Part shown: piece by piece, positions 1-64,000 of the stretch
How positions within the stretch are numbered: the stretch's first letter is position 1
Layout of the letters: the number at the start of each line of letters is the position of its first letter
Assembly (NCBI RefSeq): GCF_011044975.1
Contig: NZ_JAAKZV010000007.1
Coordinates: forward strand, 19,542-83,541
Source: Streptomyces coryli
Lineage (GTDB): Bacteria; Actinomycetota; Actinomycetes; Streptomycetales; Streptomycetaceae
DNA length: 64,000 nucleotides
Reading direction: 5' to 3'
Notes under the pieces: generated by a model
Told to the model about the DNA's origin: nothing
Databases searched by the model: none
What the model saw: the letters and a program-made list of their open reading frames with translations, nothing else
Program-made: the position numbers and the translations under genes

Positions 1-344
1 TACGCGTCGATGAGGAAGGAGACGGCACCCTGGTCCTCGGCCCGCGACACCGCCACCGGGAAGTCGAGGTACTCCGGGTGAAGCTGGCTGGCCCGATTGA
101 GCACGGCGCGCGGGACCGGGAAGTCGGGCCGTACGAACGGCCGCGTGGCGCCCGCGTACACCGGCACCCGGGCGCCCGCGTGGTCCAGGACCCGCAGCGT
201 GTTCTCGGTCGTGTGCGCCACGTCCACATTGCCGTTGACCGTGGTGATGGCGATCGGGTGCAGCTCCGGGTGCGCCGTGGCCGCGAAGATCGCGACCGCG
301 TCGTCGGAACCCGTATCGCAGTCGTGGATGAACCTGACGGCCAC
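1..344 (-). CDS. Nucleoside hydrolase (IunH family), partial at left edge
   Basis: The visible 114 codons are the N-terminus of an inosine/uridine-preferring nucleoside hydrolase, which cleaves the N-glycosidic bond of ribonucleosides in the cytosol. The start is GTG at 344, with an AGGAGG-type ribosome site directly upstream (about 350-357). Near the N-terminus the protein reads HDCDTGSDDAVAI, the aspartate cluster that binds Ca2+ and the ribose in this family. It is followed by TTVNGNVD and an asparagine-bearing segment, both typical. The C-terminal two thirds lie outside the window, so substrate class and integrity cannot be judged. It is transcribed leftward, in the same direction as the DUF3048 lipoprotein gene behind it. 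Confidence 0.9.
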   Translation of the reverse strand, partial: MAVRFIHDCDTGSDDAVAIFAATAHPELHPIAITTVNGNVDVAHTTENTLRVLDHAGARVPVYAGATRPFVRPDFPVPRAVLNRASQLHPEYLDFPVAVSRAEDQGAVSFLIDA

Positions 345-392
345 GGTGCCTCCTCATCTCCGGCCGGATGCGCTGTCCGCCATCCAACCCGA

Positions 393-1331
393 TCACCGCG
401 GCGCCAGCACCACCCACACCGGACCGGGCGCGAACCGCAGCCGGCCGCCGTCCTTCGCCGTGTACGTCGTCCCGCCCCCGGCCGACGGCCGCGACCAGCG
501 CGCGTCGTACGCCCGCCCGTCGCGCAGCACCACGGCGGAGCCGGATCCGGTGGTCTCGGTGTACGGCGTGACGTTGCCGCCGCGGTCGCTGAAGCGGGAC
601 GGGCGCACCTTCACCTTCTGGATCACGACGGTCGCCGCGGAGACCCGGCCGCCGTCGGTGGTACGGGCCGGGGCGCCGTCCATCGCGACCAGCCAGCGGC
701 GGTCGTCGGCGGACCAGGAGAACTGATAGGCCGCCGCCGGGAAGCGGACCCGCTCCTCGGTCACGGCCCGCCCGCCCTTCGGCGTCGGGCCGAAGCGGAA
801 GCCGATGTCCTGCGCGCGGCTCGCCCCGTCGGCGGCGTCGAGGGCGCGCTCGGGGCGGACGAAGAGATTGTGCGGTGCCGGGCGGTCCTTGCCGCGGTAG
901 TACGCCTTCGAGGAGGCCGTCACCTCTTGCAGCGGCGCCGAGTGGATCAGCGGCAGCAGCTTGCCCTGCGCGCCGGAGTAGGCCAGCGCCGGGCGGTCGA
1001 ACTGCCGCAGCAGCTCCAGGTCCGACTCGCGGGCGCTGCGCACCGGGCCGACCACGTCGGGTATCCGGGACGCGTACACGGCGAGCAGCCGGGTCAGCCC
1101 CGCCTCGACCTGCTCGACGTAGACGATGTCGGCCGAGCCGAGGCCGGTGTGCGGGCGGGCGGCCCGTACGTTGTCCACCTTCACGGCCAGCACCGGGCCG
1201 TTGCCGTTGGGTTTGCCGGTGAGCCAGGACTTCCCGGACGACTTCTCGTCGTCCAGTGGCTTGCAGCCGATCAGGACGGCGAGCAGCACTCCGGCCACGG
1301 CGAGCGCGTGTAAGCGACGTATCCCCGACAT
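393..1331 (-). CDS. DUF3048 (YerB-like) lipoprotein
   Basis: This 312-residue predicted lipoprotein belongs to the DUF3048/YerB family of unknown function. A hydrophobic signal ends in the lipobox LIGC, with the lipidated Cys at about residue 23, so it should be anchored outside the membrane. The family signature follows: PVLAVKVDN, ARPHTGL, ADIVYVEQVEAG, RLLAVY and PVRSARESD, then the HNLFV segment and a C-terminal DUF3048_C region. Codon 7 is the rare leucine codon TTA (1311-1313), which in Streptomyces needs the bldA tRNA, so expression may be tied to late growth. It lies 49 bases behind the start of the nucleoside hydrolase gene in the same orientation. The family call is secure; its biochemical role is unknown. 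Confidence 0.9.
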   Translation of the reverse strand: MSGIRRLHALAVAGVLLAVLIGCKPLDDEKSSGKSWLTGKPNGNGPVLAVKVDNVRAARPHTGLGSADIVYVEQVEAGLTRLLAVYASRIPDVVGPVRSARESDLELLRQFDRPALAYSGAQGKLLPLIHSAPLQEVTASSKAYYRGKDRPAPHNLFVRPERALDAADGASRAQDIGFRFGPTPKGGRAVTEERVRFPAAAYQFSWSADDRRWLVAMDGAPARTTDGGRVSAATVVIQKVKVRPSRFSDRGGNVTPYTETTGSGSAVVLRDGRAYDARWSRPSAGGGTTYTAKDGGRLRFAPGPVWVVLAPR

Positions 1332-1379
1332 GGCCTCACCCTTCCCGCGCTGCCGCGCGGCAACCGGATCAGCCGCCCG

Positions 1380-2465
1380 CTACCCCCACCAGAACGCGAC
1401 CGCGATCATCGCGTACAGCGTCACCAGCGTCGCGCCCTCGAGCCAGTCTGAGGCGCCGTCGAGCACGACAAGTACCGTGATGAACACGGCGATCAGCAGC
1501 ACGGCCAGCAGCAGCGGCGGCAGCACCAGCGTGAACGACGCGCCGACCAGCGGAGAGAGCAGCACCAGTGCAGGCGCGACCATCATCGCGACCTGCACGG
1601 GGCTCTGCAGGATCACGGACATGGCGACGTCCGGCTTGTTGCGGTACGCCAGTTGCACGCCGACGACGTTCTCCACGGCGTTGCCCGCGATGGCCACGAT
1701 CACCAGACCGGCGAAGGCCTGCGAGATGCCGAGCGAGTCCATCGCGGGGGTGAGCGCGTCGACGAACCAGTCCGACACGAAGGCGGCGGCCACACCCGCG
1801 AAAGCCAGCATCCCGATGGCGACCTTGAGCGGCCAGCGCGGCCCTTCATGGTCCGCGGGAGCCTCGTTCACCCGTCCGGCCTCGCCCTCCGGGCGCTTCA
1901 GCGAGGCGGGGAGGGACGCGGCGAAGAGCAGGAGAAGAAGGATGGAGACCACGATCGACAGGGTGCGCTCGTGGCCGGCCGCCGGCGTGTGCAGCTGTGC
2001 GGTGAGCGCCGGTACGGTCAGCGCGGCGACCGACAGCACCAGCATCTGGCAGATCCGGCGCACCGACGCCTGCTCGAACTTCTGCGTGCCGTTCTTGAGC
2101 CCGCCGGCGATGAAGGCGAGGCCGAGGACGAGGAGCACGTTGGCGAGGATCGAGCCGACGATGGTGGCGGTGGCCACCTCGTACAGCTTGCTCTTGAGGG
2201 CGAAGAGCACCACGAACAACTCCGGCAGATTCCCCAGCGCACTCTGCAGCACCCCGGTGGCCCCCGCCCCGAGCCGGTCCCCGAGCGCCTCGACACTGCG
2301 CCCCACCAGCGCGGCCAGCAGGGCGAGGGCGATCGCGCTGACGGCGAACGGGGCGACGGTGCCCCCGATACTGGCGAAGTGCGCGACCGCCGCGGCGGCC
2401 ATCGCGGCGACGGCGACGGCCAGCAGCCGCGTGTCGGAGCGGGTGAGGTGCATGGTCGCGATCAT
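1380..2465 (-). CDS. Calcium/proton antiporter, CaCA family (ChaA/Cax-like)
   Basis: This 361-residue integral membrane protein has about ten hydrophobic segments. It exports Ca2+ (or another cation) in exchange for protons. The two inverted alpha-repeats of the CaCA superfamily are visible: GNLPELFVVLFALK in the first half and AGNAVENVVG in the second, carrying the acidic residues that bind the cation. The halves are separated by a short hydrophilic loop with charged residues (around KRPEGEAGRVNEAPADHEG). The length is normal for Cax-type antiporters. The upstream neighbour is an unrelated hypothetical gene 78 bases away, so this may be its own transcription unit. Ion specificity cannot be read from the sequence. 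Confidence 0.92.
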   Translation of the reverse strand: MIATMHLTRSDTRLLAVAVAAMAAAAVAHFASIGGTVAPFAVSAIALALLAALVGRSVEALGDRLGAGATGVLQSALGNLPELFVVLFALKSKLYEVATATIVGSILANVLLVLGLAFIAGGLKNGTQKFEQASVRRICQMLVLSVAALTVPALTAQLHTPAAGHERTLSIVVSILLLLLFAASLPASLKRPEGEAGRVNEAPADHEGPRWPLKVAIGMLAFAGVAAAFVSDWFVDALTPAMDSLGISQAFAGLVIVAIAGNAVENVVGVQLAYRNKPDVAMSVILQSPVQVAMMVAPALVLLSPLVGASFTLVLPPLLLAVLLIAVFITVLVVLDGASDWLEGATLVTLYAMIAVAFWWG

Positions 2466-2543
2466 GCGATGCGCTGCCTGTCGATCGACGGCAGCGCGAA
2501 TCCTCGGCGCGCCGGGTCGCTCATCCGACAGGTGTGCGCGGCC

Positions 2544-3173
2544 TCACTTGTCGGGGACGACCGTCAGCCCCGCGATGAGCTCCTCGATGTCCGGACGCAT
2601 CCGCATCGCCTCGTCGCGGCCGGCGGGGTTGCACCACAGGTCGACGGCCACTCCGGCGTCCGCGACATACCAGACGTACTCGAGCGTGGTCGACGGCTCA
2701 TCGTCGTCGTAACGCGTCAGCCGCAGGGCCCGCAGGCCGGGTGCGCCACCCGGCCCGGTGAACGCCTCGAGCAGGGGCGGCTCGACGTCGTCACCATCGT
2801 TGAGCCCCATGCTGTCGCGCAGCTCCTCGACCCCGCCGTCCTCGGCCGTCTCGAGCATGTAGTGGACGGGCACCGGGCTGACGAACGGGTCCGGCTGGTA
2901 GAGGAAGGAACCGGCGCTCGCGGGGTAGTTCTTCTTCAGTGCGCCTATGCGGCGCGCCGTCTCGGCGAATATCCGGCGGTAGCCCCGGAGACGCCGGTCG
3001 CGCCGAGGCATCCCGTACACGTCCTCCCAGCGGCCCATCGCCACGTACGTGCCCCAGGCGGCGTATGACCGACAGCCCTTCGGTAGCTTGTCCGGGACAG
3101 CGATCCAGGGGCGGGGCAGCCGTCCGGGGGCGAAACTCACGAGATACACGAGCAGCGACGCTACCGTCCCCAC
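2544..3173 (-). CDS. Hypothetical actinobacterial protein (209 aa)
   Basis: I do not recognise this protein family. The 209-residue product has a mildly hydrophobic N-terminus, and it is rich in Trp, Tyr and acidic residues. The GTG start at 3173 overlaps the last 13 bases of the methyltransferase gene behind it, so translation is probably coupled and the pair co-transcribed. The centre reads as a soluble alpha/beta protein (AWGTYVAMGRWEDVYG; EYVWYVADAGVAVDLWC). There is no clear signal peptide, cofactor motif or metal site. Third-position G/C is as high as in neighbouring genes, which supports real coding. A start a few codons downstream is possible. Confidence 0.6.
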   Translation of the reverse strand: MGTVASLLVYLVSFAPGRLPRPWIAVPDKLPKGCRSYAAWGTYVAMGRWEDVYGMPRRDRRLRGYRRIFAETARRIGALKKNYPASAGSFLYQPDPFVSPVPVHYMLETAEDGGVEELRDSMGLNDGDDVEPPLLEAFTGPGGAPGLRALRLTRYDDDEPSTTLEYVWYVADAGVAVDLWCNPAGRDEAMRMRPDIEELIAGLTVVPDK

Positions 3174-3994
3174 ACATAGACCTCGGCCCCGGGCTGTCGC
3201 ACCGAGAAGCGTCCCTCCGGGGACGCCGTCCGCAGGAGCTCCCGCAGTTCGGTTTCGAAGTCCGGGAGGCGGTCGCCGAACAGGTGCGGGGCGGCGAAGG
3301 ACATCGAGAAGACCGAGGCCACGATGTCGTCGATGGTGCGTTCCAGTGGTTGGCCGCCGGGGATGGCGAGGTGTTGCGGGCCCGTGAAGCCTGCCGCCGC
3401 GAAGACCGCCTCCTCGCCTCCGGGGGTGCCCTGCGGGAGCGAGCCGCGGCCGGCTCGTCGGACCGGGCCGAGCCAGGAGCGTACGAGGGCGTCGATCTCC
3501 GGCTGCGGGACCGGGGGATGGGGGGGCCCGGCCGGGCCGCCGGGGTCGTCCTTCTGGTCGGAGACGTGCAGCAGGACGCCGCCGGGGCGCAGCATGTCCC
3601 GTACGGTCGCCGCCACCCGCGGCTGGTCCATCCAGTGGAAGGACTGGGCGAAGACCGCCGCGTCAATGGCCCCGAGGCCGGCGGGCAGTTCCTCGGCGCG
3701 GAGTTGCAGCCACGCGGTTTTCCCGGCGACTCCCTCCTTCGCGGCTCGCTGCTCGGCTTCGGTGATCATGCCGTGGTCCGGGTCCACGCCGACGACCTCG
3801 TCGAAGAGGTGCGCCAGCGTGAGCGCGACGATGCCAGGACCGCAACCGACGTCGAGCAGCCGCCCGCGCCGGTCGGGGCGCAGCGCCCCGGCGATCGCAT
3901 CCGCCAGCCCGGGTGCGTACGGGAGGCGGCCACGCTCGTAATAGGCGGCCGTGCCCGCGAAGAGGGTCTCGTCCCACTCCCAGCCTTCGATCAC
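3161..3994 (-). CDS. Class I SAM-dependent methyltransferase
   Basis: This 277-residue cytosolic methyltransferase carries the SAM-binding motif I LLDVGCGPG at residues 46-54. The acidic residue that binds the SAM ribose follows in the VVGVDPDHGM strand, and the post-motif IDAAVFAQSFHWMD is typical of the UbiE/Methyltransf_11 type. The N-terminus (WDETLFAGTAAYYERGRLPY) is characteristic of a large Streptomyces group of small-molecule methyltransferases with unknown acceptors. The ATG at 3994 lies 13 bases from the end of the P450 gene in the same orientation, so P450, methyltransferase and the hypothetical protein may share a transcript. The acceptor cannot be inferred. Confidence 0.9.
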   Translation of the reverse strand: MIEGWEWDETLFAGTAAYYERGRLPYAPGLADAIAGALRPDRRGRLLDVGCGPGIVALTLAHLFDEVVGVDPDHGMITEAEQRAAKEGVAGKTAWLQLRAEELPAGLGAIDAAVFAQSFHWMDQPRVAATVRDMLRPGGVLLHVSDQKDDPGGPAGPPHPPVPQPEIDALVRSWLGPVRRAGRGSLPQGTPGGEEAVFAAAGFTGPQHLAIPGGQPLERTIDDIVASVFSMSFAAPHLFGDRLPDFETELRELLRTASPEGRFSVRQPGAEVYVWGR

Positions 3995-4007
3995 GACGCC
4001 TCCGTTC

Positions 4008-5330
4008 TTACGGGCCCACCGCCACCGGCAGCCGCTCGTAGCCGCGCAGCACCCGGGTTCTGCGGCGCTGCGGCACCCCGGACACCCGTAGCCCGGGAAA
4101 GCGCTCGTAGAGCATACGCAGCGCGACCCGCGCCTCCAGCCGCGCCAGGCCCGCGCCCAGGCAGTAGTGGACGCCGGAGGAAAAGGCGATGTGGTCGGCG
4201 GCGTTGGGGCGGGTCACGGCGAAGGTGTGCGGGTCGTCGAAGACCGCCGGGTCGCGGTTCGCGCCGGCCAGCAGCAGGATCAGCGACTGGCCGCGGCCGA
4301 GCCGGACGCCCTCGATGACGGCGTCCTCGTACGCGACGCGCATGGTGAGCTGCACGGGGGAGTCGTAGCGCAGCACCTCGTCGACGGCGTTACCCCACAG
4401 GTCCGGGTCGCCCTTGAGCTTGCTCAGTTGCGCGGGGTGGCGGTCGAGGAGGGCCACCGCATTGCTGATCAGGCTGACCGTGGTCTCGAAGCCGGCCGCC
4501 AGGACCAGCAGGCCCACGGCGCGCAGCTCGACCTCGTCGAGCGCGTCGTCGCCGCCGAGGACCGCGAGCCGGCTCAGGAGGTCGTCGCCGGGGTCCGCGC
4601 GGAGCCGGCGCACATGCGCCGTGAACCAGTCCGCTAGCGCCACCATCGCCCGTTCCGCCTCGCGGAACTGGCGCCAGGACAGGCCGGGATCGAGCAGCAG
4701 CGCCGCCGAGTCGCCCCAGCGCAGCAGGTCCTGCCGGTCCTTGGGGTCGACGCCGAGCAGGTCGCCGATCACCGCCACCGGCAGCTGCGACGCGTACCGG
4801 GCGACCAGGTCGAAGCCGCCCACCGACGCCAGCGCGGCCAGCAGCTCGTCCGCGGTCTCCGCGATCCGGTCCTCCAGCACCGCTACGTGCCGCGGGGTGA
4901 AGGCCTTCGCGACCAGCCTGCGGTAGCGCGTGTGCTGCGGCGGGTCGACGGCGAGCATCGACGGCGGGTCCACCGGGCCGCGGGCCCGGTCCCGCGTGAC
5001 CCGGTCGAGCAACCGCCGCAGGTGCGGCGGCAGTTCACCGTGGCCGCCGCCGACGCCGAAGCTGTCGCTGCGCAGCACCGCGTTCGCGGCGGCGTGGCCC
5101 GGCACCGCCCCGAGCGCTCCGGTGAGGACCACGGGACCGCGCCGCCGGAGCCCGTCGGCTATCGCCATCGCGTCGTCGCGGCCCGGGTCCATCAGCAGCG
5201 GGGCGACCGGATCCCCGCGCAGCGACGCCAGCCGCAGCGCGCCGCGGGGCAGCCCCTGCGAGAGCCCCCAGCGCGCGGCCGAGGCCGCCCGTTCCCGTGC
5301 CGCACTCCGCAAACCCTGCTCCGGACTCAT
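4008..5330 (-). CDS. Cytochrome P450
   Basis: A complete 440-residue soluble bacterial P450 mono-oxygenase. Landmarks in order are the I-helix oxygen-activation motif AAGFETT (residues 278-284), the K-helix ExxR in EVLR (318-321), and the haem loop FSSGVHYCLG with thiolate ligand Cys390. It needs a ferredoxin and reductase supplied elsewhere. The chosen ATG (5328-5330) overlaps the stop of the phosphotriesterase-family gene in an ATGA arrangement, which marks translational coupling. Upstream reading in the same frame lies over that gene and is not coding. The pairing suggests joint action on one small molecule, perhaps a lactone or ester; the substrate is unknown. Confidence 0.95.
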   Translation of the reverse strand: MSPEQGLRSAARERAASAARWGLSQGLPRGALRLASLRGDPVAPLLMDPGRDDAMAIADGLRRRGPVVLTGALGAVPGHAAANAVLRSDSFGVGGGHGELPPHLRRLLDRVTRDRARGPVDPPSMLAVDPPQHTRYRRLVAKAFTPRHVAVLEDRIAETADELLAALASVGGFDLVARYASQLPVAVIGDLLGVDPKDRQDLLRWGDSAALLLDPGLSWRQFREAERAMVALADWFTAHVRRLRADPGDDLLSRLAVLGGDDALDEVELRAVGLLVLAAGFETTVSLISNAVALLDRHPAQLSKLKGDPDLWGNAVDEVLRYDSPVQLTMRVAYEDAVIEGVRLGRGQSLILLLAGANRDPAVFDDPHTFAVTRPNAADHIAFSSGVHYCLGAGLARLEARVALRMLYERFPGLRVSGVPQRRRTRVLRGYERLPVAVGP

Positions 5331-6328
5331 CGGCTCCCCTTCCGTCGTCCGTCCGACGATGCCAGCACCCGCCGCGGCACGTCCTCCAGCATGGTGGTGA
5401 TCTGCTTCTCCGTGACGCCGCGTTCGCGGACGTACGGCAGCACCTCCTCGCCGAGGTGCAGGTAGTGCCACTGGGTGAGCAGCCGCAGGACGTCCGGGTC
5501 GATCCAGTCGTTGTAGCAGGCCGCGTCCTGCGAGAGCACCATGCTGTCGGCGTAGCCGCGGCGGCACATCTCGACCAGTGTGGCGGCCCGTTCCTCGAAG
5601 GTGAGGTCCACATTGATGCCGAAGCGGTCCATGCCGAGGACGAAGCCGGCATCCGCGAGCCGCGCGAGGTGGTCGCAGTCGGTCGTATCGCCGCTGTGGC
5701 CGAGGACGATGCGGCCCGGGTCGACGCCCTCCTCGTCGCACAGCACCCGCTTGACGTGCGTGCCGCTGCGGGTGGTGGGGTGCGTATGCACGGTGATCGG
5801 GACGCCCGTGCGGTGATGGGCGCGGGCCACCGCGCGCATGATCCGCTCGACGTCGGGCGTCATGCCCTCGGCGTCTATCGCGCACTTGAGCATCCCGGCG
5901 CGGACGCCCGTATCCGCGATGCCGTCGGTGATGTCGGCGGTGAACATGTCCACCATCGGGTCCGGCACGTCCGCGCCGAGCATGTCGTTCAGCGCCGGGC
6001 CGCGGTAGCGGAAGTAGAGCGGGGCGCTGTCGTACGTATAGATCCCGGTCGCGACGATGATGTTGAGCTCGGGCACGCGCTCGGCGACCCGCTGGATCAG
6101 CGGGATGTTGCGGCCCAGGCCGACCACGGTCGGGTCCACGACGGTGCGGACGCCCTGGGCCGCCAGCTCGCCGAGCTTCTTGGCCGCCTGGGCGACGCGG
6201 GTGTCGTCGTCGCCCCAGTCGGTGGGGTGGTTGGCCTGCACATCGGCGGTGGCGATGAAGATGTGCTCGTGCATGTACGTACGTCCGAGATCGCCGCTGC
6301 CGACCTCGCCCAGCACTGTCGGGATCAT
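5327..6328 (-). CDS. Phosphotriesterase-family metal hydrolase (possible lactonase)
   Basis: A 333-residue amidohydrolase-superfamily TIM barrel of the phosphotriesterase family. The binuclear metal ligands can be placed: HEH at residues 20-22, the probable carboxylated lysine in GMLKCAID (Lys148), histidines in VHTHP and VLGHSGD, and the final aspartate in LSQDAA. Members of this family act as lactonases, carboxyl-esterases or, rarely, phosphotriesterases, so the name does not prove organophosphate activity. Its last four bases overlap the P450 start. The opposite-strand DHFR-like gene begins 85 bases away, so the shared gap must hold both promoters. Confidence 0.9.
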   Translation of the reverse strand: MIPTVLGEVGSGDLGRTYMHEHIFIATADVQANHPTDWGDDDTRVAQAAKKLGELAAQGVRTVVDPTVVGLGRNIPLIQRVAERVPELNIIVATGIYTYDSAPLYFRYRGPALNDMLGADVPDPMVDMFTADITDGIADTGVRAGMLKCAIDAEGMTPDVERIMRAVARAHHRTGVPITVHTHPTTRSGTHVKRVLCDEEGVDPGRIVLGHSGDTTDCDHLARLADAGFVLGMDRFGINVDLTFEERAATLVEMCRRGYADSMVLSQDAACYNDWIDPDVLRLLTQWHYLHLGEEVLPYVRERGVTEKQITTMLEDVPRRVLASSDGRRKGSR

Positions 6329-6413
6329 GAAACCTCCAGGACCGATGAGTTTCTGTACGACCTGGAGTCAGTCATGCATAGTCGGGTTCACCGAACAACA
6401 GAGGAGACCGCAC

Positions 6414-6986
6414 ATGCGCACCCTGATCAGCACGGCCTTCGTCTCACTGGACGGCGTCGTCGAGGCCCCGGGCGGGGAGCCCGGCTACCGCAACTCGGGC
6501 TGGACCTTCAAGGGCGTCGAGTTCGTGCCGGAGGCCTTCGAGATCAAGGGCCGCGAGCAGGACGAGACCTCCGCGCTGCTGCTGGGCCGCACCAGCTATG
6601 AGGCGTTCAGCCCGGTCTGGCCGAAGATGGAGGAGTTCGCCAGCCTGGTCGACAAGCCCAAGTACGTCGTCTCCACCACGCTCAAGGAGGACGACCTCGT
6701 CGACAACTGGGGCCCGACCACCATCCTGCGCTCGCTCGACGAGGTGGCCGAGCTGAAGAAGACCGACGGCGGCAACATCGTCATGCACGGCAGCGCGACG
6801 CTGAACCACGGTCTCTCCGACGCGGGCCTCATCGACCGCTACCACCTGCTGGTCTTCCCGCTCCTCCTCGGCGCCGGCAAGCGGCTCTTCAGCGAGACCG
6901 ACAAGGACACCCAGCACCTGAAGCTGGTGGAGGCCGAGTCGTACGCGAACGGCCTGCAGAAGAACGTCTTCGACGTGGTCCGTTGA
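6414..6986 (+). CDS. Dihydrofolate reductase-like family protein (RibD C-terminal type)
   Basis: A 190-residue protein of the dihydrofolate reductase/RibD_C fold, the common actinobacterial YyaP-like type. It starts at ATG 6414, with GAGGAG about 8 bases upstream. The N-terminus RTLISTAFVSLDGVVE and the central LLLGRTSYEAF are the classical family motifs. GGNIVMHGSATL supplies the glycine-rich nucleotide contact, and LLVFPLLLGAGKRLF is the conserved C-terminal strand. The family is thought to use NADPH, but for most members the substrate is unknown; true folate reduction is unlikely. It stands alone, divergent from the phosphotriesterase gene and convergent with the next gene, with an 8-base gap. 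Confidence 0.88.
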   Translation: MRTLISTAFVSLDGVVEAPGGEPGYRNSGWTFKGVEFVPEAFEIKGREQDETSALLLGRTSYEAFSPVWPKMEEFASLVDKPKYVVSTTLKEDDLVDNWGPTTILRSLDEVAELKKTDGGNIVMHGSATLNHGLSDAGLIDRYHLLVFPLLLGAGKRLFSETDKDTQHLKLVEAESYANGLQKNVFDVVR

Positions 6987-6993
6987 GGACGTA

Positions 6994-7968
6994 TCAGTCG
7001 AGGATGCGGAAGACGCCGATGTCGTCGGCGAGGGCTCCCTGGTCCGGCGAGGTCTGATTCAGGGAGCCTTCGACCCCGATCCAGCCGTGGAAGGTGCCGT
7101 TGTCGTCGATGGCCTGCAGCATCGGCTTGACGTGCGAGTTGCCGCTGTAGCAGTACTCGCCGCGGTCGATGGCGTGCTGCAGCCGCCAGCCCCACAGGGT
7201 GTCGCGGCGGTGCCCTATGGGGGAGCGGGCGGGGGAGATGTAGTACTCCGTGGCGCCCGCTCCGCCGCCGTTGGTCTCGCCGCCGATGCAGCTGCCCTCG
7301 GTGCACTTCTTCCAGTTCTGCAGCCAGAAGGGGCTGCCGTCGCCGTGATCGATATACGGGTCGGCGCTGACCTCGCTGGTCTTCCACAGGTAGTAGCGGT
7401 GGATCATCTTCGACCAGTCCGTGCCGGCCAGTGACGCGAGCGGGACCCGCTTGTCCCAGGCCCAGTTGGAGCCGGCGCCGAAGCCGTGCGTGGCGCCGTA
7501 ATTGCTGCCCGCGATCTCGGCATTGGCGAGCGCCCCGCCCGCCTTTGAGGTGAGGGTCCAGTCCTCGGTCTGCCCGCCGTTCCAGGCGACGTGCAGCCGG
7601 TCGCCGCTGACGGAGTAGGTGCCGGTGAGGGTGCTGGAGGCGGCGGTGGACTGGTAGCCGCCGGCCGTCTGCACGTAGCAGTCGCGGGCCGTGCAGCCGC
7701 TCGCCTTGATGCCGGTGGAGGCGCGGGTGACCCGCTTGGTCTGCGACCAGTGCCAGTGGGTCTCGCTGACCTTGCCGTCGGCGGAGAAGGTGTACTGGCC
7801 GAGCCGGACCCAGTTCTTCGTCGACCCGGCCTTCAGCCCGCCGACGGCGATGGTGAACCGCGCCTTGCCGAGCGGGAGTTCGGCGGCGTGCACGGTGGTG
7901 GCGGGCAGGAAGGTGGCGGCGACGGCTGCGATGACGAACAGCGCGAGCGCGGTGAAGCGGCGGCGCAT
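6994..7968 (-). CDS. Secreted hypothetical protein (324 aa)
   Basis: I do not recognise the mature domain. The first 29 residues form a clear Sec signal (positive RRR, hydrophobic stretch, cleavage near VHAAE), so the protein should be exported. The mature part is rich in Trp, Tyr, Gly, Ser and Thr. It has repeated beta-strand-like stretches such as WVRLGQYTFSADGKVSETHWHW and TYSVSGDRLHVAWNGG. Four cysteines fall in two pairs (CTARDC and CTEGSC), probably disulfides. This is consistent with an all-beta surface or enzyme-associated protein. It lies head to head with the FAD oxidoreductase gene across a 156-base shared promoter region. Confidence 0.7.
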   Translation of the reverse strand: MRRRFTALALFVIAAVAATFLPATTVHAAELPLGKARFTIAVGGLKAGSTKNWVRLGQYTFSADGKVSETHWHWSQTKRVTRASTGIKASGCTARDCYVQTAGGYQSTAASSTLTGTYSVSGDRLHVAWNGGQTEDWTLTSKAGGALANAEIAGSNYGATHGFGAGSNWAWDKRVPLASLAGTDWSKMIHRYYLWKTSEVSADPYIDHGDGSPFWLQNWKKCTEGSCIGGETNGGGAGATEYYISPARSPIGHRRDTLWGWRLQHAIDRGEYCYSGNSHVKPMLQAIDDNGTFHGWIGVEGSLNQTSPDQGALADDIGVFRILD

Positions 7969-8097
7969 GACATCCTCCCGGACGACGGTGGGGGATTCGG
8001 TCTGGGCCGTAAGCCCACCGCGAAGCTAGCGTCGCCGGCTTGCGCGCCGGTTGCGCGACGGAGGCGTCGGTGATGACCGCACAGGGCTGTCCACCAC

Positions 8098-8114
8098 TGT
8101 TGCTCTGGGCAACA
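8098..8114. promoter_or_regulatory. 6-bp inverted repeat just upstream of the FAD oxidoreductase start
   Basis: TGTTGC and GCAACA form a perfect inverted repeat separated by five bases, ending 10 bases before the ATG at 8125. This position could be an operator or a hairpin covering the ribosome site. No partner protein is evident, so it is only a candidate. Confidence 0.3.
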
Positions 8115-8124
8115 ATTCTGGCTC

Positions 8125-10137
8125 ATGGGACCTGAGCTGACGCGCCGCAGACTGCTGATAGCCGCCGGCGCGGGGACGGCCGCGTTCGCCCTCGACGGGA
8201 CGTTACGCACCGCTGCCGCCGCCGCGCCGACCGACACCGATCTGGTGGTGTACGGCGGCACTTCCGCCGGCATCGCCGCCGCCGTGCAGGCGCGGCGGAT
8301 GGGCGCCACGGTGGTGCTGCTGGAGCCCGGCCGGCACCTCGGCGGCCTGACCACCGGCGGCCTCGGCGCCACCGACACCGGGAACGGCGGGGCCATCGGC
8401 GGGATCGCCGGGGAGTTCTACCGCCGTATCCACGCCGCGTACAACGGCACCCCGGTCACTCCGGACTCGCCCGCCCGCTACGTCTTCGAACCGCATGTCG
8501 CCGCCGCCGTCTTCGCCGAGCTGCTCGACGAGGCGGGGGTGCCGGTGGTGCGCGAGGCGCGGCTCGCCTCGGTGGAGAAGCGCGGGAACCGGCTGCTGCG
8601 GCTGATCACCGCGGGCGGGACCGCGTACCGCGGCCGGATGTTCATCGACGCCACCTACGAGGGCGACCTGATGGCGAAGGCCGGAGTGGCCTTCACGACG
8701 GGCCGCGAGGGCAACGCCAAGTACGACGAGACCCTCAACGGCGTCCAGCACCGCACCGGCCACCAGTTCGTCCACCGCGTGGACCCGTACGTGACCCCGG
8801 GCAGCCCGTCGAGCGGCCTGCTGCCGGGCGTATCAAGCGCCGCCCTCGCGCCCAACGGCACCGCGGACGACAAGATCCAGGCCTACAACTACCGCATGTG
8901 CCTCACCAAGGCCGCCGACCGCATCCGCTTCCCGAAGCCGTCCGGCTACGAGCCGATGCGCTACGAGCTGCTGCTGCGCTATATCCAGGCGGGCTGGACC
9001 GGACCGTTCTTCACGACGACGCAGATGGGCGGCGGCAAGACCGACTCCAACAACAACGGCGCGTTCTCGACGGACCACATCGGCTTCAACTACGGCTATC
9101 CGCTGGGCTCGTACGCCCAGCGCGAGTCGATTGCCGTCGAGCACCGCACCTACCAGCAGGGCTTCATGTGGTTCCTCGCGAACGACCCGCGGGTGCCCGA
9201 GTCGATCCGCACATCGGTCGGCGCGTGGGGGCTGCCGGCGGATGAGTTCACCGGCTACGGCGGCTGGCCGCCGCAGCTGTACGTGCGCGAGGCGCGGCGG
9301 ATGGTGTCGTCGTACGTGATGACCGAGCACGAGTGCCGCGGCCGGGTGAAGGTGCCGGACCCGGTCGGGCTCGCTTCGTACACGATGGACTCGCACAACT
9401 GCCAGCGCCTGGTCGTCGACGGCGCGGCCCGCAACGAGGGCGACGTCCAGGTCGGCGTGCCCGCCCCGTACGGGATCAGCTACCGCTCGATCGTCCCCGT
9501 CGAGTCGCAGTGCGCGAACCTCCTCGTCCCGGTGGCGCTCGCGGCCTCGCACATCGCGTACGGATCGATCCGCATGGAACCGGTCTTCATGATCCTCGCC
9601 CAGTCGGCGGCGACGGCGGCCCGCATGGCCATCGACACGAACGCGCCGGTCCAGCGCGTCCCGTACGCGAATCTCGGGACCCGCCTGCGCGCCGACGGCC
9701 AACTGCTGGACTGGCCGCCGACCGTGCCCGGCCAGGTCGTGGTCGACAACGCCTCACCGAGCGGCGTCACGACCGACGGCGTCTGGACGTCCAGCACCTC
9801 CATCCCCGGCTACTACGGCACCGACTACCTCCACGACGGCAACGGCAACAAGGGCATCACCCGGCTCCGCTTCCGCCCTGACCTGCCGGATGCCGGCACG
9901 TGGACGGTGGCGCTGCGCTGGACCGCCGACCCGAACCGGGCTAGCAACGTGCCGGTGGACGTGGAGACCAGTGCGGGCACCACCACCAAGACCGTGGACC
10001 AGCGCACCCAGGGCGGCCAGTGGGTGCTGCTGGGGAGCTGGGACTTCACCGCGGGCACCGGCGGCAGCGTGCTCATCCGCACGGACGGCACGGACGGTTA
10101 TGTGGTCGCGGACGCCGTGCGGTTCACGCCGACGTGA
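8125..10137 (+). CDS. Secreted FAD-dependent oxidoreductase with C-terminal golvesin/xanthan-lyase-type domain
   Basis: This 670-residue protein begins with a twin-arginine signal (TRRRLLIAAGAG), so it is probably exported folded with FAD bound. The dinucleotide-binding motif is YGGTSAGIAAAVQARRMGA, with the acidic ribose contact in LLEPGRHLGG and FIDATYEGDL later; this matches the FAD_oxidored family. The last ~130 residues (from about VVVDNASPSGVT, through YYGTDYLHDGN, to VVADAVRF) match the golvesin C-terminal-like domain seen at the ends of xanthan lyases and other polysaccharide enzymes. Codon 27 is TTA (8203-8205), so translation may require bldA tRNA. An oxidative role on a polymer or sugar is plausible but unproven. 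Confidence 0.88.
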   Translation: MGPELTRRRLLIAAGAGTAAFALDGTLRTAAAAAPTDTDLVVYGGTSAGIAAAVQARRMGATVVLLEPGRHLGGLTTGGLGATDTGNGGAIGGIAGEFYRRIHAAYNGTPVTPDSPARYVFEPHVAAAVFAELLDEAGVPVVREARLASVEKRGNRLLRLITAGGTAYRGRMFIDATYEGDLMAKAGVAFTTGREGNAKYDETLNGVQHRTGHQFVHRVDPYVTPGSPSSGLLPGVSSAALAPNGTADDKIQAYNYRMCLTKAADRIRFPKPSGYEPMRYELLLRYIQAGWTGPFFTTTQMGGGKTDSNNNGAFSTDHIGFNYGYPLGSYAQRESIAVEHRTYQQGFMWFLANDPRVPESIRTSVGAWGLPADEFTGYGGWPPQLYVREARRMVSSYVMTEHECRGRVKVPDPVGLASYTMDSHNCQRLVVDGAARNEGDVQVGVPAPYGISYRSIVPVESQCANLLVPVALAASHIAYGSIRMEPVFMILAQSAATAARMAIDTNAPVQRVPYANLGTRLRADGQLLDWPPTVPGQVVVDNASPSGVTTDGVWTSSTSIPGYYGTDYLHDGNGNKGITRLRFRPDLPDAGTWTVALRWTADPNRASNVPVDVETSAGTTTKTVDQRTQGGQWVLLGSWDFTAGTGGSVLIRTDGTDGYVVADAVRFTPT

Positions 10138-10162
10138 CGTGTCGTCGGAGTAGGCGCGGTGG

Positions 10163-10459
10163 TCAGCGCAGGTGGTCCTCCACCCGCTCGACCTTCGCCT
10201 CGAGCTGTCCGGTGTAGCCGGGGCGGATGTCGGCCTTCAGGACCAGGGAGACCCGTGCGGAGCCCTGGCCGGCGGCCTCAACTGCGCGTTTGACGACGTC
10301 CATCACCTCGTCCCACTCGCCTTCGATGTTGGTGAACATCGCGTTGGTGGAGTTCGGCAGGCCCGAGTCCCGGACCACCTGCACGGCCCGGGCCACGGCC
10401 TCACTGACGCCGCCGTCCGGGTCGTCGCCGGACGGGCTGACGCTGAATGCGACGAGCAT
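10163..10459 (-). CDS. MTH1187/YkoF-family thiamine-binding protein
   Basis: A small cytosolic protein of 98 residues of the UPF0045/MTH1187 family, whose members bind thiamine or hydroxymethylpyrimidine as ferredoxin-like tetramers. Family markers are the N-terminal strand MLVAFSVSPSGD, the SEAVARAVQVVRDSGL helix, the central TNAMFTNIEGEWDEVMDVVKRA and a C-terminal strand VSLVLKADIRPG. The length is typical. It lies 27 bases behind the start-distal end of uppP in the same orientation and is probably read through from it. The ligand is inferred from the family, not seen. Confidence 0.85.
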   Translation of the reverse strand: MLVAFSVSPSGDDPDGGVSEAVARAVQVVRDSGLPNSTNAMFTNIEGEWDEVMDVVKRAVEAAGQGSARVSLVLKADIRPGYTGQLEAKVERVEDHLR

Positions 10460-10486
10460 GACGTTCCTTTCTCCGTTTCGGCCCTG

Positions 10487-11365
10487 CTAGTGCACCGCTT
10501 CGCCCGCGTGCGGCTCCAGGACGCCGAAGAGGATCAGGGCGAAGATGAGCAGGCCCAGCAGGACGCGGTAGATCACGAAGGGCAGGAAGGAGTGGGTCGT
10601 GATGAAGCGCATCAACCAGGCGATCACCGCGTAGCCCACGAAGAAGGCGATCACTGTCGCGAGGATGATCGTGCCCCACTGGACGTTCGGCTGTTCCGCT
10701 ACGTCCTTGAGCTCGAAGAGGCCCGAGGCCAACACCGCCGGGATCGCCAGGAGGAATGAGTAGCGGGCCGCCGCCTCGCGGTTGTAGCCGAGGAAGAGGC
10801 CGCCGGTGATCGTGGCGCCGGAGCGGGAGACGCCCGGGACCAGGGCCAGCGCCTGTGCGGCGCCGAAGAGGAGGCCGTCGCGGGTGTTGAGGTCCTGGAG
10901 GGACTTGCGCTGAGTGGGAGCGCGGTGCTTGCCGCCGATGTCGCCGTCGCGGGAGGCGCGCCAGTCGGCGAAGCCGAGGAGGAGGCCCATGAGGATCAGG
11001 GTGGTGGCGGTGAGGCGCAGGTCGCGGAAGGGTCCCTCGATCGAGTCCTTGAAGACGAGGCCGAGTACCCCGATCGGGATCGAGCCGATGATCACCAGCC
11101 AGCCCATCTTGGCGTCGTGGTCGCCGCGCAGGGACTTGTTGACCAGCGAGCGGGACCAGGCCGAGATGATCCGGACGATGTCCTTGCGGAAGTAGATGAT
11201 CACCGCCAGCTCGGTGCCGATCTGCGTGATCGCGGTGAAGGCGGCGCCGGGGTCCTGCCAGCCGGCGAAGGCGGCGGTCAGGCGCAGGTGGGCGCTGGAA
11301 GAGATCGGGAGGAATTCCGTCAGCCCCTGGACGAGACCGAGGATGACTGATTCGAACCAGGTCAT
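10487..11365 (-). CDS. uppP: Undecaprenyl-diphosphate phosphatase
   Basis: A 292-residue polytopic membrane enzyme that dephosphorylates undecaprenyl pyrophosphate to recycle the lipid carrier for cell-wall synthesis; overproduction gives bacitracin resistance in this family. The two signature motifs are present: GLVQGLTEFLPISSSAHL near the N-terminus, with the catalytic glutamates and serines, and PGVSRSGATITGG in the second half. About eight hydrophobic segments match the family, and the length is slightly above the usual 270. The ATG at 11365 is followed directly by the expected TWFESVILGLVQG. The downstream thiamine-binding gene may be co-transcribed. Confidence 0.96.
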   Translation of the reverse strand: MTWFESVILGLVQGLTEFLPISSSAHLRLTAAFAGWQDPGAAFTAITQIGTELAVIIYFRKDIVRIISAWSRSLVNKSLRGDHDAKMGWLVIIGSIPIGVLGLVFKDSIEGPFRDLRLTATTLILMGLLLGFADWRASRDGDIGGKHRAPTQRKSLQDLNTRDGLLFGAAQALALVPGVSRSGATITGGLFLGYNREAAARYSFLLAIPAVLASGLFELKDVAEQPNVQWGTIILATVIAFFVGYAVIAWLMRFITTHSFLPFVIYRVLLGLLIFALILFGVLEPHAGEAVH

Positions 11366-11437
11366 AGGAGGGGCTGCACAGTCCTTACGAAACGAAACGG
11401 AACGAAGCGTCGCCGGGGCCAGGGGCCGGAAGAGATC

Positions 11438-12196
11438 CTATGGGCCCGGGGTGAGGACGCCGACCGCAGGGTCGGCCACCGGCGCCGCGGCCCGCGCCGC
11501 CGCGCCCCGCCGGCGCCGCCGCCAGGCCACGCCCGCCCCCACACCCGCACTGATCACGATGAAGCCGAGCGCGGCGAAGAAGCCGGGGGAGAGGGGGTCG
11601 GAGGCGCTGGATCCGGCGACCACGTACGCCGCCGTGTTCGGCACGCAGCCGACCGCCGTCGCCAGCAGGAACGGCGTCCACCCCATCCGGGAGACGGCCG
11701 CACAGTAGTTCGCCGCGGCGAACGGCACCCCCGGGAAGACCCGCAGCGCCAGCATCGACCGGAAGCCGCGCCGGCTCAGCTGCCGGTCCGCCGCCGCCAG
11801 CCACCGCGCCCGCTGCACCGGTCCGCGCAGCGCTGCCTGCCCGAGCACCCGCCCGAGGCCGAAGGAGATCCCGGCCCCGAGCACCGTGCCCGCGACCGCC
11901 GCGGCCAGCCCGCCCTGCAGGCCGAAGAGCGCACCGGAGGCGAGGTTCAGCAGGGGCCGCGGCACGAGAGCCGCCGTGCACAGTCCGTAAGCGAGCCCGA
12001 AGAACGCCACCGCGGGCGCGCCGGTGACGGCGAGCAGCCGGCCGTTGGAGATCAGCTCATGCGGCTGGAAGACGGCCACCGCGACCGCGGCGGCCGCGAG
12101 CAGCGCGACGAGCAGCCCCAGGCGGGACCACGGGTGGGTCACGGCCCGGAGGCAGGCTGCGGGGAGGCCGTCGGAAGCGGCGACGGGTCGGTCCAT
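11438..12196 (-). CDS. TVP38/TMEM64-family membrane protein (VTT domain)
   Basis: A 252-residue membrane protein with five to six hydrophobic segments and the VTT (DedA-like) domain signature. This includes FFGLAYGLCTAAL with the re-entrant RPLLNLASGALFG segment, GTVLGAGISFGLGRVLG, and FRSMLALRVFPGVPFAAANYCAAVSRM. Eukaryotic and some bacterial relatives are lipid scramblases or transporters; the bacterial substrate is usually unknown. The Arg/Ala-rich tail after the last membrane segment is probably cytosolic. It is transcribed leftward, with a 72-base gap before uppP. Confidence 0.88.
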   Translation of the reverse strand: MDRPVAASDGLPAACLRAVTHPWSRLGLLVALLAAAAVAVAVFQPHELISNGRLLAVTGAPAVAFFGLAYGLCTAALVPRPLLNLASGALFGLQGGLAAAVAGTVLGAGISFGLGRVLGQAALRGPVQRARWLAAADRQLSRRGFRSMLALRVFPGVPFAAANYCAAVSRMGWTPFLLATAVGCVPNTAAYVVAGSSASDPLSPGFFAALGFIVISAGVGAGVAWRRRRRGAAARAAAPVADPAVGVLTPGP

Positions 12197-12263
12197 CGCT
12201 GGAGCCTAACCGACGATACGTCCGGAGTGCCGTGACGGAGACGACCGGGACAGGCTCGTTACG

Positions 12264-12947
12264 GTGGCGGGCATGCTGGCAGACACCGTCCTCACCCGGC
12301 TCACGGCGGCGTATCCGACGGCCGCCGATCCGGTACGGGCCGAGCAGACCGTCGCGTACATGAAGGGCGTCGTCCCCTTCCTCGGCATCCCCGCCCCGGA
12401 GCGGCGCGCGCTCGACCGCACGGTTCTGGCCGGGCTGCCGCGCCCGGACGAGGAGGACTGCGCGGAGATCGCGCTGCGCTGCTGGCAGCTGCCCGAGCGC
12501 GAGTACCACCTCTTCGCCGTCGACTATCTGCGCCGCTATGTGAAGCGGCTGAGCTCCGGCTTCCTGCCCACCGTGCGCGAGCTGATCACTCACCGCTCCT
12601 GGTGGGACACGGTGGACGCGCTCGCCGCGCACGTCGTCGGCGGTCTCGTCGCCGCCGACCCGAAGCTGGCCGCCGACATGGACCGCTGGATCGAGGACGA
12701 CGACCTCTGGGTCGCCCGTACCGCCCTGCTCCACCAGCTCCGCTTCAAAGCCGCCACCGACACCGACCGCCTCTTCGGCTACTGCCTGCGCCGCGCGAAC
12801 CACCCCGACTTCTTCATCCGCAAGGCGATCGGCTGGTGCCTGCGCGAGTACGCCAAGACCGATCCGGCGGCCGTCCGCACCTTCGTCACCGCGCACCGCG
12901 GCGAGCTGTCGCCGCTGTCCGTACGCGAGGCGCTCAAGAACCTCTGA
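12264..12947 (+). CDS. DNA alkylation repair protein (AlkD-like)
   Basis: A 227-residue helical HEAT-like repeat protein of the AlkD family. These DNA glycosylases remove positively charged N3- and N7-alkylpurines without flipping the base. Diagnostic stretches are VPFLGIPAPERRAL, the HRSWWDTVDALA segment with the catalytic aspartate (WDTVD), ARTALLHQL, and the C-terminal FFIRKAIGWCLREYAKTDP. A GTG at 12264 and an ATG three codons later (12273) are both possible starts; neither has a strong ribosome site. The gene lies upstream of tuf3 in the same orientation, separated by a 250-base leader-like region. Confidence 0.9.
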   Translation: MAGMLADTVLTRLTAAYPTAADPVRAEQTVAYMKGVVPFLGIPAPERRALDRTVLAGLPRPDEEDCAEIALRCWQLPEREYHLFAVDYLRRYVKRLSSGFLPTVRELITHRSWWDTVDALAAHVVGGLVAADPKLAADMDRWIEDDDLWVARTALLHQLRFKAATDTDRLFGYCLRRANHPDFFIRKAIGWCLREYAKTDPAAVRTFVTAHRGELSPLSVREALKNL

Positions 12948-12994
12948 AGAAAACCCTTCGACGTCGCACCCCGCCATGCGCGATCATCAGCGGC

Positions 12995-13099
12995 ATGTTC
13001 CGGCACGCCTTCTCCGCGACCACGTCTGCAGCAGCAGACGCGCTGAAGGCTGCCCTGGACTTCTTCGCAGCAGCAGCAGCCGACGGCGCCCGAGGCTGA
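12995..13099 (+). CDS. Candidate 34-aa alanine-rich leader peptide upstream of tuf3
   Basis: A 35-codon ORF (ATG 12995, TGA 13097-13099) encodes a 34-residue peptide with 14 alanines. Half of these use GCA, in runs of three and four consecutive codons; GCA is the least favoured alanine codon in such G+C-rich genomes. The other codons show the normal third-position G/C bias. The stop lies 20 bases before a 9-bp hairpin and about 100 bases before the tuf3 ATG, an arrangement like an attenuation leader. No good ribosome-binding site is visible, so translation is uncertain. It may equally be a chance reading of a GCA/CAG trinucleotide repeat. Confidence 0.35.
   Translation: MFRHAFSATTSAAADALKAALDFFAAAAADGARG
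13023..13040 (+). promoter_or_regulatory. Perfect 7-bp hairpin within the tuf3 leader
   Basis: CGTCTGC and GCAGACG pair perfectly around a four-base AGCA loop. The hairpin covers the first GCA run of the small leader ORF. It could fold as an anti-structure when ribosomes are absent, but it is short. Confidence 0.35.
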
Positions 13100-13119
13100 C
13101 CCTTCCCGGATAGCGATCC

Positions 13120-13163
13120 GCGGACCCCCGAGGGGGAGGGTCGGCGGGACGCGCGGGGTCCGC
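13120..13163 (+). promoter_or_regulatory. 9-bp stem-loop in the tuf3 5' region, with a competing inner stem
   Basis: GCGGACCCC (13120-13128) pairs perfectly with GGGGTCCGC (13155-13163) across 26 bases. The left arm overlaps a competing CCCCC/GGGGG pairing (about 13124-13137), so two mutually exclusive folds are possible. There is no U-tract, so a simple terminator is unlikely. The tuf3 ribosome site begins about 22 bases downstream. Confidence 0.4.
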
Positions 13164-13197
13164 AGCTGCCAGACATCATCAGTTGCGAGGAAGAGAC

Positions 13198-14373
13198 ATG
13201 CCCAAGCAGGCATACGTGCGCACCAAGCCGCACCTCAACATCGGCACCATGGGCCACGTCGACCACGGCAAGACGACGCTCACCGCCGCGATCACCAAGG
13301 TGCTCAGCGAGCGCGCCGGCGGCTCCGGCTCCTTCGTCCCGTTCGACCGTATCGACCGGGCCCCGGAGGAGGCGGCGCGCGGCATCACGATCAACATCGC
13401 GCACGTCGAGTACGAGACCCAGACCCGGCACTACGCCCACGTCGACATGCCCGGGCACGCCGACTACGTCAAGAACATGGTCACCGGCGCCGCCCAGCTG
13501 GACGGCGCGATCCTGGTCGTCTCGGCGACCGACGGCGTCATGCCGCAAACCGCCGAGCACGTCCTGCTCGCCCGCCAGGTCGGCGTCGAGCACGTCGTCG
13601 TCGCGCTGAACAAGGCCGACGCCGGCGACCCCGAGCTGACCGACCTGGTCGAGCTGGAGGTCCGCGAGCTGCTGGCGAAGCACGGCTTCGACGGCGACGG
13701 CGTCCCGGTCGTACGGGTCTCCGGGCTCAAGGCGCTCGAGGGCGACCCGCGATGGTCGGCGGCGATCGAGGCGCTGCTCGACGCGGTCGACGTGTACGTG
13801 CCCATGCCGGAGCGGTACACGGACGCGCCGTTCCTGCTGCCGGTGGAGAACGTGCTCACCATCACCGGGCGCGGCACGGTCGTCACGGGCGCGGTCGAGC
13901 GCGGCACGGTGCGCGTCGGCGACAAGGTCGAGGTGCTGGGCGCGGAGATCGAGACGACGGTCACCGGCCTGGAGACCTTCGGCAAGCCGATGGAGTCCGC
14001 CGAGGCCGGCGACAACGTCGCGCTGCTGCTGCGCGGCGTCGCCCGGGACGCGGTGCGCCGCGGGCACATCGTCGCCGAGCCCGGCAGCGTGGCGCCGCGG
14101 CGGCGGTTCACCGCGCAGGTGTACCTGCTGCCCGCGGCGGAGGGCGGCCGGCACTCCGCGATCGTCACCGGCTACCGGCCGCAGTTCTACATCCGCACCG
14201 CGGACGTGGTCGGCGACATCGACCTCGGCGAGGCGGGCGTCGCCCGGCCCGGCGACACGGTCGAGCTGTCGGTCCAGCTCGGCCGCGAGGTGCCGCTCGA
14301 GCCGGGGCTGACCTTCGCCATCCGCGAGGGCGGCCGCACGGTGGGGGCGGGCACGGTCACGGAGGTGCGGTAG
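13198..14373 (+). CDS. tuf3: Divergent elongation factor Tu (EF-Tu3 type)
   Basis: A 391-residue EF-Tu that would deliver aminoacyl-tRNA to the ribosome as a GTPase. Domain 1 has the P-loop GHVDHGKT (residues 19-26), the switch I segment [35 protein letters not shown] in switch II, and NKAD in place of the usual NKCD. Domains 2 and 3 follow ([31 protein letters not shown]). It differs clearly from major Streptomyces EF-Tu proteins, for example [13 protein letters not shown] where FNNYRPQFYFRT is usual. It stands alone, not next to rps/fus genes. This matches tuf3 of Streptomyces, a minor EF-Tu reported to be induced by the stringent response and, in a kirromycin producer, resistant to EF-Tu antibiotics. 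The ATG at 13198 has GAGGAAG upstream. Confidence 0.93.
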
Positions 14374-14400
14374 GGCCGCCTCCGTAACGCCCCTGCCACG

Positions 14401-14439
14401 ACCGCTGCCGCATCCGCATCGCGCGGGTGCGGCAGCGGT
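14401..14439 (+). terminator. Strong stem-loop terminator after tuf3
   Basis: ACCGCTGCCGCATCCG (14401-14416) pairs with CGGGTGCGGCAGCGGT (14424-14439), giving a 16-bp stem with one G-T wobble and a seven-base loop. There is no long T-run, as is usual in Streptomyces. It ends 12 bases before the next GTG start, so it separates tuf3 from the spermidine synthase-like gene. Confidence 0.8.
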
Positions 14440-14451
14440 GACAATAGGGCG

Positions 14452-15333
14452 GTGGATACGGACGACGAGCTGACGGACGATGAGCTGACGGACGAGCCGA
14501 TACCCGTCACCGCCGCGGTCGACGGCGGCACGGCCAAGCTGCTGCCCGATGTCGACCGGCCGAACGCGTGGCTGCTCACGGTGGACGGCGCGCCGCAGTC
14601 GTACGTCGATCTCGACGACCCGACGTACCTGGAATTCGAGTACGCGCGCCGCGTCGCGCACGTCATCGACGCGACCTTCGCCGAGGGCCGTCCGCTCGAC
14701 GTCCTGCACCTCGGCGGTGGTGCGCTCACCCTGCCGCGCCGGCTGGTGGCCACCCGCCCCGGCTCCCGGCAGCTCGTCGTCGACAACGACCGCCCGCTGC
14801 TCCGCCTCATCACCGACCACCTGCCGCTGCCGGCCGACAGCGGGGTCACGCTGCTGGCGGAGGACGCCCGTACGGCGCTCGAGCAGGTGCCGGCGGGCGC
14901 GTACGACCTGATCATCGCGGACGTGTACGGGGGCTCGCGGTCCCCGGCCCGTATCGCCTCCGCCGAATACGCGCTGGCCGCCGCGACCGCGCTGCGCCCC
15001 GACGGCATCTACATCGCCAACCTCGCCGACTCGGCCCCTTTCCGCTTCCTCGGCTCCCAACTCGCCAACGCCGCCCCCGTCTTCGCGGGCCGCTGCCTCA
15101 TCGCCGAACCGGGCGTCCTGCGCGGCCGTCGCTTCGGCAACGCGCTGCTGGTGGCGGCCCACCAGGAGCCGGAGGTGGGCGAGTTCGCCCGCCGGGTGGC
15201 AGCGGACCCATTCCCGGCACGGGTGGTCCACGGCGCCTCCCTCGACCGACTGTGCCCGGGCGCTCAGCCGGTGGCAGACGCAGACGCGGTCCCGTCCCCG
15301 GAACCGCCGCGGGGCGCCTTCACGGTGGGCTGA
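14452..15333 (+). CDS. Spermidine synthase-like methyltransferase-fold protein
   Basis: A 293-residue protein with the spermidine synthase (SpeE-like) fold. The glycine-rich cofactor loop is LDVLHLGGGALTLPRRL, the acidic ribose contact lies in RQLVVDNDRPLL, and YDLIIADVYGGSRSP corresponds to the catalytic aspartate region. The N-terminus (EPIPVTAAVDGGTAKLLPD) and the YLEFEYARRVAHVID stretch match the short actinobacterial group of spermidine synthase-like proteins. True polyamine synthesis is unproven for these. The start is GTG 14452, directly after the tuf3 terminator. Its last 70 bases overlap, on the other strand, the 3' end of the MFS exporter gene. Confidence 0.85.
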   Translation: MDTDDELTDDELTDEPIPVTAAVDGGTAKLLPDVDRPNAWLLTVDGAPQSYVDLDDPTYLEFEYARRVAHVIDATFAEGRPLDVLHLGGGALTLPRRLVATRPGSRQLVVDNDRPLLRLITDHLPLPADSGVTLLAEDARTALEQVPAGAYDLIIADVYGGSRSPARIASAEYALAAATALRPDGIYIANLADSAPFRFLGSQLANAAPVFAGRCLIAEPGVLRGRRFGNALLVAAHQEPEVGEFARRVAADPFPARVVHGASLDRLCPGAQPVADADAVPSPEPPRGAFTVG

Positions 15334-16559
15334 GCGGCGACGGGCACCTGCTCGCGGCGGGTGAGGGTGCGTACTTCGGGGATGAAGAGGACCGCGGCGG
15401 TCAGGAGCACGATCAGCGCCGAGCAGCCCCACAGCGCGCCGTCGATTCCCAGGACGCCCATCGCGGGGCCGGCGAGCGCTGTGGCCAGCGGGATGCCGGC
15501 CAGCGAGCCGAGCATGTCGTACGACGCCACTCGCGACAGTTTCTCTTCGGGTATCTCCTGGTGCAGGGCCATCATCCAGGTCACCGCGAACATTTCGACG
15601 GACAGTCCGCTGACGAACATCACCGCGGCGAGCGGCATCGGTTGCAGCGGCAGCGCGAGTGCGGCCGAGGGCAGCGCGAGGGGGAAGACGGAGAGGATGC
15701 CGGCGAGGAGAATCCGCTTGGGTTTGTAGCGGGTCATCAGCAGGGCCCCGCCCACGGTCCCGGCCCCGAAGGCGGCGAGGGCGTAGCCCCACGGTGCCGC
15801 GCCGCCCAGGCTGTCGCGGGCGACCAGCGGTCCGTACACCGACTCGGCGGCGGCTACCACGGCGTTGACGACGGCGAATTGCACCACGATGGACCACAGC
15901 CAGGGCCGGCTGATCACTTCGCGCCAGCCGTCGCGCAGGTCGCGCAGCATGCCGGGGCCCGGCTCGCGTTCCGGGATGTGGCTGACGTCGAGGAAGGTCC
16001 GTAGCGCGCCGGCGACGGCGAAGGCCGCGGCGTCGACGGCGAGCACCCAGCCGGGGCCGATGGCGGCGACGAGGGCGCCGCCGAGGGCCGCGCCGCCGAT
16101 GTTGGCGCCGTTGACCCCCAGCCGGAACAGGGCGAATGCCTTGCCGGCCTGGTCGCCGGTCACCGACGACAGGAGCATGCCCTCGGCGGCCGGCGCGAAG
16201 AAGGCCTGGCCGGTGCCGCCGAGGGCGCTGAGGAGTGCCATCTGCCAGAGCTGGGCGGTGCCGTTGATGACGAGGATCGCGAAGATGGCTTGCGAGACGC
16301 AGTTGAGGACGTTGGCCGCGACCATCACCCGGTGCCGCGGCAGGCGGTCGGCTATCGCGCCGCCGATCAGCAGGAAGACCACGAGCGGGATGGTCCGCGC
16401 GGCGGCGACGAGCCCCACGTCCCCGGCGCTTCCGCCGGCCTCCAGGACGGCGAAGGCGGAGGCGATGAGTGCGCCGGAGGCGCCGAGTCCGGTGACGACG
16501 GCGGCGGCTGCGAGGAGGCGGTAGTTGCGCGGCGAGGCGACTGGTGGGGGAGCGGTCAC
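15264..16559 (-). CDS. MFS transporter (EntS/enterobactin exporter-like)
   Basis: A 431-residue major facilitator protein with 12 predicted membrane segments. It is of the MFS_3/EntS-like type that exports siderophores, macrolides or other small molecules. The cytosolic loop between helices 2 and 3 has the family motif GGAIADRLPRHRVMVAANVLN. VLAVDAAAFAVAGA and the long charged loop after it (SHIPEREPGPGM) mark the centre. The C-terminal tail is hydrophilic. The gene converges on the spermidine synthase-like gene with a 70-base antisense overlap. The substrate is unknown. Confidence 0.9.
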   Translation of the reverse strand: MTAPPPVASPRNYRLLAAAAVVTGLGASGALIASAFAVLEAGGSAGDVGLVAAARTIPLVVFLLIGGAIADRLPRHRVMVAANVLNCVSQAIFAILVINGTAQLWQMALLSALGGTGQAFFAPAAEGMLLSSVTGDQAGKAFALFRLGVNGANIGGAALGGALVAAIGPGWVLAVDAAAFAVAGALRTFLDVSHIPEREPGPGMLRDLRDGWREVISRPWLWSIVVQFAVVNAVVAAAESVYGPLVARDSLGGAAPWGYALAAFGAGTVGGALLMTRYKPKRILLAGILSVFPLALPSAALALPLQPMPLAAVMFVSGLSVEMFAVTWMMALHQEIPEEKLSRVASYDMLGSLAGIPLATALAGPAMGVLGIDGALWGCSALIVLLTAAVLFIPEVRTLTRREQVPVAAQPTVKAPRGGSGDGTASASATG

Positions 16560-16625
16560 GCCCGAACTATCTCCTGGTTTATGGGTACTTCGCCAGCTGA
16601 TTTCTGAGACGGCGGGGCTTTCCGC

Positions 16626-16654
16626 TTGACGTCATGATCAAGAGTGGCTATCCA
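16626..16654 (+). promoter_or_regulatory. Possible housekeeping promoter upstream of the SH3b pseudogenes
   Basis: TTGACG (16626-16631) is separated by 17 bases from TATCCA (16649-16654). The -35 box is excellent, the -10 box imperfect. It lies 35 bases before the GTG of the first SH3b gene. Confidence 0.4.
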
Positions 16655-16689
16655 TAGGTCTCGACCATTCATAGCTGGAAAGGGTAAGC

Positions 16690-17040
16690 GTGCGGCGTCT
16701 AATCGCCAGCGCTGCGACGGCACTTGCCGTCGGTGCGGTTCTGGCCGGTGGCAGTCCGGCGGTCGCCGATTCGGCGACATCGAATGGTGACGTGGCCACC
16801 ATGGGGCAATTCACCTGCGAGGAGTGGGGCCGGTACGGGGTGACTGACCGCCGTACTCCCGTGCACGTGGGGCCGAGCGGGTCCTCGACGGTCACCGGCT
16901 AGATAGCCGGCGGCGAGCGGGTCCGCGGATACTGCCGCTGCATCAACAGCGCGGGGAATGTCTGGTACGAGATAACCGGCAATCTGGGCAACGACTTGGA
17001 AGAGAAGGACGCCCGGTTCATCTACTCCGGTTACCTGTAA
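16690..17040 (+). pseudogene. Secreted SH3b-domain protein interrupted by an in-frame TAG
   Basis: The reading frame runs from GTG 16690 (preceded by GAAAGGG) to TAA 17038-17040, 117 codons, broken only by a TAG at 16900-16902 (codon 71). Residues 1-27 are a signal peptide ending near AVADS. Before the stop the protein reads CEEWGRYGVTDRRTPVHVGPS and after it GYCRCINSAGNVWYEITG and FIYSGYL. Together these form one bacterial SH3-like domain with its usual cysteines and the terminal YSGYL. The domain is therefore split by a single nonsense codon rather than degraded. A paralogue with a different lesion follows ten bases later. Either a pseudogene or a case of stop-codon readthrough is possible; a pseudogene is the simpler reading. 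Confidence 0.75.
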
Positions 17041-17049
17041 GGGGGAAAT

Positions 17050-17320
17050 GTGCGCAAGGCTGTCCTTGCCGCGGCCGCGGTTGCGGTCGGCGTCATCGCC
17101 GGCGGGACCGCAGTCGCCAGTCTGACGGCGGATTCCCGTATGTGAGTGGTGGAACAAGCCCGGTGTGACCGACCGTCGCACCGCGTACTACCTCGACGCG
17201 GGCAGGGAGATCACGGGCTACTACCGGTGCATCAACAGCCACGGCAACGTGTGGTACGAAATAACCGGAAAGCTGGAGGAAAACGGCGGCGGTCATTTCG
17301 TCTACTCGGGCAATCTGTAG
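17050..17320 (+). pseudogene. Second secreted SH3b-domain paralogue, frameshifted after the signal peptide
   Basis: From GTG 17050 the frame encodes a signal-peptide-like stretch (VRKAVLAAAAVAVGVIAGG) but stops at TGA after the codons for DSRM (about 17143-17145). The mature domain continues in another frame as CEWWNKPGVTDRRTAYY, GYYRCINSHGNVWYEITG and VYSGNL, ending at TAG 17318-17320. This part aligns closely with the upstream SH3b gene. The span is 271 bases, one more than a multiple of three, which fits a single-base indel near 17140. It is a tandem duplicate of the preceding gene with a different lesion. Confidence 0.75.
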
Positions 17321-17335
17321 ACAGGTAGACCCACT

Positions 17336-17372
17336 GAAGCGGACGGAACACGTGTCGTGTTCCGTCCGCTTC
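17336..17372. terminator. Bidirectional terminator, 16-bp perfect stem
   Basis: GAAGCGGACGGAACAC (17336-17351) and GTGTTCCGTCCGCTTC (17357-17372) are perfect complements around a five-base loop. The hairpin lies between the convergent SH3b paralogue and the Pro/Gln-rich membrane protein gene and can terminate both. Confidence 0.85.
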
Positions 17373-17385
17373 GGCCGTCTTCAGG

Positions 17386-18393
17386 TCACTGCTCGAGCGG
17401 GCGCAGGCTCTTCATCATCTTCTCGATGGTGCTCTGCGGGACCTCGTCCTTCACCTTGAAGTCGGTGAGAAGGACAAAGGTCTTGAGCTCGCCTTCCTTG
17501 TCCTCGAAGCTGAAGGCGACTGCCTTGCCGTTCTGTCCGGTGCACTTATTGGTCTTCGTCGCTCCCGTGGTGGTCGCGATGACGTACTTCCCGGACGTGC
17601 CGTACGAGTTCGAGAAAGCCTTGGGCTTGGTGTATTCGAGCTTGCCGGCCTTGACTTCCTTCTTGGGGTCTTTGTAATACCCGTACGCGGCCCAGGCCAT
17701 GGCCTCGTTAGTGGCCGCTTCGCCGGTGTTCTTCGCCCCCTGCGCGCCCTTGGTGCCGACCGAGGCTCGCGTATAGGTGTCGTCTCCGGACTTGCACCAC
17801 TTCTGCTTGAACACCGCCGGAGCCGAGAAGGATACGGCCGGCCCGGGGAAATCCGACTTGTCGTACGGGTCCTCAAGACCCCAACCGGTGTCGGCGCCCA
17901 GCACCTCCCAGCTCGGCGGGACGTCGAAGAGCGTGCCGTGCTTGGGGTTGGAAACCGGCTTCCAGCCCGGGACTACGGCCTTCAGGCCGCCGTTTGCGCC
18001 GTCGCTGCGTGGGTCGTCGGAGGTGCTCTGGCTGGGCTCGTCGGTCTTCTTTGTTGCCTTGGGTGACTTCGAGGTGCCCGCGACCGGGTCCTTGCCGCCG
18101 TCGTCGCGGTTCATCAGGACGACGCCGACCACCACCGCCGCGGCCAGGACCGCGACCGCTGTGACTATTGCCACTATGGAGGAGGTCTTCGGGCCCTGCT
18201 TCTGGGGCGGCTGCATGCCGCCGGGGGGTGTGGGGGGTGACCAGCCGGGGGCCGGCTGTTGGTACGGGTTCGGCTGCTGCCCGTACGGCTGTTGCTGGCC
18301 GTACTGCGGGGGCTGCTGGTACGGATTGGGTCCCTGTTGGTTCGGGTGCTGCTCGCCCCCGGGCTGCTGTCCTTGCCACATGGGCAGCACCAT
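17386..18393 (-). CDS. Pro/Gln-rich single-pass membrane protein, unknown function
   Basis: A 335-residue protein with three clear parts. Residues 1-72 are a low-complexity cytosolic region rich in Gln, Pro, Gly, Tyr and Asn (repeats of the PYQQPPQYGQQQ type). Residues 73-94 are a single membrane helix. The rest is an extracellular region beginning with a Ser/Thr/Lys-rich linker (SKSPKATKKTDEPSQSTSDD) and ending in a folded domain of about 200 residues with two cysteines (KWCKSGDD; KCTGQNGK). The architecture is common among Streptomyces surface proteins that sit near kinases or secretion genes. The family is unnamed to me. Starts at ATG 18393 or ATG 18381 are both possible; neither has a strong ribosome site. 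Confidence 0.75.
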   Translation of the reverse strand: MVLPMWQGQQPGGEQHPNQQGPNPYQQPPQYGQQQPYGQQPNPYQQPAPGWSPPTPPGGMQPPQKQGPKTSSIVAIVTAVAVLAAAVVVGVVLMNRDDGGKDPVAGTSKSPKATKKTDEPSQSTSDDPRSDGANGGLKAVVPGWKPVSNPKHGTLFDVPPSWEVLGADTGWGLEDPYDKSDFPGPAVSFSAPAVFKQKWCKSGDDTYTRASVGTKGAQGAKNTGEAATNEAMAWAAYGYYKDPKKEVKAGKLEYTKPKAFSNSYGTSGKYVIATTTGATKTNKCTGQNGKAVAFSFEDKEGELKTFVLLTDFKVKDEVPQSTIEKMMKSLRPLEQ

Positions 18394-18445
18394 ATCCGGC
18401 GGCGCCGCCGGGCCGCGCTTGCTACTGGCTGGTAACGTGCGGCGC

Positions 18446-18910
18446 ATGCCCGAGACTCTGCCGGATATCGGCGAAATGATGGCGGCCACCGTGCCCATGG
18501 CCCGCACCCTCAATCTCGTCTTCGAGGAGACGGGCGCCGAGCGCGCGACCGTCCGCCTGCCCGACCAGCCCGCGTACCACAATCACGTCGGCGGGCCGCA
18601 CGCCGGCGCGATGTTCACGCTCGCCGAGACGGCCAGCGGTGCCATCGTTCTCGCGGCGTTCGGCGACCAGTTGCAGCGGGCGGTGCCGCTCGCCGTGCGG
18701 GCCGAGATCGGCTACGCCAAGCTGGCCATGGGGGACGTCACCGCCACCGCGCGGCTCGGCCGTCCGGCCGCCGAGGTCGTCGCGGAGCTGGATGCGGGCA
18801 GTCGGCCGGAGTTCCCGGTCGAGGTGGACATCACGCGGGCGGACGGGGCCGTTACCGGGCAGATGCGGATCATCTGGACGTTGCGTCCTAATGACCCCAA
18901 GACCCCCTGA
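18446..18910 (+). CDS. DUF4442/PaaI-like hotdog-fold thioesterase
   Basis: A 154-residue hotdog-fold protein of the DUF4442/PaaI group, probably an acyl-CoA thioesterase. The fold is indicated by NHVGGPHAGAMFTLAETASG, the segment where hotdog enzymes place their active-site helix, and by the strand pairs VPLAVRAEIGYAKLAMGDVTATARL and EFPVEVDITRADGAVTGQMRIIWTL. The ATG at 18446 was chosen because it opens the conserved region; an upstream GTG at 18436 is possible. It is divergent from the Pro/Gln-rich gene and convergent with the gamma carbonic anhydrase gene. The acyl substrate is unknown. Confidence 0.8.
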   Translation: MPETLPDIGEMMAATVPMARTLNLVFEETGAERATVRLPDQPAYHNHVGGPHAGAMFTLAETASGAIVLAAFGDQLQRAVPLAVRAEIGYAKLAMGDVTATARLGRPAAEVVAELDAGSRPEFPVEVDITRADGAVTGQMRIIWTLRPNDPKTP

Positions 18911-18921
18911 GTCTGCCTGAC

Positions 18922-19446
18922 TCAGGCGTTCTCGCCATGCAGCCGGGCCAGGCCCACGTACCCCTCCGCGTTCAGCCGGATGTGGTCGCGCTCCTCGTCC
19001 GTCAGCGGGCGCCGCACCTTCGCCGGGACGCCGGCGACCAGCGAGCCCGGCGGCACCTGCATGCCCTGCGGCACCAGTGCCTGTGCCGCGACCAGCGAAC
19101 CGGTGCCGATCACCGCGCCGTTGAGCACCGTCGCGCCCATGCCGATGAGGACGTCGTCCTCGATGGTGCAGCCGTGCACCACCGCGTTGTGGCCGATGGT
19201 GACCCGGTCGCCGATGGTGACCGGGAAGCCGGGGTCGCAGTGGACGCTGGAGTTGTCCTGGACGTTGCTGTCGGCGCCGAGCGTGATCGGGCCGCAGTCG
19301 GCGCGCAGTACGGCGTGGTACCAGACGCTCGAGCCGGCGGCGAGCGTCACCTCGCCGACCACGACGGCGGTGGGGGCGGTGTACGCCTCGGGGTCGACCT
19401 TCGGTTCCTTGCCGCCGACGCCGGTGATCAAAGCCCGCTCCGCCAT
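18922..19446 (-). CDS. Gamma-carbonic anhydrase-family protein (left-handed beta-helix)
   Basis: A 174-residue protein of the gamma-carbonic anhydrase/PaaY/YrdA family. It contains the hexapeptide repeats of a left-handed beta-helix (SNVQDNSSVHCDPGFPVTIGDRVTIGHNAVVHGCTIEDDVLIGMGATVLNG, read as successive turns). The three zinc-binding histidines can be placed in SSVHCD, TIGHNAVV and VVHGC. The C-terminal helix is typical (DEERDHIRLNAEGYVGLA). Family members hydrate CO2 or act on CoA thioesters, and many show no measurable activity. It is head to head with the acyltransferase gene, which is another left-handed beta-helix protein. Confidence 0.9.
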   Translation of the reverse strand: MAERALITGVGGKEPKVDPEAYTAPTAVVVGEVTLAAGSSVWYHAVLRADCGPITLGADSNVQDNSSVHCDPGFPVTIGDRVTIGHNAVVHGCTIEDDVLIGMGATVLNGAVIGTGSLVAAQALVPQGMQVPPGSLVAGVPAKVRRPLTDEERDHIRLNAEGYVGLARLHGENA

Positions 19447-19496
19447 CGCTCTGCTCGCTCTCTTCCGCTGGGAAAACCGCTTCGGGGGGTGTCCTC

Positions 19497-20294
19497 GTGC
19501 CGCGCCCTACCGCACAGTACGGTGTCCGGGTGCCGACCGAGCGAAGCAGCCCCCTGAGCCGGGCGCTGTCCCGTGCCGTGCACCGCGGCTGGCGCTGGGT
19601 GCAGCGCACGGGGGCGGTGACTGCCCAGCGCCCCGGGCCGTATCGCTTCCGCCGGATCGGGCACGGCACCAAGCTCGCCTTCCCGCAGGGGACGGTCTTC
19701 GGCGAGCCGTGGATCGAGCTCGGCGACCACTGCATCGTCGGGCAGCATGTCACCCTCACCGCCGGGCTGATGCCCGATCTCGACCTTGGTACGGACACGG
19801 TGCTGCGGATCGGCAACGGGGTGGTGCTGGGGCGCGGCAGTCATGTGGTGGGGGACCGGCCGGTGGATATCGGTGACGACGTCTTCTGCGGGCCGTATGT
19901 CTACATCACCACGACGAATCACAGCTACGACGATCCGCACGAGCCCGTCGGCAAGCAGTGGCCGCGGACCGCGCCCGTCGTGATCGGGGCGGGCAGCTGG
20001 CTCGGGGCCGGGGCGCTGATCCTGCCGGGTGCGCGGCTGGGGCGGAATGTGGTCGTCGCGGCCGGTTCGGTCGTACGGGGCGAGGTACCCGACCATGCCG
20101 TGGTCGCGGGAGCGCCGGCGAAGGTCGTACGCCGCTGGGATCCGGAGGCCGGCTGGCAGCCGCCGCTGCGGACGCCGCCGCCGCGGCCGATCCCGGAGGG
20201 GATCACGCCCGAGGAGCTCCTTGCCCTCGCCGACTGGGACCCGTCCGGATGGGACGGCAGCGGCGAAAAGGGGACACTGGACCCGTCGAGCTGA
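19497..20294 (+). CDS. Left-handed beta-helix acyltransferase
   Basis: A 265-residue acyltransferase of the hexapeptide-repeat superfamily (maltose/galactoside acetyltransferase type), transferring acetyl or another acyl group from CoA. The beta-helix runs from about IELGDHCIVGQHVTL to VVAAGSVVRGEVPDHAVVAGAPAKVVRRW, the latter being the classical C-terminal signature. TTTNHSYDDPHEP contains the catalytic histidine region. A Pro-rich C-terminus follows. GTG 19497 is used as start because GGGGGG lies upstream; GTG 19530 is an alternative. A small membrane peptide gene follows 13 bases later, probably co-transcribed. Confidence 0.85.
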   Translation: MPRPTAQYGVRVPTERSSPLSRALSRAVHRGWRWVQRTGAVTAQRPGPYRFRRIGHGTKLAFPQGTVFGEPWIELGDHCIVGQHVTLTAGLMPDLDLGTDTVLRIGNGVVLGRGSHVVGDRPVDIGDDVFCGPYVYITTTNHSYDDPHEPVGKQWPRTAPVVIGAGSWLGAGALILPGARLGRNVVVAAGSVVRGEVPDHAVVAGAPAKVVRRWDPEAGWQPPLRTPPPRPIPEGITPEELLALADWDPSGWDGSGEKGTLDPSS

Positions 20295-20307
20295 GGAGGT
20301 GGCCGCG

Positions 20308-20400
20308 GTGAATAACCGCACGCTGCGCATCCTGCTCACGGTGGTCGTCGTCATCCACGCCATCGCGCTCGCGCTCTACGCGTGGCGCAACCACTGGTGA
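20308..20400 (+). CDS. Small single-pass membrane peptide (30 aa)
   Basis: A 31-codon gene starts at GTG 20308 with a perfect ribosome site (GAGGAGGT, about 20293-20300) and ends at TGA 20398-20400. The peptide has a basic N-terminus (NNRTLR), about 18 strongly hydrophobic residues and a Trp/Arg/His end (AWRNHW). That is the pattern of a membrane microprotein. Third positions are almost all G or C. It follows the acyltransferase by 13 bases, so it may be a partner subunit. No function is known to me. Confidence 0.65.
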   Translation: MNNRTLRILLTVVVVIHAIALALYAWRNHW

Positions 20401-20416
20401 CTCAGCCACTGGTGAC

Positions 20417-21283
20417 TCATCCGGACGCCAGCAGCACCGTCCCCGCGAGCGCGAGTCCCGCGCCCGCGGCCTGGATCCCGCGCAGCCGCTCGTGCAGCAG
20501 GCCGCGCGCGGCCAGCGCGGTCACCACCGGGTAGAGCGAGGCGAGCACGGCCGCCACCGTGACCGGGCCTGAGCGGGTGGCCAGCGCGTAGGTGCCGTTC
20601 GCGGCCACGTCCGCCAGGCCGACGAAGGCGAGCGCGGGGAGGGCCGGTATGAGCGAGCGGGCACCGCCCTCCGGGAAGGCCGCGCCGCCGCGCAGGGTGC
20701 CGGCCCACAGGACCGGGGCGCCGACCGCGACGTTGACCACCCGCTGCACGAACAGCGCCAGGAACAGCCCGTTGAGGGTGGTGGACGCCTCCGCGATGAA
20801 GGCCATCGTGGCGCCGAAGCCGAGCGCCGCGACGAGCGTGAGCCAGACCGTCTGCCGCTGCACCGGCGCCCCGCGCAGCTGCGGGCCCGCCGCCAGCACC
20901 ACGCCGGTGACGGCCACGGCTATCCCGCCCAGCTGCAGCAGGTCGGGACGTTCCGCGTGGATCACCAGGCCGGCGCCGAACGGCACCACGACGCCGACCG
21001 TGCCCAGCGGCGAGACCACGCCCATCGGGCCGAGGGCGAGCGCCTTGTAGAAGCAGAACATCGCGAGCGGGCCGACCGCCCCGGCCGCGACCGCGAACCA
21101 GAGCCGGTCGCTCGCCTCGCTCCACGCGCCCGTCGCCAGCACGATCACGCCGAGCGCGGCCACCGCGATGGTCTGCGAGACGACCACGACGGTGAGCGCC
21201 TTGATACGTCGCGTCAGGATCCCGCCGCCGAAGTCGGCGAAGCCCCACAGGAGGCTGGTGGCGAGGGCGAGAACCGCTGACAT
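20417..21283 (-). CDS. EamA-family (DMT) transporter
   Basis: A 288-residue membrane protein with ten predicted helices made of two EamA repeats, in the drug/metabolite transporter superfamily. The repeats begin around SAVLALATSLLWGFADFGGG and VWLTLVAALGFGATMAF. The end of each repeat has the usual glycine/proline-rich helix (GVVSPLGTVGVVVPFGAGL; VTVAAVLASLYPVVTALAARGLL). Members export amino acids, purines or drugs. It is divergently transcribed from the XRE-cupin regulator gene, a common pairing in which the regulator controls the exporter. Substrate unknown. Confidence 0.92.
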   Translation of the reverse strand: MSAVLALATSLLWGFADFGGGILTRRIKALTVVVVSQTIAVAALGVIVLATGAWSEASDRLWFAVAAGAVGPLAMFCFYKALALGPMGVVSPLGTVGVVVPFGAGLVIHAERPDLLQLGGIAVAVTGVVLAAGPQLRGAPVQRQTVWLTLVAALGFGATMAFIAEASTTLNGLFLALFVQRVVNVAVGAPVLWAGTLRGGAAFPEGGARSLIPALPALAFVGLADVAANGTYALATRSGPVTVAAVLASLYPVVTALAARGLLHERLRGIQAAGAGLALAGTVLLASG

Positions 21284-21300
21284 GGAGGTGACCTGCCTTG

Positions 21301-21343
21301 AGTACAGTGTGGTGGACGGTGAAGTACAGCAGACCGTAGTACA
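21301..21343. promoter_or_regulatory. Three AGTACA repeats between the EamA and XRE-cupin genes
   Basis: AGTACA occurs at 21301-21306, 21323-21328 and 21338-21343 within the 100-base divergent gap, with spacings of 22 and 15 bases. Because GTAC is itself palindromic, each copy can be read on both strands. They are good candidates for operator sites of the adjacent regulator. Confidence 0.45.
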
Positions 21344-21383
21344 TTGAAGTGAACTTGGCCATCCAGAATAATGGACGGACGTT

Positions 21384-21956
21384 GTGACGGACCTCGATCA
21401 CCTCACGCAGTCGCTGGCGCGCAACCTCCACCGCTACCGCGCGGAGGCCGGTCTGACCCTGGAGGCCCTCGCCGCACGGGCAGGGGTCAGCCGCGGCATG
21501 ATCATCCAGATCGAGCAGGCGCGGACGAACCCCAGCGTGGCGACCACCTTCAAGCTCGCCGACGCGCTCGGCGTCAGCCTGACGGCGCTGCTCGACTACG
21601 AAACCGGCCCGCAGGTGCGGGTGATGGCGCCCAAGCAGCAGGTGCAGATGTGGTCGACGGAGGCGGGCAGCTCCTCGCGGCTGCTGGTCGACGCGCAGGC
21701 GCCGGGCCCGTTCGAGCTGTGGACGTGGCGGCTGGCGCCGGGCGACGCGAGCGCCTCCGATCCGCACCCGCCGGGCACGGTCGAGCTGCTGCACGTAACC
21801 GCCGGTGAACTGACCCTCGTCGTCGACGACGAGCCGTATCCGGTGCCCGCCGGACACTCGGCGAGCTTCGAGGGCAGCCGCCCGCATACGTACCGCAACG
21901 ACGGTGACCAGCCTGTGGACATGACCCTGGCCGTCTCGATCCCCGCCGTACGCTGA
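21384..21956 (+). CDS. XRE-family regulator with C-terminal cupin domain
   Basis: A 190-residue transcription regulator. The helix-turn-helix occupies about residues 10-65 (LARNLHRYRAEAGLTLEALA; AGVSRGMIIQIEQARTNPSVATTFKLADALGVS). A cupin domain spans about 105-188 (WRLAPGDASASDPHPPGTVELLHVTAG; VPAGHSASFEGSRPHTYRN) and probably binds the small-molecule inducer. The GTG start at 21384 directly precedes the conserved region. It sits opposite the EamA exporter, so its likely job is to repress that exporter until the transported compound binds. Three AGTACA repeats lie between them. Confidence 0.92.
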   Translation: MTDLDHLTQSLARNLHRYRAEAGLTLEALAARAGVSRGMIIQIEQARTNPSVATTFKLADALGVSLTALLDYETGPQVRVMAPKQQVQMWSTEAGSSSRLLVDAQAPGPFELWTWRLAPGDASASDPHPPGTVELLHVTAGELTLVVDDEPYPVPAGHSASFEGSRPHTYRNDGDQPVDMTLAVSIPAVR

Positions 21957-21961
21957 AAGCC

Positions 21962-22516
21962 ATGCGTCCGCCGATCGGAAACTTCAGCGAAGCCCACCCT
22001 GCCCCCGAGGTCCTCGACCGCCTCGCCGAGCCCGTGGCCGCCGCGGTGCGCGCCTGGCGTCAGGTCGTACCGGCCGCGGAGCTGCTCTACGTCGACAGCG
22101 ACCCGGAGGTCGCCGACACCGCCGTCTTCTGCGAGACCTACGGCGAGGAGCTGCTGGAGCAGTCGGCCAACTGCGTGATCACCGCGGGCAAGCGCGGCGG
22201 CGAGCTCAGCTACGCGGCCTGCGTGGTGCTGTCCACCACCCGCGTCGATGTCAACGGCGTGGTGCGCAAGCAGCTCGGCGCCCGCAAGGCGTCGTTCGCG
22301 CCCATGGACACCGCGGTCGGCGAGACCGGGATGGAGTACGGCGGCATCACCCCGATCGGGCTGCCGCGCGACTGGCCGGTGCTCGTCGACGCCCGGGTCG
22401 CGGACGCGCCGCACCTGGTCATCGGCAGCGGGCTGCGCCGCGGCAAGCTCATCGTCCCGGGCAAGGCCCTCGCCGGGCTGCCGGGCGCGGTGGTGATCGA
22501 GGGGCTCGGGGCGTGA
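21962..22516 (+). CDS. YbaK/EbsC-type aminoacyl-tRNA deacylase domain protein
   Basis: A 184-residue stand-alone YbaK/ProX-type editing domain, the family that removes wrongly attached amino acids from tRNA. Support comes from ELLEQSANCVITAGKRGGELSYAACVVLSTTRVDVNGVVRKQLGARKASFAPMDTAVGETGMEYGGITPIGL read as pieces: the VRKQLGARKASFA stretch carries the conserved lysine, and MEYGGITPIGLP is the family glycine/proline loop. The gene starts five bases after the XRE regulator's stop and its stop overlaps the start of the GNAT gene, so the three probably form one operon. Amino-acid specificity is not predictable. Confidence 0.85.
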   Translation: MRPPIGNFSEAHPAPEVLDRLAEPVAAAVRAWRQVVPAAELLYVDSDPEVADTAVFCETYGEELLEQSANCVITAGKRGGELSYAACVVLSTTRVDVNGVVRKQLGARKASFAPMDTAVGETGMEYGGITPIGLPRDWPVLVDARVADAPHLVIGSGLRRGKLIVPGKALAGLPGAVVIEGLGA

Positions 22517-22989
22517 CCGCCGCGGTGCGGCGGGCGCGGCCGGAGGACGCCGCCGAACTGGTGCGGCTGCGGCGCGAGATGTTCCAGGCCATGAAGGGGC
22601 GCGACGAGCCGGGGCCCTGGGAGGCCGACGCCCGCGCGATGCTGCGGCGGCAGCTCGCCGACCCGGGAACGCGTACCGGTGCCTTCGTCATCGACGGGCC
22701 CGGCGGCACCCTCGCCGCCTGCGCCGTCGGCACCATCGAGGAGCGGCTGCCTGCGCCCGGCCACCCGGACGGGCGTTTCGGCTTCGTCTTCAACGTCTGC
22801 ACCGACCCGGAGCACCGCGGCCGCGGCCACGCCCGCGCGGTCACCCGGGAGCTGCTGTCGTGGTTCGCCGAGCAGGGCGTCACCCGCGTCGACCTGCACG
22901 CCACCAAGGACGCCGAGCAGCTCTACCGCGAGTTCGGCTTCGCCGAGCATCCCATCGCCCTCTCGCTCGACCTCCCGGCCGGCCCGTAG
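22513..22989 (+). CDS. GNAT-family N-acetyltransferase
   Basis: A 158-residue GNAT acetyltransferase. The fold starts with VRRARPEDAAELVRLRREMFQ. The acetyl-CoA pyrophosphate loop is RGRGHARAVTRELL, preceded by the strand FGFVFNVCTDPEHRG. LYREFGF is the characteristic C-terminal motif. Its GTG start overlaps the stop of the YbaK-domain gene by four bases (GTGA), indicating translational coupling. The acceptor amine is unknown. Confidence 0.93.
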   Translation: MTAAVRRARPEDAAELVRLRREMFQAMKGRDEPGPWEADARAMLRRQLADPGTRTGAFVIDGPGGTLAACAVGTIEERLPAPGHPDGRFGFVFNVCTDPEHRGRGHARAVTRELLSWFAEQGVTRVDLHATKDAEQLYREFGFAEHPIALSLDLPAGP

Positions 22990-23038
22990 CACCGGATCCC
23001 GCCGCGCGGGCGCGCCCGCTGCCTCCTACCGTGGGGGG

Positions 23039-23848
23039 ATGGGCACGTGGTTCGACCAGCACATCGCAGGTTCGGGCCGGCTGCCGCTCTTCGCCTTCTT
23101 CGTCGGGCTCATCGCCGCCTTCGCGGCCATCCGCGTCAGCGTCCGCATGATCCGCGCGGGCGTGCGCTGGTGGCCGGGGAACATCAAGGCCGGCGAGACG
23201 CACATCCACCATGTCGTCTTCGGCGTGGTCTTCATGGTCATCGGCGGCGCCATCGGCCTCGCCCTGCCGGACGAACTCACCGGCTGGCGGACCGGCGTGG
23301 CGGCGATCTTCGGCATCGGGACCGGGCTGGTGCTGGACGAGTTCGCGCTGATCCTGCACCTGGAGGACGTCTACTGGACCCGGCGCGGCCGCACCTCCAT
23401 CGATGCCGTCTTCGTCGCCGTCGCGCTGATCGGGATGATCCTGCTCGGGCTGCAGCCGATCGGCCTGGACGACTGGGAGCTCTACGGCCGCAAGGCGCAC
23501 CCGGTGCCGTTCATCACCACCCTGCTCGGCTCCTTCGCGCTGGCCGTGATCACCCTGCTCAAGGGGAAGATCTGGACCGGGCTGCTGGGCATCTTCCTGC
23601 CGCCGCTGCTGGTCATCGGCGCGATCCGGCTCAGCCGGCCGCGTGCGCCGTGGGCCCGATGGCGTTACGGCGACCGGCCGCGCAAGCAGCAGCGGGCCGA
23701 ACGGCGCGAGCGGCGGCTGCGGGAGCCGGTGGTGGGGGCGAAGGTGTGGGTGCAGGAGCTGCTCGCCGGGCGGCACGATCTGCCGGAGCGGCCGGGTCGC
23801 GGCGACGCCGACCGCCGCCGCGACGAGGACCGCTCAGGGCGTCCCTGA
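23039..23848 (+). CDS. Polytopic membrane protein, unknown function
   Basis: A 269-residue membrane protein with six or seven hydrophobic segments and a long basic, Arg-rich cytosolic tail (from about RWRYGDRPRKQQRAERRERR). A conserved loop GETHIHHVVFGVVFMVIGG, with a His-x-His-His cluster, and GTGLVLDEFALILHLEDVYW, with several acidic residues and a histidine, lie in the membrane region and could bind a metal or proton. I recognise this as a widespread actinobacterial integral membrane protein but know no function. The ATG at 23039 is preceded by GTGGGGGG, giving a weak ribosome site. It ends five bases before the convergent rhomboid-like gene. Confidence 0.8.
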   Translation: MGTWFDQHIAGSGRLPLFAFFVGLIAAFAAIRVSVRMIRAGVRWWPGNIKAGETHIHHVVFGVVFMVIGGAIGLALPDELTGWRTGVAAIFGIGTGLVLDEFALILHLEDVYWTRRGRTSIDAVFVAVALIGMILLGLQPIGLDDWELYGRKAHPVPFITTLLGSFALAVITLLKGKIWTGLLGIFLPPLLVIGAIRLSRPRAPWARWRYGDRPRKQQRAERRERRLREPVVGAKVWVQELLAGRHDLPERPGRGDADRRRDEDRSGRP

Positions 23849-23852
23849 TCGT

Positions 23853-24527
23853 TCACGGCGCCCCTGACCGCTCACCGCGACCCGCCCGCCCGCGCCGCCT
23901 CCGCAGCCGCTCGTCCGCCGCCGCGAACACGAGCGCCGCCGCGATCCCGACCAGGTGCTCCTTCGCCGCCAGGTTCGGCTCCACGATCAGCTCCAGCAGC
24001 ATCAGCCCCGGCACCAGCACGAGCAGCAGGCGCGACCGCCACCGCCAGGCCAGCACCATCGCGATCCCGACCACCGCCGCCGAAGGGCCGGTGTCCCGCT
24101 CGTGCGCGACGGACGCCGCGAGACCGCCGGGCACGTCGGGGCCGAGCCATACGCCCAGCCGGGCGTAGAGCGTCCCGGCCAGCGTGGCGACCAGCGCCAC
24201 GGCCAGCGTGCGCCACCCGCCCAGTGCGAGTCCGCCGAGACCGAACGCGACCAGGACCTGCAGCACCGCACCCCAGGACGGCAGATCAGGCGCGGGCACG
24301 AACATCGAGAGCGGGGTGCGCGCCAGCGCCGTGGGCAGCGGCAGCGACGGCCGTACCACCGCCGCCCGCTCGATGAAGTCCGCGCCGGACTCGCTCTGCT
24401 GCCCGTACGAGAACATCAGCACCAGGGCCGCGCACACCGCCCCCAGCCACATGCCCCGCAGCCCGCCGCCGGTCCGCCACGCTTCGCGCAGCCCGCCGGC
24501 CAGCCGCCGCCACTCCTCGCGCAGCAC
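23853..24527 (-). CDS. Rhomboid-like membrane protein
   Basis: A 224-residue membrane protein with about six hydrophobic segments. GPSAAVVG resembles the GxSx active-site motif of rhomboid proteases, and a later helix contains a histidine in KEHLVGIAAALVFA, where rhomboids place the catalytic His. The fold is therefore probably rhomboid-like, though activity is unproven. The GTG start at 24527 lies 11 bases after the LysX stop, so the two are likely co-transcribed. The N-terminus is basic and amphipathic (REEWRRLAGGLREAWR). The pairing with LysX suggests membrane work, but no partner is evident. Confidence 0.7.
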   Translation of the reverse strand: MLREEWRRLAGGLREAWRTGGGLRGMWLGAVCAALVLMFSYGQQSESGADFIERAAVVRPSLPLPTALARTPLSMFVPAPDLPSWGAVLQVLVAFGLGGLALGGWRTLAVALVATLAGTLYARLGVWLGPDVPGGLAASVAHERDTGPSAAVVGIAMVLAWRWRSRLLLVLVPGLMLLELIVEPNLAAKEHLVGIAAALVFAAADERLRRRRGRAGRGERSGAP

Positions 24528-24538
24528 GCGCCCGGCCC

Positions 24539-27500
24539 TCAGCGCCGCCGCACCAGCGGGAACGGCAGCGTCTCCCGGATGGACAGACCGGTCAGGAACA
24601 TCACGAGGCGGTCCACGCCGATACCCAGTCCGCCGGTGGGCGGCATCGCGTACTCGAGCGCGGTGAGGAAGTCCTCGTCCAGCTCCATCGCCTCCGGGTC
24701 GCCGCCGGCCGCGAGCAGCGACTGCTCGGTGAGTCGGCGGCGCTGGTCGACCGGGTCGGTGAGCTCGGAGTAGGCGGTGCCCAGCTCGGTGCCGAAGGCG
24801 ACCAGGTCCCAGCGCTCGGCGAGGCGGTCGTCGGTGCGGTGCTTGCGGGTGAGCGGGGAGACGTCGGTGGGGAAGTCCTTGTAGAAGACCGGGAGTTGGG
24901 TGCGCTCCTCGACGAGGCGCTCGTACATCTCCAGGATCAGGTCGCCATGGCCCATCCGGTCCGTGTACGGCACCTGGGCGCGGTCGCACAGCGCCCGCAG
25001 CCGGGTGTCGGGGGTGCCGGGTTCGACTTCCTCGCCGAGCGCCTCGGAGATCGACCCGTAGACGGTCCTGACCGGCCACTCGCCCGCCAGATCGTGCTCG
25101 GTGACCTTGCCGTCCTCGTCCGTGCGCCGGGCGACAGGGCTGCCGTACGCGGCCGTCGCGGCGCCCTGGATGAGCTCGCGGGTGAGGTCGAGCATCACGT
25201 CGTAGTCGGCGAAGGCCTGGTAGGCCTCCAGCATGGTGAATTCGGGGTTGTGCTTGTAGGACGTGCCCTCGTTGCGGAAGGTCCGGCCCAGCTCGAAGAC
25301 CTTCTCCATGCCGCCGACGCACAGCCGCTTCAGATACAGCTCCGGCGCGATGCGCAGATACAGGTCGAGGTCGTAGGCGTTGATGTGGGTGGTGAACGGG
25401 CGGGCGTTGGCGCCGCCGTGCACCTGCTGCAGCATCGGCGTCTCGACCTCGAGGTAGCCGCGGTCGAGGAGCCCCTGGCGCAGCGCCTGTACGGCCGTGC
25501 TGCGGGTGCGCACCACGTCGCGGGCGGCCGGGTTGACCGCCAGGTCGACGTAGCGGCGGCGCACCCGCGCCTCGGCGTCGGCGAGGCCGCGGCGCTTGTC
25601 GGGGAGCGGGTGCAGGCACTTGCCGGTCAGCCGCCAGGAGGTGACGAAGACGGACAGCTCGCCGCGGTCGGTGGTGCCGACCTCGCCGTCCGCCTCGATG
25701 TGGTCGCCGAGGTCGAGCCCGGCGAGCTGCGCCATGCCGTCCGCGCCGGCGCCGTCGCGGCTGAGCACCAGCTGCAGGTCGCCCGACCAGTCGCGCAGCG
25801 CCAGGAAGGCGATGCCGCCGTGGTCGCGGACCAGCAGCACCCGCCCGGCGACCCGCACCCGATCGCCGGTCCTGCTCCCCGCCGCCAGGCCGGGGTGGGC
25901 GCGGCGGATCTCGTCGAGCGTGTGGGTGCGCGAGGCCGTCACCGGATACGGGTCCACGCCCGCCGCCCGCAGCCGGGCCAGCTTGTCCAGGCGCACCCGG
26001 ACCTGTTCCGGCGGCCGTACGGACGGGGCGCTGACGAGCGGGGCGATCCCGTGTGCCGCCGCCACCTCCTCCTCGCTCAGCGGCGGCAGTTCGCCGAGCG
26101 CGGCCGGCGGCCGCACGCCGGTGCGCGGGGCCTCGCGGCGCCACGGGAGGTCGACGAAGCCCTCCGCGATTCCGGCCGCCAGGCTGATCCGGCCGAGGGC
26201 GCCCGGTTCGCCGTAACAGAGGAAGCGCGGCAGCCAGCGCGGGCGGTACTTCACGTTCGACCGGTAGAGCGCCTCCAGCTGCCACCACTTGGAGAAGAAC
26301 AGCAGCAGATGCCGCCACAGCCGCAGCACGGGTCCGGCCCCGATGCGGGCGCCTTCCTCGAAGACGGAGCGGAAGACGGCGAAGTTGAGGGAGGCCCGCC
26401 GGATGCCGAGCTGCGGGCCCTGTTCGGCGAGCTGGGCGACCATGAACTCCATCACGCCGTTGGGCGAGGAGCGGTCGCGACGCATCACGTCGAGCGACAC
26501 CCCGTCCCGTCCCCACGGCACGAAGGACAGCAGCGCGGCCGGGTTCCCCTCGGCCGTACGGGCCTCGACCAGCAGGCACTCGCCGTCGGCGAAGTCGCCG
26601 AGGCGGCCGAGCGCCATGGAGAAGCCACGCTCCGTCTCGGTGTCGCGCCACGCGTCGGCGAGGCGGATGACCTCGTCCATCTCGGCGTCGGTCAGCTCGC
26701 GGTGGCGGCGGATGCGGACGGTCATGCCGGTGCGCGCCACCCGGCCGACGGCCTGCCGCACGCCGCGCATCTCGCGGTCGTTCAGGCGGAAGTCGTCGAA
26801 GACCAGCACCGCCTCGTCGCCGAGCTGCAGCGCGCCGAGCCGGGCCCGGTTGTACGCGCGGGCGCCCGCCTCGCTCGCGCCCATCGCCGCCGGGGTCCAG
26901 GCGTACGAGCGGGCCACCGCCAGCCAGGCGTCGATCGCCGCGCCCCAGGCCTCGGGGTCGCCGACGGGGTCGCCGCCGGCCAGGCAGACGCCGGCCTCGA
27001 CGCGATAGGTGACACAGGCCTTGCCGCTGGGCGCGAAAACGGCGTTTCTGTCGCGGCGGGTGGCGAAGTAGCCGAGTGAGTCGTCGGAGCCGTAACGGGC
27101 CAGCAGTGCGCGGATGCGCACCTCGTCCTCGGCGTCGAGCCCGGCGCGGGCGCGCTGCGAGCGGAACAGGGTGGCGGCGGCGGCGAGCAGCGCGAGGGCG
27201 CCGAACAGGCCGAGGAGGAAGTGCAGGATGCGGGCCGGCCGGCCGTCGAAGTTATGGGCGCCGGAGAGCCCGCCGAAGACCTCGTTCGCCGCCCAGCCGA
27301 GCCGCTGCCCGGCCGGCAGCCCGCCGGGGAAGACGGTGACGAGGCCCCACCCGGCGAGCACGGCGAGGGCGAGCCCGCCGGCCAGCACCGCCAGCGCCCG
27401 CCAGAACGCACCGCGCCGCACCCGCGCGGCGAACTGCTCCCGGGCCAGCAGCAGCACCGCCAGCACGACCGCGGCGAGGAGGAAGGGGGCGAGCGCGTCG

Positions 27501-27835
27501 CCGACGTCGTGCTCGACGACGAGCACCAGCGCGGCGATGGCGAGCAGCACACCCCAGTAGCAGGCGAGCACCCACCAGGCGGCGCGCTTCCGTGCGGAGG
27601 TGGCCACGGCCAGCAGCATCAGGAAGGCGGCGTAGGCGAGATTGGGGGAGGCCGGAAAGATCCAGTCATCGATGAAGTGCGTGACCGGCCGCAGCAACCG
27701 CCGCAACGGCCCGATCAGCGCGGTCACGGCGCAATACAGCCCAAGCGTCCCGAGCGCGCCCCCCGCCCACCGCGGCACGCGGTCGGCGAGCCGGGCCGGG
27801 CGGGACGCGGCGGGGGTGCCGTGCGTCGCGCTCAT
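24539..27835 (-). CDS. lysX: Bifunctional lysylphosphatidylglycerol synthase/lysyl-tRNA synthetase (LysX type)
   Basis: A 1098-residue fusion. Residues about 1-230 form seven or so membrane helices. Next is a DUF2156/MprF-like lysyl-transferase domain (RRDRNAVFAPSGKACVTYRVEAGVCLAGGDPVGDP; RRDRSSPNGVMEFMV). The last ~500 residues are a class II lysyl-tRNA synthetase with an OB-fold (RVRVAGRVLLVRDHGG), motif 2 FRNEGTSYKHNPEFTMLE and motif 3 GLGIGVDRLVMFLTG. Mycobacterial LysX charges tRNA with lysine and transfers it to phosphatidylglycerol, giving resistance to cationic peptides; the same is likely here. A rhomboid-like gene follows 11 bases later. The housekeeping LysRS is presumably elsewhere. 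Confidence 0.95.
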   Translation of the reverse strand: MSATHGTPAASRPARLADRVPRWAGGALGTLGLYCAVTALIGPLRRLLRPVTHFIDDWIFPASPNLAYAAFLMLLAVATSARKRAAWWVLACYWGVLLAIAALVLVVEHDVGDALAPFLLAAVVLAVLLLAREQFAARVRRGAFWRALAVLAGGLALAVLAGWGLVTVFPGGLPAGQRLGWAANEVFGGLSGAHNFDGRPARILHFLLGLFGALALLAAAATLFRSQRARAGLDAEDEVRIRALLARYGSDDSLGYFATRRDRNAVFAPSGKACVTYRVEAGVCLAGGDPVGDPEAWGAAIDAWLAVARSYAWTPAAMGASEAGARAYNRARLGALQLGDEAVLVFDDFRLNDREMRGVRQAVGRVARTGMTVRIRRHRELTDAEMDEVIRLADAWRDTETERGFSMALGRLGDFADGECLLVEARTAEGNPAALLSFVPWGRDGVSLDVMRRDRSSPNGVMEFMVAQLAEQGPQLGIRRASLNFAVFRSVFEEGARIGAGPVLRLWRHLLLFFSKWWQLEALYRSNVKYRPRWLPRFLCYGEPGALGRISLAAGIAEGFVDLPWRREAPRTGVRPPAALGELPPLSEEEVAAAHGIAPLVSAPSVRPPEQVRVRLDKLARLRAAGVDPYPVTASRTHTLDEIRRAHPGLAAGSRTGDRVRVAGRVLLVRDHGGIAFLALRDWSGDLQLVLSRDGAGADGMAQLAGLDLGDHIEADGEVGTTDRGELSVFVTSWRLTGKCLHPLPDKRRGLADAEARVRRRYVDLAVNPAARDVVRTRSTAVQALRQGLLDRGYLEVETPMLQQVHGGANARPFTTHINAYDLDLYLRIAPELYLKRLCVGGMEKVFELGRTFRNEGTSYKHNPEFTMLEAYQAFADYDVMLDLTRELIQGAATAAYGSPVARRTDEDGKVTEHDLAGEWPVRTVYGSISEALGEEVEPGTPDTRLRALCDRAQVPYTDRMGHGDLILEMYERLVEERTQLPVFYKDFPTDVSPLTRKHRTDDRLAERWDLVAFGTELGTAYSELTDPVDQRRRLTEQSLLAAGGDPEAMELDEDFLTALEYAMPPTGGLGIGVDRLVMFLTGLSIRETLPFPLVRRR

Positions 27836-27914
27836 GGCTGCTCCGGGCGGATTTGCGTACAGGTTGGGGCAAATCTACCCAGGCGGGCGACGGGGCGCGA
27901 TCCGAGTGCCGCGC

Positions 27915-28835
27915 TCACAGCACGAGATCGGCGGCCACTGGCAGGTGGTCGCTGGCGGCCTGGGCGGTGGTGAGGAGGTGGGTGGCGGTGGTGCGGACTG
28001 TTGGGCTGGTGAGGATCCAGTCGATGCGGTCGCCGTCCGGGGTCAGGGGGCGCCAGCCGTGGTACGTGCCGTACAGGGTGCCGCGGCTTTCTGCGGTGTC
28101 CCAGGTGTCGGTGAGGCCCGCGCTGCGGAGGAGGGTTTCGTAGGCCGGGTTGGCGTGGGCCGCGGCGTTGAAGTCGCCGGTCACGATGCAGGGGAGTTGT
28201 GGGCGGAACTGGCGGAGGCGGCGGGCGATCAGGGCGGCGGAGCGTTCGCGGGAGGGCTGGCTTATGTGGTCCAGGTGGGTGTTGACCGCGTAGAAGCGGC
28301 GGCCCGTGATGCGGTCGGCGAAGCGGACCCAGGTGACCATGCGGATGTTGTCGTTGCCCCAGGTGTTCGACGCGATGCGGTCCGGGGTGTCGGAGAGCCA
28401 GTAGTGGCCGTAGTCGCGCGGGTCGAGGCGGCGGGTGTCGTAGAAGACCGCCATGTACTCGCCGCGGCTGCCGCCCTCGGAGCCGGTGCCGATCCAGTCG
28501 TAGCAGGGGCCGAGGTCGGTCTGTATGTCGCGGAGCTGGTGGAACTTGCCCTCCTGGGTGCCTATCAGGTGCGGGGCGTGGGTGCAGAGCAGCGCGGACA
28601 GGAGGGGGCGGCGCTCGGCCCAGGAGTGGGGTATCTCGTCGGAGGCGTAGCGGACGTTGAAGCTGAGGGTGCGGAGCGCCGGGCCGGTGGCGAGGGGCGG
28701 GGCGCCGCCCGCGGGCACCCGGGCGGCGGCCTGTGCGAGGGAGGCGGCGGGGCCGAGGTGCGGGGCGAGGGCGCCGGCGGCGGCAGCGCCCAGCAGCCGG
28801 CGGCGGGTGACCAGCGGGGCGGACCGTTCGGCCAT
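27915..28835 (-). CDS. Secreted endonuclease/exonuclease/phosphatase-family protein
   Basis: A 306-residue EEP-superfamily hydrolase with a twin-arginine-type signal (TRRRLLGAAAAGALA). The metal and catalytic motifs are in order: TLSFNVRY, the metal glutamate in IGTQEG, WVRFADRITGRRFYAVNTHLDH, VTGDFNA with Asp and Asn, DWILTSP, and the final ASDHLPV with the Asp-His pair. Secreted members act on phosphodiesters such as DNA or sphingomyelin, or on phosphorylated polyols. No DNA-binding addition is visible, so the substrate is open. It is a single gene with 112 bases of promoter space upstream. Confidence 0.92.
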   Translation of the reverse strand: MAERSAPLVTRRRLLGAAAAGALAPHLGPAASLAQAAARVPAGGAPPLATGPALRTLSFNVRYASDEIPHSWAERRPLLSALLCTHAPHLIGTQEGKFHQLRDIQTDLGPCYDWIGTGSEGGSRGEYMAVFYDTRRLDPRDYGHYWLSDTPDRIASNTWGNDNIRMVTWVRFADRITGRRFYAVNTHLDHISQPSRERSAALIARRLRQFRPQLPCIVTGDFNAAAHANPAYETLLRSAGLTDTWDTAESRGTLYGTYHGWRPLTPDGDRIDWILTSPTVRTTATHLLTTAQAASDHLPVAADLVL

Positions 28836-28947
28836 GGTGGGCGGCTCCGGAAGGCGGGCGGACTCTGCCCGGTCACGCTATGGCGGCACCGGTGGCCGCG
28901 CGCGCCGGACGCGGCGGCCGGGGGACGTAGGACTCGGGACCCGGGAT

Positions 28948-29784
28948 TCAGCCGTTGCGCCGCGGGCCGTGGGCGGTCAGCCATTGTTCGGCGTACGCGA
29001 CGGCCGGCTCGAGGTCGAAGAGGCGGGTGGTGGCCGCGCCGACCGTCCCGCGCCGTACCGGGTGGTCGCGTTCGAAGTCGGCGCCGAGCAGCTCGAAGCA
29101 GTCGCTGTCCGCGACGGTGTCCCGGACGGTGAGCCAGCGGCGGCCCTGCGGTGTCGTCACCGCGAAGGACACGTCCTCGGCCGCGGGGTCGGGGACCCGG
29201 TATTCGGCCAGGTGGAAACAGGTGCAGGTGCCGAAGCCCGCGCCCAGGAGCAGCACCCGCGCGCCGGCCGCTTCCAGCCGCGCCAGCGGGCTGTGCTCGC
29301 CGAAGCGGCAGTCCAGCGCGTGCCCGCGGGTGATCTCGCCGGCCCGCGGGCCGATCGCGGCGAACGACGTCTGCGGGTGGTCGCTGCGCACCGCGCCGGG
29401 CCAGGTCCGTACGGTCTCCGGGATCACCCCGATCCCGGTGGTGGGGGTGATGAGCGGGTCGTACGCGGGCATGGCCGCCCGGATGACCGGCCACCACTCC
29501 GCCACGACCGGGGGGTTGGACCAGTCCGCGGGGTCGGAGTTCTCGCCCGTGAGCGCCGGCACCACCAGCGTCCCGCCGCTGCCGAGCACCGCCAGCAGCG
29601 CCTGGACCACCGCCACCGGGCCGCCCGCGACCCAGCCGAGCGCGCTGAGCGACGAGTGCACCAGCAGCGTCTCGCCGGATTGGACGCCGAGGGCTTCCAG
29701 GTCGGCGGTGATCGTCTCGCGGGTGCAGAGCGGGCCGGCGGGTGCGGCGGGGCCGGCGGGGGCGGCGGAAGATGGTGTGGTCAT
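28948..29784 (-). CDS. Aminoglycoside N(3)-acetyltransferase-type acetyltransferase
   Basis: A 278-residue enzyme of the AAC(3)/FrbF antibiotic N-acetyltransferase family, acetyl-CoA dependent and cytosolic. The family motifs are LLVHSSLSALGWVAGG near the N-terminus, GTLVVPALTGENSDPADWSNPPV, the RSDHPQTSFAAIGPRA segment, and FGEHSPLARLEAAGARVLLLG with the catalytic histidine, then CTCFHLAEY. The length is normal. Environmental Streptomyces members may self-protect against aminoglycosides or acylate other amines; no aminoglycoside biosynthetic gene is visible here. It lies 25 bases after the kinase gene in the same orientation. Confidence 0.9.
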   Translation of the reverse strand: MTTPSSAAPAGPAAPAGPLCTRETITADLEALGVQSGETLLVHSSLSALGWVAGGPVAVVQALLAVLGSGGTLVVPALTGENSDPADWSNPPVVAEWWPVIRAAMPAYDPLITPTTGIGVIPETVRTWPGAVRSDHPQTSFAAIGPRAGEITRGHALDCRFGEHSPLARLEAAGARVLLLGAGFGTCTCFHLAEYRVPDPAAEDVSFAVTTPQGRRWLTVRDTVADSDCFELLGADFERDHPVRRGTVGAATTRLFDLEPAVAYAEQWLTAHGPRRNG

Positions 29785-29809
29785 GATCAGAGGTTAGGCC
29801 CGCGGGAGT

Positions 29810-32800
29810 TCAGTCGGCCGCCAGATCCCAGTCGAGTTCCCAGAGCCGGATGCCGTCGTCGCCCGCCGAGATGAGGTTGCGCTGGTCGGCGGTGAGCTCG
29901 AGGTGCCTGATGCGTTCCTGGTGGCCTTCGAGAGTGTGCAGGCAGCGTCCGTCGGCGACGTCCCACATCCGTACGGTCCGGTCGTGGCCGGCCGAGAACG
30001 CGAACCGGGCGTCGGGAGTGAACCGCACGGCGGAGATCCAGCCCTCGTGCCCTTCGAAGACGCGCAGGCAGCGCTTCGTTCCGGCGTCCCACAGCCGGAT
30101 CCGGTCGTCGTCCACGCACGTGGACATGGCCAGGCGGCCGTCGGCGCTGAGGCACGTCGACAGGATCGGCTCGCGGGGCCCGGACCAGGTCCGCAGGCAC
30201 GTACCGGCGCCGAGGTCCCACAGGCGCACCACGCCTCTGGTGTCGCCGACCGCGGCGAGCCGTCCGTCGGCGGAGAGGGAGATCTCGTCGATCGCGCCGC
30301 GCTGCTCGGCCGGGGTGTGCACGCAGCGGTCGGCGTCCAGATCCCACCGCCGGATGACGCCGTCCACGCTCCCGAACAGGACGTGCCTGGCGTCGCCGAT
30401 GAGCAGGACGGTGCGCATCATCTCCGGGTCCGGAACCACCTGGTGACGCTCGCCGCTGTCCAGCCGCCATCGGGTGATCGCGCGCGGTTTGGTGCCGTAG
30501 CACAGGGCATGCCGGCCGTCGTCGCTCAGCGCCACCTCGCCGACCCGGCCCTGGTGGTCGTCGAGCACCTGCGTGCACTCGCCGCGGTCCAGGTCCCAGA
30601 TCCGGATGGTGCCGTCGCCCTGGCCGCTGATGGCGAGCCGGGCGTGGGCGGCGGTGCCGATCGCGGTGATGGCGCCGTAGGAGAGCGGGCCGGCGTCCAG
30701 CGGCCGCGACCAGGCCGCGCGCAGTCCCACGCGGCGTACCGTGCGGCCGAGTTCGTGCCAGGCGGCCAGGACTTGGGGCGCGCGTTCGTAGCCGGGGATC
30801 GCCCGCGCGCGGGTGAGCAGGTCGAGGGCGGGCCGGCTGCGGCCGTCCGACAGCGCCTGGCGGGCTTCGGCGAGGAGTTCCTCGGCCTGGCCGCCGAGCC
30901 GGCTCACCTCCGCGTATTCGCGTGGCTTGATCACGAGAGGCTCGGCGGCATAGCCGGCGTCGGGCAGCCGCCAGTGGTGCATGGGCAGTTCGGGGTGCCC
31001 GCCGACGGAGACGCCGAACCGGCCGTCGTGGTCCGGGAATCCGACATGATGCATGCCGTACTCATCGGTGGTGAAGGTGCGCAGGCACCGGCCGCTGTCC
31101 AGCTCCCAGATCCGGATGGTGTGGTCGCCGGTGGTGCCCGAGAGCAGCCGGCGTCCATCGCCGCTCAGCGCCACATGGCTGGCCGCGGCGGTCTGGCCCG
31201 TCAGCGTACGGACCAGCCGGCCGCTCGCCACCTCCCACACTTGGATCACACAGTCCCGGACGGCGATCGCGGCGAGCCGGCCGTCGGGACTGAAACACAT
31301 CGCATGCGCCGGTGAGTCGGCGGCCAGTACCTGGCACCCGCCATCGGTCATGCTCCACAGCCGCGCGCCATTCTCCTCGGCGGTGAGCACGTGCCGGCCG
31401 TCGGCGCTCACCTCGTACAGCGAGTCGTCCAGCGCGCCGTCGAACGCGGGCCCGAGCGACCACCGGTAGGCGCCGGTGCGCGGCTCCCAGACCTGGACGC
31501 GGCCGTCCGCGCCCTTCCACACGCCGATGCGCCCGTCGGCGCTCAGCCTGACCGGGCACCCCGTCAGGTGGGCGACGCCGGGGATGAGGCCGGCGCGCGT
31601 GCCCGCCCGGAGATCCCAGAACTGCACCGTGCCGTCGCGGCTCATGGACAGGGCGTACGACCCGTCCGGGGTGAGATCGACGCCGAGCACCTGCGTGCGG
31701 TGGCCCTTGACGGCCTGCAGCTGTTCGCCGGTGGCCGTGTCCCACAGCCGGAGCACGCCGTCCCAGTGGCCGCTCAGTGCGAGCCGCGCGTCGGAGGAGA
31801 AGTGGATCGGGAGGTAGCCCATCACCTCGTGCCGGGCGAGGAGTTCGACGGGGGCGAACGGGACGGCGAACGGCTCGCGCACGACACGGGTCCCGGTGCG
31901 GCGGGCATCGGCCACGCTCCCGGAGGCCGCGACCCGCAGCGCCGCCTGCACGTCGTCGTCGTTGCTGTCGTCGCTGGTGTCGTCGGGACGCTCGCGGGCG
32001 ACGTCGTCGAGGAGGCGGCGGGCCGCTTCGAGATCGCCGCGTTCGAGATGGATACGGGCCAGGTGCAGGCGTATCTGCCAGGAGGTGGCGGGCTCTTGAG
32101 GGATCGCCTCCAGCTGGGCGACGAGTTCCACGTCGGTGATCGCGCCGGTCCGCCAGCGCAGCAGGCCGCCGTTGTACGCGGCGCCGAGGTGGTGCGGATC
32201 GACGGCGAGCGCCTCGGCGAAGGCCTGCCCGGCGTCGGCGGTCCGGTCCAGGTCCAGGAGGGAGAGGCCGCGGTTGTTGAGCTCGTCGGCGCGGAGATCG
32301 GCCTCCCGCGGCGTGGGGCGCGGATACGCCGAGCCGGTCGCCTGCTCGTAGATGCCGGTCAGCACGTCCGCGATGTCCGCCATCGAGGGCGGCCGGTCGG
32401 CCGGGTCCTGGCGCAGGCATCGCCGGAGGAGGTTGCCGGCCTCCGGCGGCGGCGCGACCGGATTCCCGGGGTCGGCGAGGTAGTCGTCCAACGCCATACC
32501 GGCGACCGACCCGGCCGACCAGTGCACGCCGCCGGTGAACATCTCCAGCACCGAGACCGCGAAGCTGTAGACGTCGCTGCGCCGCCCGACGGGCCGGCCC
32601 GCGAGCTGCTCCGGCGAGGCGTAGGCGACCGTCATGCCGCCCGTCGGCACCAGAATGCTGGCATCCGGCGCCGTTTCGAGGGTCGTTGGGGCGACGACGG
32701 CTTTGGAGCGGGCGAGGCCGAAGTCGGTGATCTTGGCGGCACCCGCGCCGTCGAGCAGCACGTTGGCCGGCTTCACGTCCTGGTGCACCAGGTCCCGGCG

Positions 32801-33226
32801 GTGGGCGTGCTCGAGCCCGCGGGCCAACTGCACCGCCGTGTCGAGGACGCGGGCGAGAGCCTGCGCGGGGCCCCCGGCGTAGAGCCGCCCGTCGCCGATC
32901 CACTCCGCGAGGCTGCCGCCGTCGACGTACTCGGCGAACACCCGGGGGACGCCGTCCAGCACGCGCACGTAATGGCAGGCGCAGACATTCGGATGCAGCC
33001 CGAGCGACACCCACGCCTCGGCCTCCCTGACGAACAGCTCCTGATCGCCGGGGCGTTGGAAGAGCTCCGGCCGCGAGCTCTTCACCGCCATGTCGATGCC
33101 CCAGGCGAGGTGCCGGACCCGGTGCACGACGCCCATCCCGCCCCGGCCGAGCTCGCCGATCACCCGGTAGCGGCCGTCGACGGTCTCGCCGGCCGACCAG
33201 ATGGCGGACGAAGTAGGTGCCTTCAC
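29810..33226 (-). CDS. Ser/Thr protein kinase with TPR-like region and two WD40 propellers
   Basis: A 1138-residue multidomain protein. Residues ~18-290 are a Hanks-type kinase: GRGGMGVVH loop, lysine in IDMAVKSS, catalytic HQDVKPAN, DFG in ITDFGLARS and SPEQLAG. The catalytic loop has Gln where most such kinases have Arg, so it is a non-RD kinase. Residues ~300-440 are TPR-like helices (AGQAFAEALAVDPHHLGAAYN). Two sets of about seven WD40 repeats follow, for example LRLWDTATGEQL, VQFWDLRAG, IQVWEVASG, IRIWELDSG, IRIWDLDRGEC, VRLWDLGAGTC and VRMWDVADGRC. They are split by a helical linker near residues 780-850. There is no membrane helix. The propellers probably assemble partner proteins; targets are unknown. 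Confidence 0.93.
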   Translation of the reverse strand: MKAPTSSAIWSAGETVDGRYRVIGELGRGGMGVVHRVRHLAWGIDMAVKSSRPELFQRPGDQELFVREAEAWVSLGLHPNVCACHYVRVLDGVPRVFAEYVDGGSLAEWIGDGRLYAGGPAQALARVLDTAVQLARGLEHAHRRDLVHQDVKPANVLLDGAGAAKITDFGLARSKAVVAPTTLETAPDASILVPTGGMTVAYASPEQLAGRPVGRRSDVYSFAVSVLEMFTGGVHWSAGSVAGMALDDYLADPGNPVAPPPEAGNLLRRCLRQDPADRPPSMADIADVLTGIYEQATGSAYPRPTPREADLRADELNNRGLSLLDLDRTADAGQAFAEALAVDPHHLGAAYNGGLLRWRTGAITDVELVAQLEAIPQEPATSWQIRLHLARIHLERGDLEAARRLLDDVARERPDDTSDDSNDDDVQAALRVAASGSVADARRTGTRVVREPFAVPFAPVELLARHEVMGYLPIHFSSDARLALSGHWDGVLRLWDTATGEQLQAVKGHRTQVLGVDLTPDGSYALSMSRDGTVQFWDLRAGTRAGLIPGVAHLTGCPVRLSADGRIGVWKGADGRVQVWEPRTGAYRWSLGPAFDGALDDSLYEVSADGRHVLTAEENGARLWSMTDGGCQVLAADSPAHAMCFSPDGRLAAIAVRDCVIQVWEVASGRLVRTLTGQTAAASHVALSGDGRRLLSGTTGDHTIRIWELDSGRCLRTFTTDEYGMHHVGFPDHDGRFGVSVGGHPELPMHHWRLPDAGYAAEPLVIKPREYAEVSRLGGQAEELLAEARQALSDGRSRPALDLLTRARAIPGYERAPQVLAAWHELGRTVRRVGLRAAWSRPLDAGPLSYGAITAIGTAAHARLAISGQGDGTIRIWDLDRGECTQVLDDHQGRVGEVALSDDGRHALCYGTKPRAITRWRLDSGERHQVVPDPEMMRTVLLIGDARHVLFGSVDGVIRRWDLDADRCVHTPAEQRGAIDEISLSADGRLAAVGDTRGVVRLWDLGAGTCLRTWSGPREPILSTCLSADGRLAMSTCVDDDRIRLWDAGTKRCLRVFEGHEGWISAVRFTPDARFAFSAGHDRTVRMWDVADGRCLHTLEGHQERIRHLELTADQRNLISAGDDGIRLWELDWDLAAD

Positions 33227-33323
33227 TGCTCTTCCCCCTGCTGGTGACGACTGGCGCCGGAGCCGGTTGGTGACGGTAACTTACCGATGGGTACGTCACC
33301 GGACTCCGTTGGGAGCAACAATC

Positions 33324-34937
33324 ATGCCCGCCACCACGACCCGTCCAGGCGCCTCCCGCACCCGTTCCTGGTGGGGCTGGGGATACGTCGACTCCCACCC
33401 CGACGACGCCGAATGCATCTCCTTGGGCGCCCTGTTGCCGGGCACCCTGGCCCGCCCGCTGCCGATACCGCGGGTCGCCGACCTGTCCATCGGCCGCCCC
33501 GTCATCACGCCTGCGCCCGCCCTGGCGCATCTGGTCACGGCCGCTCCCGAAGCGCGCGCCGCGCACGCCATGGGAAAGGCCTACCGCGATGTCATGCGGG
33601 CCCTGCGCGGCCGGCCCGGCCGGATCCCGGACCTGGTCGCCCGCCCGGCCGGCGACCAGGACGTGGCCGATCTGCTGGAGTGGGCGGGAGAGCAGGGGGT
33701 CGCCGTCGTCCCCTTCGGTGGCGGCTCGTCGGTGGTCGGTGGCGTGGAGTACCGGGGCGACGCCCACCGAGCCGTGCTGTCACTGGACTTGACCGCCATG
33801 GACCGGGTCCTGGAGATCGACGCCGACAGCCGTGCCGCCCGCATCCAGGCCGGAGCCCTCGGCCCCCTGCTGGAGGATCAGCTGCGGCCGCACGGCCTCA
33901 CCCTCCGCCACTTCCCGCAGAGCTTCGAGTTCTCCACCCTCGGCGGCTGGCTGGCCACCCGGGCCGGAGGCCACTACGCCACCGGCCGCACGCACATCGA
34001 CGATTTCGTGCAGTCCCTGCGCGTGGTCACCCCCGCCGGGGCGGGCACATCCTGGCGGCTGCCAGGCTCCGGCGCCGGGCCCTCGCCCGACCGGCTGTTC
34101 CTCGGTTCCGAGGGCACCCTCGGCGTCATCACCGAGGCGTGGATGCGCCTGCAGGAACGCCCCCGGCACAAGGCGTCGGCCTCGGTGGCCTTCGCCGACT
34201 TCCACCGCGCGCTGGAGGCGGTGCGTGCCATCGCCCAGTCCGACCTGGCTCCCGCGAACTGCCGCCTGCTCGACCCCGGGGAGGCCGCGATGTCCGGTGC
34301 CTCGCAGGACGGTTCCACCGTTCTGGTGCTGGGCTTCGAGTCCGCCACCGCCCCCGTCGGCTCCCTCCTCGCGACCGCCCTGGACCTGGCCCGCAGTTAC
34401 GGCGGCCGGAGCGAGGAGCCGACCGACGGCTCCGACGCCGCGGCCGACGGGGCCGACGGGGCCGTGAGCGCCTGGCGGTCGGCGTTCCTGCGGATGCCCT
34501 ATCTCCGGGACGGCCTGGCCCGCATGGGCGCGGTCGTCGAGACCTTCGAGACCGCGGCCACCTGGGACCGCATCCCCGCTCTGATCGACGCGGTCCGTAC
34601 CGAGGTCGGGGCCGCCGCGGCGAAAGCCACCGGCCACCCGGCCACCCTCAACTGCCGCCTGACCCACGTGTACCCCGACGGCGCCGCCCCCTACTTCACC
34701 GTGGCCGTGGCCGGACGCCCCGGCGACGAGATCGCGATCTGGGATGACATCAAAGCTGTAGCCAACGATGTCCTGCACCGGCACCGCGCCACGATCACTC
34801 ACCACCACGCCGTCGGCCGCGACCACCGCTCGGGCTATGACCGCCAGCGCCCGGAGCCGTTCGCGCTGGCGCTGCGCGCCGCCAAAGGCGCGCTGGACCC
34901 GCACCACATCCTCAACCCCGGCGTCCTGATCGACTGA
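33324..34937 (+). CDS. FAD-binding oxidase, alkyl-DHAP synthase/glycolate oxidase family
   Basis: A 537-residue flavoprotein of the VAO superfamily, most like bacterial alkyldihydroxyacetonephosphate synthase-type oxidases. The FAD-binding motif is VVPFGGGSSVVGGVE. The phosphate-binding LRHFPQSFEFSTLGGWLATRAGGHYATGRTHIDD and FLGSEGTLGVITEA blocks follow in order. The C-terminus has THHHAVGRDH, the histidine-rich active-site loop, and DPHHILNPGVL. Despite the name, many bacterial members oxidise hydroxy-acids or sugar acids. The start is ATG 33324 with GGGAG upstream. It converges, with 26 bases of overlap, on the lactonase-like amidohydrolase, so it may join the sugar-acid pathway of this locus. 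Confidence 0.88.
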   Translation: MPATTTRPGASRTRSWWGWGYVDSHPDDAECISLGALLPGTLARPLPIPRVADLSIGRPVITPAPALAHLVTAAPEARAAHAMGKAYRDVMRALRGRPGRIPDLVARPAGDQDVADLLEWAGEQGVAVVPFGGGSSVVGGVEYRGDAHRAVLSLDLTAMDRVLEIDADSRAARIQAGALGPLLEDQLRPHGLTLRHFPQSFEFSTLGGWLATRAGGHYATGRTHIDDFVQSLRVVTPAGAGTSWRLPGSGAGPSPDRLFLGSEGTLGVITEAWMRLQERPRHKASASVAFADFHRALEAVRAIAQSDLAPANCRLLDPGEAAMSGASQDGSTVLVLGFESATAPVGSLLATALDLARSYGGRSEEPTDGSDAAADGADGAVSAWRSAFLRMPYLRDGLARMGAVVETFETAATWDRIPALIDAVRTEVGAAAAKATGHPATLNCRLTHVYPDGAAPYFTVAVAGRPGDEIAIWDDIKAVANDVLHRHRATITHHHAVGRDHRSGYDRQRPEPFALALRAAKGALDPHHILNPGVLID

Positions 34938-35796
34938 CGGGCCAGCCCGGGCCGACCGGCATGCGGTACGCCCGGCAGGCCGCGTTCGCGAAGATCTCGC
35001 TCCGGTCCTGCGGGGAGAGCCCCGCGCACAGCTGCTCGGTGACCTCGAGCACCCGGCCGTACGACGCCGTGAGCAGGCAGACGGGCCAGTCGGAGCCGAA
35101 CAGCAAGCGCCGCGGGCCGAAGATCTCCAGGGCTGTGTCCGTGCAGGTCCTGACGTCACGGCCGGGGGTGGTGAGCAGGCCGGACAGTTTGCAGAAGACC
35201 CGCGGCCCGGCGTCCGCCAGCTGCCGCAGTGACCGCGCCCAGGCGCGGTGCGCCTCCGCGTCGTCCGCCGGTGGCTGGCCCAGGTGGTTGAGGACGAAGG
35301 TGGTGCCGGGGCAGGCGCGCACGGCCGCGACCGCGGTGGGCAGTTGCCAGGGGCGGACGAGGAGGTCGAAGGCGAGGTTCGCGGTGCCGGTGGCGCGCAG
35401 GCCGCGCAGCACCGCTGGGCGGGTGAGCCAGTCCGGGTCCGGCTCGGCCTGGACGGGATGACGGATGCCGACCAGGGCGGCGCCGCCGGGCAGTTCGCGC
35501 AGCGCGGTGAGGTGCTCGGTCACCGCCGGGGAGGCCAGGTCGGTCCACCCGACGACACCCGCGATGGGGCCGGGCGCGGCGGCGTGCGCGAGCAGTTCCG
35601 CGGTCTCCTCCGGCGCCGGCTGCGTCTGTACGAGGACGGTGCGGCCGACGCCCGTGGCCCGTAGCAGCGGTGCCAGGTCGTCCGGCCCGTAGCTGCGCCG
35701 GATCGGCGCGAGGGCGGGGGCGTCGAGCCAGGGCTGGTGCCGTATGGAGAGATCCCACAGATGGTGGTGCGCGTCGACGCGCCAGGCCTCGCTCAC
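34912..35796 (-). CDS. Amidohydrolase family 2 protein, possible sugar lactonase
   Basis: A 294-residue TIM-barrel hydrolase of the amidohydrolase_2 family, close in pattern to L-fuconolactonase and L-rhamnono-lactonase. Metal-site landmarks are DAHHHLWD near the N-terminus, the histidine in VLNHLGQPP, and LLFGSDWPV at the C-terminal end with the catalytic Asp. The GTG start at 35796 overlaps the stop of the oxidoreductase-esterase fusion by four bases (GTGA). It is therefore translated with it. Opening of an aldonolactone made by the fused sugar dehydrogenase is the natural reading, but this is inference. Confidence 0.85.
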   Translation of the reverse strand: MSEAWRVDAHHHLWDLSIRHQPWLDAPALAPIRRSYGPDDLAPLLRATGVGRTVLVQTQPAPEETAELLAHAAAPGPIAGVVGWTDLASPAVTEHLTALRELPGGAALVGIRHPVQAEPDPDWLTRPAVLRGLRATGTANLAFDLLVRPWQLPTAVAAVRACPGTTFVLNHLGQPPADDAEAHRAWARSLRQLADAGPRVFCKLSGLLTTPGRDVRTCTDTALEIFGPRRLLFGSDWPVCLLTASYGRVLEVTEQLCAGLSPQDRSEIFANAACRAYRMPVGPGWPVSRSGRRG

Positions 35797-37691
35797 CGTG
35801 GCGGCTCCTGCTCCCAGGTGAGCCCGGACTCGGGTATGTCCTCGTCCTCCAGCCGGCGTACGTCCGCGGGGGCCAGGAGGCCCGCCGCCCGCAGGCCCCG
35901 CGCCACGAGGCGGGCGATCTCGATGGCGCCGCGCGACCGGACGTGGGTGTCGTCCTGGGCGCCGCGGGGGTGGTTGGGGTGGTCGCCGGGGCCGAGCCAC
36001 AGGAAGGCGTCCTTGCTTGCCTCGGGGCCCAGTTGCTGCCAGAGCGCGTGGCTGGCGGCCTGTACGTCGATCAGCGCCACCTGCTCCTCGGCAGCTACGG
36101 AGCGCGCCGTCTCCGCGTAGGGGCCGTGCGTTTGCTGCGCGCTGCCGTCGGGGCCGAAGCTGCGGCGCTCGACCGGGGTGAGCAGCACCGGCACCGCGCG
36201 GGCGGCGCGTACGGCCGCGACTAGGCGCAGGAGGTGGTGGCGGTAGGTGGTGGCGGGGTCCGTGTAGCGGGTGGGGTCTTCCGCCTTCTGGTCGTTGTGC
36301 CCGAACTGGATCAGCACCAGGTCGCCCGGCCGCAGCGTGTCGACCAGCGCGTCGAGACGTCCCTCCGCCAGAAAGCTCAACGAACTGCGGCCATCGCGGG
36401 CGTGGTTGGCCACCGCGAGGTCGCGCCCGAGGAAGAGGGGGAGCGCCATGCCCCAGCCGGCCATCGGAGCGGCGGAGGCGGGTTTGGCGGCGGCGGTGGA
36501 GTCACCGGCGATGTGTACGGTGCGGGGTCTCCCGCGCGCCGCCCAGGGGGCGTCCAGCTCGGAGAACAGGGACAGCCGTGCCGCGCTCGCCTCGACCAGG
36601 GCGCTGATGCCCGGGATCACGCGGCGAGGAGCGGCCCCCGAGGTGTCGGTACGCCAGAACTCCGGTGGCAGCGGCGTCGGTTCCGGCGCCGTGCGGATCT
36701 CCTCGACCACGCGCATGAAGCCCCCGCTGCGCTCCAGCGGGCTCAGCAGCGCGCTGCCGTGCCCGAGGTGGGCGACGAGATTCTCCAGCAGGTCGGTGCG
36801 CGGATGGACGCTCTCCTCCGGCGGGTGGCCGTCGCGCTCCAGCAGCACCTGGTCGTCGGTGTAGCGGAGCGTGATCCGGCCCCGGTCGCCGTGCACCACC
36901 ACATACGGCGGCGAGTTGCGCTCGGCGCAGAGTGTGGCGGCGACGGTGACCGTCGTGCCGCGGGTGGTGCCGATCCGTACGCAGGCGGTGTCGTCCGCCT
37001 CGATGTCGTGGGCCCGGTAGAGCTCCGGTTCCACCGTGGCGACGTCCTCCTCGCGGTCGCTGCCGTCGAGCCGCAGCGCGGTGGCCACCGCGTGGGCGAG
37101 GGGGTTGGTGAGCACGCCGTCGACCACCTCCCCGGCCCCCAGCCGGCGCCGTCCGGCCCAGGGAGCGCGCGCGTAGTACCGGCCGTCGCGCACCCACGCC
37201 CCGGCCGCACCGATGCCGCGCACCCGCCCGATCGCGCCGTCGGCCACCAGCCGCCGGACCGCCTCCAGGGCCGCGGAGCCGCACGACTGGAAGCCGACCT
37301 GGCAGACCCGGCCGTGCTCCTTGAACGCGGTGGTGAGCTGCCTGAAGCCGGCCAGCGACGGCGCGGGCGGCTTCTCCAGCAGCACGTGCGACCCGGCCCG
37401 TACGGCGGTGAGGGCGAGGCCGACGTGGGTGTGGATGGGCGTGCTGACGATCGTGATCGTGGGGCGGGTCTGCTCCAGGAGCTTTGCCAGGTCGGGGGAT
37501 TGGGGCGGTCCGCCGAGGGCCGCGAGCTCCTCGCCCGCGAGCGGCTTCGGGTCGCATACGCCGACCACCCGGACCTGCCCGGCGGCCGTCAGCCGGGCCA
37601 GGTTGTCCCGGTGCAGGCGGCCGTAGCCATGGGCGCCCGCGAGGACGACCGGGAGCGGCTCATCCACCTGCGGACTCGCTGGCTGCGTCAT
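35793..37691 (-). CDS. Fusion: Gfo/Idh/MocA sugar oxidoreductase + SGNH (rhamnogalacturonan acetylesterase-like) hydrolase
   Basis: About 632 residues, in two catalytic domains. Residues ~12-350 form a Gfo/Idh/MocA dehydrogenase: VVLAGAHGYGRLH nucleotide loop, EKP in VLLEKPP at about residue 106, and the C-terminal beta-sheet. Residues ~390-620 form an SGNH/GDSL esterase of the rhamnogalacturonan acetylesterase (CE12) type: block I GDST with the Ser nucleophile near 398, NHARDGRSS, QFGHND, and a final DDTHVR with the catalytic Asp-His pair. No signal peptide is visible, so both act in the cytosol. ATG 37691 is chosen because GGGAG lies upstream; ATG 37718 would add nine residues. The lactonase-like gene follows with a four-base overlap. 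Confidence 0.88.
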   Translation of the reverse strand: MTQPASPQVDEPLPVVLAGAHGYGRLHRDNLARLTAAGQVRVVGVCDPKPLAGEELAALGGPPQSPDLAKLLEQTRPTITIVSTPIHTHVGLALTAVRAGSHVLLEKPPAPSLAGFRQLTTAFKEHGRVCQVGFQSCGSAALEAVRRLVADGAIGRVRGIGAAGAWVRDGRYYARAPWAGRRRLGAGEVVDGVLTNPLAHAVATALRLDGSDREEDVATVEPELYRAHDIEADDTACVRIGTTRGTTVTVAATLCAERNSPPYVVVHGDRGRITLRYTDDQVLLERDGHPPEESVHPRTDLLENLVAHLGHGSALLSPLERSGGFMRVVEEIRTAPEPTPLPPEFWRTDTSGAAPRRVIPGISALVEASAARLSLFSELDAPWAARGRPRTVHIAGDSTAAAKPASAAPMAGWGMALPLFLGRDLAVANHARDGRSSLSFLAEGRLDALVDTLRPGDLVLIQFGHNDQKAEDPTRYTDPATTYRHHLLRLVAAVRAARAVPVLLTPVERRSFGPDGSAQQTHGPYAETARSVAAEEQVALIDVQAASHALWQQLGPEASKDAFLWLGPGDHPNHPRGAQDDTHVRSRGAIEIARLVARGLRAAGLLAPADVRRLEDEDIPESGLTWEQEPPR

Positions 37692-37738
37692 CGCGGACTC
37701 CCGCCGAAGGGTGGTCATGGACGCGTCACTGTGCTTCC

Positions 37739-37764
37739 ATGCCTGGCATACCAGAGGAATGCCA
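37739..37764. promoter_or_regulatory. ATGCC palindrome plus third half-site between the fusion gene and the pectinesterase
   Basis: ATGCCTGGCAT (37739-37749) is a perfect 11-base palindrome, and ATGCCA (37759-37764) adds a half-site. They lie in the 117-base divergent gap, a sensible operator position for both genes. The binding protein is unknown. Confidence 0.4.
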
Positions 37765-37807
37765 CCCGCATGCTAGCAGCGCGGCGCCCACGTAAGGAGC
37801 CCGTCCC

Positions 37808-39262
37808 ATGCGCCAGTTACGGTCACTGCCGGCCCTCGTCGCGGTTCTCTGCGCCCTCGCGGCGCTGCTCGTCGGCGCTCCTACTGCGCAGGCGCGGAGC
37901 GCGCCGGTGCTGCAGCCGCAGGGTCTCGACGAGGCGGTCTGCACCGACACCCCGCTGCGGATGACCTTCGACCGGAACGTACAGCTCGGCACCAGCGGCC
38001 AGTTGCAGGTGCATCACGCCGACGGCACCCTCGTGGACGTCGTGGATCTGGCCGACCCCGGCACGTATCAGAAGAGCATCGGCGGTGCGCTCACCGACTA
38101 CGGCGAGGTGCACCGCTGGTTCTACGAGCCGGTGGTGCTCGACGGTCGCACCGCCTCCGTCCACCTCCACTACCCGCTGGACCCGCGGCAGGAGTACTAC
38201 GTCACCGTCGACGAGGGCTTCTTCCGCGGCGAGCCGGCCATCGACGACCCGCAGACCTGGCGTTTCCGCACCAGGGACCACCCCGCGGCCGGCGCCTCCC
38301 GGCTGACCGTCGACCAGGGCGGCGGCGGGGACTTCTGCACCGTGCAGGGCGCCGTCGACTTCGTGCCGCAGCACAACACCCAGGACGTCCGCATCGACGT
38401 CGGGCCCGGGACGTATCGCGAGATCGTCTACGTCCCGCAGACCAAGCCGCACCTGTCGGTCCGCGGCAGCGGCGCCGGCCGTACCGTCATCGGCTATCCC
38501 AACAACAGCGTGCTCAACGGCGACGCCGCCATGTCCGACGTACCGGCCCGGCAGAGCTACTGCCCGCGCCGGGTGCTGCCGCAGCCCGATCGCTTCAATT
38601 GCTGGCGCGCGGCCTTCGGCGTCGACGCCGACGACTTCCGGCTGGCGGACGCCACCATTCACAACACGACGCCCAAGGGCGGCTCCCAGGCCGAGGCGTT
38701 CCGCGGCAACGGCGACCGGATCGTGCTGGAGCGGGTGCGGGTGCTCAGCTATCAGGACAGCCTGCGGCTGCAGGGGCGGGCGTTCGTCACCGACAGCTAT
38801 GTCGAGGGCGACGTGGACTTCGTGTGGGGGACCGGCGGCGTCTTCGTCCAGGACTCCGAGCTGAAGTCGCTCGGCACCGGATACGTCAGCCAGATCCGTA
38901 ATGCCGACGACGGGCCCGGCAACGTCTTCCTCCGGACGCGGCTGACCCGCGCCGCCGACGTCCCCGACGGGAGCGTGCTGCTCGGCCGGATCGACAGCCG
39001 CTTCCCCGGCAGCCAGGTGGTGTTCCTGGACTCGCCGATGGACGCGCACATCGACGCCGTCGGGTGGGGGCTGACCGGCTTCGACTGCGCGGCGGGCGAG
39101 CGGCTGCGGTTCTGGGAGCACGGCAGCACCGATCTCGACGGCCACGCGCTCGACGTCTCCGGCCGGCTGCCCTGCTCCCGGCAGCTCGCCGCCGCGGAGG
39201 CGGCCAAATGGCGGGACCCCGGCACGCTGCTCGACGGCTGGGACCCGCGCACCTCCGAGTGA
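37808..39262 (+). CDS. Secreted pectin methylesterase (CE8) with N-terminal Ig-like domain
   Basis: A 484-residue secreted pectinesterase. Residues 1-30 are a Sec signal ending near AQARS. Residues ~38-155 form an SbsA/Ig-like beta-sandwich (LRMTFDRNVQLG; EYYVTVDEGFF). The rest is the right-handed beta-helix of CE8: LTVDQGGGGDFCTVQGAVDFVP, QAEAFRGNGDRIVLERVR, LSYQDSLRLQGR with the catalytic Asp (QDSL), GDVDFVWGTGGVFVQDSE with the second Asp, and the Arg region LLGRIDSRFPGSQVVF. It removes methyl groups from homogalacturonan, which prepares pectin for lyases and GH28. Codon 4 is TTA (37817-37819), implying bldA-dependent translation. AAGGAG precedes the ATG. Confidence 0.93.
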   Translation: MRQLRSLPALVAVLCALAALLVGAPTAQARSAPVLQPQGLDEAVCTDTPLRMTFDRNVQLGTSGQLQVHHADGTLVDVVDLADPGTYQKSIGGALTDYGEVHRWFYEPVVLDGRTASVHLHYPLDPRQEYYVTVDEGFFRGEPAIDDPQTWRFRTRDHPAAGASRLTVDQGGGGDFCTVQGAVDFVPQHNTQDVRIDVGPGTYREIVYVPQTKPHLSVRGSGAGRTVIGYPNNSVLNGDAAMSDVPARQSYCPRRVLPQPDRFNCWRAAFGVDADDFRLADATIHNTTPKGGSQAEAFRGNGDRIVLERVRVLSYQDSLRLQGRAFVTDSYVEGDVDFVWGTGGVFVQDSELKSLGTGYVSQIRNADDGPGNVFLRTRLTRAADVPDGSVLLGRIDSRFPGSQVVFLDSPMDAHIDAVGWGLTGFDCAAGERLRFWEHGSTDLDGHALDVSGRLPCSRQLAAAEAAKWRDPGTLLDGWDPRTSE

Positions 39263-39305
39263 CCTCAGCATCCCGACGACCTTCCCCGGCAGGTGAGTTA
39301 CGCCC

Positions 39306-40505
39306 ATGTCCACGCTGTCCCGCAGAACCCTCCTGGGTGCCCTCGGCACCGCGACCGCCGTCGGCGCACTGCCCGCGGCGACCCACGCCGCCGCGGCCCC
39401 CGTCGGCAGCACGCCGGCCCGGGCCCGCCCGGTGGCCCCGGTCAACGCCGAGGTGGCCGCCGCGCACCCGCTCACGTACAAGACGCTGCCGCAGGAGGTG
39501 GTCGGCGTCGATGTCGAGGAGCTGATGAAGGTCCACACCGAGACCGACGCCGACGCGCTGCGTGCCGCGCTGGTACGGGAGGTGTGGAAGTCCGCGGACG
39601 GGCGGCTGCCCGGGGCGCTGCCGGATGTGGCCGAGGGCGTCGAGGCGCCCGAGCTGCCCGGCTTCACCGGGGTGCGGCGCATCGACCGGCTGACGGTGCG
39701 GATGCCGTACGGGCTGCGCTCGATCGTCTTCCTGCTGCTGCCGCACAGCAGCGACCACGGCCGGGTCGCGCTCTACCACAACGGCCATGGCGAGGAGCCG
39801 AGCACGATGCAGCGCACCGCCCAGGCGCTGCTGGACGCCGGGTACACCGTGCTGCTTTTCGCGATGCCGCTCTATCACTGGAATCCCAGGGAGCTGACCG
39901 ATCCGGCGGACTCGTCCCGTACGGTCACGGTCGAGTCGCACAACGACCTCGGGCCGTGGGAGACCGCGGACTTCTCTACGCTGCGCTTCTTCCTGGAGCC
40001 GCCGGCCGTGGCTCTCAACCATGTCGTCGCGGCCCACCAGCCGCCGTCGGTGCAGATGATCGGGCTGTCCGGCGGCGGCTGGGCGGCGACCGTCTATCCG
40101 GCGCTCGACACCCGGGTGACCCGGAGCTATCCGACGGCCGGGTCGCTGCCGTTCTTCCTGCGCCCGGCGCCGCCGAAGCCGAGCCCGACGACCGGCGACT
40201 GGGAGCAGCGCAAGGACCGGCATCCGGCGTTCTACGGGCTGACCGACTACCTCGATCTGTACGCGTTGGCGGCGACGGGGCGGCACCGGCGGCAGATGCA
40301 GATCCTCAACCGGTTCGACGACTGCTGTTTCAACGCCGTGGGCCACCGCGCCTATGAGGCGGTGGTGCGGCACCGTGTCCAGGTCATCGGGGACGGGCAC
40401 TGGGAGCTGCTGGAGGACGCCACCCACGGCGACCACACCATCAGCCCGTATGCGCTGTCGGTCATTCTCTGGGACCTGGACACGGCCTGCGCCCACCAGC
40501 CGTAG
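39306..40505 (+). CDS. Secreted alpha/beta-hydrolase-fold protein
   Basis: A 399-residue protein with a twin-arginine-type signal (SRRTLLGALGTATAVGAL). The nucleophile elbow GLSGGGW, the oxyanion-side stretch VALYHNGHGEEPS, and HGDHTIS near the end, which can supply the catalytic histidine, indicate an alpha/beta hydrolase. A histidine/aspartate-rich middle (YHWNPRELTDPADSS) and FDDCCFNAVGHR are unusual. It may be a carbohydrate esterase acting on acyl groups of pectin, given that it sits 43 bases after the pectinesterase in the same orientation. I cannot assign a named CE family. Confidence 0.75.
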   Translation: MSTLSRRTLLGALGTATAVGALPAATHAAAAPVGSTPARARPVAPVNAEVAAAHPLTYKTLPQEVVGVDVEELMKVHTETDADALRAALVREVWKSADGRLPGALPDVAEGVEAPELPGFTGVRRIDRLTVRMPYGLRSIVFLLLPHSSDHGRVALYHNGHGEEPSTMQRTAQALLDAGYTVLLFAMPLYHWNPRELTDPADSSRTVTVESHNDLGPWETADFSTLRFFLEPPAVALNHVVAAHQPPSVQMIGLSGGGWAATVYPALDTRVTRSYPTAGSLPFFLRPAPPKPSPTTGDWEQRKDRHPAFYGLTDYLDLYALAATGRHRRQMQILNRFDDCCFNAVGHRAYEAVVRHRVQVIGDGHWELLEDATHGDHTISPYALSVILWDLDTACAHQP

Positions 40506-40510
40506 CGTCG

Positions 40511-40598
40511 CCGGTCAGCCGGTCAGCCGGTCAGCCGGTCAGCCGGTCAGCCGGTCAGCCGGTCAGCCGGTCAGCCGGTCAGCCGGTCAGCCGGTCAG
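40511..40598. repeat. Tandem repeat: 11 perfect copies of CCGGTCAG
   Basis: An 8-base unit is repeated eleven times without a mismatch over 88 bases. It fills the gap between the secreted hydrolase stop (40503-40505) and the convergent oxidoreductase. It also includes that gene's last codons and its TGA stop (40587-40589). Each copy read leftward contains TGA, so extra copies cannot extend the protein. Confidence 0.97.
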
Positions 40599-41930
40599 CG
40601 GCACGAGCGCGTCGGTCGCCACGGCGGTGCCCGTGGCGAACGACTCGTTCGCGGCCAGGCCGGTAACCAGGGCCAGGGCGCCGTCGAGGGCGGTGGCGGG
40701 CTTCCCGTCGCCGTCCTCGGTGCGCTGAGCGTCGGCGGCGGGGCCAAACAGCGCCGTCAGCATCCGCTCGTCGCCGCCGCCGTGACCGGCGTGGTCGTAC
40801 TCCGGCAGCGGGACTTCCTCCGGCTCCTGCCACAGGCGGCGCAGCAGGATGCGTGGGCCGCCCGCGTTGGCCATGGCCTTGTCGCCGTGGATGGCGCCCT
40901 TGCCGGAGGAGGTGCGCAGCCGGGGCGGCTGCCAGCGGCTCTCCTCGACCTCAAGCTCGAGGCGGCCGCCGGTGCCGTTGAAGGCGACGCGGTAGCCCTC
41001 CCAGGGGGAGTAGGCGGTGAGGTGGTACGTCATGGAGGCCCCGGTGTCGTAGCGCACCAGCACCGACATGTCGTCCTCGATGGTGATGTCGTCGCCGAAG
41101 ACATTGCGGTCGCGCAGGTAGCCGTCGTGCGGTTCGGCGTCGAGGTAGAGGGAGCGCAGGGCGGGGTTCTCGGCGAGCGGCAGCGCGAACGGGTCGCCGT
41201 CGGACTCGGGGGCGCCGTGGGCGCGTTCGTAGTCGCGGCGGTAGCCGCTGCGCTCGCCGGCGGCGCGGCCGTAGAACGCCAGCCGGCCGTGGCCGTAGAC
41301 CTGCTGCGGGCGGGCGCCGAGCCACCAGTTGACGAGGTCGAAGTGGTGACTCGCCTTGTGCACCATCAGGCCGCCGCTCTTGTCCTTCTCGCGGTGCCAG
41401 CGGCGGAAGTAGTCGGCCCCGTGCCGGGTGTCGAGCAGCCACTCGAAGTGCACCGACAGGACGTCGCCGATGGCGCCGTCCGCGAGCAGCCGGTGGACCT
41501 CGGCGTGGACGGGGTTGTAGCGGTAGTTGAAGGCGACGGCGAGGTCGCCGCCGGTGTCGTCGACCGTCTGCAGGATGCGGCGGCAGCGGGGCGCGTCCGT
41601 CGTCATCGGCTTCTCCGTCACCACGCGGCAGCCGGCGCGCAGGGCGGGGACTATGTAGGCGTCGTGGAGCGAGTCCACGGTGGTGACCACCACTTCCCGG
41701 ATGTCCTCGGTGCGCAGCCGCCGCTCGAAGTCGTCCGGGGTCCAGGCCGCCGCCTCCGGCTCGCCGGCCTCGGCCAGCAGCCGCTGGTGGTGGGCGATCC
41801 TGGCGGGGTTGGGGTCGCACAGCGCCGCCACCGTCAGGTGCGGGCGGCGGGCGAGTGCGGTGGTGAACATCTGGGCGCGTGAGCCGGTGCCCACCACGAC
41901 GGCGCGGGCGGGTTCCGTGCTTGCTGCCAT
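40587..41930 (-). CDS. Gfo/Idh/MocA-family oxidoreductase
   Basis: A 447-residue NAD(P)-dependent sugar or sugar-acid dehydrogenase. The nucleotide loop is VVVGTGSRAQMFTTALA, the catalytic block is EKPM in CRVVTEKPMTT, and the FNYRYNPVHAEVHRLL segment opens the C-terminal alpha/beta domain. A conserved His region follows in HKASHHFDLVNWWLG. The C-terminal extension is longer than usual and includes DYDHAGHGGGDERML-type residues. The gene lies three bases after GH28 on the same strand and forms an operon with it and the upstream regulator. Its stop codon lies inside an 8-base tandem repeat. It presumably oxidises a pectin-derived sugar. Confidence 0.92.
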   Translation of the reverse strand: MAASTEPARAVVVGTGSRAQMFTTALARRPHLTVAALCDPNPARIAHHQRLLAEAGEPEAAAWTPDDFERRLRTEDIREVVVTTVDSLHDAYIVPALRAGCRVVTEKPMTTDAPRCRRILQTVDDTGGDLAVAFNYRYNPVHAEVHRLLADGAIGDVLSVHFEWLLDTRHGADYFRRWHREKDKSGGLMVHKASHHFDLVNWWLGARPQQVYGHGRLAFYGRAAGERSGYRRDYERAHGAPESDGDPFALPLAENPALRSLYLDAEPHDGYLRDRNVFGDDITIEDDMSVLVRYDTGASMTYHLTAYSPWEGYRVAFNGTGGRLELEVEESRWQPPRLRTSSGKGAIHGDKAMANAGGPRILLRRLWQEPEEVPLPEYDHAGHGGGDERMLTALFGPAADAQRTEDGDGKPATALDGALALVTGLAANESFATGTAVATDALVPLTG

Positions 41931-41933
41931 GTT

Positions 41934-43304
41934 TCAGGCCTCCTGGGGTTTGCCGTTGACGGTCACGTCGTGCAGCGATAGATCCGTTACGGATTCGAGG
42001 TGGATGTCCTGCGCGGCGGCGCCGAAGGCGAGTTCTGACAGCCGCACGTCGCGTACGGGCGCCTGCGGGCGGGCCCGGATGCGCACGGGGTACTCGCACG
42101 CTCCCGGAACCGACCAGCGCGCCGCCGACAGCCGGGAGACCTCGGCGAAGTGCTCGCCGCCGGTGCCGCCGGCGTACTGGAAGGTCACCTCGAAGGGGAC
42201 GTAGGTCCAGCCCGGCGCGGTCACATCGGTGACCCGGATGTCGCGCACGTAACCGCCTCGGGTGGGCGTGGACTTGACGTTGAGGATCCAGCCTACGGAC
42301 GCCTCGTCCAGCTCCGGATCAAGGGGTAGGTGCAGCCGCCTGGCCAGTACGTCCGATACGCCGCCGCTCATCTCGCTGCCGATCGCCACGGCCGCGCCGC
42401 CGCTGAGGTAGACGCAGTCCTCGATCAGGATGTGCCGGGAGGGGACGCCGACCCGCCATCCGTCCTGGTCGCGCCCGGACTTGATGGCGATGCAGTCGTC
42501 GTCGGTGGCGAAGGTGACGCGGCGGATGGCGACGTTCTCGCACGAGTCGGGGTTGCAGCCGTCGCTGTTCGGGCCGTGGCAGGCGATGGTGACGTCGCGG
42601 ACGGTGATGTCCCGGCTGAGGACCGGGTGGATGTTCCAGAACGGGGAGTTGCGCAGGGTCACGCCCTCGATGAGGACGTTGCGGCAGGAGTGCGGCTGGA
42701 TGAAGCTCGGGCGCAGGTAGTGGCCCGCGCCCAGGACCCGGTCGGCCACTGGGACGCCCTCGGCGCCCCAGCGCTGCAGCAGCTCCCAGTCGTCGCGCTC
42801 GTGCGGCATGCCGGGCTCCCAGCCGAACTGTCCGGAGCCCTTCCACGGCCACCAGTGCTGGTTGTCGCCCTGGGCGTCGAGCACGCCGCGGCCGGTGACG
42901 GCGATGTCGTGGGCCTCGTATGCGTAGATCAGCGGGGAGTAGTTGTGGACCTCGATGCCCTGCCAGCGGGTGCGTACGGACGGGAGATAGGCGGCCGGGT
43001 CGGTGCTGAACAGCACCGTGGCGCCCTCGGCTAGGTGCAGGTCCACGCCGCTGAGCAGGCGTATCGCGCCGGTGGCCCAGCGGCCGGCGGGGACCAGGAC
43101 GCGGCCGCCGCCGGCGGCGTGGCAGGCCTCGATCGCGGCGCGGAAGGCGGCCGTGCAGTCGGTGCTGCCGTTGCCTGCGGCGCCATAGTCGGTGACCGGG
43201 AAGTGCGGTTCCGTGGCCGCCGCGGCCGTGGCACCGGCGAGCGGGACGGCAGCGGCCGCCAGGGCGCCGAGCCGTAACGCGGTCCTGCGCGTGGGTCTGC
43301 TCAT
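41934..43304 (-). CDS. Secreted GH28 (polygalacturonase-family) beta-helix enzyme
   Basis: A 456-residue right-handed beta-helix hydrolase with a twin-arginine-like signal (RPTRRTALRLGALA). It starts FPVTDYGAAGNGSTDCTAAF, the usual exo-polygalacturonase opening. The GH28 catalytic blocks are GPNSDGCNPDSC, ATDDDCIAIKSG with the paired aspartates, and GSEMSGG. The family Arg in RIK is replaced: the segment reads LNVKST. This suggests an altered or untypical substrate. Codon 10 is TTA (43275-43277), implying bldA-dependent translation. The ATG overlaps the stop of the GntR-type regulator by four bases (ATGA). Confidence 0.87.
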   Translation of the reverse strand: MSRPTRRTALRLGALAAAAVPLAGATAAAATEPHFPVTDYGAAGNGSTDCTAAFRAAIEACHAAGGGRVLVPAGRWATGAIRLLSGVDLHLAEGATVLFSTDPAAYLPSVRTRWQGIEVHNYSPLIYAYEAHDIAVTGRGVLDAQGDNQHWWPWKGSGQFGWEPGMPHERDDWELLQRWGAEGVPVADRVLGAGHYLRPSFIQPHSCRNVLIEGVTLRNSPFWNIHPVLSRDITVRDVTIACHGPNSDGCNPDSCENVAIRRVTFATDDDCIAIKSGRDQDGWRVGVPSRHILIEDCVYLSGGAAVAIGSEMSGGVSDVLARRLHLPLDPELDEASVGWILNVKSTPTRGGYVRDIRVTDVTAPGWTYVPFEVTFQYAGGTGGEHFAEVSRLSAARWSVPGACEYPVRIRARPQAPVRDVRLSELAFGAAAQDIHLESVTDLSLHDVTVNGKPQEA

Positions 43305-44458
43305 GGAAGGTCTCCTCGCGGTCCGGGGGCGGGGTGCTCGCGGTGGTAGCGGGACGCCTCGCCGGCGGCGTGCGCGGCGAACATCGGCCCCGCGGTGTCG
43401 GGGTCGCCGTGCTCCAGGGCCGCCACCAGTTCCGCGTGGTACTCCGCCATGGCGCCCCAGTCGCCGACGTAGAGCGGATTGCCGACCACGTGCAGGCCCC
43501 ACATGCTGGACTCGATCATCTGCCACAGCCGGGTCAGCGCGGAGTTGCCGGCGGCCTCGCACACATGCCGGTGGAAGGACATGTCGGCCTCCCGGAAGGC
43601 GCCGATGTCGCCGGTCTCCGCGCACCGCCGCAGCCGGTCCACGTCGTCGCCGAGCAGGCGCAGCTGCTCGGGGGTGAGCCGGCCGGTGGCCCGGCGGGCC
43701 GCGTACTCCTCGAACATCACCCGGATGTCGCGGACTTCCTGGGCCTGCCGCTCGGAGACGTGCGCGACGTAGGTGCCCCGGTGCGGCTGGGAGCTCACCA
43801 GGCCCTCGTGCGCCAGCCGCTTGATCGCCTCGCGGGCCGGCGCCTGGCTGGTGCCGACGCGCTTGGCGACCTCGGCCTCGACGAGCCGCTGGCCCGGGGC
43901 GAGTTCGCCGCCGACGATCCAGCTGCGCAGCAGCCCGTAGACGTGGTCGGAGAGCAGCCGGCGGGGGACGTGATCGGAGCCCGGCATCTCGACGGCGGGG
44001 GCGGCCGGCGGGACCGCGGCGCGCGGCGGCGCGGGTGGCGGCGGCAGCCGGCGCTGCTGCTCCTGCCAGATGCGGGCGACGGTGGACTGGGACAGGCCCA
44101 GGGTGCGGGCCAGGGCGCGGGTGGACGGCACCGGGCCGCCGTCCCTGGCCTGCTCGACCAGCCGCGCGATCTGCTGCTCCGCGTCATGCCGGCTGCTGGT
44201 GCGCGGGCGGCCTGAGCGCGGCGCGTCGCCGAGGCCGGAGATGCCGTGACTCAGATAGCGCTCCCGCCACTTGGCGACGGTGGCCGGGCTGACCTGCAGC
44301 CGCTTGGCGACCTCGGCGTTCGCCAGGCCCTCGGCACAGGCGAGGATGATCCGGCTGCGCAGCCGGAGCGTCTCCGGCGGCCGGTCGGACCATTCGCGCA
44401 GCGCCGTCCGGTCCTCGTCGCTGAGCCGCGGGAACTGCCGCGTATCAGGCATGTCCAC
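43301..44458 (-). CDS. Regulator: transposase-like (homeodomain) HTH fused to GntR-FCD
   Basis: A 385-residue regulator with two different DNA-binding parts. Residues ~12-135 resemble the helix-turn-helix region of IS630-type transposases: ILACAEGLANAEVAKRLQVS, TVAKWRERYLSHGISGL, APRSGRPRTSS, then TRALARTLGLSQSTVARIW. A Pro/Ala-rich linker (~140-162) leads to a standard GntR winged helix (~170-235: SDHVYGLLRSWIVGGELAPG; VGTSQAPAREAIKRL) and an FCD ligand domain with the metal or acid-binding histidines in FREADMSFHRHV and AEYHAELV. The start is GTG 44458. It heads the leftward GH28/oxidoreductase operon and faces the 13-gene ABC operon, so it probably controls both. The inducer is likely a sugar acid, as for other FCD proteins. 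Confidence 0.88.
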   Translation of the reverse strand: MDMPDTRQFPRLSDEDRTALREWSDRPPETLRLRSRIILACAEGLANAEVAKRLQVSPATVAKWRERYLSHGISGLGDAPRSGRPRTSSRHDAEQQIARLVEQARDGGPVPSTRALARTLGLSQSTVARIWQEQQRRLPPPPAPPRAAVPPAAPAVEMPGSDHVPRRLLSDHVYGLLRSWIVGGELAPGQRLVEAEVAKRVGTSQAPAREAIKRLAHEGLVSSQPHRGTYVAHVSERQAQEVRDIRVMFEEYAARRATGRLTPEQLRLLGDDVDRLRRCAETGDIGAFREADMSFHRHVCEAAGNSALTRLWQMIESSMWGLHVVGNPLYVGDWGAMAEYHAELVAALEHGDPDTAGPMFAAHAAGEASRYHREHPAPGPRGDLP

Positions 44459-44519
44459 GAGCTCGGCCCCCTCCGTAAGTCATGCGGACTTCTGAATCAC
44501 TTTCGTATGCGATCCGGCT

Positions 44520-44548
44520 CCTGTCATCAACTTATCTTTCATGACAGG
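44520..44548. promoter_or_regulatory. CCTGTCAT-N13-ATGACAGG inverted repeat, operator candidate for the ABC operon
   Basis: CCTGTCAT (44520-44527) and ATGACAGG (44541-44548) are perfect complements around a 13-base AT-rich spacer. A further CCTGTCA lies at 44563-44569, inside the promoter spacer. The repeat ends four bases before the -35 box. This is the usual place for a dimeric or tetrameric regulator. Confidence 0.6.
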
Positions 44549-44552
44549 CGAC

Positions 44553-44581
44553 TTGACGCTGGCCTGTCACGAACATATTAA
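44553..44581 (+). promoter_or_regulatory. Promoter of the 13-gene operon
   Basis: TTGACG (44553-44558), a 17-base spacer and TATTAA (44576-44581) give a near-consensus housekeeping promoter. Transcription would start near 44588, leaving a leader of about 60 bases before ATG 44647 with its AAGGAGGA ribosome site. Confidence 0.65.
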
Positions 44582-44583
44582 CT

Positions 44584-44600
44584 TAATCGTTGCTCGATTA
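44584..44600. promoter_or_regulatory. TAATCG-N5-CGATTA inverted repeat at the predicted transcription start
   Basis: TAATCG (44584-44589) and CGATTA (44595-44600) are perfect complements. They overlap the predicted start of transcription and so would block RNA polymerase if bound. A second regulator, or the GntR-type protein, could use it. Confidence 0.5.
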
Positions 44601-44646
44601 CTGACCCAGTAAACCGTGATCAGACGTGCTCGCCAAGGAGGAAGAC

Positions 44647-45921
44647 ATGCGTCTTCGGCGGACGGAACGAGTGTGGGCGGGTGCGGCCGCGGCATTGCTG
44701 ACCGCCGCCCTCGCGGGGTGTGGATCCGGCGGCTTCTCCGAGGACGCCTCCTCGGACTCCGGCGACGGCGGCACCATCCGCATGCTCGTCAACATCACCC
44801 CGAACCTGACCCAGGAGTACTGGGACAAGCTGGTCAAGCCCTTCGAGGAGAAGCGCGACGGCGTCGACGTCAAGATCGAGGCGCCGACCGGCAAGGGCGT
44901 CGCGGACACCCTGCAGCAGCAGCTCGCCGCCGGCGACGCCCCGGACGTGGTCGAGACGCTCATGGTGGACGAGGCGCTGGCGCCCAAGATGCTCGAACTG
45001 ACCGACCAGCCATGGGCGAAGAAGGCGCCGCTCGCCAAGCAGGCGGCGCTGAAGGGCAAGATCTACAACGTCGGCATCGGCGAACAGGCCCAGTCCCTCG
45101 TCTACTACAACAAGGACGCCTTCGCGAAGGCCGGCATCGACCAGCCGCCCACCACCCTCGACGAACTCACCGCGGCCATGGGCAAGCTGAAGAAGGCCGG
45201 CTACCTGCCGCTGCAGACCTCGGGCGAGTTCGTCACCGGGCTGCAGCTGCTGCAGCTCTCCGACCCCTCCCTCGCCCAGCGGCACCCGCACTGGCACCGC
45301 GACATCGGCGACGGCAAGCTCAAGGCCGGCGAGTCGATGCTGCCGTATCTCGAGCTCTACGACAGCTGGCTGGAGAAGGGCTACCTCGACAAGAACGCGA
45401 TGGGCCTGAAGAACGCCGACGGCGAGACCGGCTTCCTCGGCGGCAAGTCCGCCATGTACGTGATGGGCAGCTGGTTCACCGCCTCCGAGGCCGCCGCCGA
45501 GAAGGACTTCGAGGTCGGCGTCTTCCCGGCCCCGGTCGCCGAGGGCCAGGACCATCCGGGGCCGCAGGGCGCCACGATGGCCGCCCCGTACCTGATCCTC
45601 AAGGACGCCAAGAAGCGGCAGCTCGCGCTCGACCTCGTCGAGTACCTGGTCACCGACAAGAAGGCCCTGGCAGCGCAGCTGCGCCAGGACGGCAACTTCC
45701 GCCGCGGCTTCGACCGGAAGTTCACGCCGCTGGAGAAGCAGGTGCAGCAGATCCTCGAGGCCGCCCCGGCCGGCGTGGCGCAGGGCGAGGGATACGGCGA
45801 CGACACCCTGCCGCGCGGCTTCAACGCGGCCTTCAACACCGAGGTGCAGGGGCTGTACACCGGCCGCTCGCCCAAGGACGTGGCCGAAGCGGTGGACCGC
45901 TGGGTCGAATCCCACTCCTGA
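44647..45921 (+). CDS. Sugar ABC transporter substrate-binding lipoprotein
   Basis: A 424-residue extracellular binding protein of the carbohydrate ABC importer class (family 1). The lipobox LAGC places the lipidated Cys at residue 25, followed by a Ser/Asp/Gly-rich linker. Later motifs are typical: IRMLVNITPNLTQEYWDKLVKPFEE, GDAPDVVETL, YYNKDAFAKAGIDQPPTTLDEL and GKSAMYVMGSW. It is the first gene of the operon and its start is ATG 44647, with AAGGAGGA eight bases upstream. It would capture an oligosaccharide released from pectin. The ATPase is missing from the locus; Streptomyces usually share MsiK among such importers. Confidence 0.94.
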   Translation: MRLRRTERVWAGAAAALLTAALAGCGSGGFSEDASSDSGDGGTIRMLVNITPNLTQEYWDKLVKPFEEKRDGVDVKIEAPTGKGVADTLQQQLAAGDAPDVVETLMVDEALAPKMLELTDQPWAKKAPLAKQAALKGKIYNVGIGEQAQSLVYYNKDAFAKAGIDQPPTTLDELTAAMGKLKKAGYLPLQTSGEFVTGLQLLQLSDPSLAQRHPHWHRDIGDGKLKAGESMLPYLELYDSWLEKGYLDKNAMGLKNADGETGFLGGKSAMYVMGSWFTASEAAAEKDFEVGVFPAPVAEGQDHPGPQGATMAAPYLILKDAKKRQLALDLVEYLVTDKKALAAQLRQDGNFRRGFDRKFTPLEKQVQQILEAAPAGVAQGEGYGDDTLPRGFNAAFNTEVQGLYTGRSPKDVAEAVDRWVESHS

Positions 45922-45936
45922 CCCGGAAGGCTGCCG

Positions 45937-46833
45937 ATGCCGAGCACACGCACCCTCGCCAGGAGACGGGACGGACTGACGTCCCTGCTCATGGCGGGTC
46001 CCGCCACCGCCCTCTACACCGTCATGCTGGTCGTCCCCGTCGGCCTGGCCTGCTACCTCAGCCTCACCGACTGGGACGGCTACAGCGCCCAGCCGGAGGT
46101 CGTCGGCGCGGCCAACTACGCCGACCTGGCCGGCGATCCGGCGCTGCGCCGCGCGGTCACCGTCACCTTCCTGCTGGCGGCGGCCGGGACGCTCGGGCTC
46201 AATGTCCTGGGCCTCGGCTTCGCGCTGCTGCTCAACGGCACCTCGCGGGCGAACTCCTTCTTCCGCATGGTGATGTTCTATCCGCACGTGCTCAGCGCCC
46301 TGGTCGTCGGCTTCCTGTGGAGCGCGATCCTGGGCACCACGGGCGCCGTCAACAGCTTCGTCACCTCCAAGGGCGGCGAGGTGCTGCCGTTCCTCTCCGA
46401 CCCCGACTGGGCGCTGGCCACCATGATCGCGGTCGTCATCTGGGCGGCCTTCGGCGTCAACGTGGTGCTCTACCTGGCGGGGCTGCAGGCCGTACCGCAC
46501 TCGCTGATCGAGGCCGCGCGCATCGACGGCGCCACCAGGTGGCAGGCCTTCCGGCACGTCACCCTGCCCGCGCTCGGCCCCTCCGTGACCATCAACCTGG
46601 TGCTGTCCCTGGTCACGCTGCTCAAGACCTACGACCTCGTGGTGTCACTCACCGCCGGCGGACCCGGCGGTCACACCCAGACGATCGCCTACCTCATCCT
46701 CTGGGACTCCTTCCACGACGGCCGGCTCGGCTACGGCTCCGCGCAGTCGGTGGTGCTCATGCTCGTCACGGCACTGCTGGCCCTGGCCGTCACCCGGCTG
46801 CGGCGGCGCGGAGAGATGGCGGTGTTCTCATGA
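45937..46833 (+). CDS. Sugar ABC transporter permease (MalF type)
   Basis: A 298-residue membrane permease with six predicted helices. The EAA loop, where the ATPase docks, reads EAARIDGATRWQAFRHVTLPALGPS. The N-terminus (RDGLTSLLMAGPATALYTVMLVVPVGLACYLSLTDWDGY) is standard for MalF-type sugar permeases. It follows the binding-protein gene by 15 bases, and its stop overlaps the second permease by four bases (ATGA), so the pair is translationally coupled. Confidence 0.95.
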   Translation: MPSTRTLARRRDGLTSLLMAGPATALYTVMLVVPVGLACYLSLTDWDGYSAQPEVVGAANYADLAGDPALRRAVTVTFLLAAAGTLGLNVLGLGFALLLNGTSRANSFFRMVMFYPHVLSALVVGFLWSAILGTTGAVNSFVTSKGGEVLPFLSDPDWALATMIAVVIWAAFGVNVVLYLAGLQAVPHSLIEAARIDGATRWQAFRHVTLPALGPSVTINLVLSLVTLLKTYDLVVSLTAGGPGGHTQTIAYLILWDSFHDGRLGYGSAQSVVLMLVTALLALAVTRLRRRGEMAVFS

Positions 46834-47774
46834 CCCTGCACAGCGAGCCTGCCGCGCCCGAGCGGGCGGCCCCGGCGGCTACCGAGGCCGGTGCCGGCGC
46901 GATCACCCCTCGCGCGCCGCGCCGGACGCGGACCGGGCCTCCCGGGCGCCGCCGCCGATGGCTGCGGACCGGCTTCCTCACCGCCGTCGCGGTGCTGATG
47001 CTCATCCCGCTCTACGTCCTCGTCGTCAACGCCTTCAAGTCGCAGCAGGAAATCCTCACCAGTCCGTTCGGACTCCCGGCGGGCGGGCCGGACTTCTCGT
47101 ACCTGCAGAAGGTCTTCGAGAACAAGCAGTTCAACATCATGCGCGGCTACGGCGTGACCCTGCTCTTCGTCGTCTGCGTCAATGTCCTCTCCATCGCGCT
47201 CGCCGGCCCGGCCGCCTACGTCATCGCCCGCAGCGCCAAGCGCCGCTACCGCGCGCTGATGCTCTTCTTCCTGGCCGGCACCTTCATCCCCAGCCAGGTG
47301 CTGGTGATCCCGGTCGTGTACGTGCTCAAGACGCTCGGCCTCATGGGCACCATCCGCGGCTTCGTGCTCTTCGAGACGGTGCTCACCCTGCCGTTCTCGA
47401 TCTTCCTGTACGCCGGCTACATCGCCACCATCCCGCGGGAGCTGGACCAGGCGGCGGCCGTCGACGGCGCCGGACGGATCCGCACCTTCTGGCGCATCAT
47501 CTTCCCGCTGATGCGCCCGGTGGTCGCCACCATGGTCATCCTCAACACCTTCTCGGTGTGGAACGACTTCGTGAACCCGCAGATCATCCTCGGCCCCGGC
47601 AGCGGCCTCTACACCGTCACCACCGGCGTGTACGCGGCGGTCAGCCAGTACCAGACCGACTACACCGTCGTCTTCCCCACCCTCCTGGTGGCCATCGCAC
47701 CGCTGCTCGTCTTCTTCGTCTTCATGCAGCGGCACATCATCAGCGGCCTCACGGCCGGGGCGTCGAAGGGCTGA
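46830..47774 (+). CDS. Sugar ABC transporter permease (MalG type)
   Basis: A 314-residue permease with a hydrophilic N-terminal extension of about 40 residues (Ala, Pro and Arg-rich), then six helices. The EAA loop is DQAAAVDGAGRIRTFWRIIFPLMRPV. The C-terminal QRHIISGLTAGASKG is the usual MalG ending. It pairs with the MalF-type gene by an ATGA overlap, and its stop overlaps the next ATG by one base (TGATG). No ATP-binding subunit gene is present anywhere in the window. Confidence 0.95.
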   Translation: MTLHSEPAAPERAAPAATEAGAGAITPRAPRRTRTGPPGRRRRWLRTGFLTAVAVLMLIPLYVLVVNAFKSQQEILTSPFGLPAGGPDFSYLQKVFENKQFNIMRGYGVTLLFVVCVNVLSIALAGPAAYVIARSAKRRYRALMLFFLAGTFIPSQVLVIPVVYVLKTLGLMGTIRGFVLFETVLTLPFSIFLYAGYIATIPRELDQAAAVDGAGRIRTFWRIIFPLMRPVVATMVILNTFSVWNDFVNPQIILGPGSGLYTVTTGVYAAVSQYQTDYTVVFPTLLVAIAPLLVFFVFMQRHIISGLTAGASKG

Positions 47775-49705
47775 TGACCATGACCACACCGACCCCGCCC
47801 CGCGTCACCGCCACCGTGCCCACCGGGCCGCCGCCCGCCTGGGCCATACTGCAGCGCCGGCTCTTCGACGCGCTCGACGAGGCATGGCGCACCTTCGCCG
47901 ACCGCTACTGCGCCCCGGACGGCTCGCTGCGCTACGCGGGCCCGCTCGCCAGCCGGGACGGCGCCGACGACTTCTACGAGGCGTTCTTCAACTGGCCCGT
48001 CCTGTACCAGCTCGGCGGCGCCGACGACCTCCTCGGCGCCGCCAAGCACCACTGGCACGGCGTCACCGCCCAGCTCACCGAGGCGGGCTACGTCATCGAC
48101 GAATTCGAGCGCGGCTACGACTGGTTCCACATGGGCGAGTCCCTGCTGCTGTTCTACGGCATCTGCGCCGCCGACCCGGGCGACGCCGACTTCGAGCGCC
48201 GCGCCCACCGCTTCGCCGACCTGTATCTGCCGGACTCATCGACCGGCAACTACGACCCGGCGGCCCGGATCATCCGCGCCCCGCACAACGGCGCCGGCGG
48301 CCCCCGCTACGGCGTCAACGAGGAATGGGCCTCGTACGGCGCCGACTTGGCCTCGATGCGCCCGTACGGCCTGCCGCTGCGCGACCTGCCCGGCATGACG
48401 GACTGGGCGGACCTCGAGGACCCCGGCAACGCCGCCCGGATGGGCGCCGCCATGACCGAACGCCTCGGCCGCGGCGACGCCGCCGTGAACCTCGCCGCCA
48501 CGAGCCTCGCCACCAACGCCTGGCTGTACGGCCACGACGACCGCTACCGCGACTGGGCGCTGGCGTACACCGACGCCTGGCAGCAACGGGCCGCCGCAGG
48601 CGACGGCATCCTCCCCGACAATGTCGGACCGTCCGGCCGGGTGGGCGAGCTGCACGGCGGGCGCTGGTACGGCGGCAACTACGGCTGGGCCTGGCCGCAC
48701 GGCATCTACAGCGTCGGCGCCGCCGCCGTGATCGCCGCGGTCAACACCGTGCTGCTCACCGGCACGGACGAGCGCCTGGCCATCGGCCGCGGCCCGCTGG
48801 ACCTCGTCGCCCGGCACGCGCGGCACGCGGCCGTCACCGAGACGGAGATGAGCATCAGCGACCGCTGGCTGGCGGAGCTGGGCGAGGACGCGGGCCGGCC
48901 GACGATGCTGGTGCCCAACCGGCATGCGGACGGCGGCTGGTTCGACTACCAGCCGCCCCAGCTCGGCCTGCCGCTGTGGCTGTGGCAGGCGAGCACGGAT
49001 GCCGCGGACGGCGAGCGCGTCGAGGCCCTCCGCAAGGGCGCCGGCTACGACTGGCGCACCGTGCGCGACTTCCGCAACAAGGAGGAGGCCGGGCACGAGG
49101 CGCCCTGGCTGGAGTATCTGCGCGGCGAGAACCCCGGCTACCCCGAGGCCGTCCTGCGCGTCGCCCTCGCCCAGGTCGAGCGGCGGATGGCGCTCATCGA
49201 CGCCGACACCAGCACGCCCGAGACCCTGGACATCCACCACTGGCAGCGGCACAACCCGGTGGTCACCGAGGCGCTACTGCAGCTGACCGCGGGCACGCCG
49301 CAGGTCCTCTACAACGGCGGCCTGCTGCCCCTGCGCATCGCCTACCGCGACACCCTGCGCGGCCGGCCGGGACTGCCCGCCGACGTCGCCGCGCTGGTCG
49401 AGGAGGCCGGCCCAGGCCACGTAACCCTGCAGCTGCTGCACACCGGACTCACCGGCACCCGCCGGGTCGCGGTCTGCGCCGGATCACTCGGCGAGCACCG
49501 CATCGACTCCGCCGTGCTCGACGAGGCCGCGCCCGGCTACCCCGGCAACCCGCGCGCCTACTCCGCCCCGACGCCCGCCACGACCACGCGCGAACTGCGC
49601 GTGGCCGGGCCGCGCCTGGAGGTCGAGCTGCCGCCCGGGCGCCGCATCCGGCTGCACCTGAACCTGACCCCCCGCGCCTACCAGGCCGCTCACCGCACCG
49701 CATGA
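47774..49705 (+). CDS. Unrecognised 643-aa protein of the pectin operon (possible alpha/alpha-barrel)
   Basis: I do not recognise this family. The 643-residue protein has no signal peptide or membrane helix, so it is cytosolic. It is rich in Trp and in repeated helix-like stretches (FNWPVLYQLGGADDLLGAAKHHW; AHRFADLYLPDSSTGNYDPAARII; YGWAWPHGIYSVGAAAVIAAVN). This pattern is that of an (alpha/alpha)6-barrel glycosidase or lyase, with a beta-sandwich-like C-terminus. Acidic and aromatic residues in DEFERGYDWFHMGESL and in WLEYLRGENPGYPE could form an active site. Its one-base overlap with the permease gene makes it part of the importer operon. It probably processes the imported oligosaccharide, an inference from position. 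Confidence 0.6.
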   Translation: MTMTTPTPPRVTATVPTGPPPAWAILQRRLFDALDEAWRTFADRYCAPDGSLRYAGPLASRDGADDFYEAFFNWPVLYQLGGADDLLGAAKHHWHGVTAQLTEAGYVIDEFERGYDWFHMGESLLLFYGICAADPGDADFERRAHRFADLYLPDSSTGNYDPAARIIRAPHNGAGGPRYGVNEEWASYGADLASMRPYGLPLRDLPGMTDWADLEDPGNAARMGAAMTERLGRGDAAVNLAATSLATNAWLYGHDDRYRDWALAYTDAWQQRAAAGDGILPDNVGPSGRVGELHGGRWYGGNYGWAWPHGIYSVGAAAVIAAVNTVLLTGTDERLAIGRGPLDLVARHARHAAVTETEMSISDRWLAELGEDAGRPTMLVPNRHADGGWFDYQPPQLGLPLWLWQASTDAADGERVEALRKGAGYDWRTVRDFRNKEEAGHEAPWLEYLRGENPGYPEAVLRVALAQVERRMALIDADTSTPETLDIHHWQRHNPVVTEALLQLTAGTPQVLYNGGLLPLRIAYRDTLRGRPGLPADVAALVEEAGPGHVTLQLLHTGLTGTRRVAVCAGSLGEHRIDSAVLDEAAPGYPGNPRAYSAPTPATTTRELRVAGPRLEVELPPGRRIRLHLNLTPRAYQAAHRTA

Positions 49706-49728
49706 CCCCGACGATGTGAGGAGATTCA

Positions 49729-50496
49729 GTGGAGGACGAGACCGTGTGGGAGCTGCCGGTACGCGGCAAGCAGCCCGGCAGCGCGGACCCCGAGCTCGTC
49801 GAGCGGCTGACCGCCGTCTCGTCGGCGACCGCCTGCGCGAAGCTGCACGGGCAGGGCATCCGCCGCACGTTCATGTCCGGACCGCGCCCCCTGGCGGCCG
49901 GGCAGAAGATCGCCGGACGGGCGCGCACCCTGCAGTTCATGCCGCAGCGCGAGGACGTCGCCTCCGGCCTCGGCCAGGAGTACGTGGAGCGGCACACCGC
50001 GCTGTGGGCGGTGCTGGAGGCGGTGGAGCCCGGCGACGTGCTCGTGGTGCAGGCGTACGGCAGCAGCCACACCGGCTGCTTCGGCGACATGCTGGTGCGC
50101 TACTTCCAGCGCAAGGGCGGCGCCGGAATCGTCGTCGACGGCTGCATCCGCGACGCGCCCCGGGTGCGGGAGACCGGCCTGCCCATCTGGTCCACCGGCG
50201 TCACCCCGCACTACGCCTCCCAGGCCGAGCTGTTCCCGTGGGCCTACGACGTGCCGGTGGCCTGCGGCGGCGCCCTCGTGCTGCCCGGCGACCTGGTGGT
50301 CGCCGACGACGACGGACCCGTGGTGGTGCCCCGGCAGCGGGCCGCGGACGTGATCGCCGCCGCCCGCGAGCACGAGCAGTGGGAGCGCTTCAGCCGCAGC
50401 CGGATCGAGGAGGGGGGTGCGCTCACCGACTACTACCCGCTGACCCCCGACACCCGTGCCGAGTACGAGCGCTGGCGCGGCGACGGCGCCGGCTGA
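49729..50496 (+). CDS. RraA-like / 4-hydroxy-4-methyl-2-oxoglutarate aldolase-family protein
   Basis: A 255-residue protein of the RraA/HMG aldolase family, which includes class II (metal-dependent) aldolases and decarboxylases for 2-oxo acids with branched or tertiary alcohols. The family motifs are present: VSSATACAKLHGQG, GDVLVVQAYGSSHTGCFGDMLVRYFQRKGGAGIVVDGCIRD with the Arg-Asp pair that binds the oxaloacetate-like substrate and Mg2+, and PGDLVVADDDGPVVVPR. A GTG at 49729 follows GAGGAG by about six bases. Placed among sugar-uptake and catabolic genes, it is more likely an aldolase than an RNase regulator. It would cleave a sugar acid derivative. Confidence 0.87.
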   Translation: MEDETVWELPVRGKQPGSADPELVERLTAVSSATACAKLHGQGIRRTFMSGPRPLAAGQKIAGRARTLQFMPQREDVASGLGQEYVERHTALWAVLEAVEPGDVLVVQAYGSSHTGCFGDMLVRYFQRKGGAGIVVDGCIRDAPRVRETGLPIWSTGVTPHYASQAELFPWAYDVPVACGGALVLPGDLVVADDDGPVVVPRQRAADVIAAAREHEQWERFSRSRIEEGGALTDYYPLTPDTRAEYERWRGDGAG

Positions 50497-50535
50497 CCCC
50501 CAGACACCCGCACGCCCGACGAGCAAGGAGATCGT

Positions 50536-52410
50536 GTGTTCCGCAAGTACCGCAGAACCCGGACCCCGTTACTGCTGGCGGCCGCCGGCGCGCTGCTGCT
50601 CGGCGGCGCCACCCTGCCCCAGGCGAACAGCGCCGACGGCTGCGACCCGAAGGAGTTCTTCGTCGCACCCGACGGCAGCGACCGCGGCGAGGGCACCAAG
50701 GACGACGCCTGGCGGACCGTCGCGCACGCCCGCGACCAGCTCCGCGCGGACGGCCTGACCAAGGACATGGCCTGCGACGTCGTCGTGAACCTGCGGGCGG
50801 GCGACTACCCGGTGGACAAGGCCGTCGAGTTCGACGAGCGCGACTCCGGGTCCGGCGGCCACCAGGTGGTCTACCGCAGCTACGACGGGCCCGGCAAGGC
50901 CCGTATCACCGGGGCGAAGCCGGTCTCCGGCTGGCAGGAGTACAAGGACGGCATCTACCGGGCCGACGTCGGCAAGGACGCCTCCTTCTACACCCTCTTC
51001 GAGGACGGCAAGCGCGCCACCACCGCCCGCTTCCCCAACCGTCGCACCGACACCGAGTGGGCCCCGTATCTGATCTCCACCATCCCCGAGCCGGAGAAAG
51101 AGGCGGTGCGCCGCTGGCTGTGGGCCAAGCCCGGGGACATGGACCCGAAGTGGGACCCGGAGGACCTGGCCAAGGCCACGGTGACGATCTGGTCCGGCGG
51201 CAGCTGGAGCTGGTTCACGGACACCGTGCCGATCAAGGACGTGAACCTCGAGGAGGGCCAGATCTCCCTCGAGTACCAGACCCGCTACGCCATGATGAAC
51301 AGCCGCAGCGGATCCCGGTACTTCCTCCAGGACTCCCTCGCCTTCCTCGACCAGGCCGGTGAGTACTACCTGGACAAGGAGAAGGGCCAGCTCTACTACA
51401 AGCCCCGCGGCGACATCAAGGACGCCAAGGTGCTGGCGCCCACGACCACGAAGCTGCTCGACATCGCCGGCAGCAGCGAGCGGCACCGGGTGCGCGACAT
51501 CACCTTCGACGGCCTCGCGCTCCAGTACAGCGACTACCTGGAGTGGTACCGGTTCGGCTGGGTCGATGACGGCGACTCCGGCTTCGAGCACAAGTACCCG
51601 ATGTACGACCGGCAGATCGAGATGCACCGCAATCGCTTCGGTGCGGTGACGGTGACCAACAGCAAGGACATCACACTGACCGGGATGCACATCTCCGACA
51701 CCGGCTATCACGCCGTCTACGCGCTCTTCGCCAATGAGGGCCTGACGGTCAAGAACAGCCTGCTGGAGAACATCGGCGCCGACGGCATCAAGGTCGAGGG
51801 CCCGTATCCGGGGGAGGGCGACACCTCCAAGGGCCACCTGTTCACCAACAACTACATCTCCCACTTCGGGGAGCTGGTGCCGGGCGACGCCGCCGGCGTC
51901 GAGCTGATGGACACCGGACACAACACCGTCAGCCACAGCGTCATCGAGCACTCCGCCCGCTACGGCATCAGCCTCGAGGTGCGCCCGGAGGTCAAGGCGG
52001 AGGACAACTACGCCCGCGAGAACACCTTCGAGTACCTGCGCATCAACGAAGCCGGCCTGGACAGCGGCGACATGGGCGCCTTCTACACGTACGGCGTCGA
52101 GAACGAGGAGCCGCACCCGGTCGACAACCACGTCCGCCAGGTCGTCATCGGCGACGTCATTCCCGACCCCTCGATGCCGGACAGCGGCACCCGCGGCGTG
52201 CACATGGACGCCGGCGGCTGCGGCTTCAGCTTCACCGACATCGAGGTCGGCAAGGTCACCGACGACAAGTACCAGAGCTATCAGTGCAACCAGGTCAAGA
52301 ACGCTAACTGGGAGGACGGCTTCGACGCCTCGCGGATGGAGTACGACAAGATCGGTGTGACCGACGCCTTCCCGTACCCGAAGCCGAAGTCCGCCAAGGA
52401 CGGGGAGTGA
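50536..52410 (+). CDS. Secreted parallel beta-helix enzyme (possibly GH141-like)
   Basis: A 624-residue secreted protein with a Sec signal (RKYRRTRTPLLLAAAGALLL, cleavage near NSADG). The mature protein opens FFVAPDGSDRGEGTKDDAWRT and continues VYRSYDGPGKARITGAKPVSGW, the pattern of large right-handed beta-helix glycosidases such as GH141. Coil repeats run through the second half (ITLTGMHISDTGYHAVYALFANEGLTVKNSLLENIGADGIKVEG in pieces). Asp-rich positions in ISDTGYHAVY and GADGIKVEG could be catalytic. The family assignment is a recollection of pattern rather than a certainty; lyase families with the same fold are the alternative. GTG 50536 has AAGGAG upstream. Confidence 0.7.
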   Translation: MFRKYRRTRTPLLLAAAGALLLGGATLPQANSADGCDPKEFFVAPDGSDRGEGTKDDAWRTVAHARDQLRADGLTKDMACDVVVNLRAGDYPVDKAVEFDERDSGSGGHQVVYRSYDGPGKARITGAKPVSGWQEYKDGIYRADVGKDASFYTLFEDGKRATTARFPNRRTDTEWAPYLISTIPEPEKEAVRRWLWAKPGDMDPKWDPEDLAKATVTIWSGGSWSWFTDTVPIKDVNLEEGQISLEYQTRYAMMNSRSGSRYFLQDSLAFLDQAGEYYLDKEKGQLYYKPRGDIKDAKVLAPTTTKLLDIAGSSERHRVRDITFDGLALQYSDYLEWYRFGWVDDGDSGFEHKYPMYDRQIEMHRNRFGAVTVTNSKDITLTGMHISDTGYHAVYALFANEGLTVKNSLLENIGADGIKVEGPYPGEGDTSKGHLFTNNYISHFGELVPGDAAGVELMDTGHNTVSHSVIEHSARYGISLEVRPEVKAEDNYARENTFEYLRINEAGLDSGDMGAFYTYGVENEEPHPVDNHVRQVVIGDVIPDPSMPDSGTRGVHMDAGGCGFSFTDIEVGKVTDDKYQSYQCNQVKNANWEDGFDASRMEYDKIGVTDAFPYPKPKSAKDGE

Positions 52411-52417
52411 CCTCGGA

Positions 52418-53188
52418 ATGAGCGGGCGCATCCGCTGCGAGACGCAGGGGCCGGTCGCGGTCGTGACCCTCGACCGGCCGGAGAAGCTCAACGCCCTCAC
52501 CCCAAAGATGGCGGACGAGCTGCGCCGCACCCTGGCCGGCCTGGACGCGGACGCCGCCGTGCGAGCCGTCGTCCTGGCCGGCGCGGGGGAGCGGGCCTTC
52601 TGTGCCGGCAGCGACATCGCGGGTCTCGACGCGTACGAGACCCCGTGGGCCTTCCGCAACCGGCTCGACTACGGGGATGTGGTGCGGGAGTTGCGCACGC
52701 CGCTCATCGCCGCCGTCGGGGGCCACGCCCTCGGCGGCGGGCTGGAGCTGGCGCTGTCCTGCGACATCCGGATCGCGGGGGAGTCGGCGCGGTTCGCCGC
52801 CCCGGAGATCAAGCTGGGCTGGATCGGCGGCAGCGGGCAGGCGGCGCTGCTGGCGCACAGCATCGGCGCGTCCAACGCCGCGCTGATGCTGCTCACCGGC
52901 GACCCGATCGATGCGGCGCAGGCGCTGGCCTGGGGTCTGGTCAGCCGCGTCGTCCCGGACGCCGAGCTGCTGCCGGAGGCGGTCGCGCTGGCCGGGCGGA
53001 TCGCCGCCCGGGCGCCGATCGCCGCGCAGACCGCCAAGGCCAATCTGCGGGCGGCGCACAGCATGCCGCTGCAGCAGGCCATCCAGTACGAGCGCGACCT
53101 GCAGACGGTGTGCTTCGCCACGGAGGACGCCGCCGAGGGCCGGGCCGCCTTCGCCGAGCGGCGCGAGCCGCGGTTCACCGGCCGCTGA
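52418..53188 (+). CDS. Enoyl-CoA hydratase/isomerase-family protein
   Basis: A 256-residue crotonase-superfamily protein. The family blocks are VAVVTLDRPEKLNALTPKM, the first oxyanion-hole segment GERAFCAGSDIAGLD, the second AVGGHALGGGLELALSCDIRIAG, and APEIKLGWIGGSGQAALLAHSIG with the catalytic acidic position region. It would act on a CoA thioester in the cytosol as hydratase, dehydratase or isomerase. It starts seven bases after the beta-helix gene and precedes a family III CoA-transferase by 36 bases. That pairing strongly implies a CoA-activated intermediate, unexpected in a pectin locus. Confidence 0.9.
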   Translation: MSGRIRCETQGPVAVVTLDRPEKLNALTPKMADELRRTLAGLDADAAVRAVVLAGAGERAFCAGSDIAGLDAYETPWAFRNRLDYGDVVRELRTPLIAAVGGHALGGGLELALSCDIRIAGESARFAAPEIKLGWIGGSGQAALLAHSIGASNAALMLLTGDPIDAAQALAWGLVSRVVPDAELLPEAVALAGRIAARAPIAAQTAKANLRAAHSMPLQQAIQYERDLQTVCFATEDAAEGRAAFAERREPRFTGR

Positions 53189-53224
53189 GCCACTGCTGAG
53201 CCACTACGGAGGGACAGACAGATC

Positions 53225-54433
53225 ATGGGAATCCTGGACGGCTACCGGGTGGTCGATCTGTCGATCGCCATGGCGGGGCCGCTGGCGGCGATGCGGCTCG
53301 GCGACCTCGGCGCCGACGTGGTGAAGGTCGAGCCGCCGGGCGGGGAGTGGCAGCGCCGCGCCCCCGCCGGCGGTGCCACCGGCACCGAGCTGAACGCCTC
53401 CTTCCTCTCGCTCAACCGCAACAAGCGCAGCCTCGCCGCCGACCTCAAGACGAGCGAAGGACGCGAGGTGGTGCGGGACCTGGTCCGCGGCGCGGACGTG
53501 TTCCTGCAGAACTACCGGCCCGGGGTCGCCGAGCGCCTCGGCATGGACTACGCGGCGGTCCGGGAGGTCAACCCCGGCATCGTCTACGTCTCCATCTCCG
53601 GCTACGGCGACAGCGGCCCGTACGCGGACCGGCCCGGGCAGGATCTGCTGCTGCAGGCCATGTCCGGAGCCATGTACAGCGTCGGGCGGGAGTCGGACCC
53701 GCCCGCCCCGGCGGGGACCTACGCGGTCGACGCCATCACCGCGTACTCCGCCTTCGAAGGCGCGCTGGCCGCCCTGCTGCACCGGGAGCGCACCGGCGAG
53801 GGCCAGCTGGTGAAGGTGAACATGCTGGACGCCGCCATCGCGGTGCAGATGCAGGAGCTGTCGGTGTACACCGTCGGCGGCGTCCCGCAGCGACGCGGCG
53901 CCGAGCCGCACGGGCACACCTATATCCGCGCCCCGTACGGGGTGTTCACCACCAAGGACGGCCATCTCGCGCTGGCGATGCCGCCGCTCGACGCCCTCGG
54001 CGAGGCGCTCGGGCTGCCCGAACTGGCCGCGTACGACACGGACGTGGACGGCCACGGCAGGCGCGACGAGATCACCGCGCTGGTACGGGCCCGGCTGCCG
54101 CGGCACACCACCGCCGAGTGGCTGGAGCTGTTCGCCGAGCGCGGCATCTGGGCCGGGCCGGTGCATACGTACGCCGATGTCGTCGCCGATCCGCAGGTGC
54201 GGCACAACGGCTCGTTCGTCACCTACCGGCACCCGGTGGAGGGCGAGGTGACCACGCCCGGCTTCCCGTACCGCTTCAGCGCCACCCCGCCGGAGGTGCG
54301 CCGCGGCGCCCCGCTGGCCGGTGAGCACACCCGGGAAGTCCTCGGCGAACTGGGTTATCCGGAGCAGCGGGTGGCGGCGCTGCTCGCCGAGGGCGCCATC
54401 GCCGCCCGGAACCGGGAGGAAGAGATGTCATGA
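53225..54433 (+). CDS. Family III CoA-transferase (CaiB/BaiF)
   Basis: A 402-residue CoA-transferase that would move CoA from a donor (for example succinyl-CoA) to a free acid. It opens with GILDGYRVVDLSIAMAGPLAAMRLGDLGADVVKVEPPGG, the family signature. The nucleophilic aspartate is probably that in LQNYRPGVAERLGMDYAAV or its neighbour, and VSISGYGDSGPYADRPGQDLLLQAMSG is diagnostic. ATG 53228 is close to the annotated ATG; GGAG lies upstream. Its stop overlaps the next ATG by four bases. Together with the enoyl-CoA hydratase it forms an acid-activation module of unknown substrate. Confidence 0.92.
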   Translation: MGILDGYRVVDLSIAMAGPLAAMRLGDLGADVVKVEPPGGEWQRRAPAGGATGTELNASFLSLNRNKRSLAADLKTSEGREVVRDLVRGADVFLQNYRPGVAERLGMDYAAVREVNPGIVYVSISGYGDSGPYADRPGQDLLLQAMSGAMYSVGRESDPPAPAGTYAVDAITAYSAFEGALAALLHRERTGEGQLVKVNMLDAAIAVQMQELSVYTVGGVPQRRGAEPHGHTYIRAPYGVFTTKDGHLALAMPPLDALGEALGLPELAAYDTDVDGHGRRDEITALVRARLPRHTTAEWLELFAERGIWAGPVHTYADVVADPQVRHNGSFVTYRHPVEGEVTTPGFPYRFSATPPEVRRGAPLAGEHTREVLGELGYPEQRVAALLAEGAIAARNREEEMS

Positions 54434-55623
54434 CCGCGACGACGACGGAACCACCCCGCGCCACCGCGGAGCTGCGCGGGCTGACCTGGGACCACCCCCG
54501 CGGCTACGCGCCGCTCGAGGAACTCGCCCGGCTCGACGCCTCCCTGCCGCCCGGCTGCGAGACGGTCGGCCGGCCGCTGCGCTGGGACCGGCAGCCGCTC
54601 TCCGGCTTCGAGTCCACCCCCCTCACCGCCCTCGCCCCCGACTACGACCTCCTCGTCGTGGACCACCCGGGCCTCGGCGCCGCCGTCGAGGCGGACTGCC
54701 TGATGCCGCTGGAAGAGCTCTTCGGCCCCGCCGAGCTGCGCGGCTGGCGGGAGCGCAGCGTCGGCGCCAGCTTCGCCAGTTACGTGCTCGACGGCCGCAC
54801 CTGGGCGCTGCCGCTGGACGCCGCCGCACAGGTCGCCGCCGCGCGTCCCGACCTGATGGCGGGGCATCCGCTGCCGCGCACCTGGGCGGAGGTGCGCGAC
54901 CTGCCGGTGCCGGTCGCACTCTGCCTGGGCGGCCCGCACGCCTTCCTCACCTTCTGCTCGCTCGTCCTGGCCCAGGGCGCGGAGCCGGCCACGGACGGCG
55001 ACCGGCTCGTCTCCCGGGAGGCCGCGCTGCCCGCGCTCGACCTCATGGCGGTACTCGCCGACCGCACCCCGGCGCCGCTGCGCGACGCGAACCCGATCGG
55101 GCTGCTGCGCGCGATGGCGGCGGCCGGCGGGCCCGCGTACTGCCCGCTGGTGTACGGCTATGTCACCTACACCCGCGCCGGGCCGTATCCGCTGGCCTTC
55201 GCCGACGCCCCGACGTGGCGGCCGGGCGGCCCCGTGGGCAGCGTGCTCGGCGGCGCCGGACTCGCCGTCTCCCGCCGCCGCACCGACGACCTCGGCACCC
55301 GCGGCGCGGTCCGCGATCACCTGCGCCGGCTGCTGGCGGACCCGGTGCAGCGCGAGCTGTTCCCGGTCACCGGCGGCCAGCCCGCGGCCCGCGCCGCCTG
55401 GACCGACGCCTGGACCAACGAGCGGTGGGGCGGCTTCTACCGCGCCACCCTCGCCACCGTCGAGGCCGCCTGGGTGCGGCCGCGGTGGCCCGGCTATCCG
55501 GAATTCCAGGAGGCGGCCTCCCGACTGCTGCGCGCGGGGCTGGCCGAGGGCCGCCCGCACCGGGCGCTGCTAGACGCCCTCGATGACCACTACCGCACCT
55601 ACCGGGAGAGGAGCACTCCGTGA
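54430..55623 (+). CDS. Signal-less solute-binding-protein-like protein
   Basis: A 397-residue protein whose fold pattern is that of a sugar ABC solute-binding protein: LLVVDHPGLGAAVEADCLMPLEELFGP, VLDGRTWALPLDAAAQVAA, PRTWAEVRDL and YGYVTYTRAGPYPLAF. It has no signal peptide or lipobox, and the first 30 residues (MTATTTEPPRATAELRGLTW) are soluble. It is therefore probably cytosolic, where a binding protein would act as a sensor, chaperone or substrate carrier. It overlaps the CoA-transferase gene by four bases and the SDR gene by four, so it belongs to a coupled trio. Function is unknown. Confidence 0.8.
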   Translation: MTATTTEPPRATAELRGLTWDHPRGYAPLEELARLDASLPPGCETVGRPLRWDRQPLSGFESTPLTALAPDYDLLVVDHPGLGAAVEADCLMPLEELFGPAELRGWRERSVGASFASYVLDGRTWALPLDAAAQVAAARPDLMAGHPLPRTWAEVRDLPVPVALCLGGPHAFLTFCSLVLAQGAEPATDGDRLVSREAALPALDLMAVLADRTPAPLRDANPIGLLRAMAAAGGPAYCPLVYGYVTYTRAGPYPLAFADAPTWRPGGPVGSVLGGAGLAVSRRRTDDLGTRGAVRDHLRRLLADPVQRELFPVTGGQPAARAAWTDAWTNERWGGFYRATLATVEAAWVRPRWPGYPEFQEAASRLLRAGLAEGRPHRALLDALDDHYRTYRERSTP

Positions 55624-56357
55624 GCACCGCAGTAGTGACCGGTGCGGCAGGCGGCCTCGGCCGAGCCATCAGCCGCCGGCTGGCCGCCGACGGGCACGCC
55701 GTCGCCCTGCTCGACGTCGAAGGCCCGGCGCTGGAGCAGGCCGTCAAGGACCTCACCGAGGCGGGCGGCACCGCGCTGCCGCTCGCCGCCGATCTGCGCG
55801 ACGCCGACGCCGTCGAGGCCGCCTTCGCCCGCGCCGGCGAGGAGTTGGGCACCGTCGGCATCCTGGTCAACAACGCCGCGATCTACCCGTCCCGGCCGTT
55901 CCTCGAGGTGCCGCTCGCCGAGTACGACGACGTGCACGCGGTCAACCAGCGCGGCTACTGGCTCTGCGCCCAGACCGCCGCCCGCGCCATGACGGAGGCC
56001 GGTGGCGGCGCGATCGTCAACGTCGCCTCCATCACCATGAGCGGCGGCTGGGCCGACCTCGCCGCCTACGTAGCCACCAAGGGCGCCGCCGCCGCCCTCA
56101 CCCGCGCCCTGGCCCGCGAGCTCGGCCCGCACGGCATCCGCGTCAACTGCGTGGCGCCCGGCGCCTTCCCCACCGCCGCCGAGGAGATCCATCCCGACCG
56201 GGCGGCGTACGAGGCCCGCATCCTGGACCACCAGGCGCTCAAGCGCCGCGGCACGCCCGACGAGCTGGCCGCGGTGGTGGCCTTTCTGGCCGGTTCCGAC
56301 GCCGCGTTCGTCACCGGGCAGACGCTCAACGTCGACGGCGGGTGGGTGATGTCATGA
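55620..56357 (+). CDS. SDR-family oxidoreductase
   Basis: A 245-residue classical short-chain dehydrogenase. The NAD(P) loop is VTGAAGGLGRAI (TGxxxGxG), the NNA motif is in ILVNNAAIYP, the active-site Ser is in VNVASITMSGG, and the YxxxK is YVATKGAAA. The Asp in LLDVEG suggests NAD preference. C-terminal VDGGWVMS is typical. The gene starts at GTG 55620, overlapping the previous stop, and overlaps the DUF4432 gene by four bases. It would oxidise a sugar, sugar acid or hydroxyacyl derivative. Confidence 0.94.
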   Translation: MSTAVVTGAAGGLGRAISRRLAADGHAVALLDVEGPALEQAVKDLTEAGGTALPLAADLRDADAVEAAFARAGEELGTVGILVNNAAIYPSRPFLEVPLAEYDDVHAVNQRGYWLCAQTAARAMTEAGGGAIVNVASITMSGGWADLAAYVATKGAAAALTRALARELGPHGIRVNCVAPGAFPTAAEEIHPDRAAYEARILDHQALKRRGTPDELAAVVAFLAGSDAAFVTGQTLNVDGGWVMS

Positions 56358-57463
56358 AGATCCACGGACAGGAGCTCGGTCCCCGCGACCTGGCCGCCCG
56401 TGCCGGTGAGACGGCCGCCGCCGGGGGCGTCCGCCTGGTCACACTCGCTGACGGCGCCGAACGCGGCATCCGCACCCTGGAGTTCCGCACCGGCAGCGGC
56501 CTGGCCTTCGACGTCCTGGTCGACCGGTGCATGGACATCGGTGCCGCGGAACACGCCGGGCAGGCCTTCGGCTGGCGCTCGCGCACCGGCTTCCGGCACC
56601 CGGCGCTGCACGAGCACGCCGACGAGGAGGGCCTGTCCTGGCTGCGCTCCTTCTCCGGCCTGACCGTGACAGGGGGCCTCGACCACACCCTCTTCGGCGG
56701 CGAGGTGGACGCGACCGGCTACCGCTACCCACCGCGCCCGTCCGTACGGCACGGCCTGCACGGCCGGGTCGCCAACCTGCCCGCCCGGCTGAAGGGTTAC
56801 GGCGAGCACTGGGACGGCGACGCCTGTGTGCTGTGGGCCGAGGGACAGGTCCGGCAGGCCGCGGTCTTCGCCGAGAACCTGACCCTGACCCGCCGCATCG
56901 AGGCCGATCTGGGCGGCGATGAGATCCGGCTCACCGACACGGTCACCAACCCCGGCTTCGACCCGATGCCGCACATGTTCCTCTACCACATCAACCTCGG
57001 CTGGCCGCTGCTCGACGAGGGCAGCCGCTTCCTCGCCCCGGTCGCCAAGACGCTGTGGCACTCCGACAGCGTCACCGACCAGTGCGCCGACCACCGCATG
57101 CTGCCGGCCCCCCGGCCGGGCTTCGTCGAGCAGGTCTACGAGCACGAGCTGCGCGAGGTCGCCCCGGGCCGTACCGGAGCGGCCGTGGTCAACGACCGGC
57201 TGGAACTGGCCGTGAGCGTCGACTGGGAGCGGTCCGCGTTCCCCTGCTTCTTCCAGTGGCTCAACCTCCGGGCCGGCGACTACGCGATCGGCCTCGAGCC
57301 CTCCACCCACCACGTCGCCGGGGACGCGGCCGCCCGCGCCGACGACTCCATGATCTGGCTCGGTCCGGGCGAGTCCCGGACGTACCGCACCCGCTTCCGC
57401 GTGCACCGCGGAGCCGACGCCCTCGCCGCCCTCGAGACACAGCTGGAGCCGAGCGATGCCTGA
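56354..57463 (+). CDS. DUF4432 (aldose epimerase-fold) protein
   Basis: A 369-residue protein of the DUF4432 family, a galactose mutarotase-like beta-sandwich. Markers include [74 protein letters not shown] and the C-terminal GLEPSTHHV. Such proteins interconvert anomers of free sugars, and in this locus the enzyme probably prepares the sugar for the SDR. It is coupled to the SDR gene (four bases) and to GH95 (eight bases). Confidence 0.85.
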
Positions 57464-59861
57464 GTTGTCCAGACGCCACGTACTGGCGGCCGCCGGAGCC
57501 GGCGCCGCGGCGACCGCGCTGCCCACCGGCGCGTACGCATTGCCCGGCGCGTCGCGGCGCTCCGACCCCAACCCGATGCGGCTGTGGTACACCGCCCCCG
57601 CCGCCGAGTGGCTGGAGGCGCTGCCGGTCGGCAATGGCCGCCTCGGCGCGATGGTGTTCGGCCGCACCGACACGGAGCGGCTGCAGCTGAACGAGGACAG
57701 CCTGTGGGCCGGAGGGCCGAACGACTACGCCCAGCCGGACGCCGCCCGCCACCTGGCGGAGGTCCGCCGCCTGGTGGTCGAGGAGAAGTGGTACCAGGCG
57801 CAGCTGCTGGCCGAGGAGCACTTCCTCGGCACCCCCTCGGAGCAGGCCGCCTACCAGGTCCTCGGCGACCTCGAACTCGCCCTCGCGGGCGACGGCGAGA
57901 CCACCGGCTACGAGCGCGAACTGGACCTGGAGACGGCCGTCACCCGCGTCACCTACACCCGCGGCGGCGTACGCCACACCCGCGAGGTCTTCGCCAGCGG
58001 TCCGGACCAGGTCCTGGTCGTACGGCTGACCGCCGATACCCCGGGCAGCGTGGGCTTCACCGCCCGCTTCAGCACCCCGCAGAAGGCCTCCGCCGCGACC
58101 GTCGACGACCGCACCATCGCGCTCGACGGCGTCGGCGGCGACTGGCAGGGCCTCGAGGGCAAGGTGCGCTTCCGGGCGCTGGCCCGCGCGGTTCCCGAGG
58201 GCGGGCAGGTGCGTACCGAGGGCGGCGAGCTGACCGTGACCGGCGCCGACGCCGTCACCCTCATCGTCTCCATGGCCACCAGCTACCGCGACTACCTGGA
58301 CGTCTCGGCGGACGAGGCCGCCCGCGCCCGCCGCCACCTGGAGCCGGCCGCGCGGATGCCGTACGAGCTGCTGCGCCGCCGCCATGTGGCCGACCACCGC
58401 CGCCTGTTCAGCCGGGTCGGCATCGACCTCGGCACCTCCGATCGCACCGCCCTGCCCACCAACGAGCGCGTCCCGCTCTTCAAGGACGGCGGCGATCCGC
58501 AGCTGGCCGCGCTGTACTTCCAGTACGGCCGCTATCTGCTCGCCTCCTGCTCCCGCAGCCCCGGCCAGGCCGCGAACCTGCAGGGCCTGTGGAACGAGAG
58601 CATGACCCCCAACTGGGAGTCCAAGTACACGATCAACATCAACTTCGAGATGAACTACTGGCCGGCCGGGCCCGCCAATCTCGCCGAGTGCTGGGAGCCC
58701 GCCGCGGACATGATCCACGAGCTGGCCAGATCCGGCGCCCGCACCGCCAAGGCCCTCTACGACGCCCCGGGCTGGGTCGCGCACCACAACACCGACGGCT
58801 GGCGCGGCACCGCGCCCGTCGACCACGCCTTCTACGGCATGTGGCCCACCGGCGGCGCCTGGCTGTGCCTGCTGCTGTGGGACCACTACCGCTTCACCGG
58901 CGATACGGGCGTCCTCAGCCGCAACTACCCGGTCCTGAAGGGTGCGATCGACTTCTTCCTGGACTTCCTGGTCGAGGACGCGAAGACCGGCTACCTGGTC
59001 ACCAACCCCTCGCACTCGCCCGAGGTCGGCCACCACGAGGACGAGGGCGAGAACGTCAGCATCTGCGCCGGGCCCACCATGGACATGCAGCTGCTGCGCG
59101 ATCTCTTCGACGCTTTCCGTTCTGCCGCCGTGGTCCTCGACCGCGACCCCGGCCTGGCCGCCCGGGTCAGCGAGGTCCGCGACCGGCTCGCCCCGAACCA
59201 GGTCGGCTACGCGGGCCAGCTCCAGGAGTGGCTGGAGGACTGGGAGGAGGCGGCGCTGGTCAAGCACCGGCACGTATCGCAGCTCTACGGGCTCTTCCCC
59301 AGCGCCCAGATCACCCCCAGGAAGACTCCGGAGCTGGCCGCGGCCGCACGCAGGACGCTGGAGCTGCGCGGCACCTCGGGCACCGGCTGGTCGCTCGCCT
59401 GGAAGATCAATTGGTACGCCCGGCTGCTCGACGCCGACCTCGCGTACCAGCGGCTGAGCGACCTCCTCACCCCGGCCCGTACCGCCCCCAACCTCTTCGA
59501 CCTGCACCCGCCGTTCCAGATCGACGGCAACTTCGGCGGCGTCTCCGGGATCACCGAGATGCTGCTGCAGAGCCACGCCGGCGAGATCGAGCTGCTGCCC
59601 GCCCTGCCGGACGCCTGGCCGGACGGCTCCTTCCGCGGGTTGCGCGCCCGCGACGGCTTCGAGATCGACCTGGAGTGGAAGGCCGGGAAGGTGGTGCACG
59701 CCGCGGTGCGCTCCCTGCTCGGCCACCCCATCCGCCTGCGCACCCCGCACCCCGTCGACATCGAGGGTGCCACCGCGGAACGCCCCGAGGAGCACGTGGT
59801 GTCCTTCGCCACCCGCCCAGGGGCCACCTATCACGTGAGAGCCGCGCAGACCCGTCACTGA
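57456..59861 (+). CDS. Secreted GH95 alpha-L-fucosidase/galactosidase
   Basis: An 801-residue glycoside hydrolase with a twin-arginine-type signal ([18 protein letters not shown]). It has the standard GH95 order: an N-terminal beta-sandwich ([29 protein letters not shown]), then an (alpha/alpha)6 barrel with [18 protein letters not shown] (the catalytic Asn pair N-x-N), [18 protein letters not shown] with the acid glutamate, and [14 protein letters not shown] with the catalytic Asp. GH95 enzymes cleave terminal alpha-1,2-L-fucose or alpha-L-galactose by inversion. In rhamnogalacturonan II degradation the latter has been reported. Its start overlaps the DUF4432 stop by eight bases. Confidence 0.93.
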
Positions 59862-59882
59862 CTCACCAAGGAGCAGGCGAAC

Positions 59883-62102
59883 GTGACTGACGCAAACGGA
59901 ACTGCCGCACCGCACACACCACTCGGCCGCCGGGCCTTCGTGGCCGGCTCGGGAGCCGTGCTGGGCGCGGCCGCGCTGGCCGGCTGGCCGCCGCACACCG
60001 CATACGCCGCCCCCGCGCCGGAGACCCGGGCCGCGATCCCGGCGTTCCCCGGCGCCGAGGGCGGCGGCAAGTTCGCCACCGGGGGCCGCGACGGCGAGGT
60101 CTACGAGGTCACCACCCTCGACGACTCCGGCCCCGGCTCGCTGCGCGAGGCGGTCTCGGCCGACAACCGCACGGTCGTCTTCCGGGTCTCCGGCACCATC
60201 CAGCTCAAGGGCGGCCTGGACATCACCGGCTCGAACCTCACCATCGCGGGGCAGACCGCACCCGGCGGCGGCATCTGCGTGGCCGGCAACGAGACGGAGA
60301 TCAAGGGCAGCAACATCATCCTGCGCTATCTGCGCTTCCGCGGCGGTGACGAACTGGGCACGCCCATCGACACGTTCGGGATGGAAGGCCAGGAGAACGT
60401 CATCATCGACCACTGCTCCATCAGCTGGGCGGTGGACGAGAACTGTTCCCCGTACAAGAACAAGAACGTCACCCTGCAGTGGTGCATCATCTCCGAGCCG
60501 CTGACCATGTCGGCGCACGAGAAGGGACGGCACGGCTTCGGCGGCATCTGGGGCGGCGACAACGTCTCTTACCACCATAACCTGCTGGTCCACAACGGCG
60601 GCCGCAACCCGCGGTTCGGCTTCGAGGAGGGCCTGAACCAGCTGGCCGACTCCCGCAACAACGTGATTTACAACTACGGCTACACCTCCTGCTACGGCGG
60701 CGAGTGGGCCGAGGGCATCAACATCGTCGGCAACTACTACAAGCCGGGTCCCAACACCCTGGAGGACATCGCGCCGGTCATCGTCAGCCCGGACCGCTTC
60801 GGCGCCTGGTACGTCGCCGGGAACGTCATCGAGGGCCACGACGAGGTCACCCAGGACAACCGCGAGGGCATCAAGCTGGGCGTCGGCGGCATCACGCTGC
60901 TCGACAAGCCGGCCGACCTGGCCCATCCGCTGCCGGAGCAGAGCGCGAAGGAGGCGTACGAGGCGGTGCTGGCCGGCGCGGGCGCGATCCTGCCGCGACG
61001 GGACGCGATCGACGCGCGGATCGTCGCCGATGTGCGCGGCGGTACGGGACGGATGATCAACTCCCAGCGGGAGGTGGGCGGCTGGGTGCCGCTGGTCTCC
61101 ACGAAGCCGCCCGCCGACTCCGACCACGACGGCGTCCCGGACGACTGGACGGGGGAGGGGGAGGGCGGATACACGCGGCTGGAGACGTATCTGAACTCGA
61201 TCGAGCGCACCGGCAAGGACAACCCCACGGTGACCCTCAAGTCCCCGTCGCCCGACCAGGTCTTCACGACCGACGTCGCCTTCGAGGTCGAGGCCTCGGC
61301 GGCCGCCGGCGAGACCATCGCCACCGTCGAGTACTACGCGGGCGACAAGAAGCTGGGCGAAACCACGAAGGCGCCGCACACCTTCACCTGGACCGGCGTC
61401 GCGGACGGCACCCACTACCTCACCGCCCGCGCCACCGACTCCGCCGGCACCGCAACCGCGTCCACCTGCACCCCGGTCCACGTCAACCACACGACGGCGA
61501 CCACGCCATGGCGCCTGAAGGACATCGGCAAAGTGCCCATCGCCGGTGCGGCGGCGCTGGACGGCGGGACCATCACGCTCAAGGGCTCCGGCAAGGTCGT
61601 CGGCCGCGAGGACGCCTGCAGCTTCCTCTACCAGCCGGTCAGCGCGCCGGAGGACGAGGTCGTGGAGATCATCGCCCGGCTCGACTCCCTGCCGCCGGTC
61701 TACGAAGGCGTCATGGCGGGCCTGATGATCCGCGAGAACCTCACCCCCGACTCCGCGTTCCTGATGCTCGGCATCACCTATCTCGACGGCGGCCTGAAGG
61801 CGCGCGGCTTCCGGATCGGGCGGTACGGCACCGAGACCTCCGACAGCGTCTATCCGTGGGACGGGGCGGAGAACGAGCACCTGGGCGACCTGCCGTACTA
61901 CCTGCGGATCACCAAGCGCGGCGCCGAGATCCAGGGGCATGTCTCCTCGGACGGGCTGAACTGGGGCAGCCACGTCGTCTACGAGCGCATCCCCATGGTC
62001 GACCGCGTCTACCTGGGGCTGGCCGTGGACGCCAACAAGGAGGCCAACGCCGTGGCGCACTACGCCACGGCGGCCTTCACCCACGTGAAGATCAATAAGT
62101 AG
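59883..62102 (+). CDS. Secreted pectate lyase (PL1-like) with Ig-like and C-terminal domains
   Basis: A 739-residue secreted pectate lyase. The signal is twin-arginine-like (GRRAFVAGSGAVLGAAAL). The beta-helix starts PAFPGAEGGGKFATGG and contains TLDDSGPGSLREAV, GSNLTIAGQTAPGGG, IIDHCSISWAVDENCS and YHHNLLVHNGGRNPRFG with the catalytic basic residues. Residues ~440-540 form an Ig-like domain (VTLKSPSPDQVFTTD; THYLTARATDSAG). The last ~190 residues form a beta-sandwich of the type that binds carbohydrate (IIARLDSLPPVYEGVMAGLM). It cleaves deesterified polygalacturonate. It is the last gene of the operon, ending 11 bases inside the convergent GH127. Confidence 0.9.
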   Translation: MTDANGTAAPHTPLGRRAFVAGSGAVLGAAALAGWPPHTAYAAPAPETRAAIPAFPGAEGGGKFATGGRDGEVYEVTTLDDSGPGSLREAVSADNRTVVFRVSGTIQLKGGLDITGSNLTIAGQTAPGGGICVAGNETEIKGSNIILRYLRFRGGDELGTPIDTFGMEGQENVIIDHCSISWAVDENCSPYKNKNVTLQWCIISEPLTMSAHEKGRHGFGGIWGGDNVSYHHNLLVHNGGRNPRFGFEEGLNQLADSRNNVIYNYGYTSCYGGEWAEGINIVGNYYKPGPNTLEDIAPVIVSPDRFGAWYVAGNVIEGHDEVTQDNREGIKLGVGGITLLDKPADLAHPLPEQSAKEAYEAVLAGAGAILPRRDAIDARIVADVRGGTGRMINSQREVGGWVPLVSTKPPADSDHDGVPDDWTGEGEGGYTRLETYLNSIERTGKDNPTVTLKSPSPDQVFTTDVAFEVEASAAAGETIATVEYYAGDKKLGETTKAPHTFTWTGVADGTHYLTARATDSAGTATASTCTPVHVNHTTATTPWRLKDIGKVPIAGAAALDGGTITLKGSGKVVGREDACSFLYQPVSAPEDEVVEIIARLDSLPPVYEGVMAGLMIRENLTPDSAFLMLGITYLDGGLKARGFRIGRYGTETSDSVYPWDGAENEHLGDLPYYLRITKRGAEIQGHVSSDGLNWGSHVVYERIPMVDRVYLGLAVDANKEANAVAHYATAAFTHVKINK

Positions 62103-64000
62103 CCAGCGGCATCCACACCCGCATGGCGCCGTCGCCGCGGTTGTCCCACTGGAAGTAGGGCACCGCGGTGGCGGTCGCCGGGCGGCTCGTGTCGTCGGTG
62201 TGCGGGCCGCCGTGGGTGCGGTACGGCAGGCCCGCCTCGTGGTCGCCGGAGACCGCGGCCGCGGCGGTGCGCAGCAGCACCGTACGGCCGACGCCGTCCA
62301 GGTCGTCCACGTCCACTTCCTCGAAGGCCGCGTCCGGCGGCAGCGCGAGGTCGTCCACCGCGTCGCCGGGCGCCTGGTCCGCCTGCTCGAAGCAGTACAC
62401 CAGCGGTCCGCGTTCGACGGCGGCGCAGCCGCGGACCGCGTCGATACGCGGGTGCGGCACGGTCAGCCGCGGCGTCATGTCCAGCTCCAGCACGACCCGG
62501 TCGCCGGGACGCCAGGCGCGGCGCAGCAGCGCGTAGCCGCTCTCGTCCGGTGCGGCCGGGCCGCGCTCGCCGGCGGCCTCGATCCAGGTGCTTGTGCTCC
62601 ACGGCGGGATCCGCAGCGCGAGCGCCCACGGCTCGTCCGGGGCGTGCGTGACCGTGACGGCGACCTGGCCGCGCCACGGATAGTCGGTCTCCACCCGCAG
62701 CCCCAGCTCGCCGCCCGCGAACGGCAGCGACAGCTCCATGGGCGCGTACTGGTGCAGGTGGAGGGTGTCGCCCGCCTGCGTGGCCGCGTAGTGCTCCAGC
62801 GACGCCACCAGGCGCGTGACGGCCGGCGGGCAGCAGGCCGAGTAGAACCACTCGTCGCGGCAGCGCGGATCGCCCACCGCGTCGGCGTGGTCGGGGCGGC
62901 GCTGCAGCGGGTTGCCCTTGTAGTACGTGCGGCCGTCCGCCGAGCGGGCGGCGCCGAAGGCGTTGTAGAGCGTGCGCTCGATGAGGTCGGCGTAGCGGGC
63001 CTCGCCGGTGGCCAGCAGCAGCCGCCAGCTCCACTGGATGCTCGCCGCCGAGGCGCAGGTCTCGTTGTACGACAGGTCGGGCGGCAGCTCGTACCGCTCG
63101 CCGAAGACCTCACCCACCTGCCGGGAGCCGAGGCCGCCGGTCAGCGACGTGCGGGCCGCGACCATGTCCTCCCAGCGGGCGATGGAGGCGGCCAGCAGCT
63201 CGTCGTCGCCGGTCTCGACGGCGACGTCGACAACCCCGGCTTCCAGGTACAGGCCGCGCACGGCATGCCCGGTCATCGCGGGGGCCTCGCGTACCGGCAG
63301 GTGGTCCTGCCGGTGCCGCTCGCCGTGTTTGTGCCGGCCGACCAGGCCGCGGCCGCGGCGCTCGGTGAAGGCCGTGGCCAGCTCCAGATATCGGGTCTCG
63401 CCGGTCGCGCGGTAGAGCTCCACCAGGGCGGTCTCGACCTCGGGGTGGCCGTCGAGTCCCGGGCCGGGATCGGCAAGGAAGACGGCGGCGAGGTGGTCGG
63501 CGCAGCGGCGGGCCACCGCGAGCAGCCGGCCGTCGGGGTCGGCGGCGCCGCGGTGGGCGGCGACGGCGGCCTGCATCAAGTGCCCGGCGCAGTAGTGCTC
63601 ATGGCTGTCGACCAGGCGGGTGTAGCGCTCGCCGGGGGAGGCGACCTGGTAGTGCGAGTCGAGGTAGCCGTCCTCTTGCTGGGCCCGTTCGAGGAGCTGT
63701 GCCGTGCCGGCGGAGAAGGCGGTGAGGGCCGCGTCGTCCGGTGCGTGCTGCAGCTCCCAGGCCGCGGACTCCAGGATCTTGTGCACATCGGAGTCCATGT
63801 AGACCGGGCCGCGGAAGTCGCCGTCCGCCTCGCCCGCGGCGATGCGGAGGTTGCGTATGTTGCCCGCCTTCTCCAGCCACTGGATGGCCAGCGGCAGGCT
63901 GACGGTGCGGTTGACGTCCTGCCAGCGCCGTAACGGGCCGCCGGTCAGCTCGATGCGCCGCGGCCGCAGCGGGCGGTGGGCGGAGCGGGCGGCGGGGGAG
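62092..64000 (-). CDS. GH127 beta-L-arabinofuranosidase-family enzyme, partial at right edge
   Basis: The visible 636 codons belong to an enzyme of the GH127 (DUF1680) family. The reading frame stays open beyond the right edge, so the start is not seen. The N-terminal region includes GGPLRRWQDVN and DFRGPVYMDSD. The metal/catalytic cysteines can be placed in YNETCAS (Glu-x-Cys) and YSACCPP (paired Cys, one the nucleophile), as in characterised GH127 enzymes. GHAVRGLYLEAGVVD is another family block. A TTA codon (63931-63933) lies in the partial N-terminal region. It is on the opposite strand to the operon and presumably trims arabinose or acidic sugar side chains of pectin. Confidence 0.93.
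   Translation of the reverse strand, partial: SPAARSAHRPLRPRRIELTGGPLRRWQDVNRTVSLPLAIQWLEKAGNIRNLRIAAGEADGDFRGPVYMDSDVHKILESAAWELQHAPDDAALTAFSAGTAQLLERAQQEDGYLDSHYQVASPGERYTRLVDSHEHYCAGHLMQAAVAAHRGAADPDGRLLAVARRCADHLAAVFLADPGPGLDGHPEVETALVELYRATGETRYLELATAFTERRGRGLVGRHKHGERHRQDHLPVREAPAMTGHAVRGLYLEAGVVDVAVETGDDELLAASIARWEDMVAARTSLTGGLGSRQVGEVFGERYELPPDLSYNETCASAASIQWSWRLLLATGEARYADLIERTLYNAFGAARSADGRTYYKGNPLQRRPDHADAVGDPRCRDEWFYSACCPPAVTRLVASLEHYAATQAGDTLHLHQYAPMELSLPFAGGELGLRVETDYPWRGQVAVTVTHAPDEPWALALRIPPWSTSTWIEAAGERGPAAPDESGYALLRRAWRPGDRVVLELDMTPRLTVPHPRIDAVRGCAAVERGPLVYCFEQADQAPGDAVDDLALPPDAAFEEVDVDDLDGVGRTVLLRTAAAAVSGDHEAGLPYRTHGGPHTDDTSRPATATAVPYFQWDNRGDGAMRVWMPLATY

What the first reader, a model, noticed from the sequence alone, without database searches (positions are those of the whole stretch)
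44647..62102. A 13-gene, tightly packed pectin/rhamnogalacturonan operon that mixes secreted enzymes, an importer and a CoA/aldolase module
Gaps between the 13 genes run from overlaps of 1-8 bases to a maximum of 39 bases, so they form one transcript. The order is import (binding protein, two permeases), an unknown protein, an RraA-type aldolase, a secreted beta-helix enzyme, then enoyl-CoA hydratase, CoA-transferase, a signal-less binding-like protein, SDR and DUF4432, then GH95 and pectate lyase. I know no pectin pathway that needs a CoA-transferase plus enoyl-CoA hydratase. Inference: the module may handle an unusual sugar acid by CoA activation followed by dehydration and aldol cleavage.
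Basis: partly seen in the sequence, partly recalled or inferred. Interest (0 to 1): 0.8.

Follow-up and report, generated by a model that had tools for sequence, protein, structure and literature searches.

The report
CoA-dependent sugar-acid operon with cytosolic binding protein
This soil-bacterium operon joins enzymes that strip sugars from plant pectin to a widespread, apparently undescribed set of genes that probably breaks down the released sugar acid by attaching it to coenzyme A, helped by a sugar-binding protein that stays inside the cell.

Summary
The 13-gene block is real and its spacing is as described. The odd core (family III CoA-transferase g8, signal-less binding protein g9, enoyl-CoA hydratase g7, SDR g10, DUF4432 g11) is a recurrent module. 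Of 80 genome loci chosen by g9 similarity alone, 77 carry a family III CoA-transferase (75 within 300 bp of g9), 74 an enoyl-CoA hydratase, 66 an SDR and 54 DUF4432. Three of the six without the hydratase have a MaoC match instead. In 148 actinomycete genomes g9 and the transferase co-occur far beyond chance. g9 is modelled with high confidence as a sugar solute-binding protein but has no room for a signal peptide.

[quoted passage not shown] Neighbouring GH95, GH141-like and lactonase-like genes point to L-fucose or a similar 6-deoxy sugar.

Best reading: CoA activation of an aldonate, dehydration of the CoA ester, then aldol cleavage, working like the carnitine CaiB/CaiD shuttle. The chemistry is inferred; nothing was assayed. 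I found no description in the library searched.

The parts
44647..45921 (+). g1: sugar solute-binding protein of an ABC importer
   Evidence: PF01547 103.5 bits
45937..46833 (+). g2: ABC importer permease
   Evidence: PF00528 73.3 bits
46830..47774 (+). g3: ABC importer permease
   Evidence: PF00528 69.7 bits
47774..49705 (+). g4: 643-aa protein of unknown family; homologues in Streptomyces, Nonomuraea, haloarchaeal and Asticcacaulis plasmid records
   Evidence: no significant Pfam or NCBIfam family, no PDB hit at E<=1; 17 plasmid records; present in 6 of 80 loci
49729..50496 (+). g5: RraA-type protein, probable class II pyruvate aldolase acting on a 2-keto-3-deoxy sugar acid
   Evidence: PF03737 121.1 bits; Arg-Asp aligned to that of the solved HMG/CHA aldolase 3NOJ (Arg-123/Asp-124 in PMC5065237, passages)
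50536..52410 (+). g6: right-handed beta-helix enzyme, GH141-like, probably secreted
   Evidence: GH141_M 28.5 bits vs cut-off 27; PDB 9rx2 E 1e-22 and BT_1002 E 6e-9; secretion judged by eye
52418..53188 (+). g7: enoyl-CoA hydratase (crotonase), proposed to dehydrate the sugar-acyl-CoA
   Evidence: PF00378 224.8 bits; Glu110 and Glu130 aligned to Glu of solved hydratases
53225..54433 (+). g8: family III CoA-transferase, proposed to load the sugar acid with CoA
   Evidence: PF02515 374.3 bits; Asp169 aligned to Asp of a solved succinate-HMG CoA-transferase and invariant in 13 of 13 aligned proteins
54430..55623 (+). g9: cytosolic protein with a sugar solute-binding fold, core of the module, proposed substrate-binding/delivery part
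55620..56357 (+). g10: SDR oxidoreductase, probable sugar 1-dehydrogenase (or 2-keto-3-deoxy-acid 4-dehydrogenase)
   Evidence: PF13561 209.2 bits; just over the cut-off of NCBIfam subfamily 'glucose 1-dehydrogenase' PRK07231 (218.5 vs 215); solved relatives generic
56354..57463 (+). g11: DUF4432, aldose-1-epimerase-like, probable mutarotase
   Evidence: PF14486 309.9 bits; solved relative 3ty1 'hypothetical aldose 1-epimerase' E 1e-22
57456..59861 (+). g12: TAT-signal GH95 glycoside hydrolase (alpha-L-fucosidase / alpha-L-galactosidase family; activities recalled)
   Evidence: GH95 catalytic domain 556.8 bits and TAT_signal 23.8 bits
59883..62102 (+). g13: protein with a pectate-lyase-like look plus Big_7 domain
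   Evidence: PF17957 52.9 bits; beta-helix only E 1.2; relatives in L016, L017 at 60 and 66%
43301..44458 (-). divergent regulator: IS630-type HTH region fused to GntR/FCD
   Evidence: Pfam and NCBIfam; nearly whole-length relatives at 60-70% in L017, L026, L028, L038
44519..44573 (.). three copies of a 12-bp element (TTCATGACAGGC-like), candidate operator between the regulator and g1
   Evidence: 3 of the 5 window matches with up to 2 mismatches lie here; the total of 5 is not significant (mean 2.53, 7 of 100 shuffles reach it), the clustering is the point
34960..35781 (-). Amidohydro_2 protein, probable aldonolactonase outside the block
   Evidence: PF04909 148.6 bits; 52% identical to the copy next to GH95 in L018

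Best explanation
The operon is a route for one sugar freed from a pectic or fucosylated plant polymer. g6, g12 and g13 act outside to release it and g1-g3 import it. g11 (mutarotase) and g10 (dehydrogenase) turn it, with a lactonase such as the one at 34960-35781, into an aldonic acid. The family III CoA-transferase (g8) loads this acid with CoA, and the crotonase (g7) removes water across C2-C3, giving a 2-keto-3-deoxy acyl-CoA. The transferase moves the CoA from this product to the next aldonate, so CoA acts catalytically as in the carnitine CaiB/CaiD shuttle. The free 2-keto-3-deoxy acid is cleaved by the RraA-type aldolase (g5) to pyruvate and an aldehyde; in many other loci an FAH protein like the 2-keto-3-deoxy-acid dehydratases would take this step. 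The cytosolic binding protein g9 holds the sugar acid and gives the system its substrate specificity. The set thus stands in for the usual IlvD/EDD or enolase-type aldonate dehydratase. SHOWN: gene content, conservation, key residues, g9 predicted fold and missing signal. INFERRED: all reactions, the direction (dehydration), CoA recycling, the role of g9, and the sugar (most likely a 6-deoxy sugar such as L-fucose).
For: (1) Of 80 loci chosen by g9 alone, 77 have the transferase, 74 the hydratase (70 at >=150 bits), 66 SDR, 54 DUF4432. (2) Of 148 actinomycete genomes, 8 have g9, 9 the transferase (E<=1e-90), 6 both: hypergeometric 1.7e-7, 2.1e-6 without the centre genome G004, which has both by choice. 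In each of the 8 g9 genomes at least one g9 has a family III transferase within about 2.3 kb; 9 of 10 g9 places were examined. (3) Of the 6 loci lacking the crotonase, 3 have a match to MaoC, another hydratase family of a different fold (fold recalled): L034 42%, L030 36%, L060 29%; annotated plasmid loci L007, L008, L010, L011 have MaoC genes too. This argues for water addition or removal on a CoA ester. (4) Asp169 of g8 and both Glu of g7 are present. (5) No IlvD/EDD dehydratase in 80 of 80 loci nor in the window, with 5 queries that all find each other's loci; no enolase-family hit in 65 of 80. (6) FAH at >=45% identity in 36 of 80 or RraA at >=50% in 4 of 80. The FAH type matches solved 2-keto-3-deoxy-D-arabinonate dehydratase at E 4e-19; FAH-type enzymes of this sort make alpha-ketoglutaric semialdehyde (PMC6336799, PMC7374468; passages); aldehyde dehydrogenases in 12-13 of 80. 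(7) g5 keeps the aldolase Arg-Asp. [quoted passage not shown] that these enzymes can be of the AKR and Amidohydro_2 families is recalled. (9) In L016/L017 the local transferase is shortened and looser (pN/pS 0.69) while g9 stays constrained (0.43; GH95 0.37) and a full-length transferase with its own g9 exists elsewhere in each genome.
Against: 15 of 80 loci carry an enolase-superfamily protein that could itself be the aldonate dehydratase, so the module may do something additional there. 40 of 80 have neither a strong FAH nor a strong RraA match. L016, L017 and L018 keep g9 with no local ECH or MaoC match, and L016/L017 also lack SDR and DUF4432 in the stretch held. UxaA/GarD-type and DHDPS-type dehydratases and thiolases were not searched in the loci. 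Two of the three MaoC matches are weak. The SDR could act after dehydration rather than before. No lactonase was recognised inside the 13-gene block. At the place of rat hydratase Gln162 (named with Glu144 in PMC9007349) g7 has Ala by my reading of the alignment; one solved 3-hydroxypropionyl-CoA dehydratase also lacks the Gln there. No solved relative identifies the sugar, and the neighbours differ: GH95/GH141-like in some loci, GH106 in L008 and weakly in L036, Gfo/Idh and isomerase in 20 of 80 each.
Confidence: 0.45

Rival explanations
1. The CoA enzymes act after C-C cleavage, on a short product acid (lactate, glycerate or glycolate): CoA loading and dehydration of the C2-C3 fragment, while the sugar acid itself is dehydrated by an unlinked ordinary dehydratase.
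For: Some loci carry lactate-type enzymes: FMN_dh in 5 of 80, 2-Hacid_dh in 14 of 80, dld in L008. Solved relatives of g7 include 3-hydroxypropionyl-CoA dehydratase. 30 of 30 genomes searched have IlvD/EDD-family genes, though IlvD itself is a housekeeping enzyme.
Against: g9 has the fold of sugar- and oligosaccharide-binding proteins, an odd partner for lactate. Lactate-type enzymes are in a minority of loci. No consumer of a product CoA ester was noticed, though none was sought.
Confidence: 0.15
2. A beta-oxidation-like route: the sugar acid is loaded with CoA, the SDR oxidises C3 and the chain is split at C2-C3, as proposed for deoxyribonyl-CoA in Klebsiella.
For: Precedent for a CoA-bound sugar acid with CoA-synthetase, hydroxyacyl-CoA dehydrogenase, thiolase and CoA-transferase (PMC6365646, passages). 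The module has an SDR, and its solved relatives include 3-oxoacyl reductases.
Against: None of the 13 window genes matches a thiolase or beta-keto-acid cleavage enzyme; such enzymes were not searched for in the relatives. The usual partner is a hydratase with both Glu, with MaoC instead in some loci. FAH/RraA partners fit 2-keto-3-deoxy acids.
Confidence: 0.12
3. g9 is not a delivery or specificity part but a cytosolic sensor, or an enzyme in its own right such as a lactonase or isomerase, on a solute-binding fold. (This concerns g9 only and can hold together with the best explanation.)
For: Strictly conserved polar or aromatic residues (among them W20, H22, R24, E61, D78, H79, S117, D130, Q134, W152, H170, Q307, Q317, R350 in 50 of 50 rows). 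Constraint on g9 even where the local transferase is shortened.
Against: Nearly always next to the CoA-transferase (75 of 80 within 300 bp); many loci already have LacI-type regulators (30 of 80). g9 and transferase trees are correlated (Mantel r 0.70, 0 of 999 permutations), though shared ancestry alone can give this.
Confidence: 0.3
4. Ordinary acyl-CoA genes that happen to sit in a polysaccharide operon, without a common pathway.
For: Family III CoA-transferases and crotonases are very common (25 transferase hits at E<=1e-40 in one genome).
Against: The same set recurs in Actinomycetota, Pseudomonadota and an Acidobacteria MAG, with 4-bp overlaps in the window.
Confidence: 0.04

Closest known systems
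Carnitine CoA shuttle CaiB/CaiD (family III CoA-transferase plus crotonase; recalled)
   Same: Same two enzyme families; dehydration of a beta-hydroxy acid as its CoA ester; CoA passed from product to substrate.
   Different: g8 scores 129.8 bits against the NCBIfam carnitine model, cut-off 413. Here the pair sits with sugar enzymes and with g9, which I do not know from the carnitine system. Works like, not a member.
Oxidative L-fucose/L-rhamnose and pentose routes via 2-keto-3-deoxy acids (PMC6336799 and PMC11378808, passages)
   Same: Mutarotase-like, dehydrogenase-like and lactonase-like genes, and FAH-type or aldolase-type handling of a 2-keto-3-deoxy acid.
   Different: No IlvD/EDD dehydratase in 80 of 80 loci and no enolase-type hit in 65 of 80; a CoA-transferase, a hydratase and a cytosolic binding protein are there instead.
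Proposed deoxyribonyl-CoA route of Klebsiella michiganensis (PMC6365646, passages)
   Same: A sugar acid is handled as a CoA ester.
   Different: CoA-synthetase, dehydrogenase and thiolase; the passages seen name no crotonase or MaoC step and no binding protein.
Sugar solute-binding proteins of ABC importers (1eu8, MalE3, SmoF)
   Different: No signal peptide, co-encoded with a CoA-transferase, its own set of invariant residues; 17% identity to 1eu8.
HMG/CHA aldolase / RraA family (3NOJ; PMC5065237, passages)
   Same: g5 keeps the Arg-Asp of the active site.
   Different: Below the NCBIfam cut-off of the aldolase model (113.2 vs 304.5); the substrate must differ.
Itaconate/mesaconate-type CoA-transferase plus hydratase pathways (recalled)
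   Same: Family III transferase followed by a hydratase.
   Different: Non-sugar substrates; NCBIfam mesaconate CoA-transferase model 226.7 vs cut-off 700.

Membership tests
Family III CoA-transferase (g8) | PF02515 domain over the whole protein and catalytic Asp | tested here: met
   374.3 bits over residues 4-369; Asp169 aligned with solved relatives and invariant in 13 of 13; that this Asp is catalytic is recalled
Crotonase hydratase (g7) | PF00378 domain and the two active-site Glu | tested here: met
   224.8 bits; Glu110 and Glu130 aligned; the first Glu (rat 144) is named in PMC9007349, the second as catalytic is recalled; rat Gln162 is Ala here
Carnitine CaiB | Score above the curated cut-off of the L-carnitine CoA-transferase model | tested here: not met
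   129.8 bits vs 413
ABC importer solute-binding protein (g9) | Sugar-binding-protein fold | tested here: met
ABC importer solute-binding protein (g9) | Signal peptide or lipobox for export | tested here: not met
   In 13 of 13 aligned proteins the conserved TW-HPRG start of the fold lies 0-18 residues after the start codon; judged from the alignment, no signal predictor was run
Class II HMG/CHA-type aldolase (g5) | Metal/pyruvate-binding Arg-Asp of 3NOJ | tested here: met
   alignment, residues named in PMC5065237
Class II HMG/CHA-type aldolase (g5) | Score above the curated cut-off of the ligK/PcmE aldolase model | tested here: not met
   113.2 bits vs 304.5
GH95 (g12) | GH95 catalytic domain above cut-off | tested here: met
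   556.8 bits vs 27; catalytic residues not checked
GH141 (g6) | Full GH141 beta-helix with insertion domain | tested here: inconclusive
   GH141_M 28.5 vs 27 bits, only 37 of 156 positions; BT_1002 E 6e-9
Pectate lyase (g13) | Pectate lyase family domain | tested here: inconclusive
   only Big_7 above its cut-off; beta-helix E 1.2
Oxidative L-fucose pathway | Dehydrogenase, lactonase and fuconate dehydratase together | tested here: inconclusive
   SDR in the operon, Amidohydro_2 at 34960-35781; no IlvD/EDD hit and no enolase-type hit in the window
Substrate identity (L-fucose or other 6-deoxy sugar) | Growth or binding on the sugar | not testable with these tools
   needs assays

The most novel reading that the evidence does not exclude
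g8, g9 and g7 are a CoA-dependent aldonate dehydration system used by many Actinomycetota and Pseudomonadota: a cytosolic sugar-binding protein, recruited from an ABC importer, presents the sugar acid to a generic CoA-transferase, so that swapping g9 swaps the substrate while transferase and hydratase can be shared between loci. This would be both a new route of sugar-acid catabolism and a new job for the solute-binding fold.
Probability: 0.33. Interest if true: 0.82.

Novelty: new variant of a known kind. Interest (0 to 1): 0.68.

Why it matters
In annotated plasmids it is named piecemeal: 'CoA transferase', 'carbohydrate ABC transporter substrate-binding protein', 'enoyl-CoA hydratase/isomerase family protein'. 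If the reading holds, it is a further way, besides IlvD/EDD and enolase-type dehydratases, to turn aldonates into 2-keto-3-deoxy acids, it explains binding proteins without signal peptides, and it makes growth and fitness predictions for plant-associated bacteria testable.

Tried and rejected
Ordinary IlvD/EDD dehydratase in the locus: two of my five queries (from L098, L099) had been read in a wrong frame; repeated with all five in the right frame and a positive control: still no hit in the 80 loci, the plasmid loci L001-L013, L101-L110 or the window. Enolase-type: found in 15 of 80 loci, not in the window, so kept as a caveat. Shortened g8 of L016/L017: I first read it as loss of Asp169; an alignment shows that both lack about 20 to 33 conserved residues just before it, that L016 has Glu and L017 still Asp in that column, so loss of activity is likely but not shown. 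Klebsiella-type thiolase route: no such gene among the 13. DUF4432 literature: 2 papers, judged irrelevant from the listing. Aldonyl-CoA names: 0 papers; five-term search: 0; S. meliloti locus tags: 0. The listings (16 papers; 20 of 119 shown; 20 of 49 shown; 1 paper) showed no title on this module. These cover only the open-licence library, without preprints. RNase-regulator reading of g5 (RraAS1/RraAS2 of S. coelicolor are called RNase ES inhibitors, PMC10126417 passages): not tested; g5's closest solved relative is 5x15 'putative transferase', whose organism I did not see. Structure of g4: six hand-ins met a full queue, so g4 stays unknown. Foldseek search of g9: queue full.

Full report
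Observation. The 13 genes are there at the stated place and spacing: intergenic distances run from -8 to +39 bases. Pfam confirms importer (g1-g3), RraA-like (g5), beta-helix with a weak GH141 insertion-domain match (g6), crotonase (g7), CoA_transf_3 (g8), SDR (g10), DUF4432 (g11) and GH95 with a TAT signal (g12). g4 has no significant family and no solved relative. g9 is below the Pfam cut-off for binding proteins (19.5 bits vs 26). g13 has only a Big_7 domain above its cut-off, so its pectate-lyase name is unproven. Single transcription is inferred from spacing; simple promoter and terminator scans say nothing beyond chance.

A recurrent module. g9 was used as the probe, because it is the least ordinary protein. 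In plasmids, 145 records hold a relative. Of the records fetched, 12 had annotation at g9 (a thirteenth had none): a CoA-transferase is annotated in all 12, next to g9 in 11 and with two genes between in L007. The other neighbours are often sugar importers, SDR, DUF4432 ('aldose 1-epimerase family'), enoyl-CoA hydratase or MaoC, and FAH-family proteins. These 80 give: CoA-transferase 77 (75 within 300 bp of g9), ECH 74 (70 at >=150 bits), SDR 66, DUF4432 54, FAH 42 (36 at >=45% identity), RraA 6 (4 at >=50%), ABC permease 42, LacI 30, Gfo/Idh 20, sugar isomerase 20. Enolase-family proteins are in 14 (one query) or 15 (two queries). IlvD/EDD: 0 of 80; two of the five queries were in a wrong frame, and the repeat with five correct queries, which all find each other's loci, again gave none. 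Nine of 80 showed no carbohydrate-type neighbour by these queries. The counts rest on tblastn with chosen queries within about 10 kb on either side, so absences are soft.

Independent sample. In 148 genomes of the class of G004 (G004, the genome of L016, included), g9 (E<=1e-60) is in 8 and the transferase (E<=1e-90) in 9; 6 have both, hypergeometric P 1.7e-7, or 2.1e-6 when G004 is left out. The two g9-only genomes proved to have an adjacent transferase of 42-43% identity, under the cut. The three transferase-only genomes have 45-46% hits and were not examined further. Nine of 10 g9 places were looked at. Three of these loci (L101-L103) have a family I CoA-transferase between g9 and the family III enzyme.

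Exceptions are informative. L018, L063 and L074 lack a local transferase, but each genome has one at 63-66% elsewhere. In L016 and L017, the closest relatives of the window's g9, the local g8 is a shortened reading frame: about 33 (L016) and 20 (L017) conserved residues just before Asp169 are missing, and the Asp169 column holds Glu in L016 and Asp in L017. ECH, SDR and DUF4432 matches are absent there. A second, full-length transferase at 62-64% sits with another g9, ECH, SDR and DUF4432 elsewhere in both genomes. Between L016 and L017, g9 is about as constrained as GH95 (pN/pS 0.43 and 0.37) while g8 is looser (0.69). I read this as g9 being tied to the local substrate and the transferase being shareable; decay in progress is the alternative.

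What the parts do. g8 keeps the family Asp and g7 both Glu. In three of the six loci without a crotonase match there is a MaoC match, although two of these are weak (29% and 36%); clearer MaoC neighbours are annotated in plasmids L007, L008, L010 and L011. Two hydratase families in one slot argue that water is added to or removed from a CoA ester. The FAH partner's nearest solved proteins are an FAH-family protein (9kkt, E 1e-113) and 2-keto-3-deoxy-D-arabinonate dehydratase (E 4e-19); bacterial FAH-type enzymes of this sort dehydrate 2-keto-3-deoxypentonates to alpha-ketoglutaric semialdehyde (PMC6336799, PMC7374468; passages). The window has an RraA-type protein instead, with the Arg-Asp of HMG/CHA aldolase; that aldolase splits 4-hydroxy-2-oxo acids, which a 2-keto-3-deoxy sugar acid also is. 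g10 just passes the NCBIfam 'glucose 1-dehydrogenase' subfamily cut-off (218.5 vs 215). FAH and RraA partners thus both expect a 2-keto-3-deoxy acid, and the step that would make it from an aldonate has no ordinary dehydratase in 65 of 80 loci.

Which sugar. GH95 and a GH141-like enzyme are in the operon. L018 (Actinoallomurus) has aldo-keto reductase, Amidohydro_2 and GH95 in line after g9-SDR-DUF4432. The window has an Amidohydro_2 protein at 34960-35781, 52% identical. The second module of S. hoynatensis (L107) has rhamnose-mutarotase-like, SDR and Amidohydro_2 genes. L058 has an FMN-dependent dehydrogenase, a family that includes lactate dehydrogenases (recalled). A strong GH106 rhamnosidase match lies next to the CoA-transferase in L008, a weak one in L036. 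This suggests 6-deoxy sugars, L-fucose first, but the FAH/aldehyde dehydrogenase pairs of other loci fit pentoses. It is inference.

Known or new. It works like the carnitine CaiB/CaiD shuttle (recalled) but fails the carnitine model's cut-off. A CoA-bound sugar acid was proposed before for deoxyribonate (PMC6365646, passages), with other enzymes. Searches listed no paper on this module; two showed only 20 papers each, and subscription literature and preprints were not searched. Verdict: observation confirmed, interpretation right in outline, chemistry unproven, function new as far as I could see.

Noticed in passing
window 43301-44458 (-): Regulator with an IS630-transposase-type HTH region fused to a GntR/FCD regulator; relatives of nearly full length at 60-70% in L017, L026, L028, L038, so the fusion is probably not a calling error.
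   Followed up: partly
window 44519-44573: Three copies of a 12-bp TTCATGACAGGC-like element in alternating orientation in the divergent promoter; a CCTGTCAT element also lies in the matching gap of L017.
   Followed up: partly
L101-L103: g9 followed by a family I CoA-transferase (PF01144) and then the family III one, with an SDR: two CoA-transferases in one operon.
   Followed up: partly
L016:2081-2977, L017:9027-9962: Open but shortened transferase reading frames lacking conserved residues just before Asp169, next to constrained g9.
   Followed up: partly
window 47774-49705 and L014, L015: g4 family without a Pfam model, shared by Streptomyces, haloarchaeal plasmids and Asticcacaulis.
   Followed up: partly
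window 35793-37718 (-): One reading frame matching a Gfo/Idh/MocA oxidoreductase and a GDSL esterase, an apparent fusion.
   Followed up: no
window 37808-43625 and 62092-63798: Pectinesterase, Gfo/Idh oxidoreductase, GH28 and GH127 genes flank the block, so it lies in a larger pectin region.
   Followed up: no
window 49729-50496: g5's closest solved relative is 5x15 'putative transferase' (E 5e-121); two Streptomyces RraA-like proteins are called RNase ES inhibitors in the literature, so some may be aldolases named otherwise.
   Followed up: no
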